64,000 bases of DNA, from NCBI RefSeq assembly GCF_030551255.1, contig NZ_CP130630.1, positions 8,165,501-8,229,500 of the forward strand, given 5' to 3'. The notes beneath the pieces were generated by a model, which saw nothing but the letters and a program-made list of their open reading frames with translations, had not been told where the DNA came from and did no database searches. Both the position numbers and the translations under genes were made by a program. Positions 1 to 64,000 of the stretch are shown here, piece by piece. Source of the stretch: Streptomyces sp. NL15-2K (GTDB taxonomy: Bacteria > Actinomycetota > Actinomycetes > Streptomycetales > Streptomycetaceae). Positions within the stretch are counted from its first letter, which is position 1, and each line of letters begins with the position of its first letter.

Positions 1-13335
<13,335 letters not shown>

Positions 13336-13362
13336 CCGGGCTGCCCCGCGGAACACCCCCAG

Positions 13363-13403
13363 GGCCCGGCGTCGTCCGCCATCCGTGCGGACGGCGCCGG
13401 GCC
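13363..13403 (+). terminator. Hairpin terminator after the NRPS gene
   Basis: Arms of about 17 bases (GGCCCGGCG... and ...CGCCGGGCC, one mismatch) around a short loop, starting 28 bases after the NRPS stop codon. There is no clear T-tract, as is common for Streptomyces terminators. Confidence 0.6.
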
Positions 13404-13442
13404 GTCCTGCTGCACGGACCGGGCCGGCGCCGGCCGCGCGGG

Positions 13443-13460
13443 ATCTGCCGTTCGGCAGAT
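13443..13460. promoter_or_regulatory. Perfect 18-bp palindrome upstream of the membrane protein gene
   Basis: ATCTGCCGTTCGGCAGAT has 8-base arms around TT. It lies 57 bases before the start of the next gene, between the NRPS terminator and a strong RBS. It could be an operator or a small hairpin; nothing here names the regulator. Confidence 0.4.
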
Positions 13461-13517
13461 GTGCCGGACGGCCTCACCAGGAATGCTGAACACCAGAACA
13501 TCCAAGGAGGAAGCGTC

Positions 13518-14588
13518 ATGACACAGGTGACCGAGAGCGCGTCATTACGGCGGGCGGACCGTGTACCGGAGACGGTGCGCCGCCGGTTCAACTGGCCGCA
13601 CCTGATCGGCTACGCGGCCTTTCTGGCGCTGCTCGTCTACGGGCTCGCCCACACCTACTGGGCCTTCGGCGGAGCCAACTTCCCCTTCGGCGCCGACGAC
13701 GCCAACCCGGAGTACTCCGCCTTCGAGCACGTCGGCCGCGCCCAGCTGGCACCGTGGCTCGCCGGCGGCTTCCTGTTCAGCGCAGGCGTGGCCCTGCTGC
13801 TCGCGCTGCCCGGTCGCCGCCGGATTCCCACGCCCGTGCTGCTCGGCGCCGCTGGGCTGTCCGCCGCCGCGGTGTTCTGCACCCTCGCCGACTTCCGCAT
13901 CCTCGGCAATCTCGCCTACGTCTTCATGCTGAGGTTCAGCGCCATCAACTGGACCGTGATCAACCAGTTGTTCGCGGTGGTCTCGGTGGGCCTCCTGGTC
14001 GCGTCCGCGGTCGCCTACCAGCGCCGCACCTCCGGCGCGTGCACCGGCTGCGGACGCACCGACTCGGGCGCCGGCTGGACCTCGCCGGAGTCGGCCGCCC
14101 GCTGGGGCAGGAAGGCCGTGTACACGGCGGTCGTCGTCCCCCTGCTGTACGCCAGCACCCGGTGGGCCTGGGCCCTGGGCTTCCCGCTCGGCATCTCCGA
14201 CAAGCTCTGGGAGGAGGGCAAGGAGGACAACCTCTGGATCTTCGGTGCCGCTCTCGCCACCATGGGAGCGCTCGGTTCGCTGCTCACCCTCGGCCTGGTG
14301 CAGCGCTGGGGCGAGGTCTTCCCGCGCTGGGTGGTGGGGCTCAGGGGCAAGCGGGTGCCGCCGGCCCTGGCCATCGTCCCCGCCACACTCGTTTCCGTCA
14401 TGGTGACGATCGCCGGGATCATGTACATCCGCCTGCACTTCCAGGGCTCCTTCGACAACCAGAAGGAAGACTGGGGCGCCACGGTCCCGGAGATGGTCTG
14501 GCCGGTGTGGGGCGTGGCCCTGGCGGCCGCCGCTCTCGCCTATTACTTCCGACGGCGGGGTATGTGCAAGCGCTGCGGCCGGGGATGA
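13518..14588 (+). CDS. Eight-helix membrane protein with two CxxC pairs, unknown function
   Basis: 356 aa from the ATG at 13518, which has AAGGAGG just upstream; a longer in-frame start at 13461 lacks a ribosome site. I count about eight hydrophobic helices, beginning near residues 28-50. One CxxC (CTGCGRT) sits in the loop between helices 4 and 5, and a second (MCKRCGRG) at the extreme C-terminus. With the N-terminus inside, both pairs fall on the cytoplasmic side and could together bind one zinc ion. I do not recognise the family. It follows the NRPS gene within the BGC, so a role in export, immunity or membrane assembly is possible but unproven. Codon 10 is TTA (13545-13547), which would make translation depend on the bldA tRNA. 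Confidence 0.85.
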   Translation: MTQVTESASLRRADRVPETVRRRFNWPHLIGYAAFLALLVYGLAHTYWAFGGANFPFGADDANPEYSAFEHVGRAQLAPWLAGGFLFSAGVALLLALPGRRRIPTPVLLGAAGLSAAAVFCTLADFRILGNLAYVFMLRFSAINWTVINQLFAVVSVGLLVASAVAYQRRTSGACTGCGRTDSGAGWTSPESAARWGRKAVYTAVVVPLLYASTRWAWALGFPLGISDKLWEEGKEDNLWIFGAALATMGALGSLLTLGLVQRWGEVFPRWVVGLRGKRVPPALAIVPATLVSVMVTIAGIMYIRLHFQGSFDNQKEDWGATVPEMVWPVWGVALAAAALAYYFRRRGMCKRCGRG

Positions 14589-14599
14589 GCACGCACCGC

Positions 14600-14638
14600 A
14601 AAAGGCCCGGAACCGAGAAGTCGGTTCCGGGCCTTTTT
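14600..14638. terminator. Strong intrinsic terminator
   Basis: Perfect 16-base arms (AAAGGCCCGGAACCGA and its complement) with loop GAAG, followed by TTTTT. It starts 11 bases after the membrane protein stop codon. Confidence 0.9.
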
Positions 14639-14768
14639 GGTTTCCCCCGGATTCGGGCTGCGGATTCCGGATTTCGAATCCCTCGATACAGGGTTGAGTG
14701 AGAGTCGCCGAATTCGTTGAATGGGGTGCCCGGGTTTCCGGGTTACCACCCATCAGGAGGTAGAAGAC

Positions 14769-15080
14769 ATGAGGAAGCTGGCTTCAGCGATCGGTGCCGG
14801 CGTGGCCGGGCTCGCCCTGCTCGGTGCCGCGCAGGGCAGCGCGCAGGCGGCCCCCCAGGCGGTGCCGAGCTGTGTGGTGGGCGAGGCGAGGTACCTGGTC
14901 TCGATGTTCGTCTACATCACCAACAACTGCAGCTCCACCCAGCAGGTGAAGGTCAAGTACACCAAGGGCGGAGTGACAGTGATTCCCGACGTGTGCCACA
15001 CGGTCGAGCCGGGACAGACGGTCACGACCAGCACCCCCGTCTGGATCGCCGACCGCTATGTGGGCCTCGTCTCCTGCTGA
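14769..15080 (+). CDS. Secreted tendamistat-type (alpha-amylase inhibitor family) small protein
   Basis: 103 aa from the ATG at 14769, preceded by CAGGAGGTAG. A Sec signal peptide (MRKLAS, hydrophobic core, AQA cleavage site) leaves about 75 residues, the size of tendamistat. The mature part has four Cys in the order PSC-V, NNC, DVC, VSC, with T-x4-VKVKY after the second Cys and C-x-V-x-PGQ-x-VTT after the third. These match the two-disulfide beta-sandwich of Streptomyces alpha-amylase inhibitors as I know it. The inhibitory Trp-Arg-Tyr loop is not kept: there is ARY three residues after the first Cys, no Trp before it, and a longer first loop. Amylase inhibition is therefore doubtful. It is monocistronic, with a terminator on each side. 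Confidence 0.7.
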   Translation: MRKLASAIGAGVAGLALLGAAQGSAQAAPQAVPSCVVGEARYLVSMFVYITNNCSSTQQVKVKYTKGGVTVIPDVCHTVEPGQTVTTSTPVWIADRYVGLVSC

Positions 15081-15095
15081 GCCACACCCCGAACA

Positions 15096-15136
15096 CGGTT
15101 CGGCCCGGAACCAGATGCTGGTTCCGGGCCGAACCG
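15096..15136. terminator. Bidirectional terminator between convergent genes
   Basis: Perfect 19-base arms (CGGTTCGGCCCGGAACCAG and its complement) around ATG. It serves the + strand small secreted protein and the - strand ABC permease, whose stop is at 15156. Its GGCCCGGAACC core also occurs in the hairpin at 14600. Confidence 0.9.
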
Positions 15137-15155
15137 CGTTACCTGTATGGGCCGT

Positions 15156-16007
15156 TCAGGCCGCCCGGCGGAAGCTGCGGATCGCCAGGGGCGCGGTGAG
15201 GGCCACGAGCCCCACACAGGCGCCCAGCGTCGCCAGCACCGTGCTGAGCCGGGGGTCGCCGAGTGCCAGGTCGCGGGCCGCCGTGATGGCGTGCGACATC
15301 GGATTGACCTCGGCGAAGCCCTTGAGCCAGCCGGGGAGGCCCTCGGTCGGCACGAAGGCGTTGGAGGCGAAGAGCAGCACCATGTTCACCATGCCGCCGA
15401 TGGGCTGCAGGGCTTCCGGGCGGCGTACCCAGGCGGAGAGCGCCATGAACAGCCAGCCCAGGGACCAGCCGAGCACGATGGCGATCAGCGCCGCGCCGAG
15501 CGAGCCGAGCACTCCGCCGTCCGGGCCGAACCCGAACACCAGCGTGGCCGCCACCAGCATGACCAACATGTTGACGACGTTGAGCGCGGTGTCCGCGACG
15601 CTCCGCCCGATCAGGACCGAACCGGTGTGGATCGGCATCGCCTTGAAACGGGCGATGATCCCGTTGTTCATCTCCGTCGTCAGCGCCACCCCTGACTTCA
15701 GCCCCGCGCTGATCGAGCCGGTGACGAGGAACGCCGGCAGCAGGTAGTCGATGTAGCTGACGCCCGCGGGGAACGCCGAGGTCTGCGAGACGCTCTTGAA
15801 CACCTGGCTGAACACGGTCAGCATCAGGATGGGTTCGAGAACGCCCGGCAGAACCATGGTGGGTTCGCGCAGCACCCGCAGCGACCGCCCGGACAGGACG
15901 GAGATCTGCCGCAGCACGCCCGTCCCGCCGAACCGCGGGGGCGGGAGCGGGCCGGGGGGCGCGGGCCGGGCCGCGGGCCGGGCCTCGGGGTGGGGAGTGA
16001 TGGTCAT
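15156..16007 (-). CDS. ABC-2 type (DrrB-like) exporter permease
   Basis: 283 aa from the ATG at 16007. A proline-rich N-terminus (about residues 5-28) precedes a typical ABC-2 membrane domain with about six helices and conserved features such as the EPILML helix start and the YIDYLLPAFL stretch. It lies 14 bases downstream of the ATPase gene and is surely co-transcribed with it. DrrAB-type pairs export hydrophobic natural products and are common in NRPS clusters. The likely job here is export of, and self-protection from, the peptide product; the substrate is inferred from location only. Confidence 0.9.
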   Translation of the reverse strand: MTITPHPEARPAARPAPPGPLPPPRFGGTGVLRQISVLSGRSLRVLREPTMVLPGVLEPILMLTVFSQVFKSVSQTSAFPAGVSYIDYLLPAFLVTGSISAGLKSGVALTTEMNNGIIARFKAMPIHTGSVLIGRSVADTALNVVNMLVMLVAATLVFGFGPDGGVLGSLGAALIAIVLGWSLGWLFMALSAWVRRPEALQPIGGMVNMVLLFASNAFVPTEGLPGWLKGFAEVNPMSHAITAARDLALGDPRLSTVLATLGACVGLVALTAPLAIRSFRRAA

Positions 16008-16021
16008 CGGGACATCCCTGC

Positions 16022-16960
16022 CTAGCGTCCGGTGGAGTGGTTCAGGGCCATGTACACGTCGTCCAGTGAGGGCTCGGAGAACGCGAGCCCCGCGAGCTCC
16101 ACGCCGGCCTCGTCGGCGGCCCGGACCACGCGGGCCAGCGCGGTGGAGTCCATGGCGGGCATCGTGAGCACGAGACCGTCCGCCTCGTGCCCGGGCGTGA
16201 GTCCCGCCGCCCGCATCGCCTCCATGGCCCTGAGGCGGTCGTCGGCGCCCCGCACGGTGACGGAGACGGAGCGGTGTCCGATCCTGGTCTTCAGCTCCTC
16301 CGTGGTGCCCGCGGCGATGACTCGGCCGGCCGCGAGCACCGTGATCGAGTCCGCCAGGAAGTCGGCCTCCTCCAGGTACTGGGTGGTCAGCAGTACGGTG
16401 GTGCCCTCCTGGACGAGGCGCTGCACCACGTCCCACAGGGCCCGGCGGGCGGCGGGGTCGAGCCCGGTGGTCGGCTCGTCGAGGAAGATCACCTCGGGCT
16501 GCCCGACCAGGCTGGCCGCCAGGTCCAGGCGCCTGCGCATGCCGCCCGAGTAACTCTTCGCCTTGCGGCCCGCGGCCTCGGTGAGCGAGAAGAGTTCGAG
16601 CAACTCCTCGGCGCGGGCCGCCGCCTGGGCACGCGAGGCGCCGAGCAGCCGTGCGATGAGCACCAGGTTGGCGTGCCCGGAGAGCGTCTCGTCGACGGCC
16701 GCGTACTGGCCGGTGAGGCCGATGCGACGGCGGACCTCCTCGGCGTGCCGGGTGACGTCGAGTCCCGCCACCCGGGCCTGGCCCGACGTCGGGAGCGAGA
16801 GGGTGCTCAGAATGCCGACCAGCGTCGTCTTCCCGGCGCCGTTGTGCCCGAGCAGCCCCAGGACCGTGCCCTGGGGCACCGTGAGGCTCACCCCGTCGAG
16901 AGCTCTCGTCGACCCGAACGACTTCGTCACGTCGGAGACTTCGATCATCATCGTGTCCAT
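16022..16960 (-). CDS. ABC transporter ATP-binding protein (DrrA-like)
   Basis: 312 aa from the ATG at 16960, with AAGGG six bases upstream; a second possible start (MIEV) lies four codons in. Walker A GHNGAGKTT, signature SYSGGMRRRL, Walker B VIFLDEPTTGLDP and a switch His replaced in context by TQYLEEAD are all visible. There is a C-terminal regulatory domain of about 90 residues, as in DrrA. It pairs with the permease just downstream to form the only exporter seen in this BGC. The 216 bases upstream (16961-17176) should hold its promoter. Confidence 0.93.
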   Translation of the reverse strand: MDTMMIEVSDVTKSFGSTRALDGVSLTVPQGTVLGLLGHNGAGKTTLVGILSTLSLPTSGQARVAGLDVTRHAEEVRRRIGLTGQYAAVDETLSGHANLVLIARLLGASRAQAAARAEELLELFSLTEAAGRKAKSYSGGMRRRLDLAASLVGQPEVIFLDEPTTGLDPAARRALWDVVQRLVQEGTTVLLTTQYLEEADFLADSITVLAAGRVIAAGTTEELKTRIGHRSVSVTVRGADDRLRAMEAMRAAGLTPGHEADGLVLTMPAMDSTALARVVRAADEAGVELAGLAFSEPSLDDVYMALNHSTGR

Positions 16961-17176
16961 GGAATGCCCTTTGCTCGATTCCGGAAGCCCACCACCGGCC
17001 GTCGGGCGTTTTCAGGGATGACCGAAAGGGACCACGTGGGCCGTCACCTACAGACGTACGGTATCCACGGCGCCCGCAATTCTGGAGGGCCGATCAGAAC
17101 TCTCGAACTGGCCTTGCGGAATTGCGGAATCGCGGAACGGCGGAGATCCGGAGATTCCGAAAAGGGAAATCCCCGT

Positions 17177-18427
17177 TCAGCCGAGGGGGAGGACGGCGGT
17201 CACCCGCCAGCCGCCCTCCTCGTGACCGCCGAAGTCGAGGCTTCCCCCCAGTGCCCTGGCACGTTCGGCGAGCCCTTCCAGGCCCGTTCCGCCCGTACCG
17301 CCGCGCCGGCCCCGCTCGCCGAGCGGCCCTGAGCCCGACTCGCTGAGGGACGGAGCGCCGTTGGTCACGGACACGGTGAGCACCGGCACCCGGCCGGACG
17401 ACTCGGGCAGCACGGACACGCGCACCCAGGGCGTGGTCCCGGCATGCCGCCGGACATTGGTCAGCGCCTCCACCACCACCCGGTGGGCGGTGCTCGCCAC
17501 TTCGCGGGGGACCCGGGCGACCTGGTCGGACGACAGGTCGATGTCCAGCCGCACCTCGGCCCGGCCGGCGTCCCGGAACCGGTCGATGACGTCCACGATG
17601 TCGGGGAGCCCGTAGGCCTGCGGCTGCCCTTCGCCCGCCTCGCCCCGAGCGGCGGCAGCCGTCCCGTCGGAGGCGTCGAGCATGTGGACGGTGCGGTCCA
17701 TCGAGCCGAGGGCCTGGAGGCCGGACGCCTCGATCTGCCGGAGGATCGGCAGGACCTTCTCCGGCTGGTCCGCGCCGACCACCTGCGCGGCCTGGGCGAG
17801 CACCACGATTCCCGACACGTCGTGGGCCACGAAGTCGTGCAGATCACGCGCGAGTTGGAGCCGCTGGTTGCGGCGGGCCTCGTGCACGGACCGGACCCTG
17901 CGCGACTCCAGAGCGCGCAGGTAGCCTCCCACGGCGGCCGCTGCGACGGCACCGAGGGCGAAGAACGCGCTCTGCGCGGCGGCCTCCAGGGCGGTCGGGG
18001 GCACCTGGAGACGCAGGAGCATGGTCGACGCCAGGATCCCGAGCACGGTGCACAGCGCGACGGCCGTCCGGACTTCGGCGTACCGGGCGACGAGACAGAC
18101 CAGCAGCAGGGTGGCCGCGATCTCCACCAGAGTGACGACACCGGTCGCCTGCTCCCGGGCCGGCGGGTCGCCGAAGACGGTGCCCAGGGTGGCGCTCACG
18201 GCCACCACGACGGCGGCCGTCGGGACGACGCGGCCCCTGGCGTGCAGGCCGGTCACGGCGAGCGCGCCGAGGATCGACACCGCCATGGGGAGGGCCGCGC
18301 GCCAGCCCGCCGAGGGACCGACGAACAGGGTGGCCACCACCGCGCCGGCCGCCAGGGCCGCGCAGACCGGCCCGACGACCTGGCTCCGCAGACGGCTCTG
18401 GACGTGGTTCCCGGTGCGCGTGGCCAT
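17177..18427 (-). CDS. Sensor histidine kinase, NarL/DesK type (HisKA_3), orphan
   Basis: 416 aa. The N-terminal half has about five or six transmembrane helices (residues 15-170). The dimerisation domain carries the phospho-acceptor motif RDLHDFVAHDVSG, and the C-terminal HATPase has NVRRHAG and GTGLEGLAERARALGG. No response regulator lies beside it, although these kinases are usually paired with a LuxR-type one. It sits between the exporter and an unidentified gene in the BGC and may sense envelope stress or the product; this is inference. The N-terminal start is uncertain because no clear ribosome site precedes the ATG at 18427. Confidence 0.9.
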   Translation of the reverse strand: MATRTGNHVQSRLRSQVVGPVCAALAAGAVVATLFVGPSAGWRAALPMAVSILGALAVTGLHARGRVVPTAAVVVAVSATLGTVFGDPPAREQATGVVTLVEIAATLLLVCLVARYAEVRTAVALCTVLGILASTMLLRLQVPPTALEAAAQSAFFALGAVAAAAVGGYLRALESRRVRSVHEARRNQRLQLARDLHDFVAHDVSGIVVLAQAAQVVGADQPEKVLPILRQIEASGLQALGSMDRTVHMLDASDGTAAAARGEAGEGQPQAYGLPDIVDVIDRFRDAGRAEVRLDIDLSSDQVARVPREVASTAHRVVVEALTNVRRHAGTTPWVRVSVLPESSGRVPVLTVSVTNGAPSLSESGSGPLGERGRRGGTGGTGLEGLAERARALGGSLDFGGHEEGGWRVTAVLPLG

Positions 18428-18463
18428 TCCGGCGATGCTACCGATCCGCTCAATTCCCTTGTT

Positions 18464-18492
18464 CCAGAAGTCACTTGTGCCGCCGCTTCTGG
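18464..18492. promoter_or_regulatory. Inverted repeat in the divergent promoter region
   Basis: CCAGAAG at 18464-18470 and CTTCTGG at 18486-18492 form a 7-base dyad in the 230-base gap between the kinase (-) and the next gene (+). It is a possible operator; no regulator can be named. Confidence 0.3.
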
Positions 18493-18657
18493 CAGCTTCC
18501 TGAGGAACGGAGCGGTGGCCCGGGGCTGGAATGCGTCTCCAGACCCCCGTCCTGTCAGTTAGCTGCCATCGGGGAGACCTGTCCGCGGCTTCTTCGTAAC
18601 CATCTCCAGGGTGCCCGGAGGAACAGGGGGCGACGACAGTCCGGTCAGGAGGCCGAG

Positions 18658-19194
18658 GTGCCTGGTGAGCGTGAGTCGGAACTGCAACGGCTGTTGCCGC
18701 AGTGGCATTTCAGGGAAGTTCACCGCATCGCCGTACCCGGCACCGCCGCGGAGGTGATGCGTGCCGCGCACGCGACGACCTGGCCCGAGGCGCCGCTCGC
18801 CCGCGCGCTGATCGCGATCACCGGGGCGGACATCTCGGCGGAGCGTCGTATCGTCTCCGACTTCCTGCGCGAGATGGGAGAGGTGATCCCCACCGGCGAC
18901 GACGAGTTCCTGCTCGCCGCGGTGCAGGGCTCCGGCGATGTGGCCCGGCCACCGGGCACCGTCGCCGAGATTCTGACGGAATGTGATCAGCCGGGAATTC
19001 TGAAGATCGGGATGAACGTCCGTCACGCGGGCGGCCTGCTCACCACGGAGACCCGCATCCTCGCCACGGACGAGCGCACCCGCCGCAGGTTCGCGCTCTA
19101 CTGGCTCTTCATCAGGTTCGGCAGCGGACTGACCCGCATGTCCATGCTCCGAGCCATCCGCGCCCGAGCCCTGCGCGAGGCGCCGACGCGCTGA
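18658..19194 (+). CDS. Small SRPBCC/DUF-like protein of unknown function
   Basis: 178 aa from the GTG at 18658, chosen because AGGAGG lies five bases upstream at 18647-18652; the open frame extends further upstream without support. The middle reads like a ligand-binding domain (residues 15-140, ending TTETRILATDERTRRRFALYW). The C-terminus SGLTRMSMLRAI is a pattern I associate with uncharacterised actinobacterial proteins of about 170 aa. I do not know its function. It is divergent from the kinase and is followed by a hairpin. It may be part of the BGC or an unrelated passenger. Confidence 0.7.
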   Translation: MPGERESELQRLLPQWHFREVHRIAVPGTAAEVMRAAHATTWPEAPLARALIAITGADISAERRIVSDFLREMGEVIPTGDDEFLLAAVQGSGDVARPPGTVAEILTECDQPGILKIGMNVRHAGGLLTTETRILATDERTRRRFALYWLFIRFGSGLTRMSMLRAIRARALREAPTR

Positions 19195-19217
19195 CCTGCG
19201 GCGTCCTAGGCCCTGGG

Positions 19218-19254
19218 TGTGCTGTCCCGGCAGGTTGGTGACGGGACAGCGCAC
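19218..19254 (+). terminator. Hairpin after the 178-aa gene
   Basis: GTGCTGTCCCG pairs with CGGGACAGCGCAC around a loop of about 13 bases, flanked by CCTAGG-type sequence on both sides. It lies 24 bases after the stop codon. Confidence 0.55.
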
Positions 19255-19280
19255 CTAGGGTCTGTTGCGAAAGTGGCGCC
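19255..19280 (+). repeat. Solitary MITE-like terminal repeat
   Basis: CTAGGGTCTGTTGCGAAAGT differs by one base from the terminal repeat of the intact element at 19876-20078. No matching right end follows at the element's usual distance. It is either a broken copy or the outer end of a larger composite that ends at 20078. Confidence 0.6.
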
Positions 19281-19875
19281 CGCCACGTCCCGCGCTCCGC
19301 CCGCCCGCCCGCGGCACAGGTCCCGCCCGGCGGATCACGCCGCACGGGCGGTGTCCGCACGCCCGTCGCCCCCGCTCACCCGTGCCGACGCGGCACCGCC
19401 GGTCTCCTGTACCCCGCTCCGCCGGACCTGCCCCGGCGGAGCGCCGTCATGTCAGCGGGCAGTCGCTGCCACACCCGAGGTGGGCAGATGTGCCCGCAGC
19501 CCAGGCGCGTCGCCTCGAACGCACCCGCGCTCAGCCGGCGCCGGCGGGCCAGGGCCACCCTCGTTCAGGTCGTCGTCCTCGCGGTGCAGAGGTCGGAGCG
19601 GCCGGAGCGGTCGGAGCGGCGAGACACCCGGTCGCCGGGGCGGTACCGGTCCGTGTCCGCGACCCGCAGGCCGGCGCGGAGCGCCTCAACGGCCATCTGC
19701 CGCAGCTCGGGCACGTCCCCCACCGTCTCGGGCACCTCTCCCACGGCGAACATCCGGTCGAGGAGAACCTGTTCCTCGTCGCTGTTCCGCCACGGGCGGC
19801 CCCTGCTGCTCGGCCCGTTCGCGGTCGGGCGCGTGCGCCGCCGGGACGACTGGCGTCCTCGGCGGCCGGGTCGCG

Positions 19876-20078
19876 CTAGGGCCTGTTGCGAAAGTCCCGC
19901 CTGCCCCGCGACGCCATGCACGTACTCTCGCCGCACCGGGCGCAGGCCCACGTACAACCAGTACGAGGGCCTGCCCGGCACGCCGAGAGTACGCACCTAC
20001 GCGGACATCAGCCGCTGCCGCGGCGGGCGCGGGGCCCGCCCTCCGGGCGGACGACGGGACTTTCGCAACAGGCCCTAG
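19876..20078. mobile_element. MITE-like element, 203 bp, with perfect 24-bp terminal inverted repeats
   Basis: The left end 19876-19899 begins CTAGGGCCTGTTGCGAAAGT; the right end 20055-20078 is its exact reverse complement over 24 bases. Inside is a long hairpin from about 19920 to 19993: arms CGTACTCTCG and CGAGAGTACG, then GCAGGCCC and GGGCCTGC, around a loop holding ACGTACAACCAGTACG. It encodes no protein. Its structure fits a non-autonomous transposable element or a mobile palindromic repeat. The same end sequence recurs at 19255 and, degenerate, at 39503-39571. Confidence 0.75.
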
Positions 20079-20350
20079 ACGCCCGCCCGGGCGCCGTGCG
20101 CGCCTGGAACCGCGCCTGCGGCGGGGCGAGCCCCGCGAGTTCGGCGCGCGCAGCGCGAGGTCGAAGGCGACCCAGGCGTCCATGCTGCGGCCTGCTCGCC
20201 ACTGGCCGCGCGCGGGCCGCCCGGCGCCGGTGCCGGCGCCGGTGCCGCCGACGCCGGGAGCCGGCAGCACGGCGCCGCCCCGCACGGCGCCGCGGGGCGG
20301 GCCACGCCGCGGGCGGCGTCGCGGGCGAGGTCCAGCAGGGACGCAGAGAC

Positions 20351-21250
20351 GCGCGGCGACGCCGGCGAGGTGGCCGGCGCCTCGACGGGCAACTCCTCCC
20401 GGTCTCGGGCGAACGGGAGGGCGTAGCGCCCTTCGCGGTCCGGACCGCGATGCGGCACCGGTTCGGTGTCCTCGGGCAGGGCCCGGGCCCAGGGCCGGAA
20501 GGGCGCTGCGGCGCGGCCGCCGTAGCTGAGACACAACGGCGTCCGCTCGCCAGGGACGCAGGGACGCAGGGACGCAGGGACGCAGGGACGCAGGGACGCG
20601 CGGCGACGCCGGCGAGGTGGCCGGCGCCTCGACGGGCAACTCCTCCCGGTCTCGGGCGAACGGGAGGGCGTAGCGCCCTTCGCGGTCCGGACCGCGATGC
20701 GGCACCGGTTCGGTGTCCTCGGGCAGGGCCCGGGCCCAGGGCCGGAAGGGCGCTGCGGCGCGGCCGCCGTAGCTGAGACACAACGGCGTCCGCTCGCCAG
20801 GGACGCAGGGACGCAGGGACGCAGGGACGCAGGGACGCAGGGACGCGCGGCGACGCCGGCGAGGTGGCCGGCGCCTCGACGGGCAACTCCTCCCGGTCTC
20901 GGGCGAACGGGAGGGCGTAGCGCCCTTCGCGGTCCGGACCGCGATGCGGCACCGGTTCGGTGTCCTCGGGCAGGGCCCGGGCCCAGGGCCGGAAGGGCGC
21001 TGCGGCGCGGCCGCCGTAGCTGAGACACAACGGCGTCCGCTCGCCAGGGACGCAGGGACGCAGGGACGCGCGGCGACGCCGGCGAGGTGGCCGGCGCCCC
21101 GCCGGGCAACTCCTCCCGGTCCCGGGCGAACGGGAGGGCGTAGCGCCCTTCGCGGTCCGGACCGCGATGCGGCACCGGTTCGGTGTCCTCGGGCAGGGCC
21201 CGGGCCCAGGGCCGGGAAGGGCGCCGCGGCGCGGCCGCCGCGGCTGAGAC
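20351..21250. repeat. Four-copy tandem array, period 247/247/223 bp, with 8-bp minisatellite linkers
   Basis: Copies begin with GCGCGGCGACGCCGGCG at 20351, 20598, 20845 and 21068. Between copies lies a run of AGGGACGC: six units before copies 2 and 3, three before copy 4, and two (one altered) before copy 1. The shorter third period equals 247 minus three 8-base units. The copies are nearly identical, with copy 4 the most diverged (for example CTCGACG becomes CCCGCCG). The period is not divisible by three, so it is not a coding repeat. Confidence 0.9.
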
Positions 21251-21619
21251 ACAACGGTGTCCGCTCGGCTCGCGGCCGGGGCAGTGGCCGGATCAGCGGC
21301 CCGGCCATGGCGGCTCCTTCGACAGGGCCGGCGGTGACAGGGGGAACGCACGGCCGGTGACACGGGTGCCGTACCGGCGGCAGCCGCACCGCGCCCCGGC
21401 GGCCACCAAATCTTCGATCCCCCGAGATGACGCTCGGCGACCACCGGTACCGGGAGAGTGACGGCCGACGGTGACATCCGGCCGCCGCCGTCATCGAATG
21501 CCGATTTCTCCTGGCACTTCCGGGTCGGCGGAAGAGTGGCCGAAAGCAGCGCAACGCATTATTCAATTCTTCTCATTGCAAACTCTCGAACGTGGGGCCG
21601 AATTGGTCGCCGAAAGGCC

Positions 21620-21649
21620 TTGTTGGTGCGATTCCGCGACGCTTAGGGT
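21620..21649 (+). promoter_or_regulatory. Candidate promoter for the MbtH-ACP-PKS series
   Basis: TTGTTG (21620-21625) and TAGGGT (21644-21649) are separated by 18 bases. They sit 40 bases before the MbtH start in a stretch that is clearly less G+C-rich than its surroundings. It is the best sigma-70-like match before the long + strand series. Confidence 0.45.
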
Positions 21650-21688
21650 CAAGTCGAATTCGATGACAGCGCCAGGAAGGAGAGCTCC

Positions 21689-21907
21689 GTGGCCAATCCA
21701 TTCGAGGATGACAACGCCGAGTACCACGTGCTCGTGAACGACGAGGGCCAGCATTCGCTCTGGCCCGCTTTCGCCGAGATCCCGGCGGGCTGGCGGTCCG
21801 TGCATGGCGCGGCCGCCCGTCAGGAGTGCCTCGACCACGTGAACGAACACTGGACCGACATGCGTCCGCGCAGCCTCGCCGAGGCCATGGCCGCCCAGTC
21901 GTCCTGA
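21689..21907 (+). CDS. MbtH-like protein
   Basis: 72 aa from the GTG at 21689, with GGAAGGAG eight bases upstream. The family pattern is complete: [19 protein letters not shown] at the N-terminus, [13 protein letters not shown] and a [15 protein letters not shown] end, with the conserved Trp residues. MbtH-like proteins bind A domains and are needed for folding or activity of many of them. It probably serves the NRPS A domains and perhaps the stand-alone A-T-TauD protein. It is the first gene of the 18-kb + strand series. Confidence 0.97.
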
Positions 21908-21968
21908 AACAGAGCTGCAACTCCTGCGTCGGCCATATGACGACCGAACCACCTAGGAGAAAAGAACC

Positions 21969-22220
21969 ATGTCGACCATCACCAGCGACCGCCGCGCGGC
22001 CATCAAGGAAATAGTCTGCGACATCCTTGAGCTCGAAGAGGACGAGGTCACGGAAACCAGCCTCTTCATCGACGACCACGGTGCCGACTCGCTGCGCGCC
22101 ATCGAAATCCTGGCCTCCTTGGAGAAGGAGTTCGGCATCACCATCGACCAGTCCGAGCTGGCTCAGATGATCAACCTCGAGGCGGTCTACAAGGTGGTCG
22201 CCGAGGCGCCCGTCCGCTGA
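21969..22220 (+). CDS. Acyl carrier protein of the type II PKS
   Basis: 83 aa, with AGGAGAAAAGAACC before the ATG. The phosphopantetheine motif GADSLRAIEIL places the attachment Ser at residue 41. The sequence is acidic and of normal ACP length. It lies 47 bases before the first ketosynthase gene and is the only free-standing ACP in the window, so it should carry the growing polyketide for both ketosynthases, the ketoreductase and the dehydratases. Confidence 0.97.
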   Translation: MSTITSDRRAAIKEIVCDILELEEDEVTETSLFIDDHGADSLRAIEILASLEKEFGITIDQSELAQMINLEAVYKVVAEAPVR

Positions 22221-22267
22221 CCCGTGCCCAGCAGCTCTGTCGATCCCAAGGTCTGAAGGGGAAACAG

Positions 22268-23524
22268 ATGTCCTCAGCAAGCCCCGGCGCCGGAACCGGG
22301 AAACGCCGGGTGGTTCTCACCGGCTTCGGAGTGATCTCCAGTATCGGTATCGGGGCCGAGGAATTCACCGGCAGTCTGCGGGCGGGCCGTAGCGGCGTCA
22401 GTCCGATATCGGTGTTCGACGTAGAGGGCTTCGCGCACGTCAACGGGTGCGAGGTCACGGGGTTCGAACCCGAGCAGTGGATCTCCCGCACTCCCCTGCG
22501 GGAGCTGGGGCGCGCCAGCCGCTTCGCCGTCGCGGCGGCGCGGATGGCGGTGCAGGACGCTGGTCTGGATCCGGTGGAACTCGCCGGCCGACGGGGACTG
22601 ATCTCCGTCGGCACCACGGACGGCGAGTCCTACGAACTGGACCAGCTGGTGGCCGCCGAACTCGCCGACGGTCCGCAGAACATGGACCCCCAGATCGTCC
22701 GGCGAGTCTCGGCGGCCAGGCTCTCCACGGCCATCGCACAGGAACTTGACCTCACCGACGTCGAGGCCCCCACCATCGCGACCGCCTGCTCCGCGGGCAA
22801 CTACGCCATCGGCTACGGCTTCGACGCGGTGAGCTCGGGGGAGGTGGAGTTCGCGCTGTGCGGCGGTGCCGACGCGATGTGCCGCAAGACCTTCACCGGC
22901 TTCTACCGCCTCGGCACCATCGCCCCCGAGCACTGCCAGCCCTTCGACATCGACCGCAAGGGCATCCTCACCGGCGAGGGCGCCGGCGTCCTGGTCCTGG
23001 AGAGCCTGGACTCCGCACTGGCCCGCGGCGCCACCATCTACGCCGAGGTACTCGGCTACGGCCTCAACTGCGACGCGTACCACCAGGTCGCGCCCAACGG
23101 CGACAGCGTCGCGCAGTGCATGAGCATCGCCCTGGCGAACGCCGGGGTGAAGCCCGAGGAGGTCGACCTGATCTCGGCCCACGGCACCGGCACCAAGGCC
23201 AACGACATCACCGAGGCCGGAGCCATCCGCAAGGTGTTCGGCGCCGCGACCCCGCGCACCATCTCCCTGAAGTCGATGCTCGGTCACACCATGGGCGCCG
23301 CGAGCGCGCTCGGGGCGATCGCCTGCGGTCTCGCCATCACCCACGGCTTCATCCCGCCGACCATCAACCACCACCGCACCGACCCGGAGTGCGAGATCGA
23401 CTGCGTGCCCAACCACGCCGTCGACGCCGACCTCAGGATCGTCCAGAACAACGGCCTCGCCTTCGGCGGCAACAACGCCATCGTGATCCTCGGCAAGTAC
23501 GAGGAGGACGGTGACCTCCGATGA
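22268..23524 (+). CDS. Beta-ketoacyl synthase (KS), catalytic subunit 1
   Basis: 418 aa, a full-length FabF-like thiolase fold. The catalytic triad is intact: Cys174 (ATACSAGN), His305 (SAHGTGTKAND) and His340 (MLGHTMGAAS). Its stop codon overlaps the next KS start by four bases. In highly reducing type II PKSs a catalytic KS pairs with a chain-length-factor-like partner; two such partners lie downstream. It condenses malonyl-ACP with the growing acyl-ACP. It could be mistaken for FabF, but the tandem KS/CLF/KR/DH setting argues for secondary metabolism. Confidence 0.96.
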   Translation: MSSASPGAGTGKRRVVLTGFGVISSIGIGAEEFTGSLRAGRSGVSPISVFDVEGFAHVNGCEVTGFEPEQWISRTPLRELGRASRFAVAAARMAVQDAGLDPVELAGRRGLISVGTTDGESYELDQLVAAELADGPQNMDPQIVRRVSAARLSTAIAQELDLTDVEAPTIATACSAGNYAIGYGFDAVSSGEVEFALCGGADAMCRKTFTGFYRLGTIAPEHCQPFDIDRKGILTGEGAGVLVLESLDSALARGATIYAEVLGYGLNCDAYHQVAPNGDSVAQCMSIALANAGVKPEEVDLISAHGTGTKANDITEAGAIRKVFGAATPRTISLKSMLGHTMGAASALGAIACGLAITHGFIPPTINHHRTDPECEIDCVPNHAVDADLRIVQNNGLAFGGNNAIVILGKYEEDGDLR

Positions 23525-24651
23525 CGTACCCGATCCTCGGCATCGGGGCGGTCGCCGGCATCGGCGCCGACCCCGACGCGATCTTCGACAGCCTCTGCGC
23601 CGGCCGCAGCGGACTCGCGCCGCTGCGCGCCTTCGACCGCTCCCGCTTCAACGCCCAGCAACTCTTCGAGATCGACGACCGGCAGACCGACGGCGTCGAC
23701 GAACCGGGCCGTGCCACCCGCTTCCTCGTCGAGGCGATCCGGCAGGCCGCCGAGGACGCGGGACTGCCCGAGGACCTCGCGGGCATCCCGGTGCTCGTCG
23801 GCACCGGCCTGCGCGAACTGCGGACCCTGGAGCTGTGGTGGCGCGACGGCGTCCCGCTCGACTCCGACGGACTGCACTTCGAGAACGCGCTGCGGCGCCA
23901 CTTCGGCGCCATCGACACCCACACCTTCGCGGGCGCCTGCTCGGCCTCCCTGTACGCCCTCGCGCTCGCCTGGGACCTGCTGGAACTCGGTGAGGCGGAG
24001 ACGGTCGTCGTGGCCGGCTGCGACGTGGTCACGGAGAGCATGTTCGGCCAGGCCGACCGGGTCCAGTTCGATCCGCCGTCCTCGGTACGCCCCTTCGACA
24101 AGGACCGCCAGGGCACCATCCTCGGCGAGGGCGCCGCAGCCGTCGTCCTGAGCCGTTCCGCCCCCGCCGGCCGCCCGGTCCGCGGCCGGCTGCGCTCGGT
24201 GGCCGTCAACTGCGACGCCCACCACCAGACCGCTCCCGACCCGGACGGTGTCGAGGACGCCGTCCGCCAGGCACAGGCACAGGCCGAGGTCACGCCCGCG
24301 GACATCGACCTGGTGGTGCTCCACGGCACCGGCACCCCCCTCAACGACCGCACGGAGGCCGCCGTGACCGCGCGGGTCTTCGACGGCCCCGGACCTGCCC
24401 TCACCGGCATCAAGTCGCTGACCGGACACACCTCCGGCTCGGCCGGGCTGCTCAGCCTGATCGTGGCCCTGTGCTCCCTGGACCGAGGCCTGGTGCCGCC
24501 CATCGCGGGCCTGGCCGAGCCGCTGCCCGAGGCCGCGGAACTGCGGCTGGTGGCCGGCGAGCCCCTGGCGGCGCCGGTGCGCCTGGCCCAGATCAACAGC
24601 TTCGGCTTCGGCGGCGTCAACGCCGTCGCCATCGTGGGAGGTGCCGCATGA
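23521..24651 (+). CDS. Beta-ketoacyl synthase (KS), catalytic subunit 2
   Basis: 376 aa, shorter than subunit 1 but with the complete triad: Cys140 (GACSASLY), His268 (VLHGTGTPLND) and His303 (LTGHTSGSAG). It is translationally coupled to both neighbours by ATGA overlaps. A second KS distinct from the first suggests either different chain-length stages, or one KS for initiation and one for extension. Its direct downstream neighbour is a Cys-less KS-like protein, the likely partner of this subunit. Confidence 0.94.
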   Translation: MTYPILGIGAVAGIGADPDAIFDSLCAGRSGLAPLRAFDRSRFNAQQLFEIDDRQTDGVDEPGRATRFLVEAIRQAAEDAGLPEDLAGIPVLVGTGLRELRTLELWWRDGVPLDSDGLHFENALRRHFGAIDTHTFAGACSASLYALALAWDLLELGEAETVVVAGCDVVTESMFGQADRVQFDPPSSVRPFDKDRQGTILGEGAAAVVLSRSAPAGRPVRGRLRSVAVNCDAHHQTAPDPDGVEDAVRQAQAQAEVTPADIDLVVLHGTGTPLNDRTEAAVTARVFDGPGPALTGIKSLTGHTSGSAGLLSLIVALCSLDRGLVPPIAGLAEPLPEAAELRLVAGEPLAAPVRLAQINSFGFGGVNAVAIVGGAA

Positions 24652-25538
24652 CGCTCGCCGTCACCGGGGTCGCCGTCGCCCTGCCCGGCGCGGCCGACGC
24701 GCGCGCCCTGCTGCACACCGCCCGCCCCGGCGCCGACCCGGTCGACCCCACGGCCCTGATCGGCAGGAAGGGGCTGCGCTTCAAGGACCGGGCCACCCAG
24801 CTGGGACTGCACCTCGCCCACGCGGCGCTCACCGACGCCGGAGTCCTCCAGGACGGCGAACTGACCGTCCCCTCGGGCCGGTTGGGCACCGTGGTCAGCT
24901 CGAACCTCGGCAACGTGGACACCGTGTGCCGGGCCGTGGAGACCATAGCCAAGGAGTCCACCAGCGCCCTCAGCCCGATGGACACCCCCAACGCCTCCAG
25001 CAACATCATCGCCTCGGAGACCGCGATCCGCTACGGACTGCGCGGGCCCAACCTGACGGTGTGCAACGGACGTTCCTCGGGTCTGGACGCGATCCGCTGG
25101 GCCGCCCTGATGCTCCGTACCGGCCGCGCCGACCACATCCTGGTCACCGGCGTCGAACCGGACAACGAGGTGACCCGGCGGCTCGTCGACGGACCGGTGG
25201 CCGACGGCGGCGCCGCCCTCGTCCTCAGCCGCGACGCCTCCACCCGCGCCAAAGCCCTGCTCGGCCCGGTGCTGCGCACCGCCCGGCCGGCCGACACCGC
25301 CGAGCGGCTCACGCGGCAGGCGCCCGGGGGAGAGCTCTGGCTCAGCACCGAGGAACACCCCGTGCCCGGGGCCGCGCGACGGATCGCGCTCACCGGCTGG
25401 GGCGAACTCTCCGGCGCCCTCGGTGTGGTGCAGTGCGCCGCCGCGGCCGGTTGGTTCGCCGAGGGACACAACGGTCCGGCGTACGCCCTGGCCGGTGCGG
25501 CCGGAGCGGTCCTGCTCGCCCCGGAGCGCACCCCATGA
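24648..25538 (+). CDS. Chain-length-factor-like ketosynthase, no catalytic Cys
   Basis: 296 aa from the ATG at 24648, overlapping the previous stop codon. The fold is that of a shortened KS, but the nucleophile position in TVCNGRSSGLDA is Arg142 and both catalytic His motifs are missing. Such subunits pair with a true KS and set chain length in type II PKSs. It is short for a CLF (usually about 400 aa), and the C-terminal half in particular is compressed. Its activity must depend on a partner, most simply the KS encoded just upstream. Confidence 0.88.
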   Translation: MTLAVTGVAVALPGAADARALLHTARPGADPVDPTALIGRKGLRFKDRATQLGLHLAHAALTDAGVLQDGELTVPSGRLGTVVSSNLGNVDTVCRAVETIAKESTSALSPMDTPNASSNIIASETAIRYGLRGPNLTVCNGRSSGLDAIRWAALMLRTGRADHILVTGVEPDNEVTRRLVDGPVADGGAALVLSRDASTRAKALLGPVLRTARPADTAERLTRQAPGGELWLSTEEHPVPGAARRIALTGWGELSGALGVVQCAAAAGWFAEGHNGPAYALAGAAGAVLLAPERTP

Positions 25539-26308
25539 CGAACGTGGTGCTGCTCCACGGGCTCGCCAACAACGAGGCGATCTGGGCGCCGCTCGCCGGG
25601 CACTGGCGGGCCGGCCTGGACATCCACGCGCCCCGGCTGCCCTGGCACGGTGGCGGGATCGCCGACTGGCGCCACGAGACCGACTCGGCGGCCCGGCTCC
25701 AGGACGTGCTCGACGCGATTCCCGGCGGTGCGGGCGTGGTGGTCGCCCACTCCTTCAGCTCGCTGGTCCTCCTCGAACTGCTCAGCCGCCGGGCCGCCGC
25801 CGCCGACCCGCTGGACGTACCGGCCGTCGTCCTCGTCAACCCCTTCTACCGCAGCGACGCGGAGTCGTTCCACTGGAACATGATCGCCCCGACCCTGGAC
25901 GACTTCCCGCGCACCATGGCCGAGTCCATCCGGCTGCGGACGTCCGGCCACACCATCGAGCCGGAGCTCCTCGCGGACATGGCCCGGCGCATGACCGAGT
26001 GGATCGGCCCCTACGGCTGGCTCCGTTTCTTCGACACCTATCTGCGCACCCCGCTGTTCCGGGTGGACCTGGTCGAGGCCCCCGCCCTGGTGATCGGCGG
26101 CGCGGCCGACCGGTCCGCACCCGCCGCGGAGGCACGCCACCTCGCCGCCCGGCTGCCGGCCGGAGAGTCGGTGACGGTGCCCGGCTGCGGTCACTTCCCG
26201 ATGCTCGAACGGCCCGACTGGTTCACCGGCGCCGTGCACGCCTTCCTCGACCGGATCCCGGATCGCACCCGGCCCCTGGCAGGCACCCGGCCCCTGGCAG
26301 GCACCTGA
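25535..26308 (+). CDS. Alpha/beta hydrolase in the PKS operon
   Basis: 257 aa from the ATG at 25535, coupled by ATGA to the CLF-like gene. N-terminal VVLLHGLANN (oxyanion region), nucleophile Ser73 in AHSFSS, a lid region from about residue 110 to 185, the acid in IGGAADRS and the final His in GCGHFPMLE form a normal triad. It could release or edit acyl chains on the ACP, or move an acyl or aminoacyl group between carriers. Sequence alone does not decide. The C-terminus has a short duplicated RPLAGT produced by a tandem DNA repeat, probably harmless. Confidence 0.88.
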   Translation: MTNVVLLHGLANNEAIWAPLAGHWRAGLDIHAPRLPWHGGGIADWRHETDSAARLQDVLDAIPGGAGVVVAHSFSSLVLLELLSRRAAAADPLDVPAVVLVNPFYRSDAESFHWNMIAPTLDDFPRTMAESIRLRTSGHTIEPELLADMARRMTEWIGPYGWLRFFDTYLRTPLFRVDLVEAPALVIGGAADRSAPAAEARHLAARLPAGESVTVPGCGHFPMLERPDWFTGAVHAFLDRIPDRTRPLAGTRPLAGT

Positions 26309-26365
26309 CCCCGCCACGGCCGGATCCCGTCCGCCCCGATACGCCCCGACACGAAGGAGTCCGTG

Positions 26366-27373
26366 ATGGGCCCGATGCCCCATCCTGCTGTCACGGCGCT
26401 GCTGGAGACCCCGACGACGGGGCGGCTGCGCCCCCTCTTCGAAGGCAACAACATCAGCTTCGCCATCGGCTTCAAGCACATCAACTACGTTGCCGAGGCA
26501 GCGGTCCTGAACCACTTCCGGGAGGCGGGGCTGCCCGTCGGCGACCTCTACCGGCGCTACGGGCTGGGGTTCGACGTGGTCGACATCCACTCCCGGCTCG
26601 GCGCGCTGCTCGCCGTCGACGACGAGGTGGAGGCGGTCGTCACCCCGGCCACCAAGGACGCCGCGGACCGGCTCCGCTTCAAGGTCGAGCTGTTCGTCGA
26701 GCGCGACGGCAAGCGCGTCAAGTGCGCGGGCTCCACGATCGTGGTGGCGCTGCGCGTCGACGACCACATCAAGCCCGAGGAGCCCTGGCCGGCCGGCCTC
26801 GAACGGTTCACCACCGCCCGCCTGGGCACCGGGGACCGCCTGGAGATCGCGGCCACCCCGCGGCCGTACGGCGAGTTCACCGCGGGCCGCGGCACCAGCG
26901 CCGACCCCGTCCTGAGCGAACTCATCGGCGAGACCAACGCGTTCGGCTGGCGCTGGCGGATGGGCTACTTCTACTGCCACTTCAACGAGCGCGTCCAGAT
27001 GTCCGGCTTCCTGCGGGTGATGGAGGAGGTGGAGGACCTCTTCCTCGCCGACCGGGGCCTGGCCATCAAGGAGGTCCTCGACACCCGCGGCTGGATCCCC
27101 GTGGTCACCCAGTCCCGTATCGAACTCCTCGACGAGACGATCATGGAGGAGGAGCTCTACACCGTCTACACCGTCGAGAACGTCTTCAAGACGCTGCTCT
27201 ACACCACCCGCATGGACTGCTACGTACTGCGCGACGGGCAGCTGGTGAAGACCGCCACCGGCACCATCACCCACGGCTACCTCCACGAAGTGGCGCCCAA
27301 CCAGTGGGAGATGGCCGAGTTCGACGAGTCCACCGTCACCGCCCTCACCACCCCCCGCAAGGCGGCGTCATGA
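26366..27373 (+). CDS. Double-hotdog protein (thioesterase/dehydratase fold) of the PKS
   Basis: 335 aa from the ATG at 26366, with GAAGGAG upstream; a GTG one codon earlier is also possible. The first half looks like a 4-hydroxybenzoyl-CoA thioesterase-type hotdog (FAIGFKHINYVAEAAVLNHFREAG, residues about 30-110). The second half repeats the fold (from about residue 190). The usual catalytic Asp of the thioesterase family is not obvious (FKHINY in place of D-x-x-G-H-V-N). It may act on acyl-ACP as a dehydratase, isomerase or thioesterase; I cannot choose. It is encoded between the two CLF-like genes and overlaps the second. Confidence 0.75.
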   Translation: MGPMPHPAVTALLETPTTGRLRPLFEGNNISFAIGFKHINYVAEAAVLNHFREAGLPVGDLYRRYGLGFDVVDIHSRLGALLAVDDEVEAVVTPATKDAADRLRFKVELFVERDGKRVKCAGSTIVVALRVDDHIKPEEPWPAGLERFTTARLGTGDRLEIAATPRPYGEFTAGRGTSADPVLSELIGETNAFGWRWRMGYFYCHFNERVQMSGFLRVMEEVEDLFLADRGLAIKEVLDTRGWIPVVTQSRIELLDETIMEEELYTVYTVENVFKTLLYTTRMDCYVLRDGQLVKTATGTITHGYLHEVAPNQWEMAEFDESTVTALTTPRKAAS

Positions 27374-28476
27374 GTACCCCGGTGACCGACCGGCCGGTGA
27401 TCACCGGCTGGTCGGCCGTCTCCCCGCACGGCATCGGCGCCGATGCCCTCGCCGAGGGCCTGCGCACCCAGTCCCCCACGGTCGCGCCCGTCGACACCGC
27501 ACGCTGGAAGGTACCCACCTCCCGGGCCCACCTGGTCCCCGGCTTCGAGACCCGCGAGGTGCTCGGCAAGAAGGGCACCCGCTCCATGGACCGGGTCACC
27601 GGCCTCGCCGTGGCCGCCGTGGGCTCCCTGCTCGACCAGCCCGGTTCGGTACGGGAGTCGGAGACCGGGGAACGCGCCGCGCTGGTGCTCGCCACCACCA
27701 CCGGCAGCGCCGCCAGCATGATGGACTTCACCCGCAGCTCGCTCGAAGGCGCCCGGCCCTACGACGTCGACCCGGCGGTGATGCCCAACGCCGTGATGAA
27801 CTGCGCGGCCGGCCAGTGCGCCATCTGGTACGGCATCAGGGGCCCCAACACCACGCTCGCCGGCGGCCGCGCGGCCGGACTGCTCGCCCTCAACTACGCG
27901 ACCCGGCTGCTGTCCTCGGGCCGCGCGGACACCGTGCTCTGCGCCGCCGCCGAGGAGTACTCGGCCGCCCGCCACTGGCTGGAGTGGCACAGCCGGGGCC
28001 CCGAAGCCCCGGGCGTCGCGCTCGGCGAGGGCGCGGCCGTGCTTCTGGTCCAGCCCGCCGCCGCGGTCACCCCCGAGCGCCCCGCGCTCGCCGAGATCCT
28101 CGCGGTACGCACCCGGGTGGCCACCGGCAAGCAGGCCCGCCCGGCCCTGGAGGCCTGCGTACGCTCCGCCCTGGAGGCCGCCGCGGTGACCCGCGACGAC
28201 GTGTGGGCCGCGAGCCCGTCGGACGCGCCGGGGCTCCTCGGCCACCTGGAGCGCGAGGTCCTCGGCCAGGTCTGCGGGACCGAGGCGACGGAGCGGGTCC
28301 CGGCCGTCGGCCGGCTCGGTGACGTCTCCGCAGCCTCCGGCTCGTTCCAGATCGCCATGGTCCTCGCCACCGCCGCCGCGACCCCCGCGGCCGCCGGCCA
28401 GGTCGCCGTGGTGACCTCCGCCGACCGCGACGGCTCCCTCGCCTGCGCGGTGCTGAGACTACGGGACGCCCGATGA
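27370..28476 (+). CDS. Second chain-length-factor-like ketosynthase, no catalytic Cys
   Basis: 368 aa from the ATG at 27370 (ATGA overlap). The KS fold is clear at the N-terminus (VITGWSAVSPHGIG), but the nucleophile position in LAGGRAAGLLAL is Arg167 and the HGTGT motif is gone (SPSDAPG). This is the same Cys-to-Arg change as in the 24648 gene, although overall similarity looks low. With two catalytic KSs and two CLF-like proteins, the cluster can form two KS-CLF heterodimers, as reported for highly reducing type II PKSs that make polyene or cinnamoyl chains. Confidence 0.9.
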   Translation: MSTPVTDRPVITGWSAVSPHGIGADALAEGLRTQSPTVAPVDTARWKVPTSRAHLVPGFETREVLGKKGTRSMDRVTGLAVAAVGSLLDQPGSVRESETGERAALVLATTTGSAASMMDFTRSSLEGARPYDVDPAVMPNAVMNCAAGQCAIWYGIRGPNTTLAGGRAAGLLALNYATRLLSSGRADTVLCAAAEEYSAARHWLEWHSRGPEAPGVALGEGAAVLLVQPAAAVTPERPALAEILAVRTRVATGKQARPALEACVRSALEAAAVTRDDVWAASPSDAPGLLGHLEREVLGQVCGTEATERVPAVGRLGDVSAASGSFQIAMVLATAAATPAAAGQVAVVTSADRDGSLACAVLRLRDAR

Positions 28477-28880
28477 CCGCCGCGCCACGCGGCCGCGTGA
28501 GTCCCGTCGCCGCCGACATACAGGTCCAGGCCCGGACCGCGGAAGGCCTGACGGCCACCGCCTGTGCCGACATCCGGGAGAACGAGCCGGTGTTCGCCGG
28601 CCACTACCCCGACTTCCCGATCTTCCCCGGGGTCTGCGTGCTGGAGTGCGTGCAGCGTGCGGCCACCGACGGGGACGCCGCTCCGGACCCCTCCCAGCTC
28701 GCCGCCGTGGAGTCGGCGCGGTTCGCCGGAGCCGTCTACCCCGGGGACACCCTCCGCCTCACCCTCAAGTGGCGCCGCACCGAGGCCGGCCTGCGCTGCG
28801 ACGCGGGTGTCACCACCGACCGCGGCAAGGCCGCCACCGTACGGCTGCGCTACCACGAGCCCGCAGGGGGCACGCGATGA
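28473..28880 (+). CDS. FabZ-like 3-hydroxyacyl-ACP dehydratase, catalytic
   Basis: 135 aa. The FabZ signature is complete: FAGHYPDFPIFPGVCVLECVQ, with His44 and Glu58 as the catalytic pair. It overlaps both neighbours by four bases. It should remove water from the 3-hydroxyacyl-ACP made by the ketoreductase two genes downstream. With no enoyl reductase anywhere in the window, the double bonds would be kept, giving a polyene. It probably works together with the next hotdog protein. Confidence 0.92.
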   Translation: MTAAPRGRVSPVAADIQVQARTAEGLTATACADIRENEPVFAGHYPDFPIFPGVCVLECVQRAATDGDAAPDPSQLAAVESARFAGAVYPGDTLRLTLKWRRTEAGLRCDAGVTTDRGKAATVRLRYHEPAGGTR

Positions 28881-29416
28881 CCGCACCCGCACCCGCGCTG
28901 CCCCGGGTCACCGACCTGCTGCCGCACCGCTACCCCATGCTGCTCGTGGACCGGGTGACCGAACTCGTCCCCGGCGAGCGGATCCGCACGCTCAAGGCGG
29001 TCACCCTCAACGAGCCGTGGTACGCGGCGATCCCACCCGACGCCGCGCCCGGCACCGCGTACGACTATCCGCAGTCCCTGCTCGTGGAGTCCTGGGGCCA
29101 GTCGGCCGGACTCCTCGCCTCGGCGGTCGCCGAGGCGCCTTCGGGGCAGGTCATGCTGTTCGGTTCGGTGGCGGACGCCGAGTTCCACCTGCCCGTACTC
29201 CCCGGCGACGTGATCGAGCACCGGGTGCGCGTCTCCCGCGCCCTCACCGACTCGGTGATCTTCGAGGGGAGCAGTCATCGCGGCGACGAGACCGTGATGA
29301 CCGTGACGCGGATGGTGATGGCCTTCCGCCCGGCGGACCGACTCCGCCCCGGCGACCCCGCCGAACCCGCCCCGCCCCCACCGACCGCAGCACCCGGAAG
29401 AGAGGCCATCCGATGA
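28877..29416 (+). CDS. FabZ-like dehydratase partner lacking the catalytic His
   Basis: 179 aa. The N-terminal LLPHRYPMLLVDRV is typical of FabZ, and Glu71 (SLLVESWGQSAG) is kept. The stretch that should read G-H-F-P is replaced by PDAAPGTAYDYP, so the catalytic His is missing. It is probably inactive alone and forms a heterocomplex with the 135-aa dehydratase encoded just upstream. The C-terminal 25 residues are a Pro/Ala-rich tail (PAEPAPPPPTAAP) not found in FabZ. Confidence 0.88.
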   Translation: MTAPAPALPRVTDLLPHRYPMLLVDRVTELVPGERIRTLKAVTLNEPWYAAIPPDAAPGTAYDYPQSLLVESWGQSAGLLASAVAEAPSGQVMLFGSVADAEFHLPVLPGDVIEHRVRVSRALTDSVIFEGSSHRGDETVMTVTRMVMAFRPADRLRPGDPAEPAPPPPTAAPGREAIR

Positions 29417-30156
29417 CCGACACCAGGCCCGTGGCCCTGATCAGCGGGGGTTCCCGGGGCATCGGCCGGGCCGCCGTGCTGAAGCTCGCGGCGGACGGCT
29501 ACGACATCAGCTTCTGCTTCCACTCCCAAGCGGAGGCCGCCGAGGTCCTCGGCAAGGAGGCCGAGGCACTCGGCGCCCGCGTGCTGCACCGCCGTGTGGA
29601 CGTGAGCGACGCGGCCGCGGTGCGCGCCTGGGTCACCGAGACCGAACAGGACCTCGGCCCCGTCGAGACGGCCGTCACCTCGGCCGGCATCACCCGCGAC
29701 AAGGCGCTGGTGATGATGTCCGACGACGAGTGGACGTCGGTCCTGTCCACCAACCTCGACGGCGTCTTCCACGTCTGCCGCGCGGTCGCCTTCGCCATGA
29801 TGAAGCGCCGTCGCGGCAGCATCACCAACATCTCGTCGGTGGCCGGGGTCTACGGCAACGCCACCCAGACGAACTACGCCGCGTCCAAGGCCGGGATCAT
29901 CGGCTTCTCCCGATCCCTCGCCAAGGAGGTCGGCCGCTACGGCATCCGCGTCAACACCGTGGCACCCGGCTTCGTCGACACCGACATGGTGGCCGCCGTC
30001 ACCGAGCGGGTCCGCGACGAGGCACTCGCGGGCGTCGCGCTGGGCCGGATGGGCACCGCCGACGAGGTCGCCGAACTCATCTCCTTCCTCGCCTCCGAAC
30101 GCGCGAGCTACATCACCGGATCCGTGGTCCAGATCGACGGGGGGATCGCACTGTGA
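29413..30156 (+). CDS. FabG-like 3-ketoacyl-ACP reductase (ketoreductase of the PKS)
   Basis: 247 aa from the ATG at 29413. Classical short-chain dehydrogenase: GGSRGIGRA for NADPH near residue 11, NISSVAG with the catalytic Ser, Tyr155-x3-Lys159 (YAASK) and a typical FabG end GSVVQIDGGIAL. The normal FabG length and the coupling to the dehydratases and isomerase place it as the reductive step of every elongation round. A housekeeping fabG would be expected elsewhere in the genome. Confidence 0.96.
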   Translation: MTDTRPVALISGGSRGIGRAAVLKLAADGYDISFCFHSQAEAAEVLGKEAEALGARVLHRRVDVSDAAAVRAWVTETEQDLGPVETAVTSAGITRDKALVMMSDDEWTSVLSTNLDGVFHVCRAVAFAMMKRRRGSITNISSVAGVYGNATQTNYAASKAGIIGFSRSLAKEVGRYGIRVNTVAPGFVDTDMVAAVTERVRDEALAGVALGRMGTADEVAELISFLASERASYITGSVVQIDGGIAL

Positions 30157-30854
30157 GCACCGCTCACCGCAGGAAGAAGCACCCCAGATGGTACTTCTCG
30201 CTGCGCAGCCCGTACTCGTGGTTCGCCTACCGCGACCTCAGTGAGAAGCACCCGGACGTCCTCGACCTGATCGAGTGGATTCCCTACTGGGAGCCGGACG
30301 ACGAGTCCACCCGGCTGCTCGCCGAGGCCGGCGTCACCCTTCCGGTGATGCCCATGCACCGCTCCAAGAACTTCTACATCCTGCGTGACGCGCGCCGCTG
30401 GGCGCATGCCCGCGGCTGGCAGGTGACCTGGCCGGTCGACCGCGCCCCGCACTGGGAGGTGTCCCACCTCGCCTACCTCGCGGCCGACGAGCAGGGCCTG
30501 GGGCGGCAGTTCGTCGACCTCGCCTACCGGGCGCGCTGGAACCAGGGCCTGGACCTCGCGGAGCGCGAGACCATCGTCGGCATCGCGGGCGAGCTCGGCC
30601 TCGACCCGGCGATCGCCGACTCGGCCGACGACCCCGACCTGCGGATCAAGGGCGTGGAGTGCCTGATCGCGGCCTATCACGACGACGCCTTCGGGGTGCC
30701 GTTCTTCATGCACGGCCGCGAGGCGTTCTGGGGCGCCGAGCGGGTCGGGGCGTTCGTGGCCGCCGTGCGCGGTGAGCAGTGGGACGGCACCAGCGACGCC
30801 CCGTTCGACGCGCCCCCGTTCACCGCCGCCCCGGACGGCAGCCGCCCGGCCTGA
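30153..30854 (+). CDS. DsbA-family / 2-hydroxychromene-2-carboxylate isomerase-like protein
   Basis: 233 aa from the GTG at 30153 (GTGA overlap with fabG). Thioredoxin/kappa-GST fold: WYFSLRSPYSWFAYRDL at the N-terminus has Ser where DsbA has CxxC, as in HCCA isomerases. The C-terminal cis-Pro region reads GVPFFMHGREAFWGAERV. There is no redox-active Cys pair. Proteins of this kind recur in gene clusters for cinnamoyl- or polyene-acylated peptides and are thought to isomerise polyene double bonds. Its place right after KR and DH fits that. The exact bond and cofactor are unknown. Confidence 0.88.
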   Translation: MSTAHRRKKHPRWYFSLRSPYSWFAYRDLSEKHPDVLDLIEWIPYWEPDDESTRLLAEAGVTLPVMPMHRSKNFYILRDARRWAHARGWQVTWPVDRAPHWEVSHLAYLAADEQGLGRQFVDLAYRARWNQGLDLAERETIVGIAGELGLDPAIADSADDPDLRIKGVECLIAAYHDDAFGVPFFMHGREAFWGAERVGAFVAAVRGEQWDGTSDAPFDAPPFTAAPDGSRPA

Positions 30855-30866
30855 CAGGAGAGAGCG

Positions 30867-33800
30867 ATGACCACCACCGGAACACCCCAGCGGACCGTCC
30901 CGCGCTGGGTACCCCCACCGCCGGCCGGGCAGCCGGCCCGGGCCGACTGGGCCGAGCTGATCCGCCCGGTGCCGCTCCGCCTCGCCGCCCGGGCCCGGCT
31001 GCTGGCCCGTCGCTCGGGCACGGGCTGGGAGACCGTGCCGCTCGCCGCCCACACCGCCGTCCTGTCCGCGCTGAGCGGCGAACGCGCGGTGGTGAGCGGC
31101 TACCTCGCGCCCGGCCGGGCCGCGGCCGGGGCCCGGCCTGTGACCCTCTCGCTCGACGACGAGACCTGGCGCGAACTGCTCGCGGCCGCCGACCGCGCCG
31201 CAGCCGTGCCCGCCGAGGGTGCCTTCGAGACCGTACTGGACCTCGCACACACCGAGGGCGACCTCCCCGAGGCCCCTGCGCAGACCGTGCTCAGCGCCAC
31301 GCTCCGGTACGGCCCGAAGGGACCCGCCCTGCTGATCGGCCACCGCACCGACGTGCTGGACGGCGACGCGGCCGACCGGATCGCCGGGTACTACCTGGCG
31401 GCCGTCGAACAGCTGACGCGGGAGCCGGACGCGCCGGCCCGCGGCGAGAGCCTGCTCTCCGCCGCCGAGTACCACCACCAGATCTTCGAACTCTCCGGCC
31501 CGCGGCGGCCGTTGCCGGACAAGCGGTTCCACGAGCTGTTCGAGGAGCAGGCCGCGCGACGGCCCGCGGACATCGCGGCCGTGCACGGCACCCGCACCTG
31601 GACGTACGAGGAACTCAACACCCGGGCCAACCGGATCGCCCACGCCCTGCTCGCCCGCGACCTGGGAGCCGAGGCGGTGGTGGCCGTGGTCACCGAGCGC
31701 AACCTGGACTGGCTCGCCTCGGTCATCGGCATCTTCAAGGCCGGCGCCGCCTATCTGCCCATCGAGCCGCACGCCCCCGCGGACCGGATGGCCCGCACCC
31801 TGGTCCGCGCCGACTGCCGCCTGGTGCTCACCGAGGACGGCGGCCCGGGCCACCTGGAGCAGGCCGCGCCGCCCGGCGTCGAACTCCTCAAGGCCGGTGC
31901 TGCGTACGCCGAGGGGCGCCCAGGCCACGACCCGCGCGTCCCCGTCGGCCCCGGTCAGCTCGCCTACCTGTACTTCACCTCGGGCTCCACCGGAGAACCC
32001 AAGGGCGCGATGTGCGAGCACGCCGGTTTCCTCAACCACCTGTACGCCAAGATCGACGACCAGGGCCTCGGCGAGGGCCAGGTGGTCGCCCAGACCGCGC
32101 CGCAGTCCTTCGACATCTCCCTGTGGCAGCTGGTCGCGGCCCTGGTCGTGGGAGGGCGCACGCTGATCGTCGAACAGGAGGCGATCCTCGACGTCGACCG
32201 CTACCTCGACACCATCGAGCGCGGCGGAGTCTGCGTGCTCCAGGCGGTCCCCTCCTACCTGGAGGTGGTGCTCAGCCGCCTGGAGGACAGACCCCGGGAA
32301 CTGCCCGCCCTGCGCTGTGTCTCGGTCACCGGTGAAGCGCTCAAGAAGGAACTCACCGCCCGCTGGTTCGCGCGATTCCCGCACATCGCCCTGATGAACG
32401 CCTACGGCCTGACGGAGACCTCGGACGACACCAACCACGAGGTCATGACCTCCGTCCCGGTGTGGGACTCGGTGCCGCTGGGGCACGCGGTCGGCAACGT
32501 CACCGTGTACGTCGTCGACGAGAACCTCCGACCGGTGCCGCTCGGCGCCCCCGGCGAGATCGTCTTCTCCGGCGTCTGCGTGGGACGCGGTTACGTCAAC
32601 GACCCCGAGCGCACCGCACAGGCCTTCGGCGACGACCCGCACCGGCCGGGGCAGCGGCTGTACCGCTCCGGCGACTTCGGGCGCAGGCTGCCCGGCGGCT
32701 CCCTGGAATTCCTCGGCCGCCGCGACGCCCAGATCAAGATCCGTGGCTTCCGGATCGAGATCGGTGAGATCGAGAACCAGATGCTGCGGCTGCCGGGCGT
32801 CCGCGACGGCGCCGTGGTCGTCGTCGAATCCCCCGACAAGGGAGGCCACCTGGTCGGCTTCCAGACCGGTTCGGCCCAGTCGTCCGACGCCCTGCGCAAG
32901 CGGCTGAGCCAGGCGCTGCCGGCGTACATGGTGCCCGACCGGGTCGAACACCTCGACGCGCTGCCGCTCACCGCCAACGGCAAGACGGACAAGCGGGCCC
33001 TGCGCACACTCGCCGCCGAACTCGCCGAACAGGAAGGCGCCGGCCAGGAGCACGAGGCGCCCCGTACCGACACCGAGCGGCGGCTCGCCGAGGCGTGGGC
33101 CGCCGTTCTGCGGCTGCCGCTCGAACGGGTCGGCCGCACCGCCCACTTCTTCGACCTGGGCGGCACCTCCCTGTCCGCGGTGCGGCTCGTGGTACGGATG
33201 GAACGCGCCTTCACGCTGCGCGACGTGACCCGGCGCCCGACGCTCGACGCACTCGCCGCGTTCCTCGACGACCCGCGGGCCGACGCTGGGGCCGGGACCG
33301 TGGCCGAGGGCCCGGAGAACCCCGGCGCGGCCGCCGCGCCCGCCCAGGACGCGGCCGCGGCGCACCGCACCGCCCTGGACGCCACCCCGTTCGAGGTCGT
33401 CAGGACCGAGGGCCGGCCGGCCGTGCTCACCCTCGACGGCCCCGCACCCGACGACCCGGCGGCCTGGTGCGCCGAGCAGGCCGGCCGGCTGCGTGCCACG
33501 GTCGCCGAGCACGGCGCGCTGCTGGTGCGCGGCCTCGGCCTGCGGAACGCGGACACCGTCGCCGGCGTCGGCCGCGCACTCCTGCACCAGGTGATGACCG
33601 AACGCGAGGGCTTCGCGCTGCGCCAACGGCTGGCGGACGGTGTGTACTCCTCCTCCGAGTGGCCCGTCGACCAGCCCATGTGCATGCACCACGAGCTGAG
33701 TTACGCCCGCGAGGTGCCCGGCACCCTGCTCTTCGCCTGCCTCACCGCGCCCGAATCGGGCGGTGTCACCGGCGTCTCGGACTCCTTCGAGGTGCTGCGG

Positions 33801-34349
33801 GCGCTCCCGGCCGACCTGGTCGCCCGCTTCGAGTCCGAGGGCTGGCTCGTCGACCGCAACTACACCAATACCGTGGGCGTCGGCCTCGCCGACGCCTTCG
33901 GCACCACCGACCGCGCGGCCATCGAGGCCTACTGCGCGGCCCGGGGCATCGAGTGCCGCTGGGAGCCGGGCGGCGACCTGCGTACCCGGCAGCGCGCCGC
34001 CGCCGTACTCACCCACCCGGTCACCGGTCGGCGCGGCTGGTTCAACCAGATCGCCTTCCTCAACGAATGGACCCTGGACCCCGTCATCCGGGAGTACCTG
34101 AAGTTCGAGTTCGGCGACGCCGGGCTGCCCTTCAACAGCCGCTACGGCAGCGGCGCCGGCCTCGACGAGGAAACGGTGCTCACCATCAACGGGGTGTACG
34201 AGAAGCACACCCTGCGCGAGCCGTGGCGGACCGGCGACCTCCTGATCGTGGACAACCTCCGGATGGCACACAGCCGGGAGCCCTATGAGGGGGACCGGAG
34301 GATCGCGGTCGTTCTCGGCGACCCGGTCACGGTCCCTCCCCACTCCTGA
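30867..34349 (+). CDS. Stand-alone A-T-TauD protein: amino acid activation with tethered Fe(II)/2-oxoglutarate hydroxylase
   Basis: 1160 aa, with AGGAGAG before the ATG. Residues 1-215 resemble only the C-terminal end of a condensation domain (ending SLLSAAEYHHQIFELSG) and lack HHxxxDG. The A domain spans about 218-720 ([20 protein letters not shown]), with specificity positions read as D-I-W-Q-S-T-A-D-D; its A5 motif is AYGLTETSDD rather than YGPTE. T domain about 735-805, Ser768 in FDLGGTSLSA. TauD/TfdA-type oxygenase about 840-1160: iron ligands His941 and Glu943 (MHHELSY) and His1135 (RMAHSRE). It should load an amino acid, hydroxylate it on the carrier (probably at the beta carbon) and pass it in trans. 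The amino acid is not known. Confidence 0.93.
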   Translation: MTTTGTPQRTVPRWVPPPPAGQPARADWAELIRPVPLRLAARARLLARRSGTGWETVPLAAHTAVLSALSGERAVVSGYLAPGRAAAGARPVTLSLDDETWRELLAAADRAAAVPAEGAFETVLDLAHTEGDLPEAPAQTVLSATLRYGPKGPALLIGHRTDVLDGDAADRIAGYYLAAVEQLTREPDAPARGESLLSAAEYHHQIFELSGPRRPLPDKRFHELFEEQAARRPADIAAVHGTRTWTYEELNTRANRIAHALLARDLGAEAVVAVVTERNLDWLASVIGIFKAGAAYLPIEPHAPADRMARTLVRADCRLVLTEDGGPGHLEQAAPPGVELLKAGAAYAEGRPGHDPRVPVGPGQLAYLYFTSGSTGEPKGAMCEHAGFLNHLYAKIDDQGLGEGQVVAQTAPQSFDISLWQLVAALVVGGRTLIVEQEAILDVDRYLDTIERGGVCVLQAVPSYLEVVLSRLEDRPRELPALRCVSVTGEALKKELTARWFARFPHIALMNAYGLTETSDDTNHEVMTSVPVWDSVPLGHAVGNVTVYVVDENLRPVPLGAPGEIVFSGVCVGRGYVNDPERTAQAFGDDPHRPGQRLYRSGDFGRRLPGGSLEFLGRRDAQIKIRGFRIEIGEIENQMLRLPGVRDGAVVVVESPDKGGHLVGFQTGSAQSSDALRKRLSQALPAYMVPDRVEHLDALPLTANGKTDKRALRTLAAELAEQEGAGQEHEAPRTDTERRLAEAWAAVLRLPLERVGRTAHFFDLGGTSLSAVRLVVRMERAFTLRDVTRRPTLDALAAFLDDPRADAGAGTVAEGPENPGAAAAPAQDAAAAHRTALDATPFEVVRTEGRPAVLTLDGPAPDDPAAWCAEQAGRLRATVAEHGALLVRGLGLRNADTVAGVGRALLHQVMTEREGFALRQRLADGVYSSSEWPVDQPMCMHHELSYAREVPGTLLFACLTAPESGGVTGVSDSFEVLRALPADLVARFESEGWLVDRNYTNTVGVGLADAFGTTDRAAIEAYCAARGIECRWEPGGDLRTRQRAAAVLTHPVTGRRGWFNQIAFLNEWTLDPVIREYLKFEFGDAGLPFNSRYGSGAGLDEETVLTINGVYEKHTLREPWRTGDLLIVDNLRMAHSREPYEGDRRIAVVLGDPVTVPPHS

Positions 34350-34397
34350 CCAGCTCGCCCACCAGCCTCTCCCACCAGTTCTTCGGATGGAGCAATC

Positions 34398-35465
34398 ATG
34401 TCCAGCCCGTCGCTCGTGCCGCCCTTCGCCGTCATCACCGGCGCGCAGGTGGCCCAGGTTCTCACCGGCAGCGAGAAGCAGGTCGTGAACCTGGTCGAAG
34501 ACGTCTACCGGCTGCACGGCCGGGGCGACTCGGTCAACCCGCCCTCGTACTTCCTGCGCTTCCCCGACCGCCCGAGCTCCCGGATCATCGCGCTGCCCGC
34601 CTCGGTCGGCGGCGTCCACCCCACCGACGGCCTGAAGTGGATCTCCAGCTTCCCGGAGAACGTCGCGGCCGGCATCCCGCGGGCCTCCGCGGTCCTCATC
34701 CTCAACGACCACGCGACCGGCTACCCGTTCGCCTGCCTGGAGAGTTCCATCATCAGCGCCTCCAGGACCGCCGCGTCAGCCGCCCTCGCCGCCGACAAGC
34801 TCAAGCGAGGCGAACGCCCCCGCCGCATCGGGTTCATCGGCACCGGACTCATCGCCCGCTACATCCACCACTATCTGGAGGCCACCGACTGGACCTTTGA
34901 CCGGATCGGCGTCCACGACCTGTCCCAGGAGCACGCCGAGGCATTCGCCGGCTACCTCGGCGGCCGCCCCGGCGACGCCTCCGTCGTGGTGCACGAGACA
35001 TCCGAGGAGCTGATCCGGGAGAGCGACCTGGTGGTCCTCGCCACCGTCGCGGGCAGCCCGCACCTGCACGACCCGGCCTGGTTCGCGCACAACCCGCTGG
35101 TCCTCAACGTGTCGCTGCGGGATCTCGCACCGGAGATCCTGCTCGCCTCCGCCAACATCCTCGACGACGTCGAGCACTGCCTGAAGGCGGACACCTCACC
35201 CCATCTCACCGAACAGCTCACCGGCGGGCGCGACTTCATCGACGGCACCCTCTTCGACGTTCTGCAGGGACGGGTCGAACTCCCTGCGGACCGCCCGGTC
35301 GTCTTCTCGCCGTTCGGTCTCGGCGTCCTCGACATCGCCCTCGGGCGCTACGTCCACGACCAACTCCGCGACGCCGGCCGGCTCGGCGTCGTCGACGGCT
35401 TCTTCCACGAGCTCGACCGCTACGGACGCGACCGCGGCCAGGCGGCACCCGAACCCACACGGTGA
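34398..35465 (+). CDS. sbnB: SbnB-like dehydrogenase for L-2,3-diaminopropionate
   Basis: 355 aa, ornithine cyclodeaminase/mu-crystallin fold. A Rossmann NAD site (RIGFIGTGLIARYIH) sits near residues 137-151. SbnB in staphyloferrin B biosynthesis oxidatively hydrolyses N-(1-amino-1-carboxy-2-ethyl)-glutamate to L-Dap and 2-oxoglutarate with NAD+. The partner SbnA-like gene follows after 18 bases, which is the usual pairing and makes Dap production much more likely than ornithine cyclodeamination to proline. It supplies a building block for the NRPS. Confidence 0.93.
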   Translation: MSSPSLVPPFAVITGAQVAQVLTGSEKQVVNLVEDVYRLHGRGDSVNPPSYFLRFPDRPSSRIIALPASVGGVHPTDGLKWISSFPENVAAGIPRASAVLILNDHATGYPFACLESSIISASRTAASAALAADKLKRGERPRRIGFIGTGLIARYIHHYLEATDWTFDRIGVHDLSQEHAEAFAGYLGGRPGDASVVVHETSEELIRESDLVVLATVAGSPHLHDPAWFAHNPLVLNVSLRDLAPEILLASANILDDVEHCLKADTSPHLTEQLTGGRDFIDGTLFDVLQGRVELPADRPVVFSPFGLGVLDIALGRYVHDQLRDAGRLGVVDGFFHELDRYGRDRGQAAPEPTR

Positions 35466-35483
35466 AAAAGTGACGGTGATGAA

Positions 35484-36497
35484 GTGACGGTCATATCCGC
35501 CCCCTACGAGATCAACGTCGACGACGTATTCGTGGATCTGCGGTCTGTCTTCGACGTCCCCCTCTTCCTGAAATACGAGGGAGTCAACCTCGCGGGCTCC
35601 GTCAAGCTGAAGGCCGCCCTGGAAATGGTGCTGGCCGCCGAGCGCGACGGCACCCTGACCCCGGGCGACGTGCTCGTGGAGTCCTCGTCCGGCAACCTCG
35701 GCGTGGCGCTCAGCATGATCGCGGCCCACCGGGGATACGGCTTCGTCTGCGTCACCGACTCCCGCTGCAACCCGGCGAGCCGCCGGCTGATGGAGTCCTT
35801 CGGCGCCCGGGTCCTGGTCATCTCGCGTCCCGACAAGGAACGCGGCCTGCTGGGCGCCCGGATCGACTACGTGCAGCGGCTCGTCGACTTCGACCCGAAC
35901 TACGTCTGGCTCAACCAGTACGTGAACCCGCACAACTGGCTGGCCCACTACCGCTCCACCGGCCCCGCCGTCGCCGCCCAGTTCCCCGAGCTGGACGTGC
36001 TCTTCGTCGGCGCGGGAACCACCGGCACGCTGATGGGCTGCGCCCGCTTCTTCCGGGAGCAACGGCGGCCGGTGCGGATCGTGGCCGTCGACAGCGTGGG
36101 CTCGGTGACCTTCGGCGGCCCCGCCCTTACCCGGCACATCCCCGGACTCGGCGCGGGCGTACGACCGCAGCTGCTCGACGAGGGGCTCGTCGACGAGGTC
36201 GTCATGGTGCCCGAGCGGGACACCCTGGAGAGCTGCCACGCCCTGGCCCGGCGCGGCTTCCTGTTCGGCGGTTCCACCGGCACCGTCGTCAGCGGCGCGC
36301 TGCGCTGGCTGGGCGGCCGGCCCCGGGGCGAGCGGCTCACCGCGGTCGCGCTCTCCCCGGACCAGGGCGACCGCTATCTCGACACGCTGTACGACCCCGA
36401 GTGGGTGGCGCGGCACTTCGGCGCTCCGCACACCTGGGACACGGCGGTTCCGGAGACCTCGGCCGAACTGCCCCAACTGGTCACGAGCGCCGGCTGA
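35484..36497 (+). CDS. sbnA: SbnA-like PLP enzyme (phosphoserine/glutamate condensing) for L-2,3-diaminopropionate
   Basis: 337 aa from the GTG at 35484. Cysteine-synthase-like fold type II PLP enzyme: Lys41 in NLAGSVKLKAA binds PLP, SSSGNLG holds the substrate and GAGTTGTLMG holds the cofactor phosphate. SbnA replaces the phosphate of O-phospho-L-serine with the amino group of glutamate. The adjacent SbnB-like gene gives the next step, and the serA-type gene downstream increases phosphoserine supply. A role as a cysteine synthase is less likely given this setting. Confidence 0.92.
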   Translation: MTVISAPYEINVDDVFVDLRSVFDVPLFLKYEGVNLAGSVKLKAALEMVLAAERDGTLTPGDVLVESSSGNLGVALSMIAAHRGYGFVCVTDSRCNPASRRLMESFGARVLVISRPDKERGLLGARIDYVQRLVDFDPNYVWLNQYVNPHNWLAHYRSTGPAVAAQFPELDVLFVGAGTTGTLMGCARFFREQRRPVRIVAVDSVGSVTFGGPALTRHIPGLGAGVRPQLLDEGLVDEVVMVPERDTLESCHALARRGFLFGGSTGTVVSGALRWLGGRPRGERLTAVALSPDQGDRYLDTLYDPEWVARHFGAPHTWDTAVPETSAELPQLVTSAG

Positions 36498-36579
36498 GTC
36501 GGCCCGCCCGACCGCAGGCCCCTCACGGAACCCTTTCGACCCTCATTTCGAGACTCATTTCGAGACAAGGAATCGCGTC

Positions 36580-38172
36580 GTGGACAAGCCAGTCGTACTG
36601 ATCGCCGAGGAACTCTCTCCGGCCACCGTCGACGCCCTGGGGCCGGACTTCGAGATCCGGCACTGCGCGGGCGCCGACCGGGGCGCGCTCCTCGACGCGC
36701 TCCCGGCGGCCGACGCGGTACTCGTGCGCAGCGCCACCCGCATGGACGCGGAGGCCATCGCGACGGGCACGCGGCTCAAGGTGATCGGCCGGGCCGGGGT
36801 CGGCCTGGACAACGTGGACGTGCCCGCCGCGTCCCGGGCCGGCGTCATGGTGGTCAACGCCCCCACCTCCAACATCGTCAGCGCGGCCGAGCACACCGTC
36901 GGCCTGCTGCTCGCGGTGGCCAGGAACATCCCGCAGGCCGACGCGGCGCTCAGGGAAGGCCGCTGGCAGCGCAGCCGGTTCACCGGTGTCGAGCTCGCGG
37001 ACAAGACGCTCGGCATCGTCGGGCTGGGCAGGATCGGTTCCCTGGTGGCCCGCCGGATGGCGGCGTTCGGGATGACACTGCTCGCCTACGACCCCTACGT
37101 ACCGGCCGGATACGCCGAGCGGACGGGGGTGCGCGCCGTCGCGCTCGACACGCTCCTCGACGAGGCGGACTTCCTGACCGTCCATCTGCCGAGGACCCCG
37201 GAGACGACCGGCCTGATCGGTTTCGACGCGCTGCACCGGGTCAAGCCGGACGTACGGATCGTCAACGCGTCGCGTGGCGGGATCGTCGACGAGGCGGAGC
37301 TGTACGCCGCGCTGAAGGAGGGGCGGATCGCGGGCGCGGCCATGGACGTGTTCGCCACCGAGCCGTGCACCTCCTCCCCGCTGTACGAGCTCGACAACGT
37401 GGTCGTCACCCCGCACCTGGGCGCGGGCACCGCCGAGGCGCAGGAGCGGGCCGGCGTCTCGGTCGCCAGGTCGGTCCGGGAGGCGCTGTCCGGACGGTTC
37501 GTCCCGGAGGCGGTCAACGTGCGGATGGGCGAGGTCGACGCCGCACTCGACCCGTGGCTGACCCTGGCCGAGCGCCTCGGCCGGCTCTTCACGGCGACCG
37601 CCGGCGGGCTGCCGGGGCAGTTGCGGGTGACCGTGTCCGGCGAGATCGCGCGCCACGACGTCGCGGCCCTCGAACTGGCCGGCCTCAAGGGCGTGCTGGG
37701 TCAGGTCGTCGAGGGCGGTGTCAGCTATGTCAACGCCCCGCTGATCGCCCAGGAGCGGGGCCTGGGCACCGAGGTGCGCTCCGGCCCCGACAGCCCGGTG
37801 CACCGCAGCCTCGTCCGAGTCGACGGGACTCTGCCGTCCGGTGAGCCGGTCTCGGTGACCGGCACCCTGACCGGGCTGCACTCCGGCGCACGCCTCGTGG
37901 AGATCTGCGGCTACGAGGTCGATGTCGCCCTCGACGGCGACCTGGCCTTCTTCCTCGCCCCCGACCGGCCCGGAGTGATCGGCGCGGTCAGCGAGGCCCT
38001 CGGGCAGGCGGGGGTCCCCGTCGAGTCCCTGCGGATCGCCCGGGGCGCCGGAGCCGACGGGACGGCCCTGGTCGCCCTCGGACTGGGCGGACCGGCAGCT
38101 CAGGCGGTCCTCGACGACGCGTCCGCCGCGATCGAAGCCACCCGTGGCTGGAGCCTGGAGCAGACCGGATGA
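36580..38172 (+). CDS. serA: D-3-phosphoglycerate dehydrogenase (SerA), long form, BGC-embedded
   Basis: 530 aa from the GTG at 36580, the usual length of actinobacterial SerA. NAD-binding GLGRIGSLVARR near residues 147-158, catalytic Arg in NASRGGIVDE and Glu/His in the HLGAGTAEA region, then an intervening domain and a C-terminal ACT domain (about 450-530, FLAPDRPGVIG) for serine feedback. It makes 3-phosphohydroxypyruvate, the precursor of phosphoserine; serC is not in the window. Being downstream of sbnB-sbnA it is probably a dedicated precursor-supply copy. A 12-base direct repeat (CTCATTTCGAGA twice) lies just before its ribosome site. Confidence 0.94.
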   Translation: MDKPVVLIAEELSPATVDALGPDFEIRHCAGADRGALLDALPAADAVLVRSATRMDAEAIATGTRLKVIGRAGVGLDNVDVPAASRAGVMVVNAPTSNIVSAAEHTVGLLLAVARNIPQADAALREGRWQRSRFTGVELADKTLGIVGLGRIGSLVARRMAAFGMTLLAYDPYVPAGYAERTGVRAVALDTLLDEADFLTVHLPRTPETTGLIGFDALHRVKPDVRIVNASRGGIVDEAELYAALKEGRIAGAAMDVFATEPCTSSPLYELDNVVVTPHLGAGTAEAQERAGVSVARSVREALSGRFVPEAVNVRMGEVDAALDPWLTLAERLGRLFTATAGGLPGQLRVTVSGEIARHDVAALELAGLKGVLGQVVEGGVSYVNAPLIAQERGLGTEVRSGPDSPVHRSLVRVDGTLPSGEPVSVTGTLTGLHSGARLVEICGYEVDVALDGDLAFFLAPDRPGVIGAVSEALGQAGVPVESLRIARGAGADGTALVALGLGGPAAQAVLDDASAAIEATRGWSLEQTG

Positions 38173-38675
38173 GCACCTACGATTGGCTGATGGACCAACT
38201 GGAGCGCAGACAGGCGCGCTTCCGGCTCATCGACCACGTCCCGGAGGGCCGCACGGAGCCCGCGAGCGTCCTGCGCGGACACGCCCTCGCCCAGGCGGCC
38301 AAGTGCCTGGTGGTACGCGTCGCCACGGGCCGGCGCTCCCGGCGCTACGTCCTCGCGGTCGTGCCCGGCGACCGCAAGGTCGACCTGGAGGAACTCAGGG
38401 ACATGTACGCGGGTACGGAGGCCTCGTTCGCGGCGCGGGACGTGGCCGAGCGGCTGGCGGGCAGCGTCAGCGGTTCGGTGATGCCCTTCGCCCGCCATCC
38501 CGAGCTGGATCTGGTGGCCGACCCTGAACTGCTCGCCCACGACGAGATCTTCTTCAACGCGGCCCGGCTCGACCGGTCGGTGGCCCTGGCCACGGACGAC
38601 TACGTGGCGATGGCCCTGCCACGCGTGCGGCCCATCGCCCAACGCCCCCTCGCCCAGAGCACGACAGGAGGATGA
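38169..38675 (+). CDS. YbaK/ProX-type aminoacyl-tRNA deacylase-like protein
   Basis: 168 aa, coupled to serA by an ATGA overlap. The YbaK/EbsC fold is recognised from the N-terminal helix, IDHVPEGRTEPASVLRGH, the central AAKCLVVRV with the conserved Lys, VVPGDRKVDLEELRDMYAG, and the GSVMPFA stretch. Family members hydrolyse mischarged aminoacyl-tRNAs. In a cluster that makes Dap and a hydroxylated amino acid, the natural guess is removal of these serine-like or modified residues from tRNA to protect the producer. No signal peptide or extra domain is seen. The cluster role is inferred; the family call is sound. Confidence 0.85.
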   Translation: MSTYDWLMDQLERRQARFRLIDHVPEGRTEPASVLRGHALAQAAKCLVVRVATGRRSRRYVLAVVPGDRKVDLEELRDMYAGTEASFAARDVAERLAGSVSGSVMPFARHPELDLVADPELLAHDEIFFNAARLDRSVALATDDYVAMALPRVRPIAQRPLAQSTTGG

Positions 38676-38679
38676 CAGG

Positions 38680-39462
38680 ATGAGCGTCGGCGCCCACCGC
38701 ACCGCACCGTCCGCAGTCGTCGACAACGACAGGTGGTTCCGTAGGTACTCGGTGACGGCCGCTCCCCGCCGCAGGCTGCTGGTCCTGCCGCACGCGGGCG
38801 GTTCGGCCAGCTTCTTCCACGCCTGGGGCACCGCGTTCGACAGCGGGACGGAGGTACTGGTCGCGCGTTACCCCGGCCGGCACGACCGGCTGACCGACCC
38901 GTGCGTCGACTCCATGGAGGAGCTTGCCGACCGGGTGACCGCGGCCCTCCTGCCCTTCCTCGACGTGCCGGTGACGCTCTTCGGGCACAGCATGGGCGCG
39001 TCACTCGCCTACGAGGTGGCACTGCGCCTGCACGGCAGGCACGCGGTGCGCCCGGCGGCGCTCCACGTGTCGAGCCGCAGGCCCCCGCATCGGCTGACTC
39101 CGCGAGAGCTGCACAAGCAGGGCGACGAGGCACTGATCGAGGAGGTCCGCCGGCTGGGCGGCACCGACGAATCGCTCCTCACCGACCCGGACCTGAGGGA
39201 GATCGTCCTGCCGGCGATCCGCGCCGACTTCACGATCGTCGGAACCTACGGCCCGCGCGACGCCGCCCCGGTCGACTGCCCCGTGTACGCGTACATCGGG
39301 GACCAGGATCCGTCCACCTCGGTCCACGACATGTCGGACTGGTCCGACGTCACGACCGAGGGGTTCCACCTGGACGTGCTGCCCGGCGGCCACTTCTACC
39401 TCGTCGACCACCAGGAGACCCTGGTCCGGACGATCGCGGACCGCCTGCCCCCCACCGACTGA
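38680..39462 (+). CDS. Type II thioesterase (NRPS/PKS editing)
   Basis: 260 aa from the ATG at 38680 (ACAGGAGGATG ahead). TEII hallmarks: LLVLPHAGGSASFFHAW, nucleophile Ser104 in FGHSMGASLAYE, an Asp in GDQDP and the final His in GGHFYL. TEIIs clear misprimed or stalled carrier domains of NRPS and PKS enzymes. It is the last + strand gene of the BGC; the hairpin and MITE-like remnant that follow separate it from sdaA. Confidence 0.95.
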   Translation: MSVGAHRTAPSAVVDNDRWFRRYSVTAAPRRRLLVLPHAGGSASFFHAWGTAFDSGTEVLVARYPGRHDRLTDPCVDSMEELADRVTAALLPFLDVPVTLFGHSMGASLAYEVALRLHGRHAVRPAALHVSSRRPPHRLTPRELHKQGDEALIEEVRRLGGTDESLLTDPDLREIVLPAIRADFTIVGTYGPRDAAPVDCPVYAYIGDQDPSTSVHDMSDWSDVTTEGFHLDVLPGGHFYLVDHQETLVRTIADRLPPTD

Positions 39463-39480
39463 CCCGCCCCGCACGGGGCC

Positions 39481-39498
39481 GGGCACGTCGAGGTGCCC
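39481..39498. terminator. Hairpin between the TEII and sdaA genes
   Basis: GGGCAC-GTCGAG-GTGCCC, 18 bases after the TEII stop, in the gap between convergent genes. The stem is short and there is no T-tract. Confidence 0.45.
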
Positions 39499-39502
39499 GC
39501 CC

Positions 39503-39567
39503 CTAGGCCCGGTCGCCAAATTCCCGGCCCGCCCTTCGGGCGGACGACGCCACTTTCGACACAGGCC

Positions 39568-39571
<4 letters not shown>
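39503..39571. repeat. Degenerate short copy of the MITE-like element at the BGC/core boundary
   Basis: The left end CTAGGCCCGGTCGCCAAATT and right end ACTTTCGACACAGGCCCTAG are degenerate versions of the terminal repeats of the 19876-20078 element. The inner CGGGCGGACGACG next to the right end is also shared. The central hairpin is deleted, leaving 69 bases. The last bases form the sdaA stop codon (complement of CTA at 39568-39570). Confidence 0.65.
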
Positions 39572-40950
<1,379 letters not shown>

Positions 40951-41020
40951 GGGGACTCCTCAGAACGGGGTGGGGCGCCGTGCCCACGTACGAGTGTGCG
41001 CGGCGCCCCGCAAAAAGGAA

Positions 41021-42286
41021 CTACTTGTTCAGACCGGGGTACAGCGGGTGCTTGTCCGCGAGCGCCTTGACCCGGACCTTCAGTGCCTCTGTGTCGTACG
41101 ACGGCTTGAGCGCCTGAGCGATGACGTCCGCGACCTCGGCGAAGTCCTCGGCCGTGAAGCCGCGGGTGGCCAGGGCCGGCGTACCGATCCGCAGGCCCGA
41201 GGTCACCATCGGCGGGCGCGGGTCGTTCGGGACGGCGTTGCGGTTGACCGTGATGCCGACCTCGTGGAGGCGGTCCTCGGCCTGCTGCCCGTCCAGTTCG
41301 GACTCGCGCAGGTCGACCAGGATCAGGTGCACGTCCGTGCCGCCGGACAGGACGTCGACCCCGGCCTCGCGGGCGTCCGGCGCGGTCAGCCGCTCGGCGA
41401 GGATCCGTGCGCCCTCGACCGTACGGCGCTGACGCTCCTTGAAGTCCTCGCTCGCCGCGACCTTGAAGGAGACCGCCTTCGCCGCGATCACGTGCTCCAG
41501 GGGGCCGCCCTGGAAGCCCGGGAAGACGGACGAGTTGAGCTTCTTCGCGAAGTCCTTCTTCGCCAGGATGATGCCGCCGCGCGGGCCGCCCAGCGTCTTG
41601 TGGGTGGTTGAGGTGACGACGTCCGCGTACTCCACCGGGTTCGGGTGGAGGCCGGCCGCGACCAGACCGGCGAAGTGCGCCATGTCCACCCACAGGTAGG
41701 CCTCGACCTCGTCGGCGATCCTGCGGAACTCGGCGAAGTCCAGCTGCCGCGGGTACGCCGACCAGCCCGCGATGATCACCTTCGGCCGGTGCTCCTTGGC
41801 GAGCCGCTCGACCTCGGCCATGTCCACCAGGCCGGTCTCGGAGTCGACGTGGTAGGGCACCACCTCGAACTGCTTGCCGGAGAAGTTCAGCCGCATCCCG
41901 TGGGTCAGGTGACCGCCGTGCGCCAGGTCCAGGCCGAGGATGGTGTCGCCCGGCTGGGCCAGCGCGAACAGGGCGGCCTGGTTGGCGGAGGCGCCCGAGT
42001 GGGGCTGCACGTTGGCGTACTCGGCGCCGAACAGCTCCTTGACCCGGTCGATCGCGATCTGCTCGGCCACGTCGACGTGCTCGCAGCCGCCGTAGTAGCG
42101 GCGGCCCGGGTAGCCCTCGGCGTACTTGTTGGTGAGGACCGTGCCCTGCGCCTCCATGACCGCGACCGGCGCGAAGTTCTCGGAGGCGATCATCTCGAGG
42201 GTGGACTGCTGGCGGTGCAGCTCGGCGTCGACCGCGGCGGCGACCTCGGGGTCGAGCTCGTGCAGGGGCGTGTTCAGAACGGACAT
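41021..42286 (-). CDS. glyA: Serine hydroxymethyltransferase
   Basis: 421 aa, normal length. [38 protein letters not shown] and the PLP-lysine motif [14 protein letters not shown] are all present. It interconverts serine and glycine with tetrahydrofolate and links the glycine cleavage genes upstream to sdaA downstream. The 15-base gap to gcvH suggests one transcript under the glycine riboswitch. Confidence 0.98.
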
Positions 42287-42301
42287 CGGGTGTACGACTC
42301 C

Positions 42302-42679
42302 TCAGCCGGCGGAAAAGGCGGTGTACTCGTCGGCGGAGAGCAGGTCGGCGGGCTCGTCCGTGACGCGTACCTTGAACAGCCAGCCGCCCTCGAAGGGCGC
42401 GGAGTTGACCAGTGACGGGTCGTTCACCACGTCCTCGTTGACCTCGGTGACCTCCCCGGAGACCGGGGCGTACAGGTCGCTGACCGACTTGGTCGACTCC
42501 AGCTCGCCGCAGGTCTCGCCCGCGGACACGGTGTCACCGACCTCGGGGAGCTGGACGAAGACCACGTCGCCGAGCGCGTTGGCCGCGTGCTCCGTGATAC
42601 CGACCGTCGAGACGCCGTCCTCGGCGGCCGACAGCCACTCGTGCTCCTTGCTGTAGCGCAGCTGCTGGGGGTTGCTCAT
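42302..42679 (-). CDS. gcvH: Glycine cleavage system H protein
   Basis: 125 aa from the ATG at 42679 with AGGAG upstream; an upstream extension to 42772 is unsupported. KEHEWL near the start and the lipoylation motif [17 protein letters not shown] with its Lys are typical. It shuttles the aminomethyl group from the P protein to the T protein. The P protein gene (gcvP) is not in the window. Confidence 0.97.
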
Positions 42680-42791
42680 GGCCTGAATTCTCCTGTACGC
42701 GGTGGAGTGCTGGTGAATGGGGGACTGCTGGAAACGTGCGTGAGCAGCGGAAATGTGCGCGGGTTCACGCACGGGCCGCGTCGCTCAGTGT

Positions 42792-43937
42792 CTACTTCCG
42801 GCGCTTGTAGAACGGCAGCGCCACGACCTCGTACGGTTCGTGGCTGCCCCGGATGTCCACACCGACACCGGGGGTGCCCGGTGCCGCGTGCGCCGCGTCG
42901 ACGTACGCCATCGCGATCGGCTTGCCCAGGGTGGGGGAGGGGGCGCCGGAGGTGACCTCGCCGATCACCTCGCCGCCGGCGACGACCGCGTACCCGGCGC
43001 GCGGGACGCGGCGGCCCTCGGCGATCAGGCCGACGAGGACGCGCGGCGGGTTCTTCTCCGAGCGGGCGGCGGCCTCTCGCAGGGCCTCCCGCCCCACGAA
43101 GTCGCCCTCCTTCTCGAACTTCACCACCCGGCCGAGCCCGGCGTCGAACGGCGTCAGAGAAGTGCTGAGCTCGTGTCCGTACAGCGGCATGCCCGCCTCC
43201 AGCCGCAGCGTGTCCCGGCAGGACAGCCCGCAGGGGACGAGCCCGGCCGGGGCTCCCCCAGCCTCCGGCCGGGAGGTACCCCCAGCCTCGGTCAGCGCCT
43301 GCCACAGCTTCTCCGCGTCGGCCGGCGCGACGAACAGCTCGAAGCCGTCCTCGCCCGTGTAGCCGGTGCGCGCGATCAGGGCCGGGACGCCGGCGACCGT
43401 GCCGGGCAGGCCCGCGTAGTACTTCAGGCCGTCGAGGTCGGCGTCGGTGAGGGACTTCAGAATCCCCGGGGACTCGGGGCCCTGCACGGCGATCAGCGCG
43501 TAGTTGTCCCGGTCGTCGCGCACCTCGGCGTCGAAGCCCGCGGCGCGCTCGGTCAGCGCGTCCAGCACCACCTGGGCGTTGGAGGCGTTGGCGACCACCA
43601 TGTACTCGGTCTCCGCGAGGCGGTAGACGATCAGGTCGTCGAGGATGCCGCCGTCCTCGCGGCAGATCATGGTGTAGCGGGCGCGGCCCACCTTCACGCC
43701 CCCGATGTTCCCGACCAGGGCGTAGTCCAGCATGGCCGCCGCCTCAGGACCGGTCACCGTGATCTCGCCCATGTGCGAGAGGTCGAAGAGCCCGGCCTTG
43801 GTGCGCACGGCATTGTGCTCGTCGCGCTCGGAGCCGTAGCGCAGGGGCATGTCCCAGCCGGCGAAGTCGGTCATCGTCGCGCCGAGCGCGCGGTGCACGG
43901 CATCGAGGGCGGTATGACGGGGTGCGTTGCTGCTCAT
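42792..43937 (-). CDS. gcvT: Glycine cleavage system T protein (aminomethyltransferase)
   Basis: 381 aa from the ATG at 43937; a TTG six codons earlier is possible. The GcvT features are clear: FAGWDMPLRYGS, DLSHMGEITVTGP, GYTGEDGFELF, CRDTLRLEAGMPLYGHEL. About residues 217-229 (GGTSRPEAGGAPA) come from an in-frame palindromic repeat (43250-43287) that is not part of the normal fold. It lies in a surface region just before LVPCGLSCRDTLRLE and is probably tolerated. First gene of the riboswitch-controlled operon. Confidence 0.97.
   Translation of the reverse strand: MSSNAPRHTALDAVHRALGATMTDFAGWDMPLRYGSERDEHNAVRTKAGLFDLSHMGEITVTGPEAAAMLDYALVGNIGGVKVGRARYTMICREDGGILDDLIVYRLAETEYMVVANASNAQVVLDALTERAAGFDAEVRDDRDNYALIAVQGPESPGILKSLTDADLDGLKYYAGLPGTVAGVPALIARTGYTGEDGFELFVAPADAEKLWQALTEAGGTSRPEAGGAPAGLVPCGLSCRDTLRLEAGMPLYGHELSTSLTPFDAGLGRVVKFEKEGDFVGREALREAAARSEKNPPRVLVGLIAEGRRVPRAGYAVVAGGEVIGEVTSGAPSPTLGKPIAMAYVDAAHAAPGTPGVGVDIRGSHEPYEVVALPFYKRRK
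43250..43287. repeat. Streptomyces palindromic repeat inside gcvT
   Basis: On the + strand it reads GCTCCCCCAGCC...GGGAGGTACCCCCAGCC, with CCTCC/GGAGG arms around GGCCG. It is the same type as the copy at 43962-44003. It adds about 13 in-frame residues to GcvT. Confidence 0.75.
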
Positions 43938-43961
43938 CGGACGGTCGTCTCCCAAGGCGAT

Positions 43962-44003
43962 GGGGGTACCTCCCGCGCGAGCTCATTCGAGCGTGGGGGA
44001 GGG
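43962..44003. repeat. Streptomyces palindromic repeat in the gcvT leader
   Basis: GGGGGTACCTCCC...GTGGGGGAGGG encloses a CGAGCTCATTCGAGC inner palindrome. It lies between the glycine riboswitch and the gcvT start codon, where the expression platform should be. Confidence 0.75.
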
Positions 44004-44017
44004 CGAGGTCGTTCCTC

Positions 44018-44230
44018 CCCATCTGTCATCGGAACCTGAGAGGTTCGTCACGACCCCGCGAAACGGTGGTGTCATGACTTGCACCTTGGGTGGAGCCACT
44101 GTCGCAGCGGCCCGCTTTTCAGATGTGCCTCGCCCGCGCGGTAACGGGGCCTGAGAGATTCAAGGGAGGGACTTGCTCCTTCGGCGCCCGGGCATCGGTA
44201 CGACGGACGTACGACCCGGAACTCTCCCGC
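44018..44230 (-). ncRNA. Tandem glycine riboswitch upstream of gcvT
   Basis: Read on the - strand from 44228: GGAGAGTTCCGG, then GCCGAAGGAGCAAGTCCCTCC, AATCTCTCAGGCCCC (aptamer 1). A short linker leads to CACATCTG...CACCCAAGGTGCAAGTCA and GAACCTCTCAGGTTCCGATGACAGATG (aptamer 2). Both GCAA-containing cores and both CTCTCAGG closing strands are present, as in the gcvT motif. It should turn on gcvT-gcvH-glyA-sdaA when glycine is high. Confidence 0.95.
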
Positions 44231-44471
44231 GCGGATTCAAGCGGCCGGTATGCAGTTGGCGCGGACATCATTGCACGCATCGGTCCGGCGCGGCAGGGGG
44301 AGACCTCTCCCGTACGGCTCACAGGTTCCGCACAGCCCGCACGGCGAGGCGCAGCACGCTGTAGCAGGCTTGTTGCGGTAACCGGACGGAAAGGAGAGAC
44401 GCCGCGCATTACCTTCTCTTTACACTCGACGGGGAGGGGACTCGTGACCACCCCAGGGGAGGACGATCACG

Positions 44472-45140
44472 GTGAACAGGACCACGGCGTACGCGACCAC
44501 CTCGGCCCTCGCGCTGCCCCAGCAGCCGACGGTCCCGGCCAAGGAGGCCTGCGGCCCGCTCACCGCGCCTGTCGTCCGCGACCTTCGCGAGCGAGACGGC
44601 CACAGCCCCCATGCCCTGCTCTTCGGCCCCCAGGACCTCGTCGTGATCACCGGCCTGCCCGGCAGCGGCAAGTCCACGCTGATGCGGCGCACCGTCAGGG
44701 GCCTGCGCATCGACTCCCAGGACACCCGCGACCGCTGGGACGCGAGAACGCCCCGCTTCCTGCCGTACGCGATCTACCGCCCCCTGGTCCGCCTCGCGCA
44801 CTACGCCGGTCTGCGCCGCGCCCTGCGCTCCGGCGAGGGGGTCGTCGTGCACGACTGCGGTACGCAGGCCTGGGTGCGCCGCTGGCTGGCCCGTGAGGCC
44901 CGCCGCCGGGGCGGCACCCTGCACCTGCTGCTGCTCGACGTCACCCCCGACATCGCGCTGGCCGGCCAGCGCGAGCGCGGCCGCGGAGTCTCGCGGTACG
45001 CGTTCCAGCGCCACCGCGGCGCGGCCGCCCGCCTGATCAGCTCCGTGGAGAAGGGCGACCTGCCCCCGGGCTGCGGCTCGGCTGTCCTGATCGACCGCGC
45101 CGCGGCGAACGTCCTGCGCCGGATCGGCTTCACGGGCTGA
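44472..45140 (+). CDS. P-loop ATP-binding protein (AAA/kinase-like)
   Basis: 222 aa from the GTG at 44472, with GGGGAGG ten bases upstream. Walker A GLPGSGKST carries Lys67. DSQDTRDRWDAR follows like the substrate region of small-molecule or tRNA kinases of the AAA_33 type, and LHLLLLDVTPDIAL resembles their Walker B strand. The substrate is unknown. It is divergent from the riboswitch operon, with about 240 bases between the gcvT aptamers and its start. Confidence 0.8.
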   Translation: MNRTTAYATTSALALPQQPTVPAKEACGPLTAPVVRDLRERDGHSPHALLFGPQDLVVITGLPGSGKSTLMRRTVRGLRIDSQDTRDRWDARTPRFLPYAIYRPLVRLAHYAGLRRALRSGEGVVVHDCGTQAWVRRWLAREARRRGGTLHLLLLDVTPDIALAGQRERGRGVSRYAFQRHRGAAARLISSVEKGDLPPGCGSAVLIDRAAANVLRRIGFTG

Positions 45141-45228
45141 ACATCCCGGAACATCCCCGAACAACCACGAGGCCGCACCCGTTAGCCTTTCCAGCCACAG
45201 CAGCGGTTCACAGCAGGCGGTCATACAG

Positions 45229-46014
45229 ATGGACTTCCCAGCGGATCTCCCCGCGGACTTTCCCACCCAGGCACACCCCCATTCGCACGGCGGATGGCCC
45301 GGGAACGAACTGGAGGAGGTGCTCTCCGCCTCCCTCGGCATCCCCGGAGCCGGCGGGCGGATCATCGAGGTGCTCGGCCGCAGCTTCGTCTGGGTCCCGC
45401 TGCCCGAGGGCGGCGGCCCGCACAGCGGCCCGCTCGATCTGCCCACGCTGGAGATCGAGGGCCAGGCGTATGTGCCGGTGTTCAGCTCCGAGGAGCAGTT
45501 CCGCCAGGTCGCCGGCGCGCACATGCCGTACACCATCGCCCCCGCCGTGGAGTTCGCGCGCGGCCTGCCGCCGCAGGTGGGCATCGCCGTGAACCCGGAC
45601 GGCGTGGTCGGCGTCCCGCTCCCGCCCGCGGCCGTCGCCGAGTTGTGCCGCGTCGGCCGCACCCCGCTGGACGGACCCACCACCGGCGGCCGGGTCAAGC
45701 TCTACGAACCCGACTGGCAGGACGACCCGGTCGACTTCCTCGCCGTGGCCTCGGCCGAGTTCGCCGCGACGGGAGTGGTCCGCACCGCCCGCCGCTGCCT
45801 CGCCGCCATCGAGACGGCGGACCCGGTCATGTTCGTGGGTGTGGAGCTGTCCGAGCTGGAGGGGGACATACGCGCCCTCCCGATGGAGGCCCTGGCCCGA
45901 GCCCTGGGCATGACCCCCGTCCAGTGGCCGGTCAACCTGGTCCTCCTGGACGTGGCGGACGACCCGGTGTGCCACTGGATGCGAGAAAGGGTCCGCCCCT
46001 TCTATCAGCAGTAG
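45229..46014 (+). CDS. SseB-family protein, paralogue 1
   Basis: 261 aa. ELEEVLSASLGIPGAGGRIIEVLGRSFVWVPLP followed by IEGQAYVPVFSSEEQF is the SseB N-terminal domain (enhanced serine sensitivity B). The C-terminal SseB_C-like part ends MRERVRPFYQQ. The molecular function of the family is not known. Its neighbour 46173-46985 is a paralogue with the same end (MRANARPFYD), so the two arose by duplication or act together. Their place beside serine/glycine genes matches the family's original phenotype, though this could be coincidence. Confidence 0.85.
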   Translation: MDFPADLPADFPTQAHPHSHGGWPGNELEEVLSASLGIPGAGGRIIEVLGRSFVWVPLPEGGGPHSGPLDLPTLEIEGQAYVPVFSSEEQFRQVAGAHMPYTIAPAVEFARGLPPQVGIAVNPDGVVGVPLPPAAVAELCRVGRTPLDGPTTGGRVKLYEPDWQDDPVDFLAVASAEFAATGVVRTARRCLAAIETADPVMFVGVELSELEGDIRALPMEALARALGMTPVQWPVNLVLLDVADDPVCHWMRERVRPFYQQ

Positions 46015-46025
46015 GGAAACTCCCT

Positions 46026-46085
46026 AGGGGCGCGGGGAACTGCGCGACAAGCCACACTCGACCCGCACCCGCCGACAGACAAGCA
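46026..46085. repeat. Dispersed Streptomyces intergenic repeat
   Basis: Begins CTAGGGGCGCGGGGAACTGC and continues GCGACAAGCCACAC...GACCCGCACCCGCC. This is a sequence type I know as very frequent between Streptomyces genes. It fills most of the gap between the two SseB-like genes. Confidence 0.6.
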
Positions 46086-46172
46086 GCCCCGAGCTCTCAG
46101 GCGCCCTGCTGTCGGCGAAGCCACTTAAGCTGGTGTCATAATCCGGGGCAACTTCCAGAAGGGGCGGTACAG

Positions 46173-46985
46173 GTGAGCGCCAGCGGCATCGCGGCCGGAC
46201 AGGTCGAGCACATGCTGCGCCAAGTGACGCCTGGGCGCTACGACGCCTACGAGGCACTTCTGCGCGCCCTCGCGACCCCCTCCTCCGGCCAGGTCTGGAT
46301 GCTCCTCTGGCACGGCCAGGCAGGCTCCCCCGACGCCCAGTACGGGAACATGGAGGTGGACGGCTACGGCTACGCCCCGTGTGTCACCTCCGCCCAGGAA
46401 CTCTCCGCCAGCGGCTGGAACCGCAGTTACGAGGTGGTCGACGGAGTCGACGTCGCCCGCACGCTCTACCCCGACCACTACGGCCTCTGGCTGAACCCGC
46501 ACGCCCCGGGCGGCGGCCTCGGCATCCCCTGGCTCGACCTGCGACGCATCGCCACCGGCCTGGAGCGCCAGCCCGCGGGGCCGCTGCGGCTGTCCGAGCC
46601 CGGCATCGAGATCCCGCAGTTCTACGCCCTGCTCGCGCAGAACGCCCACCGCACCCCGGCGGTCCGCGCACTGCGCCGCGCCTGGGTGCAGCCGGCGCTC
46701 GGGGCGCCGTATCTGGCCATCGGGCTGGATGTGTACGACACCAGCCCGCCGGCCGTCGACTCGGTGCGCGCGATGATGCAGCAGTCCATCGGCGCCGTCC
46801 CGGACGGGCTGCCGGTGTCGACCGTGGCGATGTCCGACGAGTACGACCCGGTCGCGCTGTGGATGCGGGCCAACGCCCGCCCCTTCTACGACCGCGAGGC
46901 CCACGGGGCGTCGGCCGCTCCCGCCTCCCCGGCACAGGCCCCTGCGGCCGGCTACGGCTACCCGCAGGCCCGCGGCGGTTTCTGA
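46173..46985 (+). CDS. SseB-family protein, paralogue 2
   Basis: 270 aa from the GTG at 46173 with GAAGGGG upstream. The N-terminal half (residues 1-130) is an SseB-type domain (GQVEHMLRQVTPGRYDAYEALLRALA, VWMLLW, YAPCVTSAQEL). The C-terminal half ends in DEYDPVALWMRANARPFYD, parallel to paralogue 1, then a Ala/Pro/Gly-rich tail. No function can be given beyond the family. Confidence 0.85.
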   Translation: MSASGIAAGQVEHMLRQVTPGRYDAYEALLRALATPSSGQVWMLLWHGQAGSPDAQYGNMEVDGYGYAPCVTSAQELSASGWNRSYEVVDGVDVARTLYPDHYGLWLNPHAPGGGLGIPWLDLRRIATGLERQPAGPLRLSEPGIEIPQFYALLAQNAHRTPAVRALRRAWVQPALGAPYLAIGLDVYDTSPPAVDSVRAMMQQSIGAVPDGLPVSTVAMSDEYDPVALWMRANARPFYDREAHGASAAPASPAQAPAAGYGYPQARGGF

Positions 46986-47027
46986 CCGAGCATCTCCTCC
47001 GGTGTCGGAGGGCGACTCCCACCCCCG

Positions 47028-47058
47028 TTGTCTTCGCGCGTAGATCAGGGCATATAAT
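47028..47058 (+). promoter_or_regulatory. Candidate promoter of the peptide transporter operon
   Basis: TTGTCT (47028-47033) and a consensus TATAAT (47053-47058), spaced 19 bases. They sit about 250 bases before the permease gene in a 322-base gene-free gap. The spacer is longer than ideal, but the -10 is perfect. Confidence 0.6.
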
Positions 47059-47307
47059 CCATCCCTGCCCACAAATGTCCCAGCCGGCCCGCGTCCGCCC
47101 CCCGTTACCCGCTGTCCGGATAACGGAAGCCATCTACCCGCATCACGTTTATGCATCCTTTCACCGCCAAGTCTGGCAACAGATCGCCAAAGCGTTGAAG
47201 ACTCCCGCACCAGGGGTGTTCGCCCCTGTGTACGACGGACTGATCACGCCGCCACAGCGGCAAGTGCGGGCCGGCCACCGCCGGTTGAGAAGAGGGGTCC
47301 CTGCCAG
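47059..47307 (+). other. Long structured 5' leader of the transporter operon
   Basis: No gene. It holds an interrupted palindrome CCGTTA-(13)-TAACGG near 47102-47126 and a hairpin AGGGG-TGTTCG-CCCCT near 47211-47226. If the TATAAT at 47053 is used, the leader is about 240 bases, long enough for RNA-based control. No known riboswitch class was recognised. Confidence 0.4.
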
Positions 47308-48315
47308 ATGACGGCACCATTGCACGAGCCGACCGCGGAAGCGGCCCCGAGTGCTGCCGAGGAAGCGGCGGTTGCCACCGCCGGCGAGAAGGCCGTACAG
47401 GGGCGCTCCCTGGGCCGGATCGCCTGGGAGCGCCTGAAACGGGACAAACTCGCCCTCACAGGCGGCGCCGTGGTGCTGTTCCTCGTCGTTGTCGCGCTGC
47501 TCGCGCCCGTGATCACCAACCTGTACGGGCAGGACCCGGACGCCTTTCACGAGGACCTGATCGACCCGCTGTTCGGCACGCCCACGGGGTCCCTGGGCGG
47601 CGTCAGCGGCGACCACTGGCTGGGGGTCGAGCCGGTCAACGGCCGCGACATCTTCGCCCGCATCCTCTACGGCGCCCGGATCTCCCTGCTGGTCGGCTTC
47701 CTGTCCGCGATCGTCGCCGTCATCCTCGGCACGGTCCTGGGCGTGCTCGCCGGCTTCTTCGGCGGCTGGGTCGACTCCGTCATCAGCCGTGTGATGGACG
47801 GTCTGCTGGCCTTCCCGCAGCTGCTGTTCATCATCGCGCTGGTCTCCGTCATGCCGAACGAGATGCTGGGGCTGACCGGCTCGTCCGTGCGCGTGTTCGT
47901 GATGATCCTCGTCATCGGCTTCTTCGGCTGGCCCTACATCGGACGCGTGGTGCGCGGCCAGACGCTCTCCCTGCGCGAGCGGGAGTACGTCGAGGCGGCC
48001 CGCTCGTTGGGCGCCGGGCGGCTGTACATCCTGTTCAAGGAGCTGCTGCCCAACCTGGTCGCGCCGATCATCGTGTACACGACGATGATGATCCCCACCA
48101 ACATCCTCACCGAGGCGGCACTCAGCTTCCTGGGCGTGGGCGTCAAGCCGCCCACGTCTTCCTGGGGGCAGATGCTTTCGAGCGCGATCGACTACTACGA
48201 CTCGGATCCCATGTACATGGTGGTCCCGGGTGTGGCGATCTTCATCACCGTTCTGGCCTTCAACCTCTTCGGCGACGGCGTGCGCGACGCGCTGGACCCG
48301 AAGGCCTCCCGCTGA
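47308..48315 (+). CDS. Peptide ABC transporter permease (DppC/OppC-like)
   Basis: 335 aa. About six transmembrane helices, an N-terminal cytoplasmic segment with the OppC_N domain (WERLKRDKLALTGGAVVLFLVVVALLAP-like start) and the EAA loop EAARSLGAGRLYILFKELLPN. The DPKASR C-terminus matches DppC/OppC. It is the first gene of a five-gene operon (permease C, binding protein, permease B, ATPase D, ATPase F). Confidence 0.96.
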   Translation: MTAPLHEPTAEAAPSAAEEAAVATAGEKAVQGRSLGRIAWERLKRDKLALTGGAVVLFLVVVALLAPVITNLYGQDPDAFHEDLIDPLFGTPTGSLGGVSGDHWLGVEPVNGRDIFARILYGARISLLVGFLSAIVAVILGTVLGVLAGFFGGWVDSVISRVMDGLLAFPQLLFIIALVSVMPNEMLGLTGSSVRVFVMILVIGFFGWPYIGRVVRGQTLSLREREYVEAARSLGAGRLYILFKELLPNLVAPIIVYTTMMIPTNILTEAALSFLGVGVKPPTSSWGQMLSSAIDYYDSDPMYMVVPGVAIFITVLAFNLFGDGVRDALDPKASR

Positions 48316-48386
48316 ACTGCCGTACCACAAGTGTCCCGTGACACCTACACACGGGGTCTCTCATCAAATCCGGAGGATCCGAGATC

Positions 48387-50177
48387 GTGACTACCCAACG
48401 CACCTCAGGGCGGCGAAAGCAGGCATGGGCCGCTGTCGCCGCGGTCGCCGCGCTGCTGACCACGGCGGCGTGCGGCGGCGGTGACAGCGACGGCGGCTCG
48501 AAGACGGGCGCGGCCGGTTTCGACGCCGCGAACAACAAGGTCGCCCAGGCTTCCCTGGCCAAGAAGGGCGGCACGCTGAAGTTCGGTGGTGCCCAGGACG
48601 CCGACTCGTGGGACACCACGCGCGGTTACTACGGCATGATGTGGAACTTCTCGCGCTACTACAGCCGCCAGCTCGTCACGAACAAGACGGAGCCCGGAAA
48701 GGCCGGCGCCGAGCTGACCCCGGACCTCGCCACCGGTCTCGCCAAGGTCACGGACGGCGGCAAGACCTACACGTACACCCTGCGTGACGGCGTCACGTGG
48801 GAGGACGGCAAGCCGATCACGTCCAAGGACGTCAAGTACGGCATCGAGCGCGTCTGGGCGCAGGACGTGCTGTCCGGCGGTCCGGTGTACCTGAAGGACG
48901 TGCTGGACCCGAAGGGCGAGTACAAGGGCCCGTACAAGGACACCTCCAAGGACAAGCTGGGTCTGAAGGCGATCGAGACGCCGGACGACAAGACCATCGT
49001 CTTCAAGCTGCCGCAGGCCAACTCGGACTTCGAGGACATGCTGGGTCTGACCTCCGCGTCCCCGGTCCGCCAGGACAAGGACACCAAGTCCAAGTACCAG
49101 CTGCGCCCGTTCTCCTCCGGCCCGTACAAGTTCCAGTCGTACAGCCCGGGCAAGGACCTGACCCTGGTCCGCAACACCGAGTGGAAGCAGGCCTCGGACC
49201 CGATCCGCAAGGCCTACCCGGACAAGATCACCGTCCAGTTCTTCTCGGACGCCAACCAGCTCGACCAGCGTCTGCTCAACGGTGACCTGGACCTCGACCT
49301 CAACCAGACCGGCATGTCGCCGCAGGGCCGCACCACCGCTCTGAAGCAGCACAAGGGCAACCTGGACAACCCGGTCACCGGCTACATCCGCTACGCGACC
49401 TTCCCGCAGAGCGTGGCGCCGTTCAACAACGCCGAGTGCCGCAAGGCCGTGATCTACGGCGCCGACCACGTGTCGCTGCAGACCGCGCGCGGTGGCCCGA
49501 TCGCCGGTGGTGACATCGGTACCAACATGCTGCCGCCGTCCGTGGCAGGTGCCGAGGGCCAGAAGTACGACCCGTACGAGATCGCCGGAGCCAACAAGAA
49601 GGGCAACGTCGCCAAGGCCAAGGAAGCGCTGAAGGCCTGCGGCAAGCCGAACGGCTTCTCCACCACCATCGCCGTCCGCAACAACAAGCCGGTCGAGGTG
49701 GCCACCGCCCAGTCCCTGCAGGCGTCGCTGAAGAAGATCGGCATCAACGCGCAGATCGACCAGTTCGACGGTTCGCAGACCTCCGGCATCATCGGTAGCC
49801 CCGAGAACGTGAAGAAGAAGGGCTACGGCATCATCATCATGGGCTGGGGCCCGGACTTCCCGACCGTCCAGGGCTACGGCATGCCGCTGTGGGACAGCAA
49901 GTACATCCTCGAGAGCGGTAACAACAACTTCGCTCTGATCAAGGACAAGACGATCGACGGCCTGTTCGACCAGTACGTCACCACGCTGGACGACGCCGGC
50001 AAGACCAAGATCGCCACGGAGATCAACCACAAGGTCATGGAGGGCGGCTACTACCTGCCCTTCGTCTTCGAGAAGTTCGTCAACTGGCGCTCGGACCGAC
50101 TGGCGAACGTGTACACGACCGACGGCTACAGCGGTATGTACGACTTCGTCAACCTCGGCCTGAAGTCCACGACCTGA
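48387..50177 (+). CDS. Peptide-binding lipoprotein of the ABC transporter (SBP family 5)
   Basis: 596 aa from the GTG at 48387. The twin-Arg-containing N-terminus RRKQAW, a hydrophobic stretch and a lipobox ending TTAAC put the lipidated Cys at 29. Family 5 features follow: ATGLAKVTDGGKTYTYTLRDGVTWEDGKPITSKDVKYGIER. It captures oligopeptides outside the cell and passes them to the two permeases. Its codon use is strongly biased to C-ending Lys/Asn/Thr codons, suggesting high expression. Confidence 0.96.
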   Translation: MTTQRTSGRRKQAWAAVAAVAALLTTAACGGGDSDGGSKTGAAGFDAANNKVAQASLAKKGGTLKFGGAQDADSWDTTRGYYGMMWNFSRYYSRQLVTNKTEPGKAGAELTPDLATGLAKVTDGGKTYTYTLRDGVTWEDGKPITSKDVKYGIERVWAQDVLSGGPVYLKDVLDPKGEYKGPYKDTSKDKLGLKAIETPDDKTIVFKLPQANSDFEDMLGLTSASPVRQDKDTKSKYQLRPFSSGPYKFQSYSPGKDLTLVRNTEWKQASDPIRKAYPDKITVQFFSDANQLDQRLLNGDLDLDLNQTGMSPQGRTTALKQHKGNLDNPVTGYIRYATFPQSVAPFNNAECRKAVIYGADHVSLQTARGGPIAGGDIGTNMLPPSVAGAEGQKYDPYEIAGANKKGNVAKAKEALKACGKPNGFSTTIAVRNNKPVEVATAQSLQASLKKIGINAQIDQFDGSQTSGIIGSPENVKKKGYGIIIMGWGPDFPTVQGYGMPLWDSKYILESGNNNFALIKDKTIDGLFDQYVTTLDDAGKTKIATEINHKVMEGGYYLPFVFEKFVNWRSDRLANVYTTDGYSGMYDFVNLGLKSTT

Positions 50178-50288
50178 TAACCGGCACACCCGCCGTACGG
50201 CACGAAAGGCAGGTGAAGGCCGGCGCGGCGTGATCGCGGGCCACCGGAAGACCTCCGGTGGCCCGCGGTCCGCAGCGGGCCGAGAGCT

Positions 50289-51283
<995 letters not shown>

Positions 51284-51287
<4 letters not shown>

Positions 51288-52381
51288 CCGAACTCAGCAA
51301 GAGCGGAGCGGCCGTGGGCGAGCCCACCGGCACCTCGCCCGCCCCGACCGCCTTCCTCGAAGTACGCGACCTGAAGGTGCACTTCCCGACCGACGACGGC
51401 CTGGTCAAGTCCGTCGACGGGCTCAGCTTCCAGCTGGAGAAGGGCAAGACCCTCGGCATCGTGGGCGAGTCGGGCTCCGGCAAGTCGGTGACCTCGCTCG
51501 GCATCATGGGCCTGCACACCGCCGGCCAGTACGGCAAGCGCAAGGCGCAGATCTCCGGCGAGATCTGGCTGGACGGCACCGAGTTGCTGACCGCCGACCC
51601 GGACGAGGTGCGCAAGCTGCGCGGCCGCGAGATGGCGATGATCTTCCAGGACCCGCTGTCGGCGCTGCACCCGTACTACACGATCGGCCAGCAGATCGTG
51701 GAGGCGTACCGCATCCACCACAAGGTGGACAAGAAGACCGCCAAGCGCCGTGCCGTGGAGATGCTCGACCGGGTCGGCATCCCGCAGCCGGACAAGCGGA
51801 TCGACAGCTACCCGCACGAGTTCTCCGGCGGTATGCGCCAGCGCGCGATGATCGCGATGTCGCTGGTCAACAACCCGGAACTGCTCATCGCGGACGAGCC
51901 GACGACCGCCCTCGACGTGACCGTCCAGGCGCAGATCCTCGACCTGATCCGGGACCTGCAGAAGGAGTTCGGCTCGGCGGTCATCATCATCACCCACGAC
52001 CTCGGCGTCGTCGCCGAACTCGCCGACGACATCCTGGTGATGTACGGCGGCCGCTGCGTGGAGCGCGGCCCGGCCGAGAAGGTGTTCTACGAGCCCCGCC
52101 ACCCCTACACCTGGGGCCTGCTCGGCTCGATGCCGCGACTGGACCGCGAGCAGCAGGAGCGCCTGATCCCGGTCAAGGGCTCCCCGCCCTCGCTGATCAA
52201 CATCCCGTCCGGCTGCGCCTTCAACCCGCGCTGCCCGTACGCCGACATCCCGAAGGACGACGTCACCCGCACGATCCGCCCCGAGCTGACCGAGGTCGGC
52301 AGCGCGCACTGGGCCGCCTGCCACATGACCCAGGAGCAGCGGGAGCGTATCTGGACCGAAGAGATTGCGCCGAAGCTGTGA
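51284..52381 (+). CDS. Peptide ABC transporter ATP-binding protein (DppD/OppD-like)
   Basis: 365 aa from the ATG at 51284. Walker [11 protein letters not shown], signature [11 protein letters not shown], Walker [13 protein letters not shown] and switch THDLG are intact. The C-terminal oligo_HPY region ([22 protein letters not shown]) and the [10 protein letters not shown] cysteine motif are standard for the family. It is coupled to both neighbours by short overlaps. Confidence 0.97.
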
Positions 52382-53658
52382 GCGAGAACTCCGAGGACAC
52401 AGTTGTGACCACTCCCGCGAAGAGCGACGGCACCGAGGCGAAGGCCTCGGGCGCGGCCACCCTCACCAAGGACGCCGCCCCCGGCGAGACCCTGCTGAAG
52501 GTGACCGGGCTCCAGAAGCACTTCCCGATCAAGAAGGGCCTGCTCCAGCGGCAGGTCGGCGCGGTGCACGCGGTCGACGGCCTCGACTTCGAGGTGAAGT
52601 CCGGCGAGACGCTCGGCGTGGTGGGGGAATCGGGCTGCGGCAAGTCCACGATGGGCCGGCTGATCACCCGGCTGCTGGAGCCGACCGGCGGCAAGGTCGA
52701 GTTCGAGGGCAGGGACATCACGCACCTCGGGGTGGCGGGCATGCGTCCGCTGCGCCGCGATGTGCAGATGATCTTCCAGGACCCGTACTCGTCGCTGAAC
52801 CCGCGCCACACCATCGGCACCATCGTCGGCGCCCCCTTCCGGCTCCAGGGCGTCTCGCCCGAGGGCGGCATCAAGAAGGAGGTCCAGCGCCTGCTGTCGG
52901 TGGTCGGCCTCAACCCCGAGCACTACAACCGCTACCCGCACGAGTTCTCCGGCGGCCAGCGCCAGCGCATCGGCATCGCCCGCGCGCTCGCGCTCAACCC
53001 GAAGCTCGTGGTGGCCGACGAGCCGGTCTCCGCCCTCGACGTGTCGATCCAGGCGCAGGTGGTGAACCTGCTGGACGACCTCCAGCAGGAGCTCGGCCTG
53101 ACGTACGTGATCATCGCGCACGACCTGTCGGTCGTCCGGCACGTCTCGGACCGGATCGCGGTGATGTACCTCGGCAAGATCGTCGAGCTGGCCGACCGCG
53201 AGTCGCTGTACCGGGCGCCGATGCACCCGTACACCAAGGCGCTGATGTCGGCGGTCCCGATCCCGGACCCGCGCCGCAAGTCGGCCAAGAGCGACCGCAT
53301 ACTCCTCAAGGGCGACGTGCCCTCGCCGATCTCCCCGCCGAGCGGCTGCCGCTTCCACACCCGGTGCTGGAAGGCGACGGAGATCTGCAAGACGACCGAG
53401 CCGCCGCTGATCGAGCTGAAGCCCGGCCAGCAGGTCGCCTGCCACCACCCGGAGAACTTCGAGGACCAGGCCCCGCAGGAGACGGTCCTGCTCTCCGCCG
53501 CCAGGGAGGCGGCGGAACTGGTGCCGGACGCGGTGCTGGAGGAGTCGGCGGAGACATCGGCGGCGGTCGCCGCGGAGGTGGAGGCGGAAGCCTCCACGGA
53601 AACCTCCACGGAGGCCCCTACGGCGAACGAGGCCGAGCCTCCCTCCAAGGAGAAGTAG
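52378..53658 (+). CDS. Peptide ABC transporter ATP-binding protein (DppF/OppF-like), with long acidic tail
   Basis: 426 aa from the GTG at 52378. Walker [11 protein letters not shown], signature [11 protein letters not shown], Walker [12 protein letters not shown] and switch AHDLS are present, then the oligo_HPY region and [10 protein letters not shown]. After about residue 365 a low-complexity Ala/Glu/Thr/Ser-rich tail of 55-60 residues extends beyond the usual family end. Last gene of the operon, followed by a terminator. Confidence 0.96.
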
Positions 53659-53667
53659 GCACCTAAT

Positions 53668-53698
53668 AGCCCCCGCCTTGCTTTGTAAGGCGGGGGCT
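53668..53698. terminator. Terminator of the peptide transporter operon
   Basis: Perfect 12-base arms AGCCCCCGCCTT and AAGGCGGGGGCT around GCTTTGT, nine bases after the stop codon. Confidence 0.85.
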
Positions 53699-53721
53699 CG
53701 CTGTCGGGTAAGAATATTAGG

Positions 53722-54378
53722 GTGCTCCAGCAACTCTTCAGCCCGTCCGTCCAGCACACGCTCGACCTGATAGGCATCTTCGTCTTCGCCATCTCCGGCG
53801 CCCTGCTGGCCGTCCGCAAGAACTTCGACGTCTTCGGAATCGCCGTCCTCGCCGAGGTCACCGCACTGGGCGGAGGGCTGTTCCGCGACCTGGTCATCGG
53901 GGCCGTCCCGCCCGCCGCCTTCACGGACCTGGGCTACTTCGTCACCCCGCTGCTCGCCGCCCTCCTGGTCTTCTTCCTCCACCCGCAGGTGGAGCGCATC
54001 CAAGCCGGCGTGAACGTCTTCGACGCGGCGGGCCTCGGCCTGTTCTGCGTCGCCGGGACGACGAAGGCGTACGAGTACGGCCTCGGACTCACCGCCTCCG
54101 TCTGCCTCGGCCTCGCGACCGCCGTGGGCGGCGGCGTGCTGCGGGACGTCCTCGCCAACGAGGTGCCGTCGCTGCTGCGCTGGGACCGCGACCTGTACGC
54201 GGTCCCCGCCATCGTCGGCGCCACCATGGTCGCGCTGTGCCTGCGCTACGACACCCTCACCCCGCTCACCAGCGCGCTCGCGGTCGTCACCGCCTTCGTA
54301 CTGCGCCTGCTCGCGATGCGGTTCCACTGGCGAGCGCCGCGGGCGTGGAACCGTCGGTCGACGGTGCGAGAGGAGTAG
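53722..54378 (+). CDS. TRIC-type trimeric intracellular cation channel family protein (UPF0126/YicG)
   Basis: 218 aa from the GTG at 53722. Two repeats of a glycine-rich unit: FAISGALLAVRKNFDVFGIAVLAEVTALGGGLFRDLVIG near residues 19-57, and ALGLFCVAGTTKAYEYG...GVLRDVLANEVP in the second half, over about seven helices. Bacterial members act as potassium channels. Its 3' end overlaps the convergent esterase gene by 92 bases. Confidence 0.92.
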   Translation: MLQQLFSPSVQHTLDLIGIFVFAISGALLAVRKNFDVFGIAVLAEVTALGGGLFRDLVIGAVPPAAFTDLGYFVTPLLAALLVFFLHPQVERIQAGVNVFDAAGLGLFCVAGTTKAYEYGLGLTASVCLGLATAVGGGVLRDVLANEVPSLLRWDRDLYAVPAIVGATMVALCLRYDTLTPLTSALAVVTAFVLRLLAMRFHWRAPRAWNRRSTVREE

Positions 54379-55519
54379 GGCCGGTCCCGTCGGCGCGGTG
54401 CTGTCCCATCTCCAGGGTCAGCCAGCGGAACGACGGGACCACCTGCGGCCGCCACAGCGCCATGGTGTGCCCGCCCGCGCTCTTCGGGATGTACACCACG
54501 TGCACGGTCGTCGGCGCCTTCGCGATCTGCTCCAGGCTCGCGGCCGCCTCGTAGCCGTCGTGCGGCTGGCCGGAGAGATAGAGCGCGATCGGGGGCGGCG
54601 TGTGCGCCTTCCGGAGCAGCACGTACGGGTTGTTCTCGGCGCGCAGGGCAGGGCTCTGTGCGGCGAGCGAGGCGCGTTCGATGATCGGGTCGTTGTATCC
54701 GGACAGGCTGATGGCGGCCTGGTAGCGGTCGGGGTGGGCGACGGCGAGCTTGGCCGCGCAGTGCGCGCCCGCCGAGTACCCGGCGGCCGCCCAGCCCTGC
54801 GGGGCGCGGTCCGCCCGGAAGTTGTCCATGACCATCATCGGTACGTCGATGCTGAGCCAGGTATCGGCGTTCACCGTCCCCGGGATGTTCGCGCAGCCGG
54901 GGTCCACGCCGGCCAGCAGATTGGTGCGCGGCGCCACCAGGATGAACGGCGCGACCTTCCCGCCGCGCATCAGCGGCAGCAGCTGTTTGTGCACGTGCAG
55001 TGAGCCGAACCAGGCCTTCGCCGAGCCGGGGTAGCCCGACAGCAGCTCCACCACCGGGAACCTGTGGTGGCGGTAGGCGGGCTCGTGGTACTGCGGCGGC
55101 AGCCACACGTAGACCTCGGCGTTCACGCCGGACACCCTGCCCTTGAGCTGGGTGACGCGCACTCCGTCGGCGGCCCGCATGCCCGGCCCGGTGGCCGGCC
55201 TGAACGTCTGCCGGACCTTGGGCAGCTTCCTCAGCGCGATGCCGCCCGTGCCGTCGGCCCCCAGGTTCTCGGCCTGCTGGACGTGGTCGCCGGTGCCGAG
55301 CAGGTCGGCCCAGTTGTCGTACAGATTGTTCTCGTTGTTGACCATCACGAAGACCAGGGCGACCGCGGTGCCCTGGGCGAACAGCAGCATCAGCGTCCGG
55401 GCCACGGCGCGCAGGGGCTTCGGCCCCCTCAGCCGCGACCACAGCGCGAGGGGCAGGACGAGGGCGACGACGGCCAGCACGATCAGGGTGTAGAGGAACG
55501 AAGTCCCGGTGAGGCTCAT
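54287..55519 (-). CDS. Membrane-anchored putative esterase (antigen 85/esterase D-like)
   Basis: 410 aa from the ATG at 55519; a GTG nine codons earlier lacks a ribosome site. Two transmembrane segments (residues about 5-30 and 42-60) precede an extracellular alpha/beta hydrolase: VYVWLPPQYHEP, FPVVELLSGYPGS, nucleophile GYSAGAHCA, a probable acid in SGQPHDGYE and a His in GGHTMALWR. It is typical of actinobacterial exported esterases near the antigen 85 family. The substrate is unknown. The last 30 codons are antisense to the TRIC gene. Confidence 0.88.
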   Translation of the reverse strand: MSLTGTSFLYTLIVLAVVALVLPLALWSRLRGPKPLRAVARTLMLLFAQGTAVALVFVMVNNENNLYDNWADLLGTGDHVQQAENLGADGTGGIALRKLPKVRQTFRPATGPGMRAADGVRVTQLKGRVSGVNAEVYVWLPPQYHEPAYRHHRFPVVELLSGYPGSAKAWFGSLHVHKQLLPLMRGGKVAPFILVAPRTNLLAGVDPGCANIPGTVNADTWLSIDVPMMVMDNFRADRAPQGWAAAGYSAGAHCAAKLAVAHPDRYQAAISLSGYNDPIIERASLAAQSPALRAENNPYVLLRKAHTPPPIALYLSGQPHDGYEAAASLEQIAKAPTTVHVVYIPKSAGGHTMALWRPQVVPSFRWLTLEMGQHRADGTGPTPLAPSTDGSTPAALASGTASRAGAVRRR

Positions 55520-55673
55520 GTCCTTACAGAGGGCCTGGCGGCTCACTCGGGTTGGCGGACGAGTACGGACACTTACCGAGAAATTGCCCGCAGCTCACCT
55601 TCCTCGGGGGCTCCTCGGGGGCTCCTCGGGTTCAAAGCTACCGCTTAGTAATTTCATGTTGTACCGTTCAGCC

Positions 55674-56522
55674 ATGTCAGAAGCAGCTACCGTGCGGGCC
55701 ACGATCGGCGACAGCGAGTTCGACCGGGACACCGCGGTCACCCGGCGCGAACCCGGGGTCTACGACATCGACCTCTCCGCCGGCTGGACGATCCTCAGCG
55801 CCGTCAACGGCGGCTATCTGCTGGCCGTCCTCGGCCGCGCGCTCGCGGACGCCCTGCCGCACTCCGACCCGTTCACCATCTCGGCGCACTATCTGACGGC
55901 GTCCCAGCCCGGCCCGGCGGTCGTGCGCACGGACGTCGTACGGACCGGACGCACACTGTCGACCGGCCAGGCCTCCCTCTTCCAGCACGACGACCAGGGC
56001 CGCGAGGTCGAACGCATCCGCGTCCTCGCCTCGTACGGGGATCTGGACGCGCTGCCGGACGACGTCCGTACGACGGCCCGGCCACCCGCGATCCCGCCCC
56101 CGGAGCAGTGCTTCGGCCCCGAGGACGGGCCGGCCCCCGTCTCCGGCAGCTCGGCGATCGCCGACCGGCTGATGCTCAAGCTCGACCCGTCCACCCTGGG
56201 CTGGGCGCTCGGTTCGCCGTCCGGCAAGGGGGAGATGCGGGCCTGGTTCGGACTGGACGACGGCCGCGACCCCGACCCCTTCTCGCTGCTGCTGGCGGTC
56301 GACGCGCTGCCGCCGACCGCCTTCGAACTGGGCCTCTCCGGCTGGGTACCGACGGTCGAACTGACCGTGCACGTCCGCTCCCGTCCCGCGCCGGGCCCGC
56401 TGCGCGTCTCGATCACCACCCGCAACCTCGCCGGCGGCTTCCTGGAGGAGGACGCCGAGGTCTGGGACAGCGCTGACCGGCTGGTGGCGCAGTCACGGCA
56501 GTTGGCGCGGGTCAGGCTGTGA
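55674..56522 (+). CDS. Acyl-CoA thioesterase, TesB-like double hotdog
   Basis: 282 aa from the ATG at 55674. N-terminal hotdog with WTILSAVNGGYLLAVLGRALADAL (residues about 34-57) and a C-terminal hotdog with FSLLLAVDALPPTAFELG. This is the common actinobacterial thioesterase family protein. An A+T-richer promoter-like stretch (TTAGTAATTTCATGTTGTACC) lies just upstream, divergent from the esterase. The stop overlaps the convergent next gene by 11 bases. Confidence 0.88.
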   Translation: MSEAATVRATIGDSEFDRDTAVTRREPGVYDIDLSAGWTILSAVNGGYLLAVLGRALADALPHSDPFTISAHYLTASQPGPAVVRTDVVRTGRTLSTGQASLFQHDDQGREVERIRVLASYGDLDALPDDVRTTARPPAIPPPEQCFGPEDGPAPVSGSSAIADRLMLKLDPSTLGWALGSPSGKGEMRAWFGLDDGRDPDPFSLLLAVDALPPTAFELGLSGWVPTVELTVHVRSRPAPGPLRVSITTRNLAGGFLEEDAEVWDSADRLVAQSRQLARVRL

Positions 56523-57093
56523 GAGGTTCGCGCCCCAGCCAGGCTGCCAACCTGACGTAGGCGTCGGCCTCTTCGGGGACCGGCCGGGCCGAGTCGAAGG
56601 GCACGCCGTCGCCGCGCCGCTCGTCGGGGAGCAGGCGGTGGGCGACGGTGAGCGCGAACTCGGCCAGGTCCGGATCGAGTTCGGACGGCCGCCCCAGGGC
56701 CTCACGGAGGTCCCAGGTGTGCGCCACCGTCTCCAGTACGTATCCGGACAGGGCGATCCGGCCGGGCAGCTCCCCGAACGGCATGCGCATCACCGCGTCC
56801 ATGAGGTCGTCGTCCGCCCAGGCCTTCAGGGCACGGTCGGCGGCCTCGCCATAGGCCGCCGGCCAGCCGCCGTCCGGTACGGCGTCCACGAACGGCTTCA
56901 TGGCGAGCGCGTCCCCGCCCTCGGCGACGACGGCGACGCGGTGGGTAGCGCCGGCCATGTGGCTCAGCAGCGTACGGACGTCGAACTCGGTACACGGGGT
57001 GGGCCCGGCCAGCTGTTCCGGACGTACCGCCTTGATCAGGGCGGCGGCCTGGTCGGCGGCTCGGGCGAACAGGGGGCGGGGGTCGTTGGTCAT
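56512..57093 (-). CDS. TIGR03086/DinB-like (mycothiol-dependent maleylpyruvate isomerase-type) protein
   Basis: 193 aa from the ATG at 57093. The four-helix DinB pattern is seen: LFARAADQAAALIKAV, TEFDVRTLLSHMAG with a metal-ligand His, and LETVAHTWDLREALGRP with a second and third ligand region. Members may use mycothiol as cofactor; the substrate here is unknown. It is divergent from the WYL regulator and probably controlled by it. Confidence 0.88.
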   Translation of the reverse strand: MTNDPRPLFARAADQAAALIKAVRPEQLAGPTPCTEFDVRTLLSHMAGATHRVAVVAEGGDALAMKPFVDAVPDGGWPAAYGEAADRALKAWADDDLMDAVMRMPFGELPGRIALSGYVLETVAHTWDLREALGRPSELDPDLAEFALTVAHRLLPDERRGDGVPFDSARPVPEEADAYVRLAAWLGREPLTA

Positions 57094-57244
57094 GGGCGGC
57101 CTCTCCTCAGGGTGGGGGCGCGGGCGTCTGCGCGTACTTCCCGGGCTTCTGTGCGTACTTCCCGCGCCTCGTGTGCTTCGGTGCCTCGGTGTTCGGGGCT
57201 TCTGTGCTTCGGTGCTTCGTTCGGTGCGAGGATCGCCGGATAAC

Positions 57245-57261
57245 CTGACAGCTGCCGTCAG
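57245..57261. promoter_or_regulatory. Candidate operator between the DinB-like and WYL genes
   Basis: CTGACAG-CTG-CCGTCAG, 7-base arms with one mismatch, 40 bases before the WYL start. The rest of this 207-base gap is a low-complexity run of GCTTC/GTGC repeats. Confidence 0.35.
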
Positions 57262-57300
57262 CATTTGCGCCGTCCTTCCACGCCGCGGGATCCTGGGGCC

Positions 57301-58278
57301 GTGAAGTCCGAACGCCTGCTGTCGATCCTGCTGCTCCTGCAGACCCGCGGCCGGGTGCCCGCGCGTGAACTCGCCGAGCGGCTCGAGGTGTCGGTGCGGA
57401 CCGTCTACCGGGACGTCGAGGCCCTGTCGGCCTCCGGTGTCCCGGTCTACGCCGAACGCGGACGGCACGGCGGCATCGAGCTGCTCGCCGGATTCCGTAC
57501 GGACGTCACGGGGCTCACCGCCGACGAGTCCCGGGCGCTGTTCATCCTCGCCGCCCAGGGCGCGCACGCCGCGCTCGGCCTGGACTCGGCACTCGGCTCG
57601 GCCCTGCGCAAGGTCATGGCGGCGCTCCCGGCCCCGCACCGCCCGGCCGCCGAGGTCACCTCCCGCCGCGTCCTCGTCGACGCCACGCGCTGGAAGGGCG
57701 GCCCGCAGAAGGCGGTCGACCTGGACGTGTTGCAGGACGCGGTCTTCGCCGACCGGCGCCTCAGGCTGCGGTACCGGCACAGCGACGCCAAGGAGGCGCG
57801 GACCTACACCGTGGACCCGTACGGCCTCGTCTCCAAGGCTGGTGTCTGGTACCTGGTCGCCGACCGGCGGGCCGAACCCCGGCTCTTCCGCGCGGACCGG
57901 GTTCAGTCGGCGACCGTCCTCGACGACCCGGTGCTGCGGCGGCCGGGCGTGGAACTCGCCGACGCCTGGGAGGTGTTGCGCCGCCAGGTCGAAGAAGGTC
58001 CCGGCGGAATCGACGTCACCGTCCGGGTCCGGCGCGAGCGCCTCGACATGTTCCAGCGCCTCAACGCCGCCTCGCTGGTCGCCCTGCCCGAGGACGACGG
58101 CGAAAGCGAGTGGGTCACCGCCCATCTGTCGTACGGCTTCGTCCAGGAGGCCCGCCAGCTGCTGCTCTTCGCCGACCGCGTGGAGGTCCTCTCCCCGCCG
58201 GAAGTGCGCGAGGAACTGGCCGCGACGGCCGCCTCCGTCACGGAGCTGTACCGGCGGGCGGGCAGCGGGCGGGACTGA
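57301..58278 (+). CDS. WYL-domain transcriptional regulator (YafY-type HTH)
   Basis: 325 aa from the GTG at 57301, which gives the usual start KSERLLSILLLLQTRGRVPA. The HTH_11 domain spans residues 6-60 (ELAERLEVSVRTVYRDVEAL) and the WYL domain about 140-215 (LRLRYRH, VDPYGLVSKAGVWYLVADR), then a WCX-like C-terminus. These bind nucleotides or DNA damage signals and usually regulate neighbours. The divergent DinB-like gene is the obvious target. Confidence 0.93.
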   Translation: MKSERLLSILLLLQTRGRVPARELAERLEVSVRTVYRDVEALSASGVPVYAERGRHGGIELLAGFRTDVTGLTADESRALFILAAQGAHAALGLDSALGSALRKVMAALPAPHRPAAEVTSRRVLVDATRWKGGPQKAVDLDVLQDAVFADRRLRLRYRHSDAKEARTYTVDPYGLVSKAGVWYLVADRRAEPRLFRADRVQSATVLDDPVLRRPGVELADAWEVLRRQVEEGPGGIDVTVRVRRERLDMFQRLNAASLVALPEDDGESEWVTAHLSYGFVQEARQLLLFADRVEVLSPPEVREELAATAASVTELYRRAGSGRD

Positions 58279-58303
58279 AGGACCTGCTGGCTTTCGCGCC
58301 GGG

Positions 58304-58930
58304 TCAGTCCAGCCAGTGGTGACGGCCGATGCTGATCAGCCGCAGCTGACGCTCCGCCACCTGGGCGACCCGCTCCCGCTCCTGAGGCGATGCCTCCAGC
58401 GCCTCCAGGAACAGCGAGGCGGTGATCAGCATCTGGTCGACGTACAGGTTGGCGAGCATGAGGAGGTCGTCGTCGTGCCAGCCGTCGGACTCGGGGTCCT
58501 TGGCCAGTTCGGCCTTGACCTCCTGGCCGAACCGGGCCAGTTGCTCCTGGATGGCGTCTCGCACCGGCTGAACTCCGCCATGTCGCTCACGGGCGATAAA
58601 ACGGACATGGGCCGGGTACCCGTCGACATGGCGGGCGATCAACTCGACGGCGCGCTTCATGCGTTGGCCGCTGTCGTCCGCCCCGGACACCGTCGTCCGG
58701 ATCATCGGGTGCAGGCTGCCCAGCGCCTCCTCGACCAGGGCCACGCCGAGATCCGCGGTGGAGCGGAAGTGGCGGTAGAAGGCCGTCGGGGCGACGCCGA
58801 CGGCACGCGTGACCTCGCGCAGGCCCAGACTGCTGAGGCTCTGCTCCTCCAGCAATCCCAATGCCGCGTCCAGGAGCGCCTGACGGGTCTTCTGTTTCTG
58901 TGCCTGCCGGACGCCGAGGGTGTGACTCAT
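58304..58930 (-). CDS. TetR-family transcriptional regulator
   Basis: 208 aa from the ATG at 58930. The HTH is clear at residues 15-60 (TRQALLDAALGLLEEQSLSSLGLREVTRAVGVAPTAFYRHF). The ligand domain continues HPMIRTTV and ends in a pattern common in fatty-acid-responsive TetR proteins (FabR-like FIARERHGG), so an acyl ligand is possible. It is divergent from two small membrane protein genes; repeated sites in between are likely operators. Confidence 0.94.
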   Translation of the reverse strand: MSHTLGVRQAQKQKTRQALLDAALGLLEEQSLSSLGLREVTRAVGVAPTAFYRHFRSTADLGVALVEEALGSLHPMIRTTVSGADDSGQRMKRAVELIARHVDGYPAHVRFIARERHGGVQPVRDAIQEQLARFGQEVKAELAKDPESDGWHDDDLLMLANLYVDQMLITASLFLEALEASPQERERVAQVAERQLRLISIGRHHWLD

Positions 58931-59050
58931 GCCATGCAGTTAACAACTGTTCTCTGTGATTGGAAAGTCGTACGACGCGTTAGACTGAGAAGTCAGTGAA
59001 CAACTGTAACTACAACCGTTCACCGAAACGTGTCGTTCACCGAAACGTGA
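58931..59050. promoter_or_regulatory. Divergent promoter region with probable TetR operators and a 16-bp direct repeat
   Basis: Two related sites, GTTAACAACTGTT (about 58938-58950) and GTGAACAACTGTAAC (about 58996-59010), share AACAACTGT. CGTTCACCGAAACGTG is repeated at 59017-59032 and 59034-59049. The first pair fits autoregulation by the TetR protein; the second pair may be a second operator before the small membrane protein gene. Confidence 0.55.
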
Positions 59051-59087
59051 CGAGAACCATCTCGTACGCATCCCGGAGGGGGATCCC

Positions 59088-59255
59088 ATGCTGTTCCTCG
59101 TCGCCGCACTCCTGATGCTCGGCGCCGTCGTGGGCACAGTCGCCCACGCGCCGCTGGGCTTCACCGCCGTGGCCGCCGTCGTGGTCGCCGTCTGGCTCGG
59201 CATCTTCGCGGCCCGTGAGCGCCACGGGCGCCGCAGCGGCCCGTCCACCAACTGA
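59088..59255 (+). CDS. Small membrane protein, 55 aa
   Basis: ATG at 59088 with GGAGGGGG six bases upstream. MLFLVAALLMLGAVVGTVAH and FTAVAAVVVAVWLGIFA form two hydrophobic helices, followed by a basic tail RERHGRRS. It lies first after the TetR operators, 35 bases before a second small membrane protein. Function unknown; it may be a target of the regulator. Confidence 0.7.
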   Translation: MLFLVAALLMLGAVVGTVAHAPLGFTAVAAVVVAVWLGIFAARERHGRRSGPSTN

Positions 59256-59290
59256 CATCCGCCCGCAAGATCCTCTGGAGCTGACCCGCC

Positions 59291-59557
59291 ATGCAACTCA
59301 CCGCACCGGCCACCCGCCGCACCGGCATCCGCGACGCCGACGGCATGGCCGTCGCGTCCTTCATCCTCGGCCTGATCGGCCTCCTCGTCTTCAACGTCTT
59401 CCTCGGCCCGATCGCGATCGCCCTGGCGGCGGTGGCGCTGTGGCGGGACACGAACCGTCGGGGCCGGGCGTACCTCGGAATGGGGCTGGGGGTTGCCGAC
59501 CTGCTGGTTCTGGTCACCTTCATGCAGATGGACAGCACCGTGTCCTGGAGCTTCTGA
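59291..59557 (+). CDS. Small membrane protein, DUF4190-like, 88 aa
   Basis: Residues 19-50 (MAVASFILGLIGLLVFNVFLGPIAIALAAVALW) and 60-80 (AYLGMGLGVADLLVLVTF) are membrane helices. The A-x-FILGLIGL and G-x-A-x-LG-x-x-L-G patterns resemble DUF4190 proteins. Probably co-transcribed with the 55-aa gene. Confidence 0.8.
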   Translation: MQLTAPATRRTGIRDADGMAVASFILGLIGLLVFNVFLGPIAIALAAVALWRDTNRRGRAYLGMGLGVADLLVLVTFMQMDSTVSWSF

Positions 59558-59647
59558 AACCGGTGACCGATGTGGGCGGCCGATCCGCCACCGCGCGAGG
59601 CGCACGGCCCGAGCCCACTGCAAGGGCCACGTAGAATCGGCGTCACC

Positions 59648-60817
59648 ATGGCATACCTCGACCACGCCGCGACCACCCCGATGCTCCCCGAGGCAGTCGA
59701 GGCACTCACCGCGCACCTGAGCGTCACCGGCAACGCCTCCTCCCTCCACGCATCCGGACGCCGCGCGAGGCGAACCGTCGAGGAGGCCCGGGAGACCCTC
59801 GCCGAAGCCCTCGGCGCACGCCCCAGCGAGATCGTCCTCACCGCCGGCGGCACCGAGGCCGACAACCTCGCCGTCAAGGGCCTGTACTGGTCCCGCCGCG
59901 ACGCCGACCCGGCCCGCACCCGGGTCCTCGCCAGCCCCGTCGAACACCACGCCGTCCTCGACGCCGTCCACTGGCTCGGCGAACACGAGGGCGCCACGGT
60001 CGAGTACCTCCCGGTCGACCGGTACGGCCGCGTCCGCCCCGAGGCGCTCCGCGAAGCCATCGCCCGCAACCCCGACGACGTCGCCCTCGCCACGATCATG
60101 TGGGCGAACAACGAGATCGGCACGATCCTGCCGGTCCGTGAACTCGCCGACGTCGCCGCCGAGTTCGGTATCCCGCTGCACGCCGACGCGGTCCAGGCCT
60201 TCGGCCAGGTCCCCGTCGACTTCGCCGCCTCCGGCCTCGCCGCGATGACGGTGTCGGGCCACAAGATCGGCGGCCCCTACGGCATCGGAGCCCTGGTCCT
60301 GGGCCGTGAGTACACCCCCGTCCCCGTCCTGCACGGCGGCGGCCAGGAACGCCACGTCCGCTCCGGCACCCTGGACGTTCCCGCGATCGCGTCCTTCGCG
60401 GTGGCCGGACGGCTGGCCGCCGAGCAGCGCGAGTGGTTCGCCCAGGAGATCGGCTCCCTGCGCGACGCCCTGGTCGAGGCGGTCCGTACGGCCGTCCCGG
60501 ACGCGATCCTCGGCGGCGACCCGGCACCGGAGGGCCGCCTCCCCGCCAACGCCCACTTCACCTTCCCCGGCTGCGAGGGCGACTCCCTGCTCCTCCTCCT
60601 CGACGCCCAGGGCATCGAGTGCTCCACCGGCTCCGCGTGCACCGCCGGAGTCGCCCAGCCCAGCCACGTCCTGCTGGCCACCGGCATCGACCCGGACCTG
60701 GCCCGCGGCACCCTCCGCTTCTCCCTCGGCCACACCTCCACGGAGGCCGACGTCGAGGCGGTCGGGAAGGCGATCGGCCCGGCGGTGGAACGGGCGCGCG
60801 CGGCGGGACTGACGTAA
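59648..60817 (+). CDS. Cysteine desulfurase (IscS/NifS type)
   Basis: 389 aa from the ATG at 59648. N-terminal [10 protein letters not shown], the PLP-lysine motif [12 protein letters not shown] and the active-site Cys in [11 protein letters not shown] are all present. It takes sulfur from cysteine. With mnmA two genes downstream it probably provides the persulfide for tRNA 2-thiouridine, though a role in Fe-S assembly is also possible. Confidence 0.96.
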
Positions 60818-60847
60818 GGACCGGTCGGGGACTGACGCGAGGACCGC

Positions 60848-61543
60848 TCAGGCCACCGCTGTACGGGCCTTCTTCACGAGCTCCATGTACCGGTCCCAGT
60901 CCCAGTGCGGCCCAGGGTCGGTGTGATCCGTCCCCGGCACCTCGACGTGCCCGATGATGTGCTCGCGGTCGACGGGTATGTCGTAGCGCGCGCAGACCCG
61001 GGCCGTGAGCCGGGCCGAGGCCTCGTACATCTCGGCCGTGAGGTCCTGCGGCCGGTCCACGAAACCCTCGTGCTCGATGCCGACACTGCGTTCGTTGTAG
61101 TCGCGGTTGCCCGCGTGGTACGCCACGTCCAGCTCGCGGATCATCTGCGTGACGTGCCCGTCCTGGCGGACGATGTAGTGCGCGGCCGCCTGGTGCCCCG
61201 GGTCCTGGAACGCCTTCACCGCGCTGGCGAAGCTGCCCTGGGTGACGTGGATGATCACCATGTCTATGCCGTAGTCGTCGGGCCGGTCCGCCATCCGCCA
61301 GTTCGCCGACGACGCGGCCACCCAGCGCGCGCCGGCGTAGTCGACCTCGCCCTCCTTGCGCGGCTTCTCCACGCCGGGCGCACGCCACCACAGACGCGCC
61401 AGCTGGTCACGGGCCAGCACCGCCGTGCCCGCCGCGGCCACCGTCCCGCCGATCAGCAGGGCACGGCGCCCGATGCGCCGATCGGAGTCCGCGCCCGTGT
61501 GCTTGGCGCTGCCCGTGTCCTTGGATGCTCGTCTCGCCCCCAT
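60848..61543 (-). CDS. N-acetylmuramoyl-L-alanine amidase (amidase_2), exported
   Basis: 231 aa from the ATG at 61543. A possible Tat or Sec signal (DRRIGRRALLIGGTVAAAGTAVLA, residues 22-45 region). Zinc ligands are expected in IIHVTQG, near GIEHEG and in GTDHTDPGPHWDWDRY; a WAASSANWRMADRPDDYGIDMVIIHVTQ-type start of the domain is clear. It cleaves peptidoglycan stem peptides from muramic acid. Convergent with the cysteine desulfurase and divergent from mnmA. Confidence 0.9.
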   Translation of the reverse strand: MGARRASKDTGSAKHTGADSDRRIGRRALLIGGTVAAAGTAVLARDQLARLWWRAPGVEKPRKEGEVDYAGARWVAASSANWRMADRPDDYGIDMVIIHVTQGSFASAVKAFQDPGHQAAAHYIVRQDGHVTQMIRELDVAYHAGNRDYNERSVGIEHEGFVDRPQDLTAEMYEASARLTARVCARYDIPVDREHIIGHVEVPGTDHTDPGPHWDWDRYMELVKKARTAVA

Positions 61544-61603
61544 GTGATCGTGAACGGATACTCGTGGGCTTCGGTTCCCGCGCACCCGTACCCTTGAAGG
61601 GTT

Positions 61604-62734
61604 ATGACTGACACCCCGCAGCGCTCCCGTCCTCTTCGCGTCCTCGCCGCCATGTCGGGCGGAGTCGATTCCGCCGTCGCCGCCGCCCGCGCGGCCGAGG
61701 CGGGCCACGACGTGACCGGTGTCCACCTCGCCCTCTCGGCGAACCCCCAATCGTTCCGCACGGGCGCGCGTGGCTGTTGCACCATCGAGGACTCGCGCGA
61801 CGCCCGTCGCGCCGCGGACGTCATCGGCATCCCGTTCTACGTGTGGGACCTCGCCGACCGCTTCCGGGAGGACGTGGTCGAGGACTTCGTCGCCGAGTAC
61901 GAGGCCGGCCGCACCCCGAACCCCTGCCTGCGCTGCAACGAGAAGATCAAGTTCGCCGCCCTGCTCGACAAGGCGCTCGCTCTCGGCTTCGACGCGGTCT
62001 GCACGGGCCACTACGCCCAGGTGATCGTGAACTCGGACGGCACCCGCGAGCTGCACCGCGCCTCCGACATGGCCAAGGACCAGTCGTACGTTCTCGGCGT
62101 CCTGGACGACCGCCAGCTCGCCCACGCGATGTTCCCGCTCGGTGACACGGTCACCACCAAGGACGAGATCCGCGCCGAGGCCGAGCGCCGCGGCCTGGCG
62201 GTGGCCAAGAAGCCCGACTCGCACGACATCTGCTTCATCGCGGACGGCGACACCCAGGGCTTCCTCGCCGGCCGGCTCGGCAAGGCGGAGGGCGACATCG
62301 TCGACGAGTCCGGCGCCAAGCTGGGCACGCACGAGGGTGCGTACGGCTTCACCATCGGCCAGCGCAAGGGCCTGAGGATCGGCACCCCGGCGCCCGACGG
62401 CAAGCCGCGCTACGTCCTCGACATCTCCCCGGTGGACAACACGGTGACGGTCGGCCCGGCCGCCGCCCTGGACGTGACCGGGCTGACCGCGATCAAGCCG
62501 CGTTGGTGCGGGGCCGCCCCGACCGGCCCCGGCAGCTACACGGCCCAACTGCGCGCCCACGGCGGCGAGACCGAGGTCACCGCGGAGCTGATCGACGGCT
62601 CCCTGGAGGTGTCGTTCGCGGAGCCGGTCCGCGGCGTGGCCCCCGGCCAGGCGATCGTCCTGTACGACGGCACGCGCGTGGTGGGCTCGGCGACGATCGC
62701 GTCGACAGTGCGGGCGACGGCCGCGGTGTCCTAG
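61604..62734 (+). CDS. mnmA: tRNA-specific 2-thiouridylase MnmA
   Basis: 376 aa. PP-loop [13 protein letters not shown] near residues 10-23, the catalytic cysteines in [15 protein letters not shown] and [12 protein letters not shown], and FTIGQRKGL all fit. It thiolates U34 of tRNAs for Lys, Glu and Gln, with sulfur from a cysteine desulfurase such as the one encoded upstream. Confidence 0.97.
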
Positions 62735-62845
62735 ACGATCATCGAGACTGGCCCCGGATCCGCCGCCGTCATAGGCTTCCCCTGCGGATCGTCCGCAAGG
62801 GAACGAGAACGACGGGGCCGCTTCCCTGTCGCCGGGAGGTCGAGG

Positions 62846-64000
62846 GTGCTCCTCCGTTTTCGGGTGGCCAATCACCGCTCGATCCGTGACGAGTGCGAGC
62901 TGTCGTTGATCGGCGCCGAACTCAAAGAGGGCACGGCGCGGGACACCGGCCTCAAGCATGACGGGCGGCCGGTTCCGGGGCTGTGCGTCCTGGGCGTCTT
63001 CGGTGCCAACGCGTCGGGCAAGACCAACCTGCTCCGGGCCATGGTGGACATGCGGGAGGCCGTGCGGACCTCGTTCGCGGACTGGCCGAAGTTCTCCGGA
63101 GTACCCCGTCAGCCCTTCAAGCTCGACCGGGAAAGCGCCGACGAGACGACACTCTTTGAGGTGGACCTGGTTGTAGGCCACCAGCGGAAGATCCGCTTCA
63201 CCTATGGCTTCGAACTGTCCGACGAACGCGTCGAGGCCGAGTGGCTGCACGCCTACCCCCACGGCGAGCGCCAGGTCTGGTTCGACCGGGAGGCGGGCCG
63301 ACCGGAGTCGGAAGGCTCCGAATTCGTCTTCGAAGGGGACGGCTTCACCGGGAATCGCGAAGCCCTCGTCGGCTACACGAGGCCTGACGCCCTGTTCCTC
63401 ACCACTGGCGCCACCCTCAATGATCCCCAGCTGACGGCATTGCACCGCTGGTTCATGGACAATCTGTGGCTGGTCACACCGGGCGAGGACATCACGGGGC
63501 GGACGACGTTCACGCAACGGATGCTCACCGAGAAGAGCGCGAAGAACACGAGGAACGCCTACCACGAGCGGATCCTCCAGCTCCTCGCCATCGCCGACCT
63601 GGGTATCACCGGAATCGACGTCGACCCCGAGTCCGGAGGCATCCGGCTCACACACCGGACGCCGGACGGCGGTGATGTCGCGCTGGAATTCCTGAGTGAG
63701 GAATCGTTCGGTACGCACGCCTGGTTCGCGTTCCTCGGCCCCATGCTCACGGTGCTGGACAACGGGACGACGCTGTTGGTCGACGAACTCGATTCCAGCC
63801 TGCACCCCACCCTGGCCGCCGAGGTCGTACGGATCTTCCAGGACCCCAAGGCGAACCCGAACGACGCCCAGCTGATCTTCACCACGCACGACGCCACCCT
63901 GCTCGGAAACGCGGTCCTCGACCGGCCGCTCGACCCCGAGCAGGTGTGGATCGCGGCGAAGGAACGCTCAGGGACATCCAGCTTCTATCCCGTGACCGCC
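62846..64000 (+). CDS. AAA-family ATPase (AAA_15/AAA_21 type), 3'-truncated by window edge
   Basis: GTG at 62846 preceded by GGGAGGT; the frame is open to base 64000 (385 codons seen). It starts LLRFRVANHRSIRDECELSLI, the usual beginning of ABC-like stand-alone ATPases. Walker A GVFGANASGKTN (about residues 49-60) and Walker B TTLLVDELDSSLHP (about 308-321) are followed by the switch region FTTHDATLL. Such ATPases are frequent in phage defence pairs (with RloB-like or TOPRIM partners) but also occur alone. The partner gene, if any, would lie to the right of the window. Confidence 0.88.
   Translation, partial: MLLRFRVANHRSIRDECELSLIGAELKEGTARDTGLKHDGRPVPGLCVLGVFGANASGKTNLLRAMVDMREAVRTSFADWPKFSGVPRQPFKLDRESADETTLFEVDLVVGHQRKIRFTYGFELSDERVEAEWLHAYPHGERQVWFDREAGRPESEGSEFVFEGDGFTGNREALVGYTRPDALFLTTGATLNDPQLTALHRWFMDNLWLVTPGEDITGRTTFTQRMLTEKSAKNTRNAYHERILQLLAIADLGITGIDVDPESGGIRLTHRTPDGGDVALEFLSEESFGTHAWFAFLGPMLTVLDNGTTLLVDELDSSLHPTLAAEVVRIFQDPKANPNDAQLIFTTHDATLLGNAVLDRPLDPEQVWIAAKERSGTSSFYPVTA

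Follow-up and report, generated by a model that had tools for sequence, protein, structure and literature searches.

The stretch of DNA from the soil bacterium Streptomyces sp. NL15-2K analysed here (64,000 nucleotides; the window) carries genes for which the somewhat favoured reading is a cinnamoyl-containing nonribosomal peptide cluster in which one A-T-TauD protein trans-loads oxidised 2,3-diaminopropionate (Dap) at modules 1, 6 and 7, the A-less modules of a ten-module NRPS. The cluster is real and belongs to a known class, of which it is an apparently undescribed member, distinguished by its putative variant of trans-loading, and its predicted product is very probably an undescribed ten-residue peptide with a cinnamic-acid-type lipid. 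Gene content, module order, the missing A domains and their conservation are direct readings of the DNA. No characterised match to the cluster was found in the open literature searched, in agreement with the preliminary description of the stretch, whose author knew of no cluster with this exact set.

Gene content of the operon

Operon genes were identified by Pfam/NCBIfam profile scans together with their translations. All genes at 21689–39462 lie on the + strand and many overlap by 4 bp. The first encodes an MbtH-like protein (21689..21907; PF03621, 100.7 bits), not the acyl carrier protein (ACP, 21969..22220), which is followed by KS1, similar to the ishigamide KS 6kxd_A (22268..23524), a second ketosynthase, KS2 (23521..24651), CLF1, a short KS-like protein adjoining KS2 (24648..25538), an alpha/beta hydrolase (ABH, 25535..26308), a 336-aa double-hotdog protein of FatA/LnmK-like fold that accompanies the isomerase (HD, 26363..27373), CLF2, similar to the ishigamide CLF 6kxd_B (27370..28476), two FabZ-like proteins, DH1 (28473..28880) and DH2 (28877..29416), a ketoreductase (KR, 29413..30156) and a DSBA-family cis-trans isomerase of kappa-GST/HCCA isomerase type (30153..30854). 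Judged by eye, KS1 and KS2 retain the active-site Cys and two His, and CLF1 and CLF2 have Arg in place of the Cys; the GHYP motif is present in DH1 and lacks its His in DH2. Downstream lie A-T-TauD (30867..34349), the Dap synthesis genes SbnB (34398..35465; TIGR03944, 410.8 bits, cut-off 326.9) and SbnA (35484..36497; TIGR03945, 384.9, cut-off 350), both above their curated cut-offs, a phosphoglycerate dehydrogenase for phosphoserine supply, SerA (36580..38172; TIGR01327, 555.3, cut-off 454), a YbaK-like aminoacyl-tRNA deacylase (38169..38675; PF04073 above cut-off, TIGR00011 41.3 against a cut-off of 153) and a type II thioesterase with a Ser nucleophile in GHSMG (TEII, 38680..39462). Profile scans bore out each member of the two series given in the preliminary description (ACP, two KS, two CLF, two DH, KR and a DsbA-like isomerase without an enoyl reductase; then A-T-TauD, SbnB, SbnA, SerA, YbaK and TEII), and none of the operon genes was seen to encode an enoyl reductase. 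MbtH, ABH and HD were absent from that list.

The cinnamoyl kit

The PKS half offers no novelty; it is the cinnamoyl kit of known cinnamoyl-containing peptides, made up of two KS/CLF pairs, KR, two DH and a kappa-GST-like isomerase. The cluster combines a type II PKS (KS, KR, DH, ACP, isomerase) with NRPS genes, the arrangement by which CCNP clusters were mined (PMC6510318, available part). KS1 scored 572 bits against 6kxd_A and 376 against the next entry, and CLF2 277 bits against 6kxd_B, the ishigamide KS-CLF being the nearest solved relative of both; by its bit score to 6kxd_A alone, KS1 falls in the polyene type II clade (Iga11, Sky17, Cal30). The isomerase has one Cys in 233 aa, so no CxxC, and on this ground a DsbA thiol-disulfide isomerase was rejected; among solved structures it is closest to 2-hydroxychromene-2-carboxylate isomerases. 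An isomerase lay within 15 kb of HD in 62 of 65 places, and HD occurred at only 2 of 59 KS hits without a near isomerase. The loci found with HD (n=80) held KS1 in 74, KS2 in 73, KR in 70 and the isomerase in 73 cases, and in the sister cluster G204 ABH is fused to HD. The acyl chain had been foreseen as polyene- or cinnamoyl-type; the cinnamoyl alternative is now clearly favoured, because the isomerase marks cinnamoyl kits and HD nearly always accompanies it.

Architecture of the NRPS

The 3' part of NRPS protein N3 (modules 7–10: C-T(no A)-E, C-A-T-E, C-A-T, C-A-T, TE) occupies 1..13335 (+), which upholds the earlier report of an NRPS with two E domains and a TE within the window. N3 comprises 4927 aa and starts at about -1448, left of the window, where further NRPS sequence (N1-N3) and tailoring genes, including a separate TauD and a P450, were found. 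The NRPS has ten condensation modules; in modules 1, 6 and 7 the A domain between C and T is lacking, and the C-to-T spacing is 350–369 aa there versus 828–924 aa in modules that possess one. For module 6, a spacing of 22 returned for the query and for G005 was spurious, and only the query value (361 aa) was re-read. The same A domains are missing among the relatives, where G003 module 1 (motif missed) and G005 module 7 (N3 N-terminus not called) were not read directly. With C-T modules lacking A and a stand-alone A-T protein, the line has the composition of a trans-complemented NRPS. The A codes of modules 5 and 8 are DVAQAGVV and DVMEVALV, the module 8 pocket of the query containing an acidic residue. 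The three A-less modules, the upstream TauD and P450 and the decayed parts described below had escaped notice in the preliminary description.

The A-T-TauD loader and Dap supply

A-T-TauD (pocket code DIWQSTADD, HxE...H oxygenase) is the only stand-alone loader seen. Its code is identical in the query, nine relatives and Saccharothrix G012, and DIWQxTxD[D/E] was present in 107 of the 111 A segments of 120 A-T-TauD family proteins. The TauD domain has the HxD/E...H triad and Arg of an Fe(II)/2-oxoglutarate oxygenase; H and E of the facial triad occur in 121/121 aligned sequences, while 119 have the distal H and R, the other 2 being gaps. The sister cluster G204 pairs A-T and TauD with a final C-T-TE module lacking A. 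A TauD of the siderophore beta-hydroxy-Asp type was rejected, since the adjacent A code is not of the DLTK type; DLTK-type codes select Asp or Asn. No SyrC-like shuttle was recognised by eye, and TEII carries Ser and is not specific.

Among the 30 best loci, which include that of the window, SbnB came directly after TauD in 28 and SbnA in 27. TauD is joined to a domain of SbnB's Pfam family in two proteins (P0222, P0231), and in G012 a second A domain (code DIWELTADD) adjoins another SbnB-SbnA pair. TauD-SbnB-SbnA was also found in clusters of other kinds without this NRPS, and A-T-TauD-SbnB-SbnA in G208 without a KS1 match at E <= 1e-120; cassette copies opened elsewhere stand beside a Pls/PosA-type terminal-domain or hexapeptide protein. 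Adjacent SbnB was missing in G111 (a TauD example) and G140 (both SbnB and SbnA missing beside the loader); SbnB/SbnA lie ~44 kb from the loader in G204, and SbnA is missing beside it in G303. Because the code is invariant in the cluster family and SbnB follows TauD in nearly all of the best loci, A-T-TauD is most likely the protein that loads Dap, carries out its oxidation and serves the A-less modules in trans. A peptide with Dap and a hydroxylated residue had been expected; Dap supply is indeed present in the block, and the hydroxylated residue and Dap are probably one and the same building block, since the A-T-TauD code is near-fixed and SbnB/SbnA adjoin it in other kinds of cluster. It may tentatively be proposed that a general Dap-loading and -oxidising cassette (A-T, TauD, SbnB, SbnA) was captured by a cinnamoyl lipopeptide cluster, one A-T-TauD delivering a not-yet-described oxidised Dap to three A-less modules of one decapeptide line.

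Conservation and related loci

The block is syntenic in nine other Streptomyces genomes opened (G002-G010), and all nine relatives, followed upstream, have the same order: TauD, P450, N1-N3, ABC genes, kinase and PKS-Dap operon. The gene pattern is not due to chance, because this operon order recurs in other genomes, and the earlier statement that acyl-PKS, NRPS and Dap supply belong to one locus stands, the three forming one block in the query and nine other genomes. Elsewhere the block is found in part: G001 and G011 have the PKS kit with YbaK and TEII and jointly lack the NRPS, A-T-TauD, SbnB, SbnA and SerA, and G012 has the PKS kit, A-T-TauD, SbnB and SbnA with no such NRPS in 54 kb read upstream. 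YbaK had been put forward as a distinguishing mark; it occurs in 9/80 PKS loci (10-kb flanks) and is absent from 3/9 close relatives, and this part of the description is dropped. TEII and YbaK persist where the NRPS is absent and are hence not specific to trans-loading.

Proposed biosynthesis

Substrate, oxidation site, transfer route and product are given here as predictions. The type II PKS kit would build an ACP-bound polyene, in which the isomerase would set one Z double bond; the HD/ABH pair may then help convert it to a 2-alkenylcinnamoyl unit, to be handed to the first C domain of the ten-module NRPS. SbnA/SbnB would produce Dap from phosphoserine, for which SerA provides the supply, and Dap would be activated by A-T-TauD, whose TauD domain would oxidise the carrier-bound Dap before its delivery in trans to modules 1, 6 and 7. 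The TauD reaction may be something other than beta-hydroxylation, because beta-hydroxylated Dap would be an unstable carbinolamine. The remaining positions (2–5, 8–10) would be filled according to their A codes, which we take to read approximately D-Asn2, D-aromatic/aliphatic3, Asp-like4, aromatic-like5, D-8, Val-like9 and Ile-like10. The TE would release the decapeptide, probably by cyclisation, and the second, stand-alone TauD and the P450 may add further oxidations.

Alternative explanations and integrity in this strain

The putative Dap assignment draws on gene neighbourhood and the A code, for which no paper, and no experimental match for Dap, was found in the literature searched. A-T-TauD might load and oxidise another amino acid (e.g. 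beta-lysine or another basic residue) while an integrated A domain (module 5 or 8) takes Dap; the acidic pocket residue of module 8 and the missing SbnB of G111 and G140 speak for this, as does the A domain of the poly-Dap synthetase, for which a predictor gave beta-lysine and the assay Dap (available part of that report), prediction being weak here. This alternative is nevertheless unlikely, given the recurrence of TauD-SbnB-SbnA in contexts without this NRPS, including G208, the TauD fusions to an SbnB-family domain, and a module 8 code that varies among relatives whereas the A-T-TauD code is constant. A linear polyene acyl chain as the PKS product, in place of a cinnamoyl group, is quite improbable. 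In its favour, the scanned genes included no recognised phytoene-desaturase-like enzyme (the authors on the epoxinnamide cluster likewise found no homologue of named ring-closing enzymes), the ishigamide KS-CLF comes from a polyene pathway, and 24 of 86 isomerases have no HD nearby. Against it, an isomerase was reported for cal and sky but for no other type II PKS (PMC6510318, available part), and HD has it near with the frequency given above. The PKS and NRPS halves can part, because G001, G011, G012 and G208 each have parts alone, G208 having a related loader and NRPS without a KS1-type PKS. Separate products are nonetheless highly unlikely, since all parts form one syntenic block in the query and nine relatives, and the kitacinnamycin cluster stopped yielding its products when a KS, KR or NRPS gene was deleted, according to the accessible portion of its report.

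Trans-loading of oxidised Dap by a cinnamoyl peptide cluster stays the preferred reading, and the cluster may be impaired in this strain. Between N3 and the operon lie a protein without Pfam match present in most relatives (13461..14588, +), an ABC-2 permease (15156..16007, -), a DrrA-like ABC ATPase (16022..16960, -), a sensor histidine kinase (17177..18427, -), a conserved protein without Pfam match (18475..19194, +) and remnants of a second type II thioesterase gene (19385..21308, -), which was called in 9/9 relatives and is here broken up, with a 247-bp unit tandemly amplified within 20335-21267. The module 2 A domain contains a 165-bp MITE with 20-bp inverted ends, absent from 9/9 relatives and with 54 matching stretches in the genome. 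There is some chance, short of even, that these two lesions abolish production, leaving this strain with a relic cluster; on the other side, the MITE is in frame at what is a loop between conserved motifs in relatives, no other NRPS or PKS reading frame is interrupted and another TEII is present (38680).

Comparison with known systems and implications

As here, a type II PKS comprising KS/CLF pairs, KR, DH, ACP and isomerase adjoins a multimodular NRPS in the kitacinnamycin (kcn), skyllamycin (sky) and WS9326A (cal) clusters (PMC6510318, available part); set apart by descriptions, not sequences, the present cluster differs in its ten modules (three A-less; nine modules are given for kitacinnamycin in the text available), Dap genes and A-T-TauD. 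The ishigamide (iga) highly reducing type II PKS, whose solved KS-CLF is closest to KS1/CLF2, differs from the present kit, which has a second KS/CLF pair, isomerase, HD and ABH. Coprisamides C and D are also cinnamoyl peptides with Dap; compared by composition only, six residues are listed for coprisamide C in the table seen (PMC13192320) versus ten modules here, and identity with the coprisamide cluster was rejected on this count. In syringomycin (SyrB1/SyrC) and ramoplanin/enduracidin a separate A-T protein likewise serves a module without a working A domain, as far as the available texts describe; here there are three A-less modules, an oxygenase fused to the loader and no recognised SyrC-like shuttle. 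For the pachycephalamide synthetase (PchP7), the available part of the report proposes a stand-alone A domain for two modules in trans and a type II PKS for the acyl chain; the residues concerned are two Val and the PKS has a locus of its own, in contrast to three modules, a Dap-type code and TauD here. Siderophore NRPSs (serobactin, cupriachelin) also have a TauD-type oxygenase joined to an NRPS protein; their TauD domains always adjoin Asp-selective A domains (2022 review, available part), whereas the code here is DIWQSTADD. In the poly(L-diaminopropionic acid) synthetase PDAPs, likened by description, not sequence, the SbnA/SbnB-like pair NjxA/NjxB makes Dap for an A-T protein whose A domain prefers Dap in assay; PDAPs is a single protein with transmembrane and C domains, and its paper mentions neither TauD nor a dioxygenase.

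If the preferred reading is true, one loader for three modules of one assembly line would be a rare arrangement, one for two modules having already been proposed for pachycephalamide. It would help to identify the features that allow an A-T protein to charge carrier domains other than its own, and would widen the scope of NRPS-joined TauD oxygenases, acting on aspartate in siderophores, to include Dap; an oxidised Dap building block would be new chemistry. A producing strain should be findable, because the cluster is conserved in at least 10 genomes. The relatives also offer natural controls: five of the nine encode A-T and TauD as distinct genes, and the PKS kit stands without NRPS and loader in two genomes.

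Gene content of the operon and its surroundings

The genome comprises 12.4 Mb, and the window sits on its largest contig at 8165501–8229500. By Pfam and NCBIfam scans, the operon at 21689–39462 encodes, in this order, MbtH, ACP, KS1, KS2, CLF1, an alpha/beta hydrolase (ABH), a 336-aa double-hotdog protein (HD), CLF2, DH1, DH2, KR, a DSBA-family isomerase, A-T-TauD, SbnB, SbnA, SerA, YbaK and TEII. All items named for this interval in the preliminary description are encoded there; MbtH, ABH and HD had been overlooked. Left of the NRPS genes lie a P450, a stand-alone TauD, a PA14/RHS-repeat protein, an ABC/FtsX transporter pair and a LuxR-type regulator, the last read by eye. The minus strand at 39568–43955 carries serine dehydratase, SHMT, a small gene and GcvT, and these serine/glycine housekeeping genes adjoin the operon with its serine-pathway genes (SerA/SbnA).

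NRPS modules and the A-T-TauD loader

The NRPS was completed with the sequence left of the window, as had been proposed, where N1, N2 and the rest of N3 were found (genes at about −23403 to 13335, negative positions being left of the window; 2130, 5186 and 4927 aa), and the window itself contains only the 3' portion of N3. Domain order was read by motif as C-T-C-A-T-E for N1, C-A-T-E-C-A-T-C-A-T-(E)-C-T-E for N2 and C-T-E-C-A-T-E-C-A-T-C-A-T-TE for N3. The distance from C to T motif was 350–369 aa at modules 1, 6 and 7 versus 828–924 aa in modules with an A domain; distances of 22, 160 and 171 were treated as spurious motif matches, and the reading is missing for module 1 of relative G003 and module 7 of relative G005. 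Modules 1, 6 and 7 are without an A domain. A codes of modules 2–5 were conserved in 10/10 genomes (DLTKVGEVG, DALL[IV]GAVA, DLTKLGVVN and DVAQ[AG]G...), while those of modules 8–10 vary between genomes (module 8 read in 7/10); the NRPS codes may be read as Asn-like, aromatic or aliphatic, Asp-like, Val-like and Ile-like. In the E domain of module 5 (N2) the HHxxxDG motif is gone in nine of the ten genomes and kept only in G004 (Streptomyces sp. CB03234, with the intact epimerase motif), which predicts L versus D at residue 5.

The only A domain outside N1–N3 in the scanned stretch is that of A-T-TauD. Its code, DIWQSTADD, was identical in the query, the nine relatives and Saccharothrix (G012), and DIWQxTxD[D/E] was found in 107 of the 111 A segments read among 120 listed of 340 family matches, the four deviating segments falling among the five lowest-ranked. 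The HxE...H and Arg residues of TauD are kept in the alignment, and A-T and TauD are separate genes in five of the nine relatives (G006–G010). TauD matches at E ≤ 1e-70 occurred in 148/394 genomes; in the best 30 loci, the window's own counted, SbnB follows TauD in 28 (a fragment at locus L128, none at L130) and SbnA is present in 27. In the family proteins P0222 and P0231, TauD is fused to a domain from the Pfam family to which SbnB belongs, and G012 carries a second A domain, coded DIWELTADD, next to another SbnB–SbnA pair. Taken together, the fixed code, the SbnB/SbnA neighbourhood, the two fusions and the G012 pair point to Dap as the probable substrate of A-T-TauD. A strict TauD–SbnB rule is spoken against by genome G111, where TauD stands beside an NRPS and SbnB is absent.

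The sister cluster in G204 has A-T plus TauD, a last module C-T-TE without A, and SbnB and SbnA at the far cluster end; this locus (L174–L176, G204:C1 5980000–6039999) belongs to a second cinnamoyl-type cluster family, with A-T and TauD as separate genes. In genome G208 (L168–L171, G208:C1 920000–989999), A-T-TauD, SbnB and SbnA lie beside a large NRPS with no KS1-type PKS, an arrangement hinting that other assembly lines may also use this loader.

A probable cinnamoyl-type PKS

KS1 matched one chain of the ishigamide KS–CLF structure described in PMC7949117 with 572 bits and CLF2 the other with 277 bits. The HD alignment was scanned against one genome per species, which gave 164 relatives; in the best 80 of these loci, counted with identity cut-offs per gene and including some short contigs, ABH was present in 80/80, KS1 in 74/80, CLF2 in 75/80, KS2, CLF1, DH2 and the isomerase in 73/80 each, and DH1 and KR in 70/80 each. 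Gene order was common to most of the 80; in the L031-like group ABH, HD and isomerase precede ACP. The composition is that reported for cinnamoyl peptides in PMC6510318, PMC9321520 and PMC9381841, and the PKS genes form an already known kit.

Co-occurrence was counted in 394 sampled Streptomycetaceae genomes (141 KS1-like, 65 HD and 87 isomerase rows, 86 of the latter being used after one half-row was dropped). The isomerase lay within 15 kb of HD in 62/65 cases, HD was present at 2/59 KS places without a near isomerase, and 24/86 isomerases were without a near HD. The structure model of HD (mean pLDDT 88) matched double-hotdog proteins of the FatA/LnmK kind, and in G204 ABH and HD are fused in one 606-aa protein. 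For ABH and HD we infer a putative action after the isomerase, en route to the ring. At the DH position of relatives G007, G009 and G010, a single reading frame of 281–334 aa spans the place of DH1 and DH2, which may be fused there.

Conservation of the cluster and its state in NL15-2K

A-T-TauD (at least 55%), SbnB and SbnA occurred together in 12 of the best 80 of 164 HD loci, ten of which, all except loci L011 and L014, were traced about 54 kb upstream. In nine of the ten (G002–G010) TauD, P450, N1–N3, the ABC genes, a kinase and the operon are in common order; the RHS protein is either complete or truncated at the border of the fetched stretch, and the transporter is present in all five whose stretch extended to its position. 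The cluster is a conserved unit. In the tenth, Saccharothrix sp. NRRL B-16314 (G012; stretches L104–L106 with L028), the PKS–Dap operon is present and the matching NRPS is absent from the approximately 54 kb upstream; its second stand-alone A domain with the SbnB–SbnA pair lies about 60 kb away. In the 394-genome sample, a single contig with KS1, HD, TauD and SbnB, each at 77% or higher, was found only in the window's genome and in G300, whose coordinates are identical to those of G006.

Two natural variants, S. poonensis (G001, L009) and Streptomyces sp. WAC 01529 (G011, L026), carry the PKS kit at 76–97% identity plus YbaK and TEII, with no NRPS, A-T-TauD, SbnB, SbnA or SerA at the locus; their product may be a free cinnamoyl lipid.

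In NL15-2K, the module-2 A domain of N1 contains an in-frame 165-bp MITE with 20-bp perfect inverted ends (L003 253–417, window about −19747 to −19583), absent from the corresponding gene in 9/9 relatives. Elsewhere the element is abundant: 54 stretches of the genome match it, although inverted self-matches make up some of these. A second TEII gene upstream of mbtH (19385–21308, minus strand), called in 9/9 relatives, is in pieces here, a 247-bp piece being amplified in tandem. Because of the MITE and the broken TEII gene, production in NL15-2K is uncertain.

Comparison with described systems

No cluster with the same gene set was found described in the open-licence papers searched. The preliminary description was right about the kind of cluster (a type II PKS joined to an NRPS and Dap supply), but novelty lies in neither the PKS nor YbaK. 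Judged from gene arrangement, the new element appears to be a Dap-type A-T-TauD loader serving three A-less modules. Such a loader is consistent with the trans-loading precedents SyrB1/SyrC and ramoplanin/enduracidin, as treated in PMC8949500, and with pachycephalamide, for which PMC11446937 proposes one stand-alone A domain for two modules. It departs from the rule, as worded in PMC8949500, that TauD domains occur so far only in siderophore lines, adjoining Asp-selective A domains.

Related putative Dap cassettes

A cassette of a 719–858-aa protein, A-T(-TE), TauD, SbnB and SbnA was found twice more in the window's genome (G000:C1 8758379 and 9089914; L156 8563–16625 and L155 9849–17759) and in genomes G286, G328 and G080 (further copies, L158–L162). 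Among the first proteins of the copies other than that in G286, two belong to TIGR02353 (Pls/PosA family) by NCBIfam and two carry hexapeptide repeats by Pfam; this recurrent cassette may make an oxidised poly-Dap-like product.
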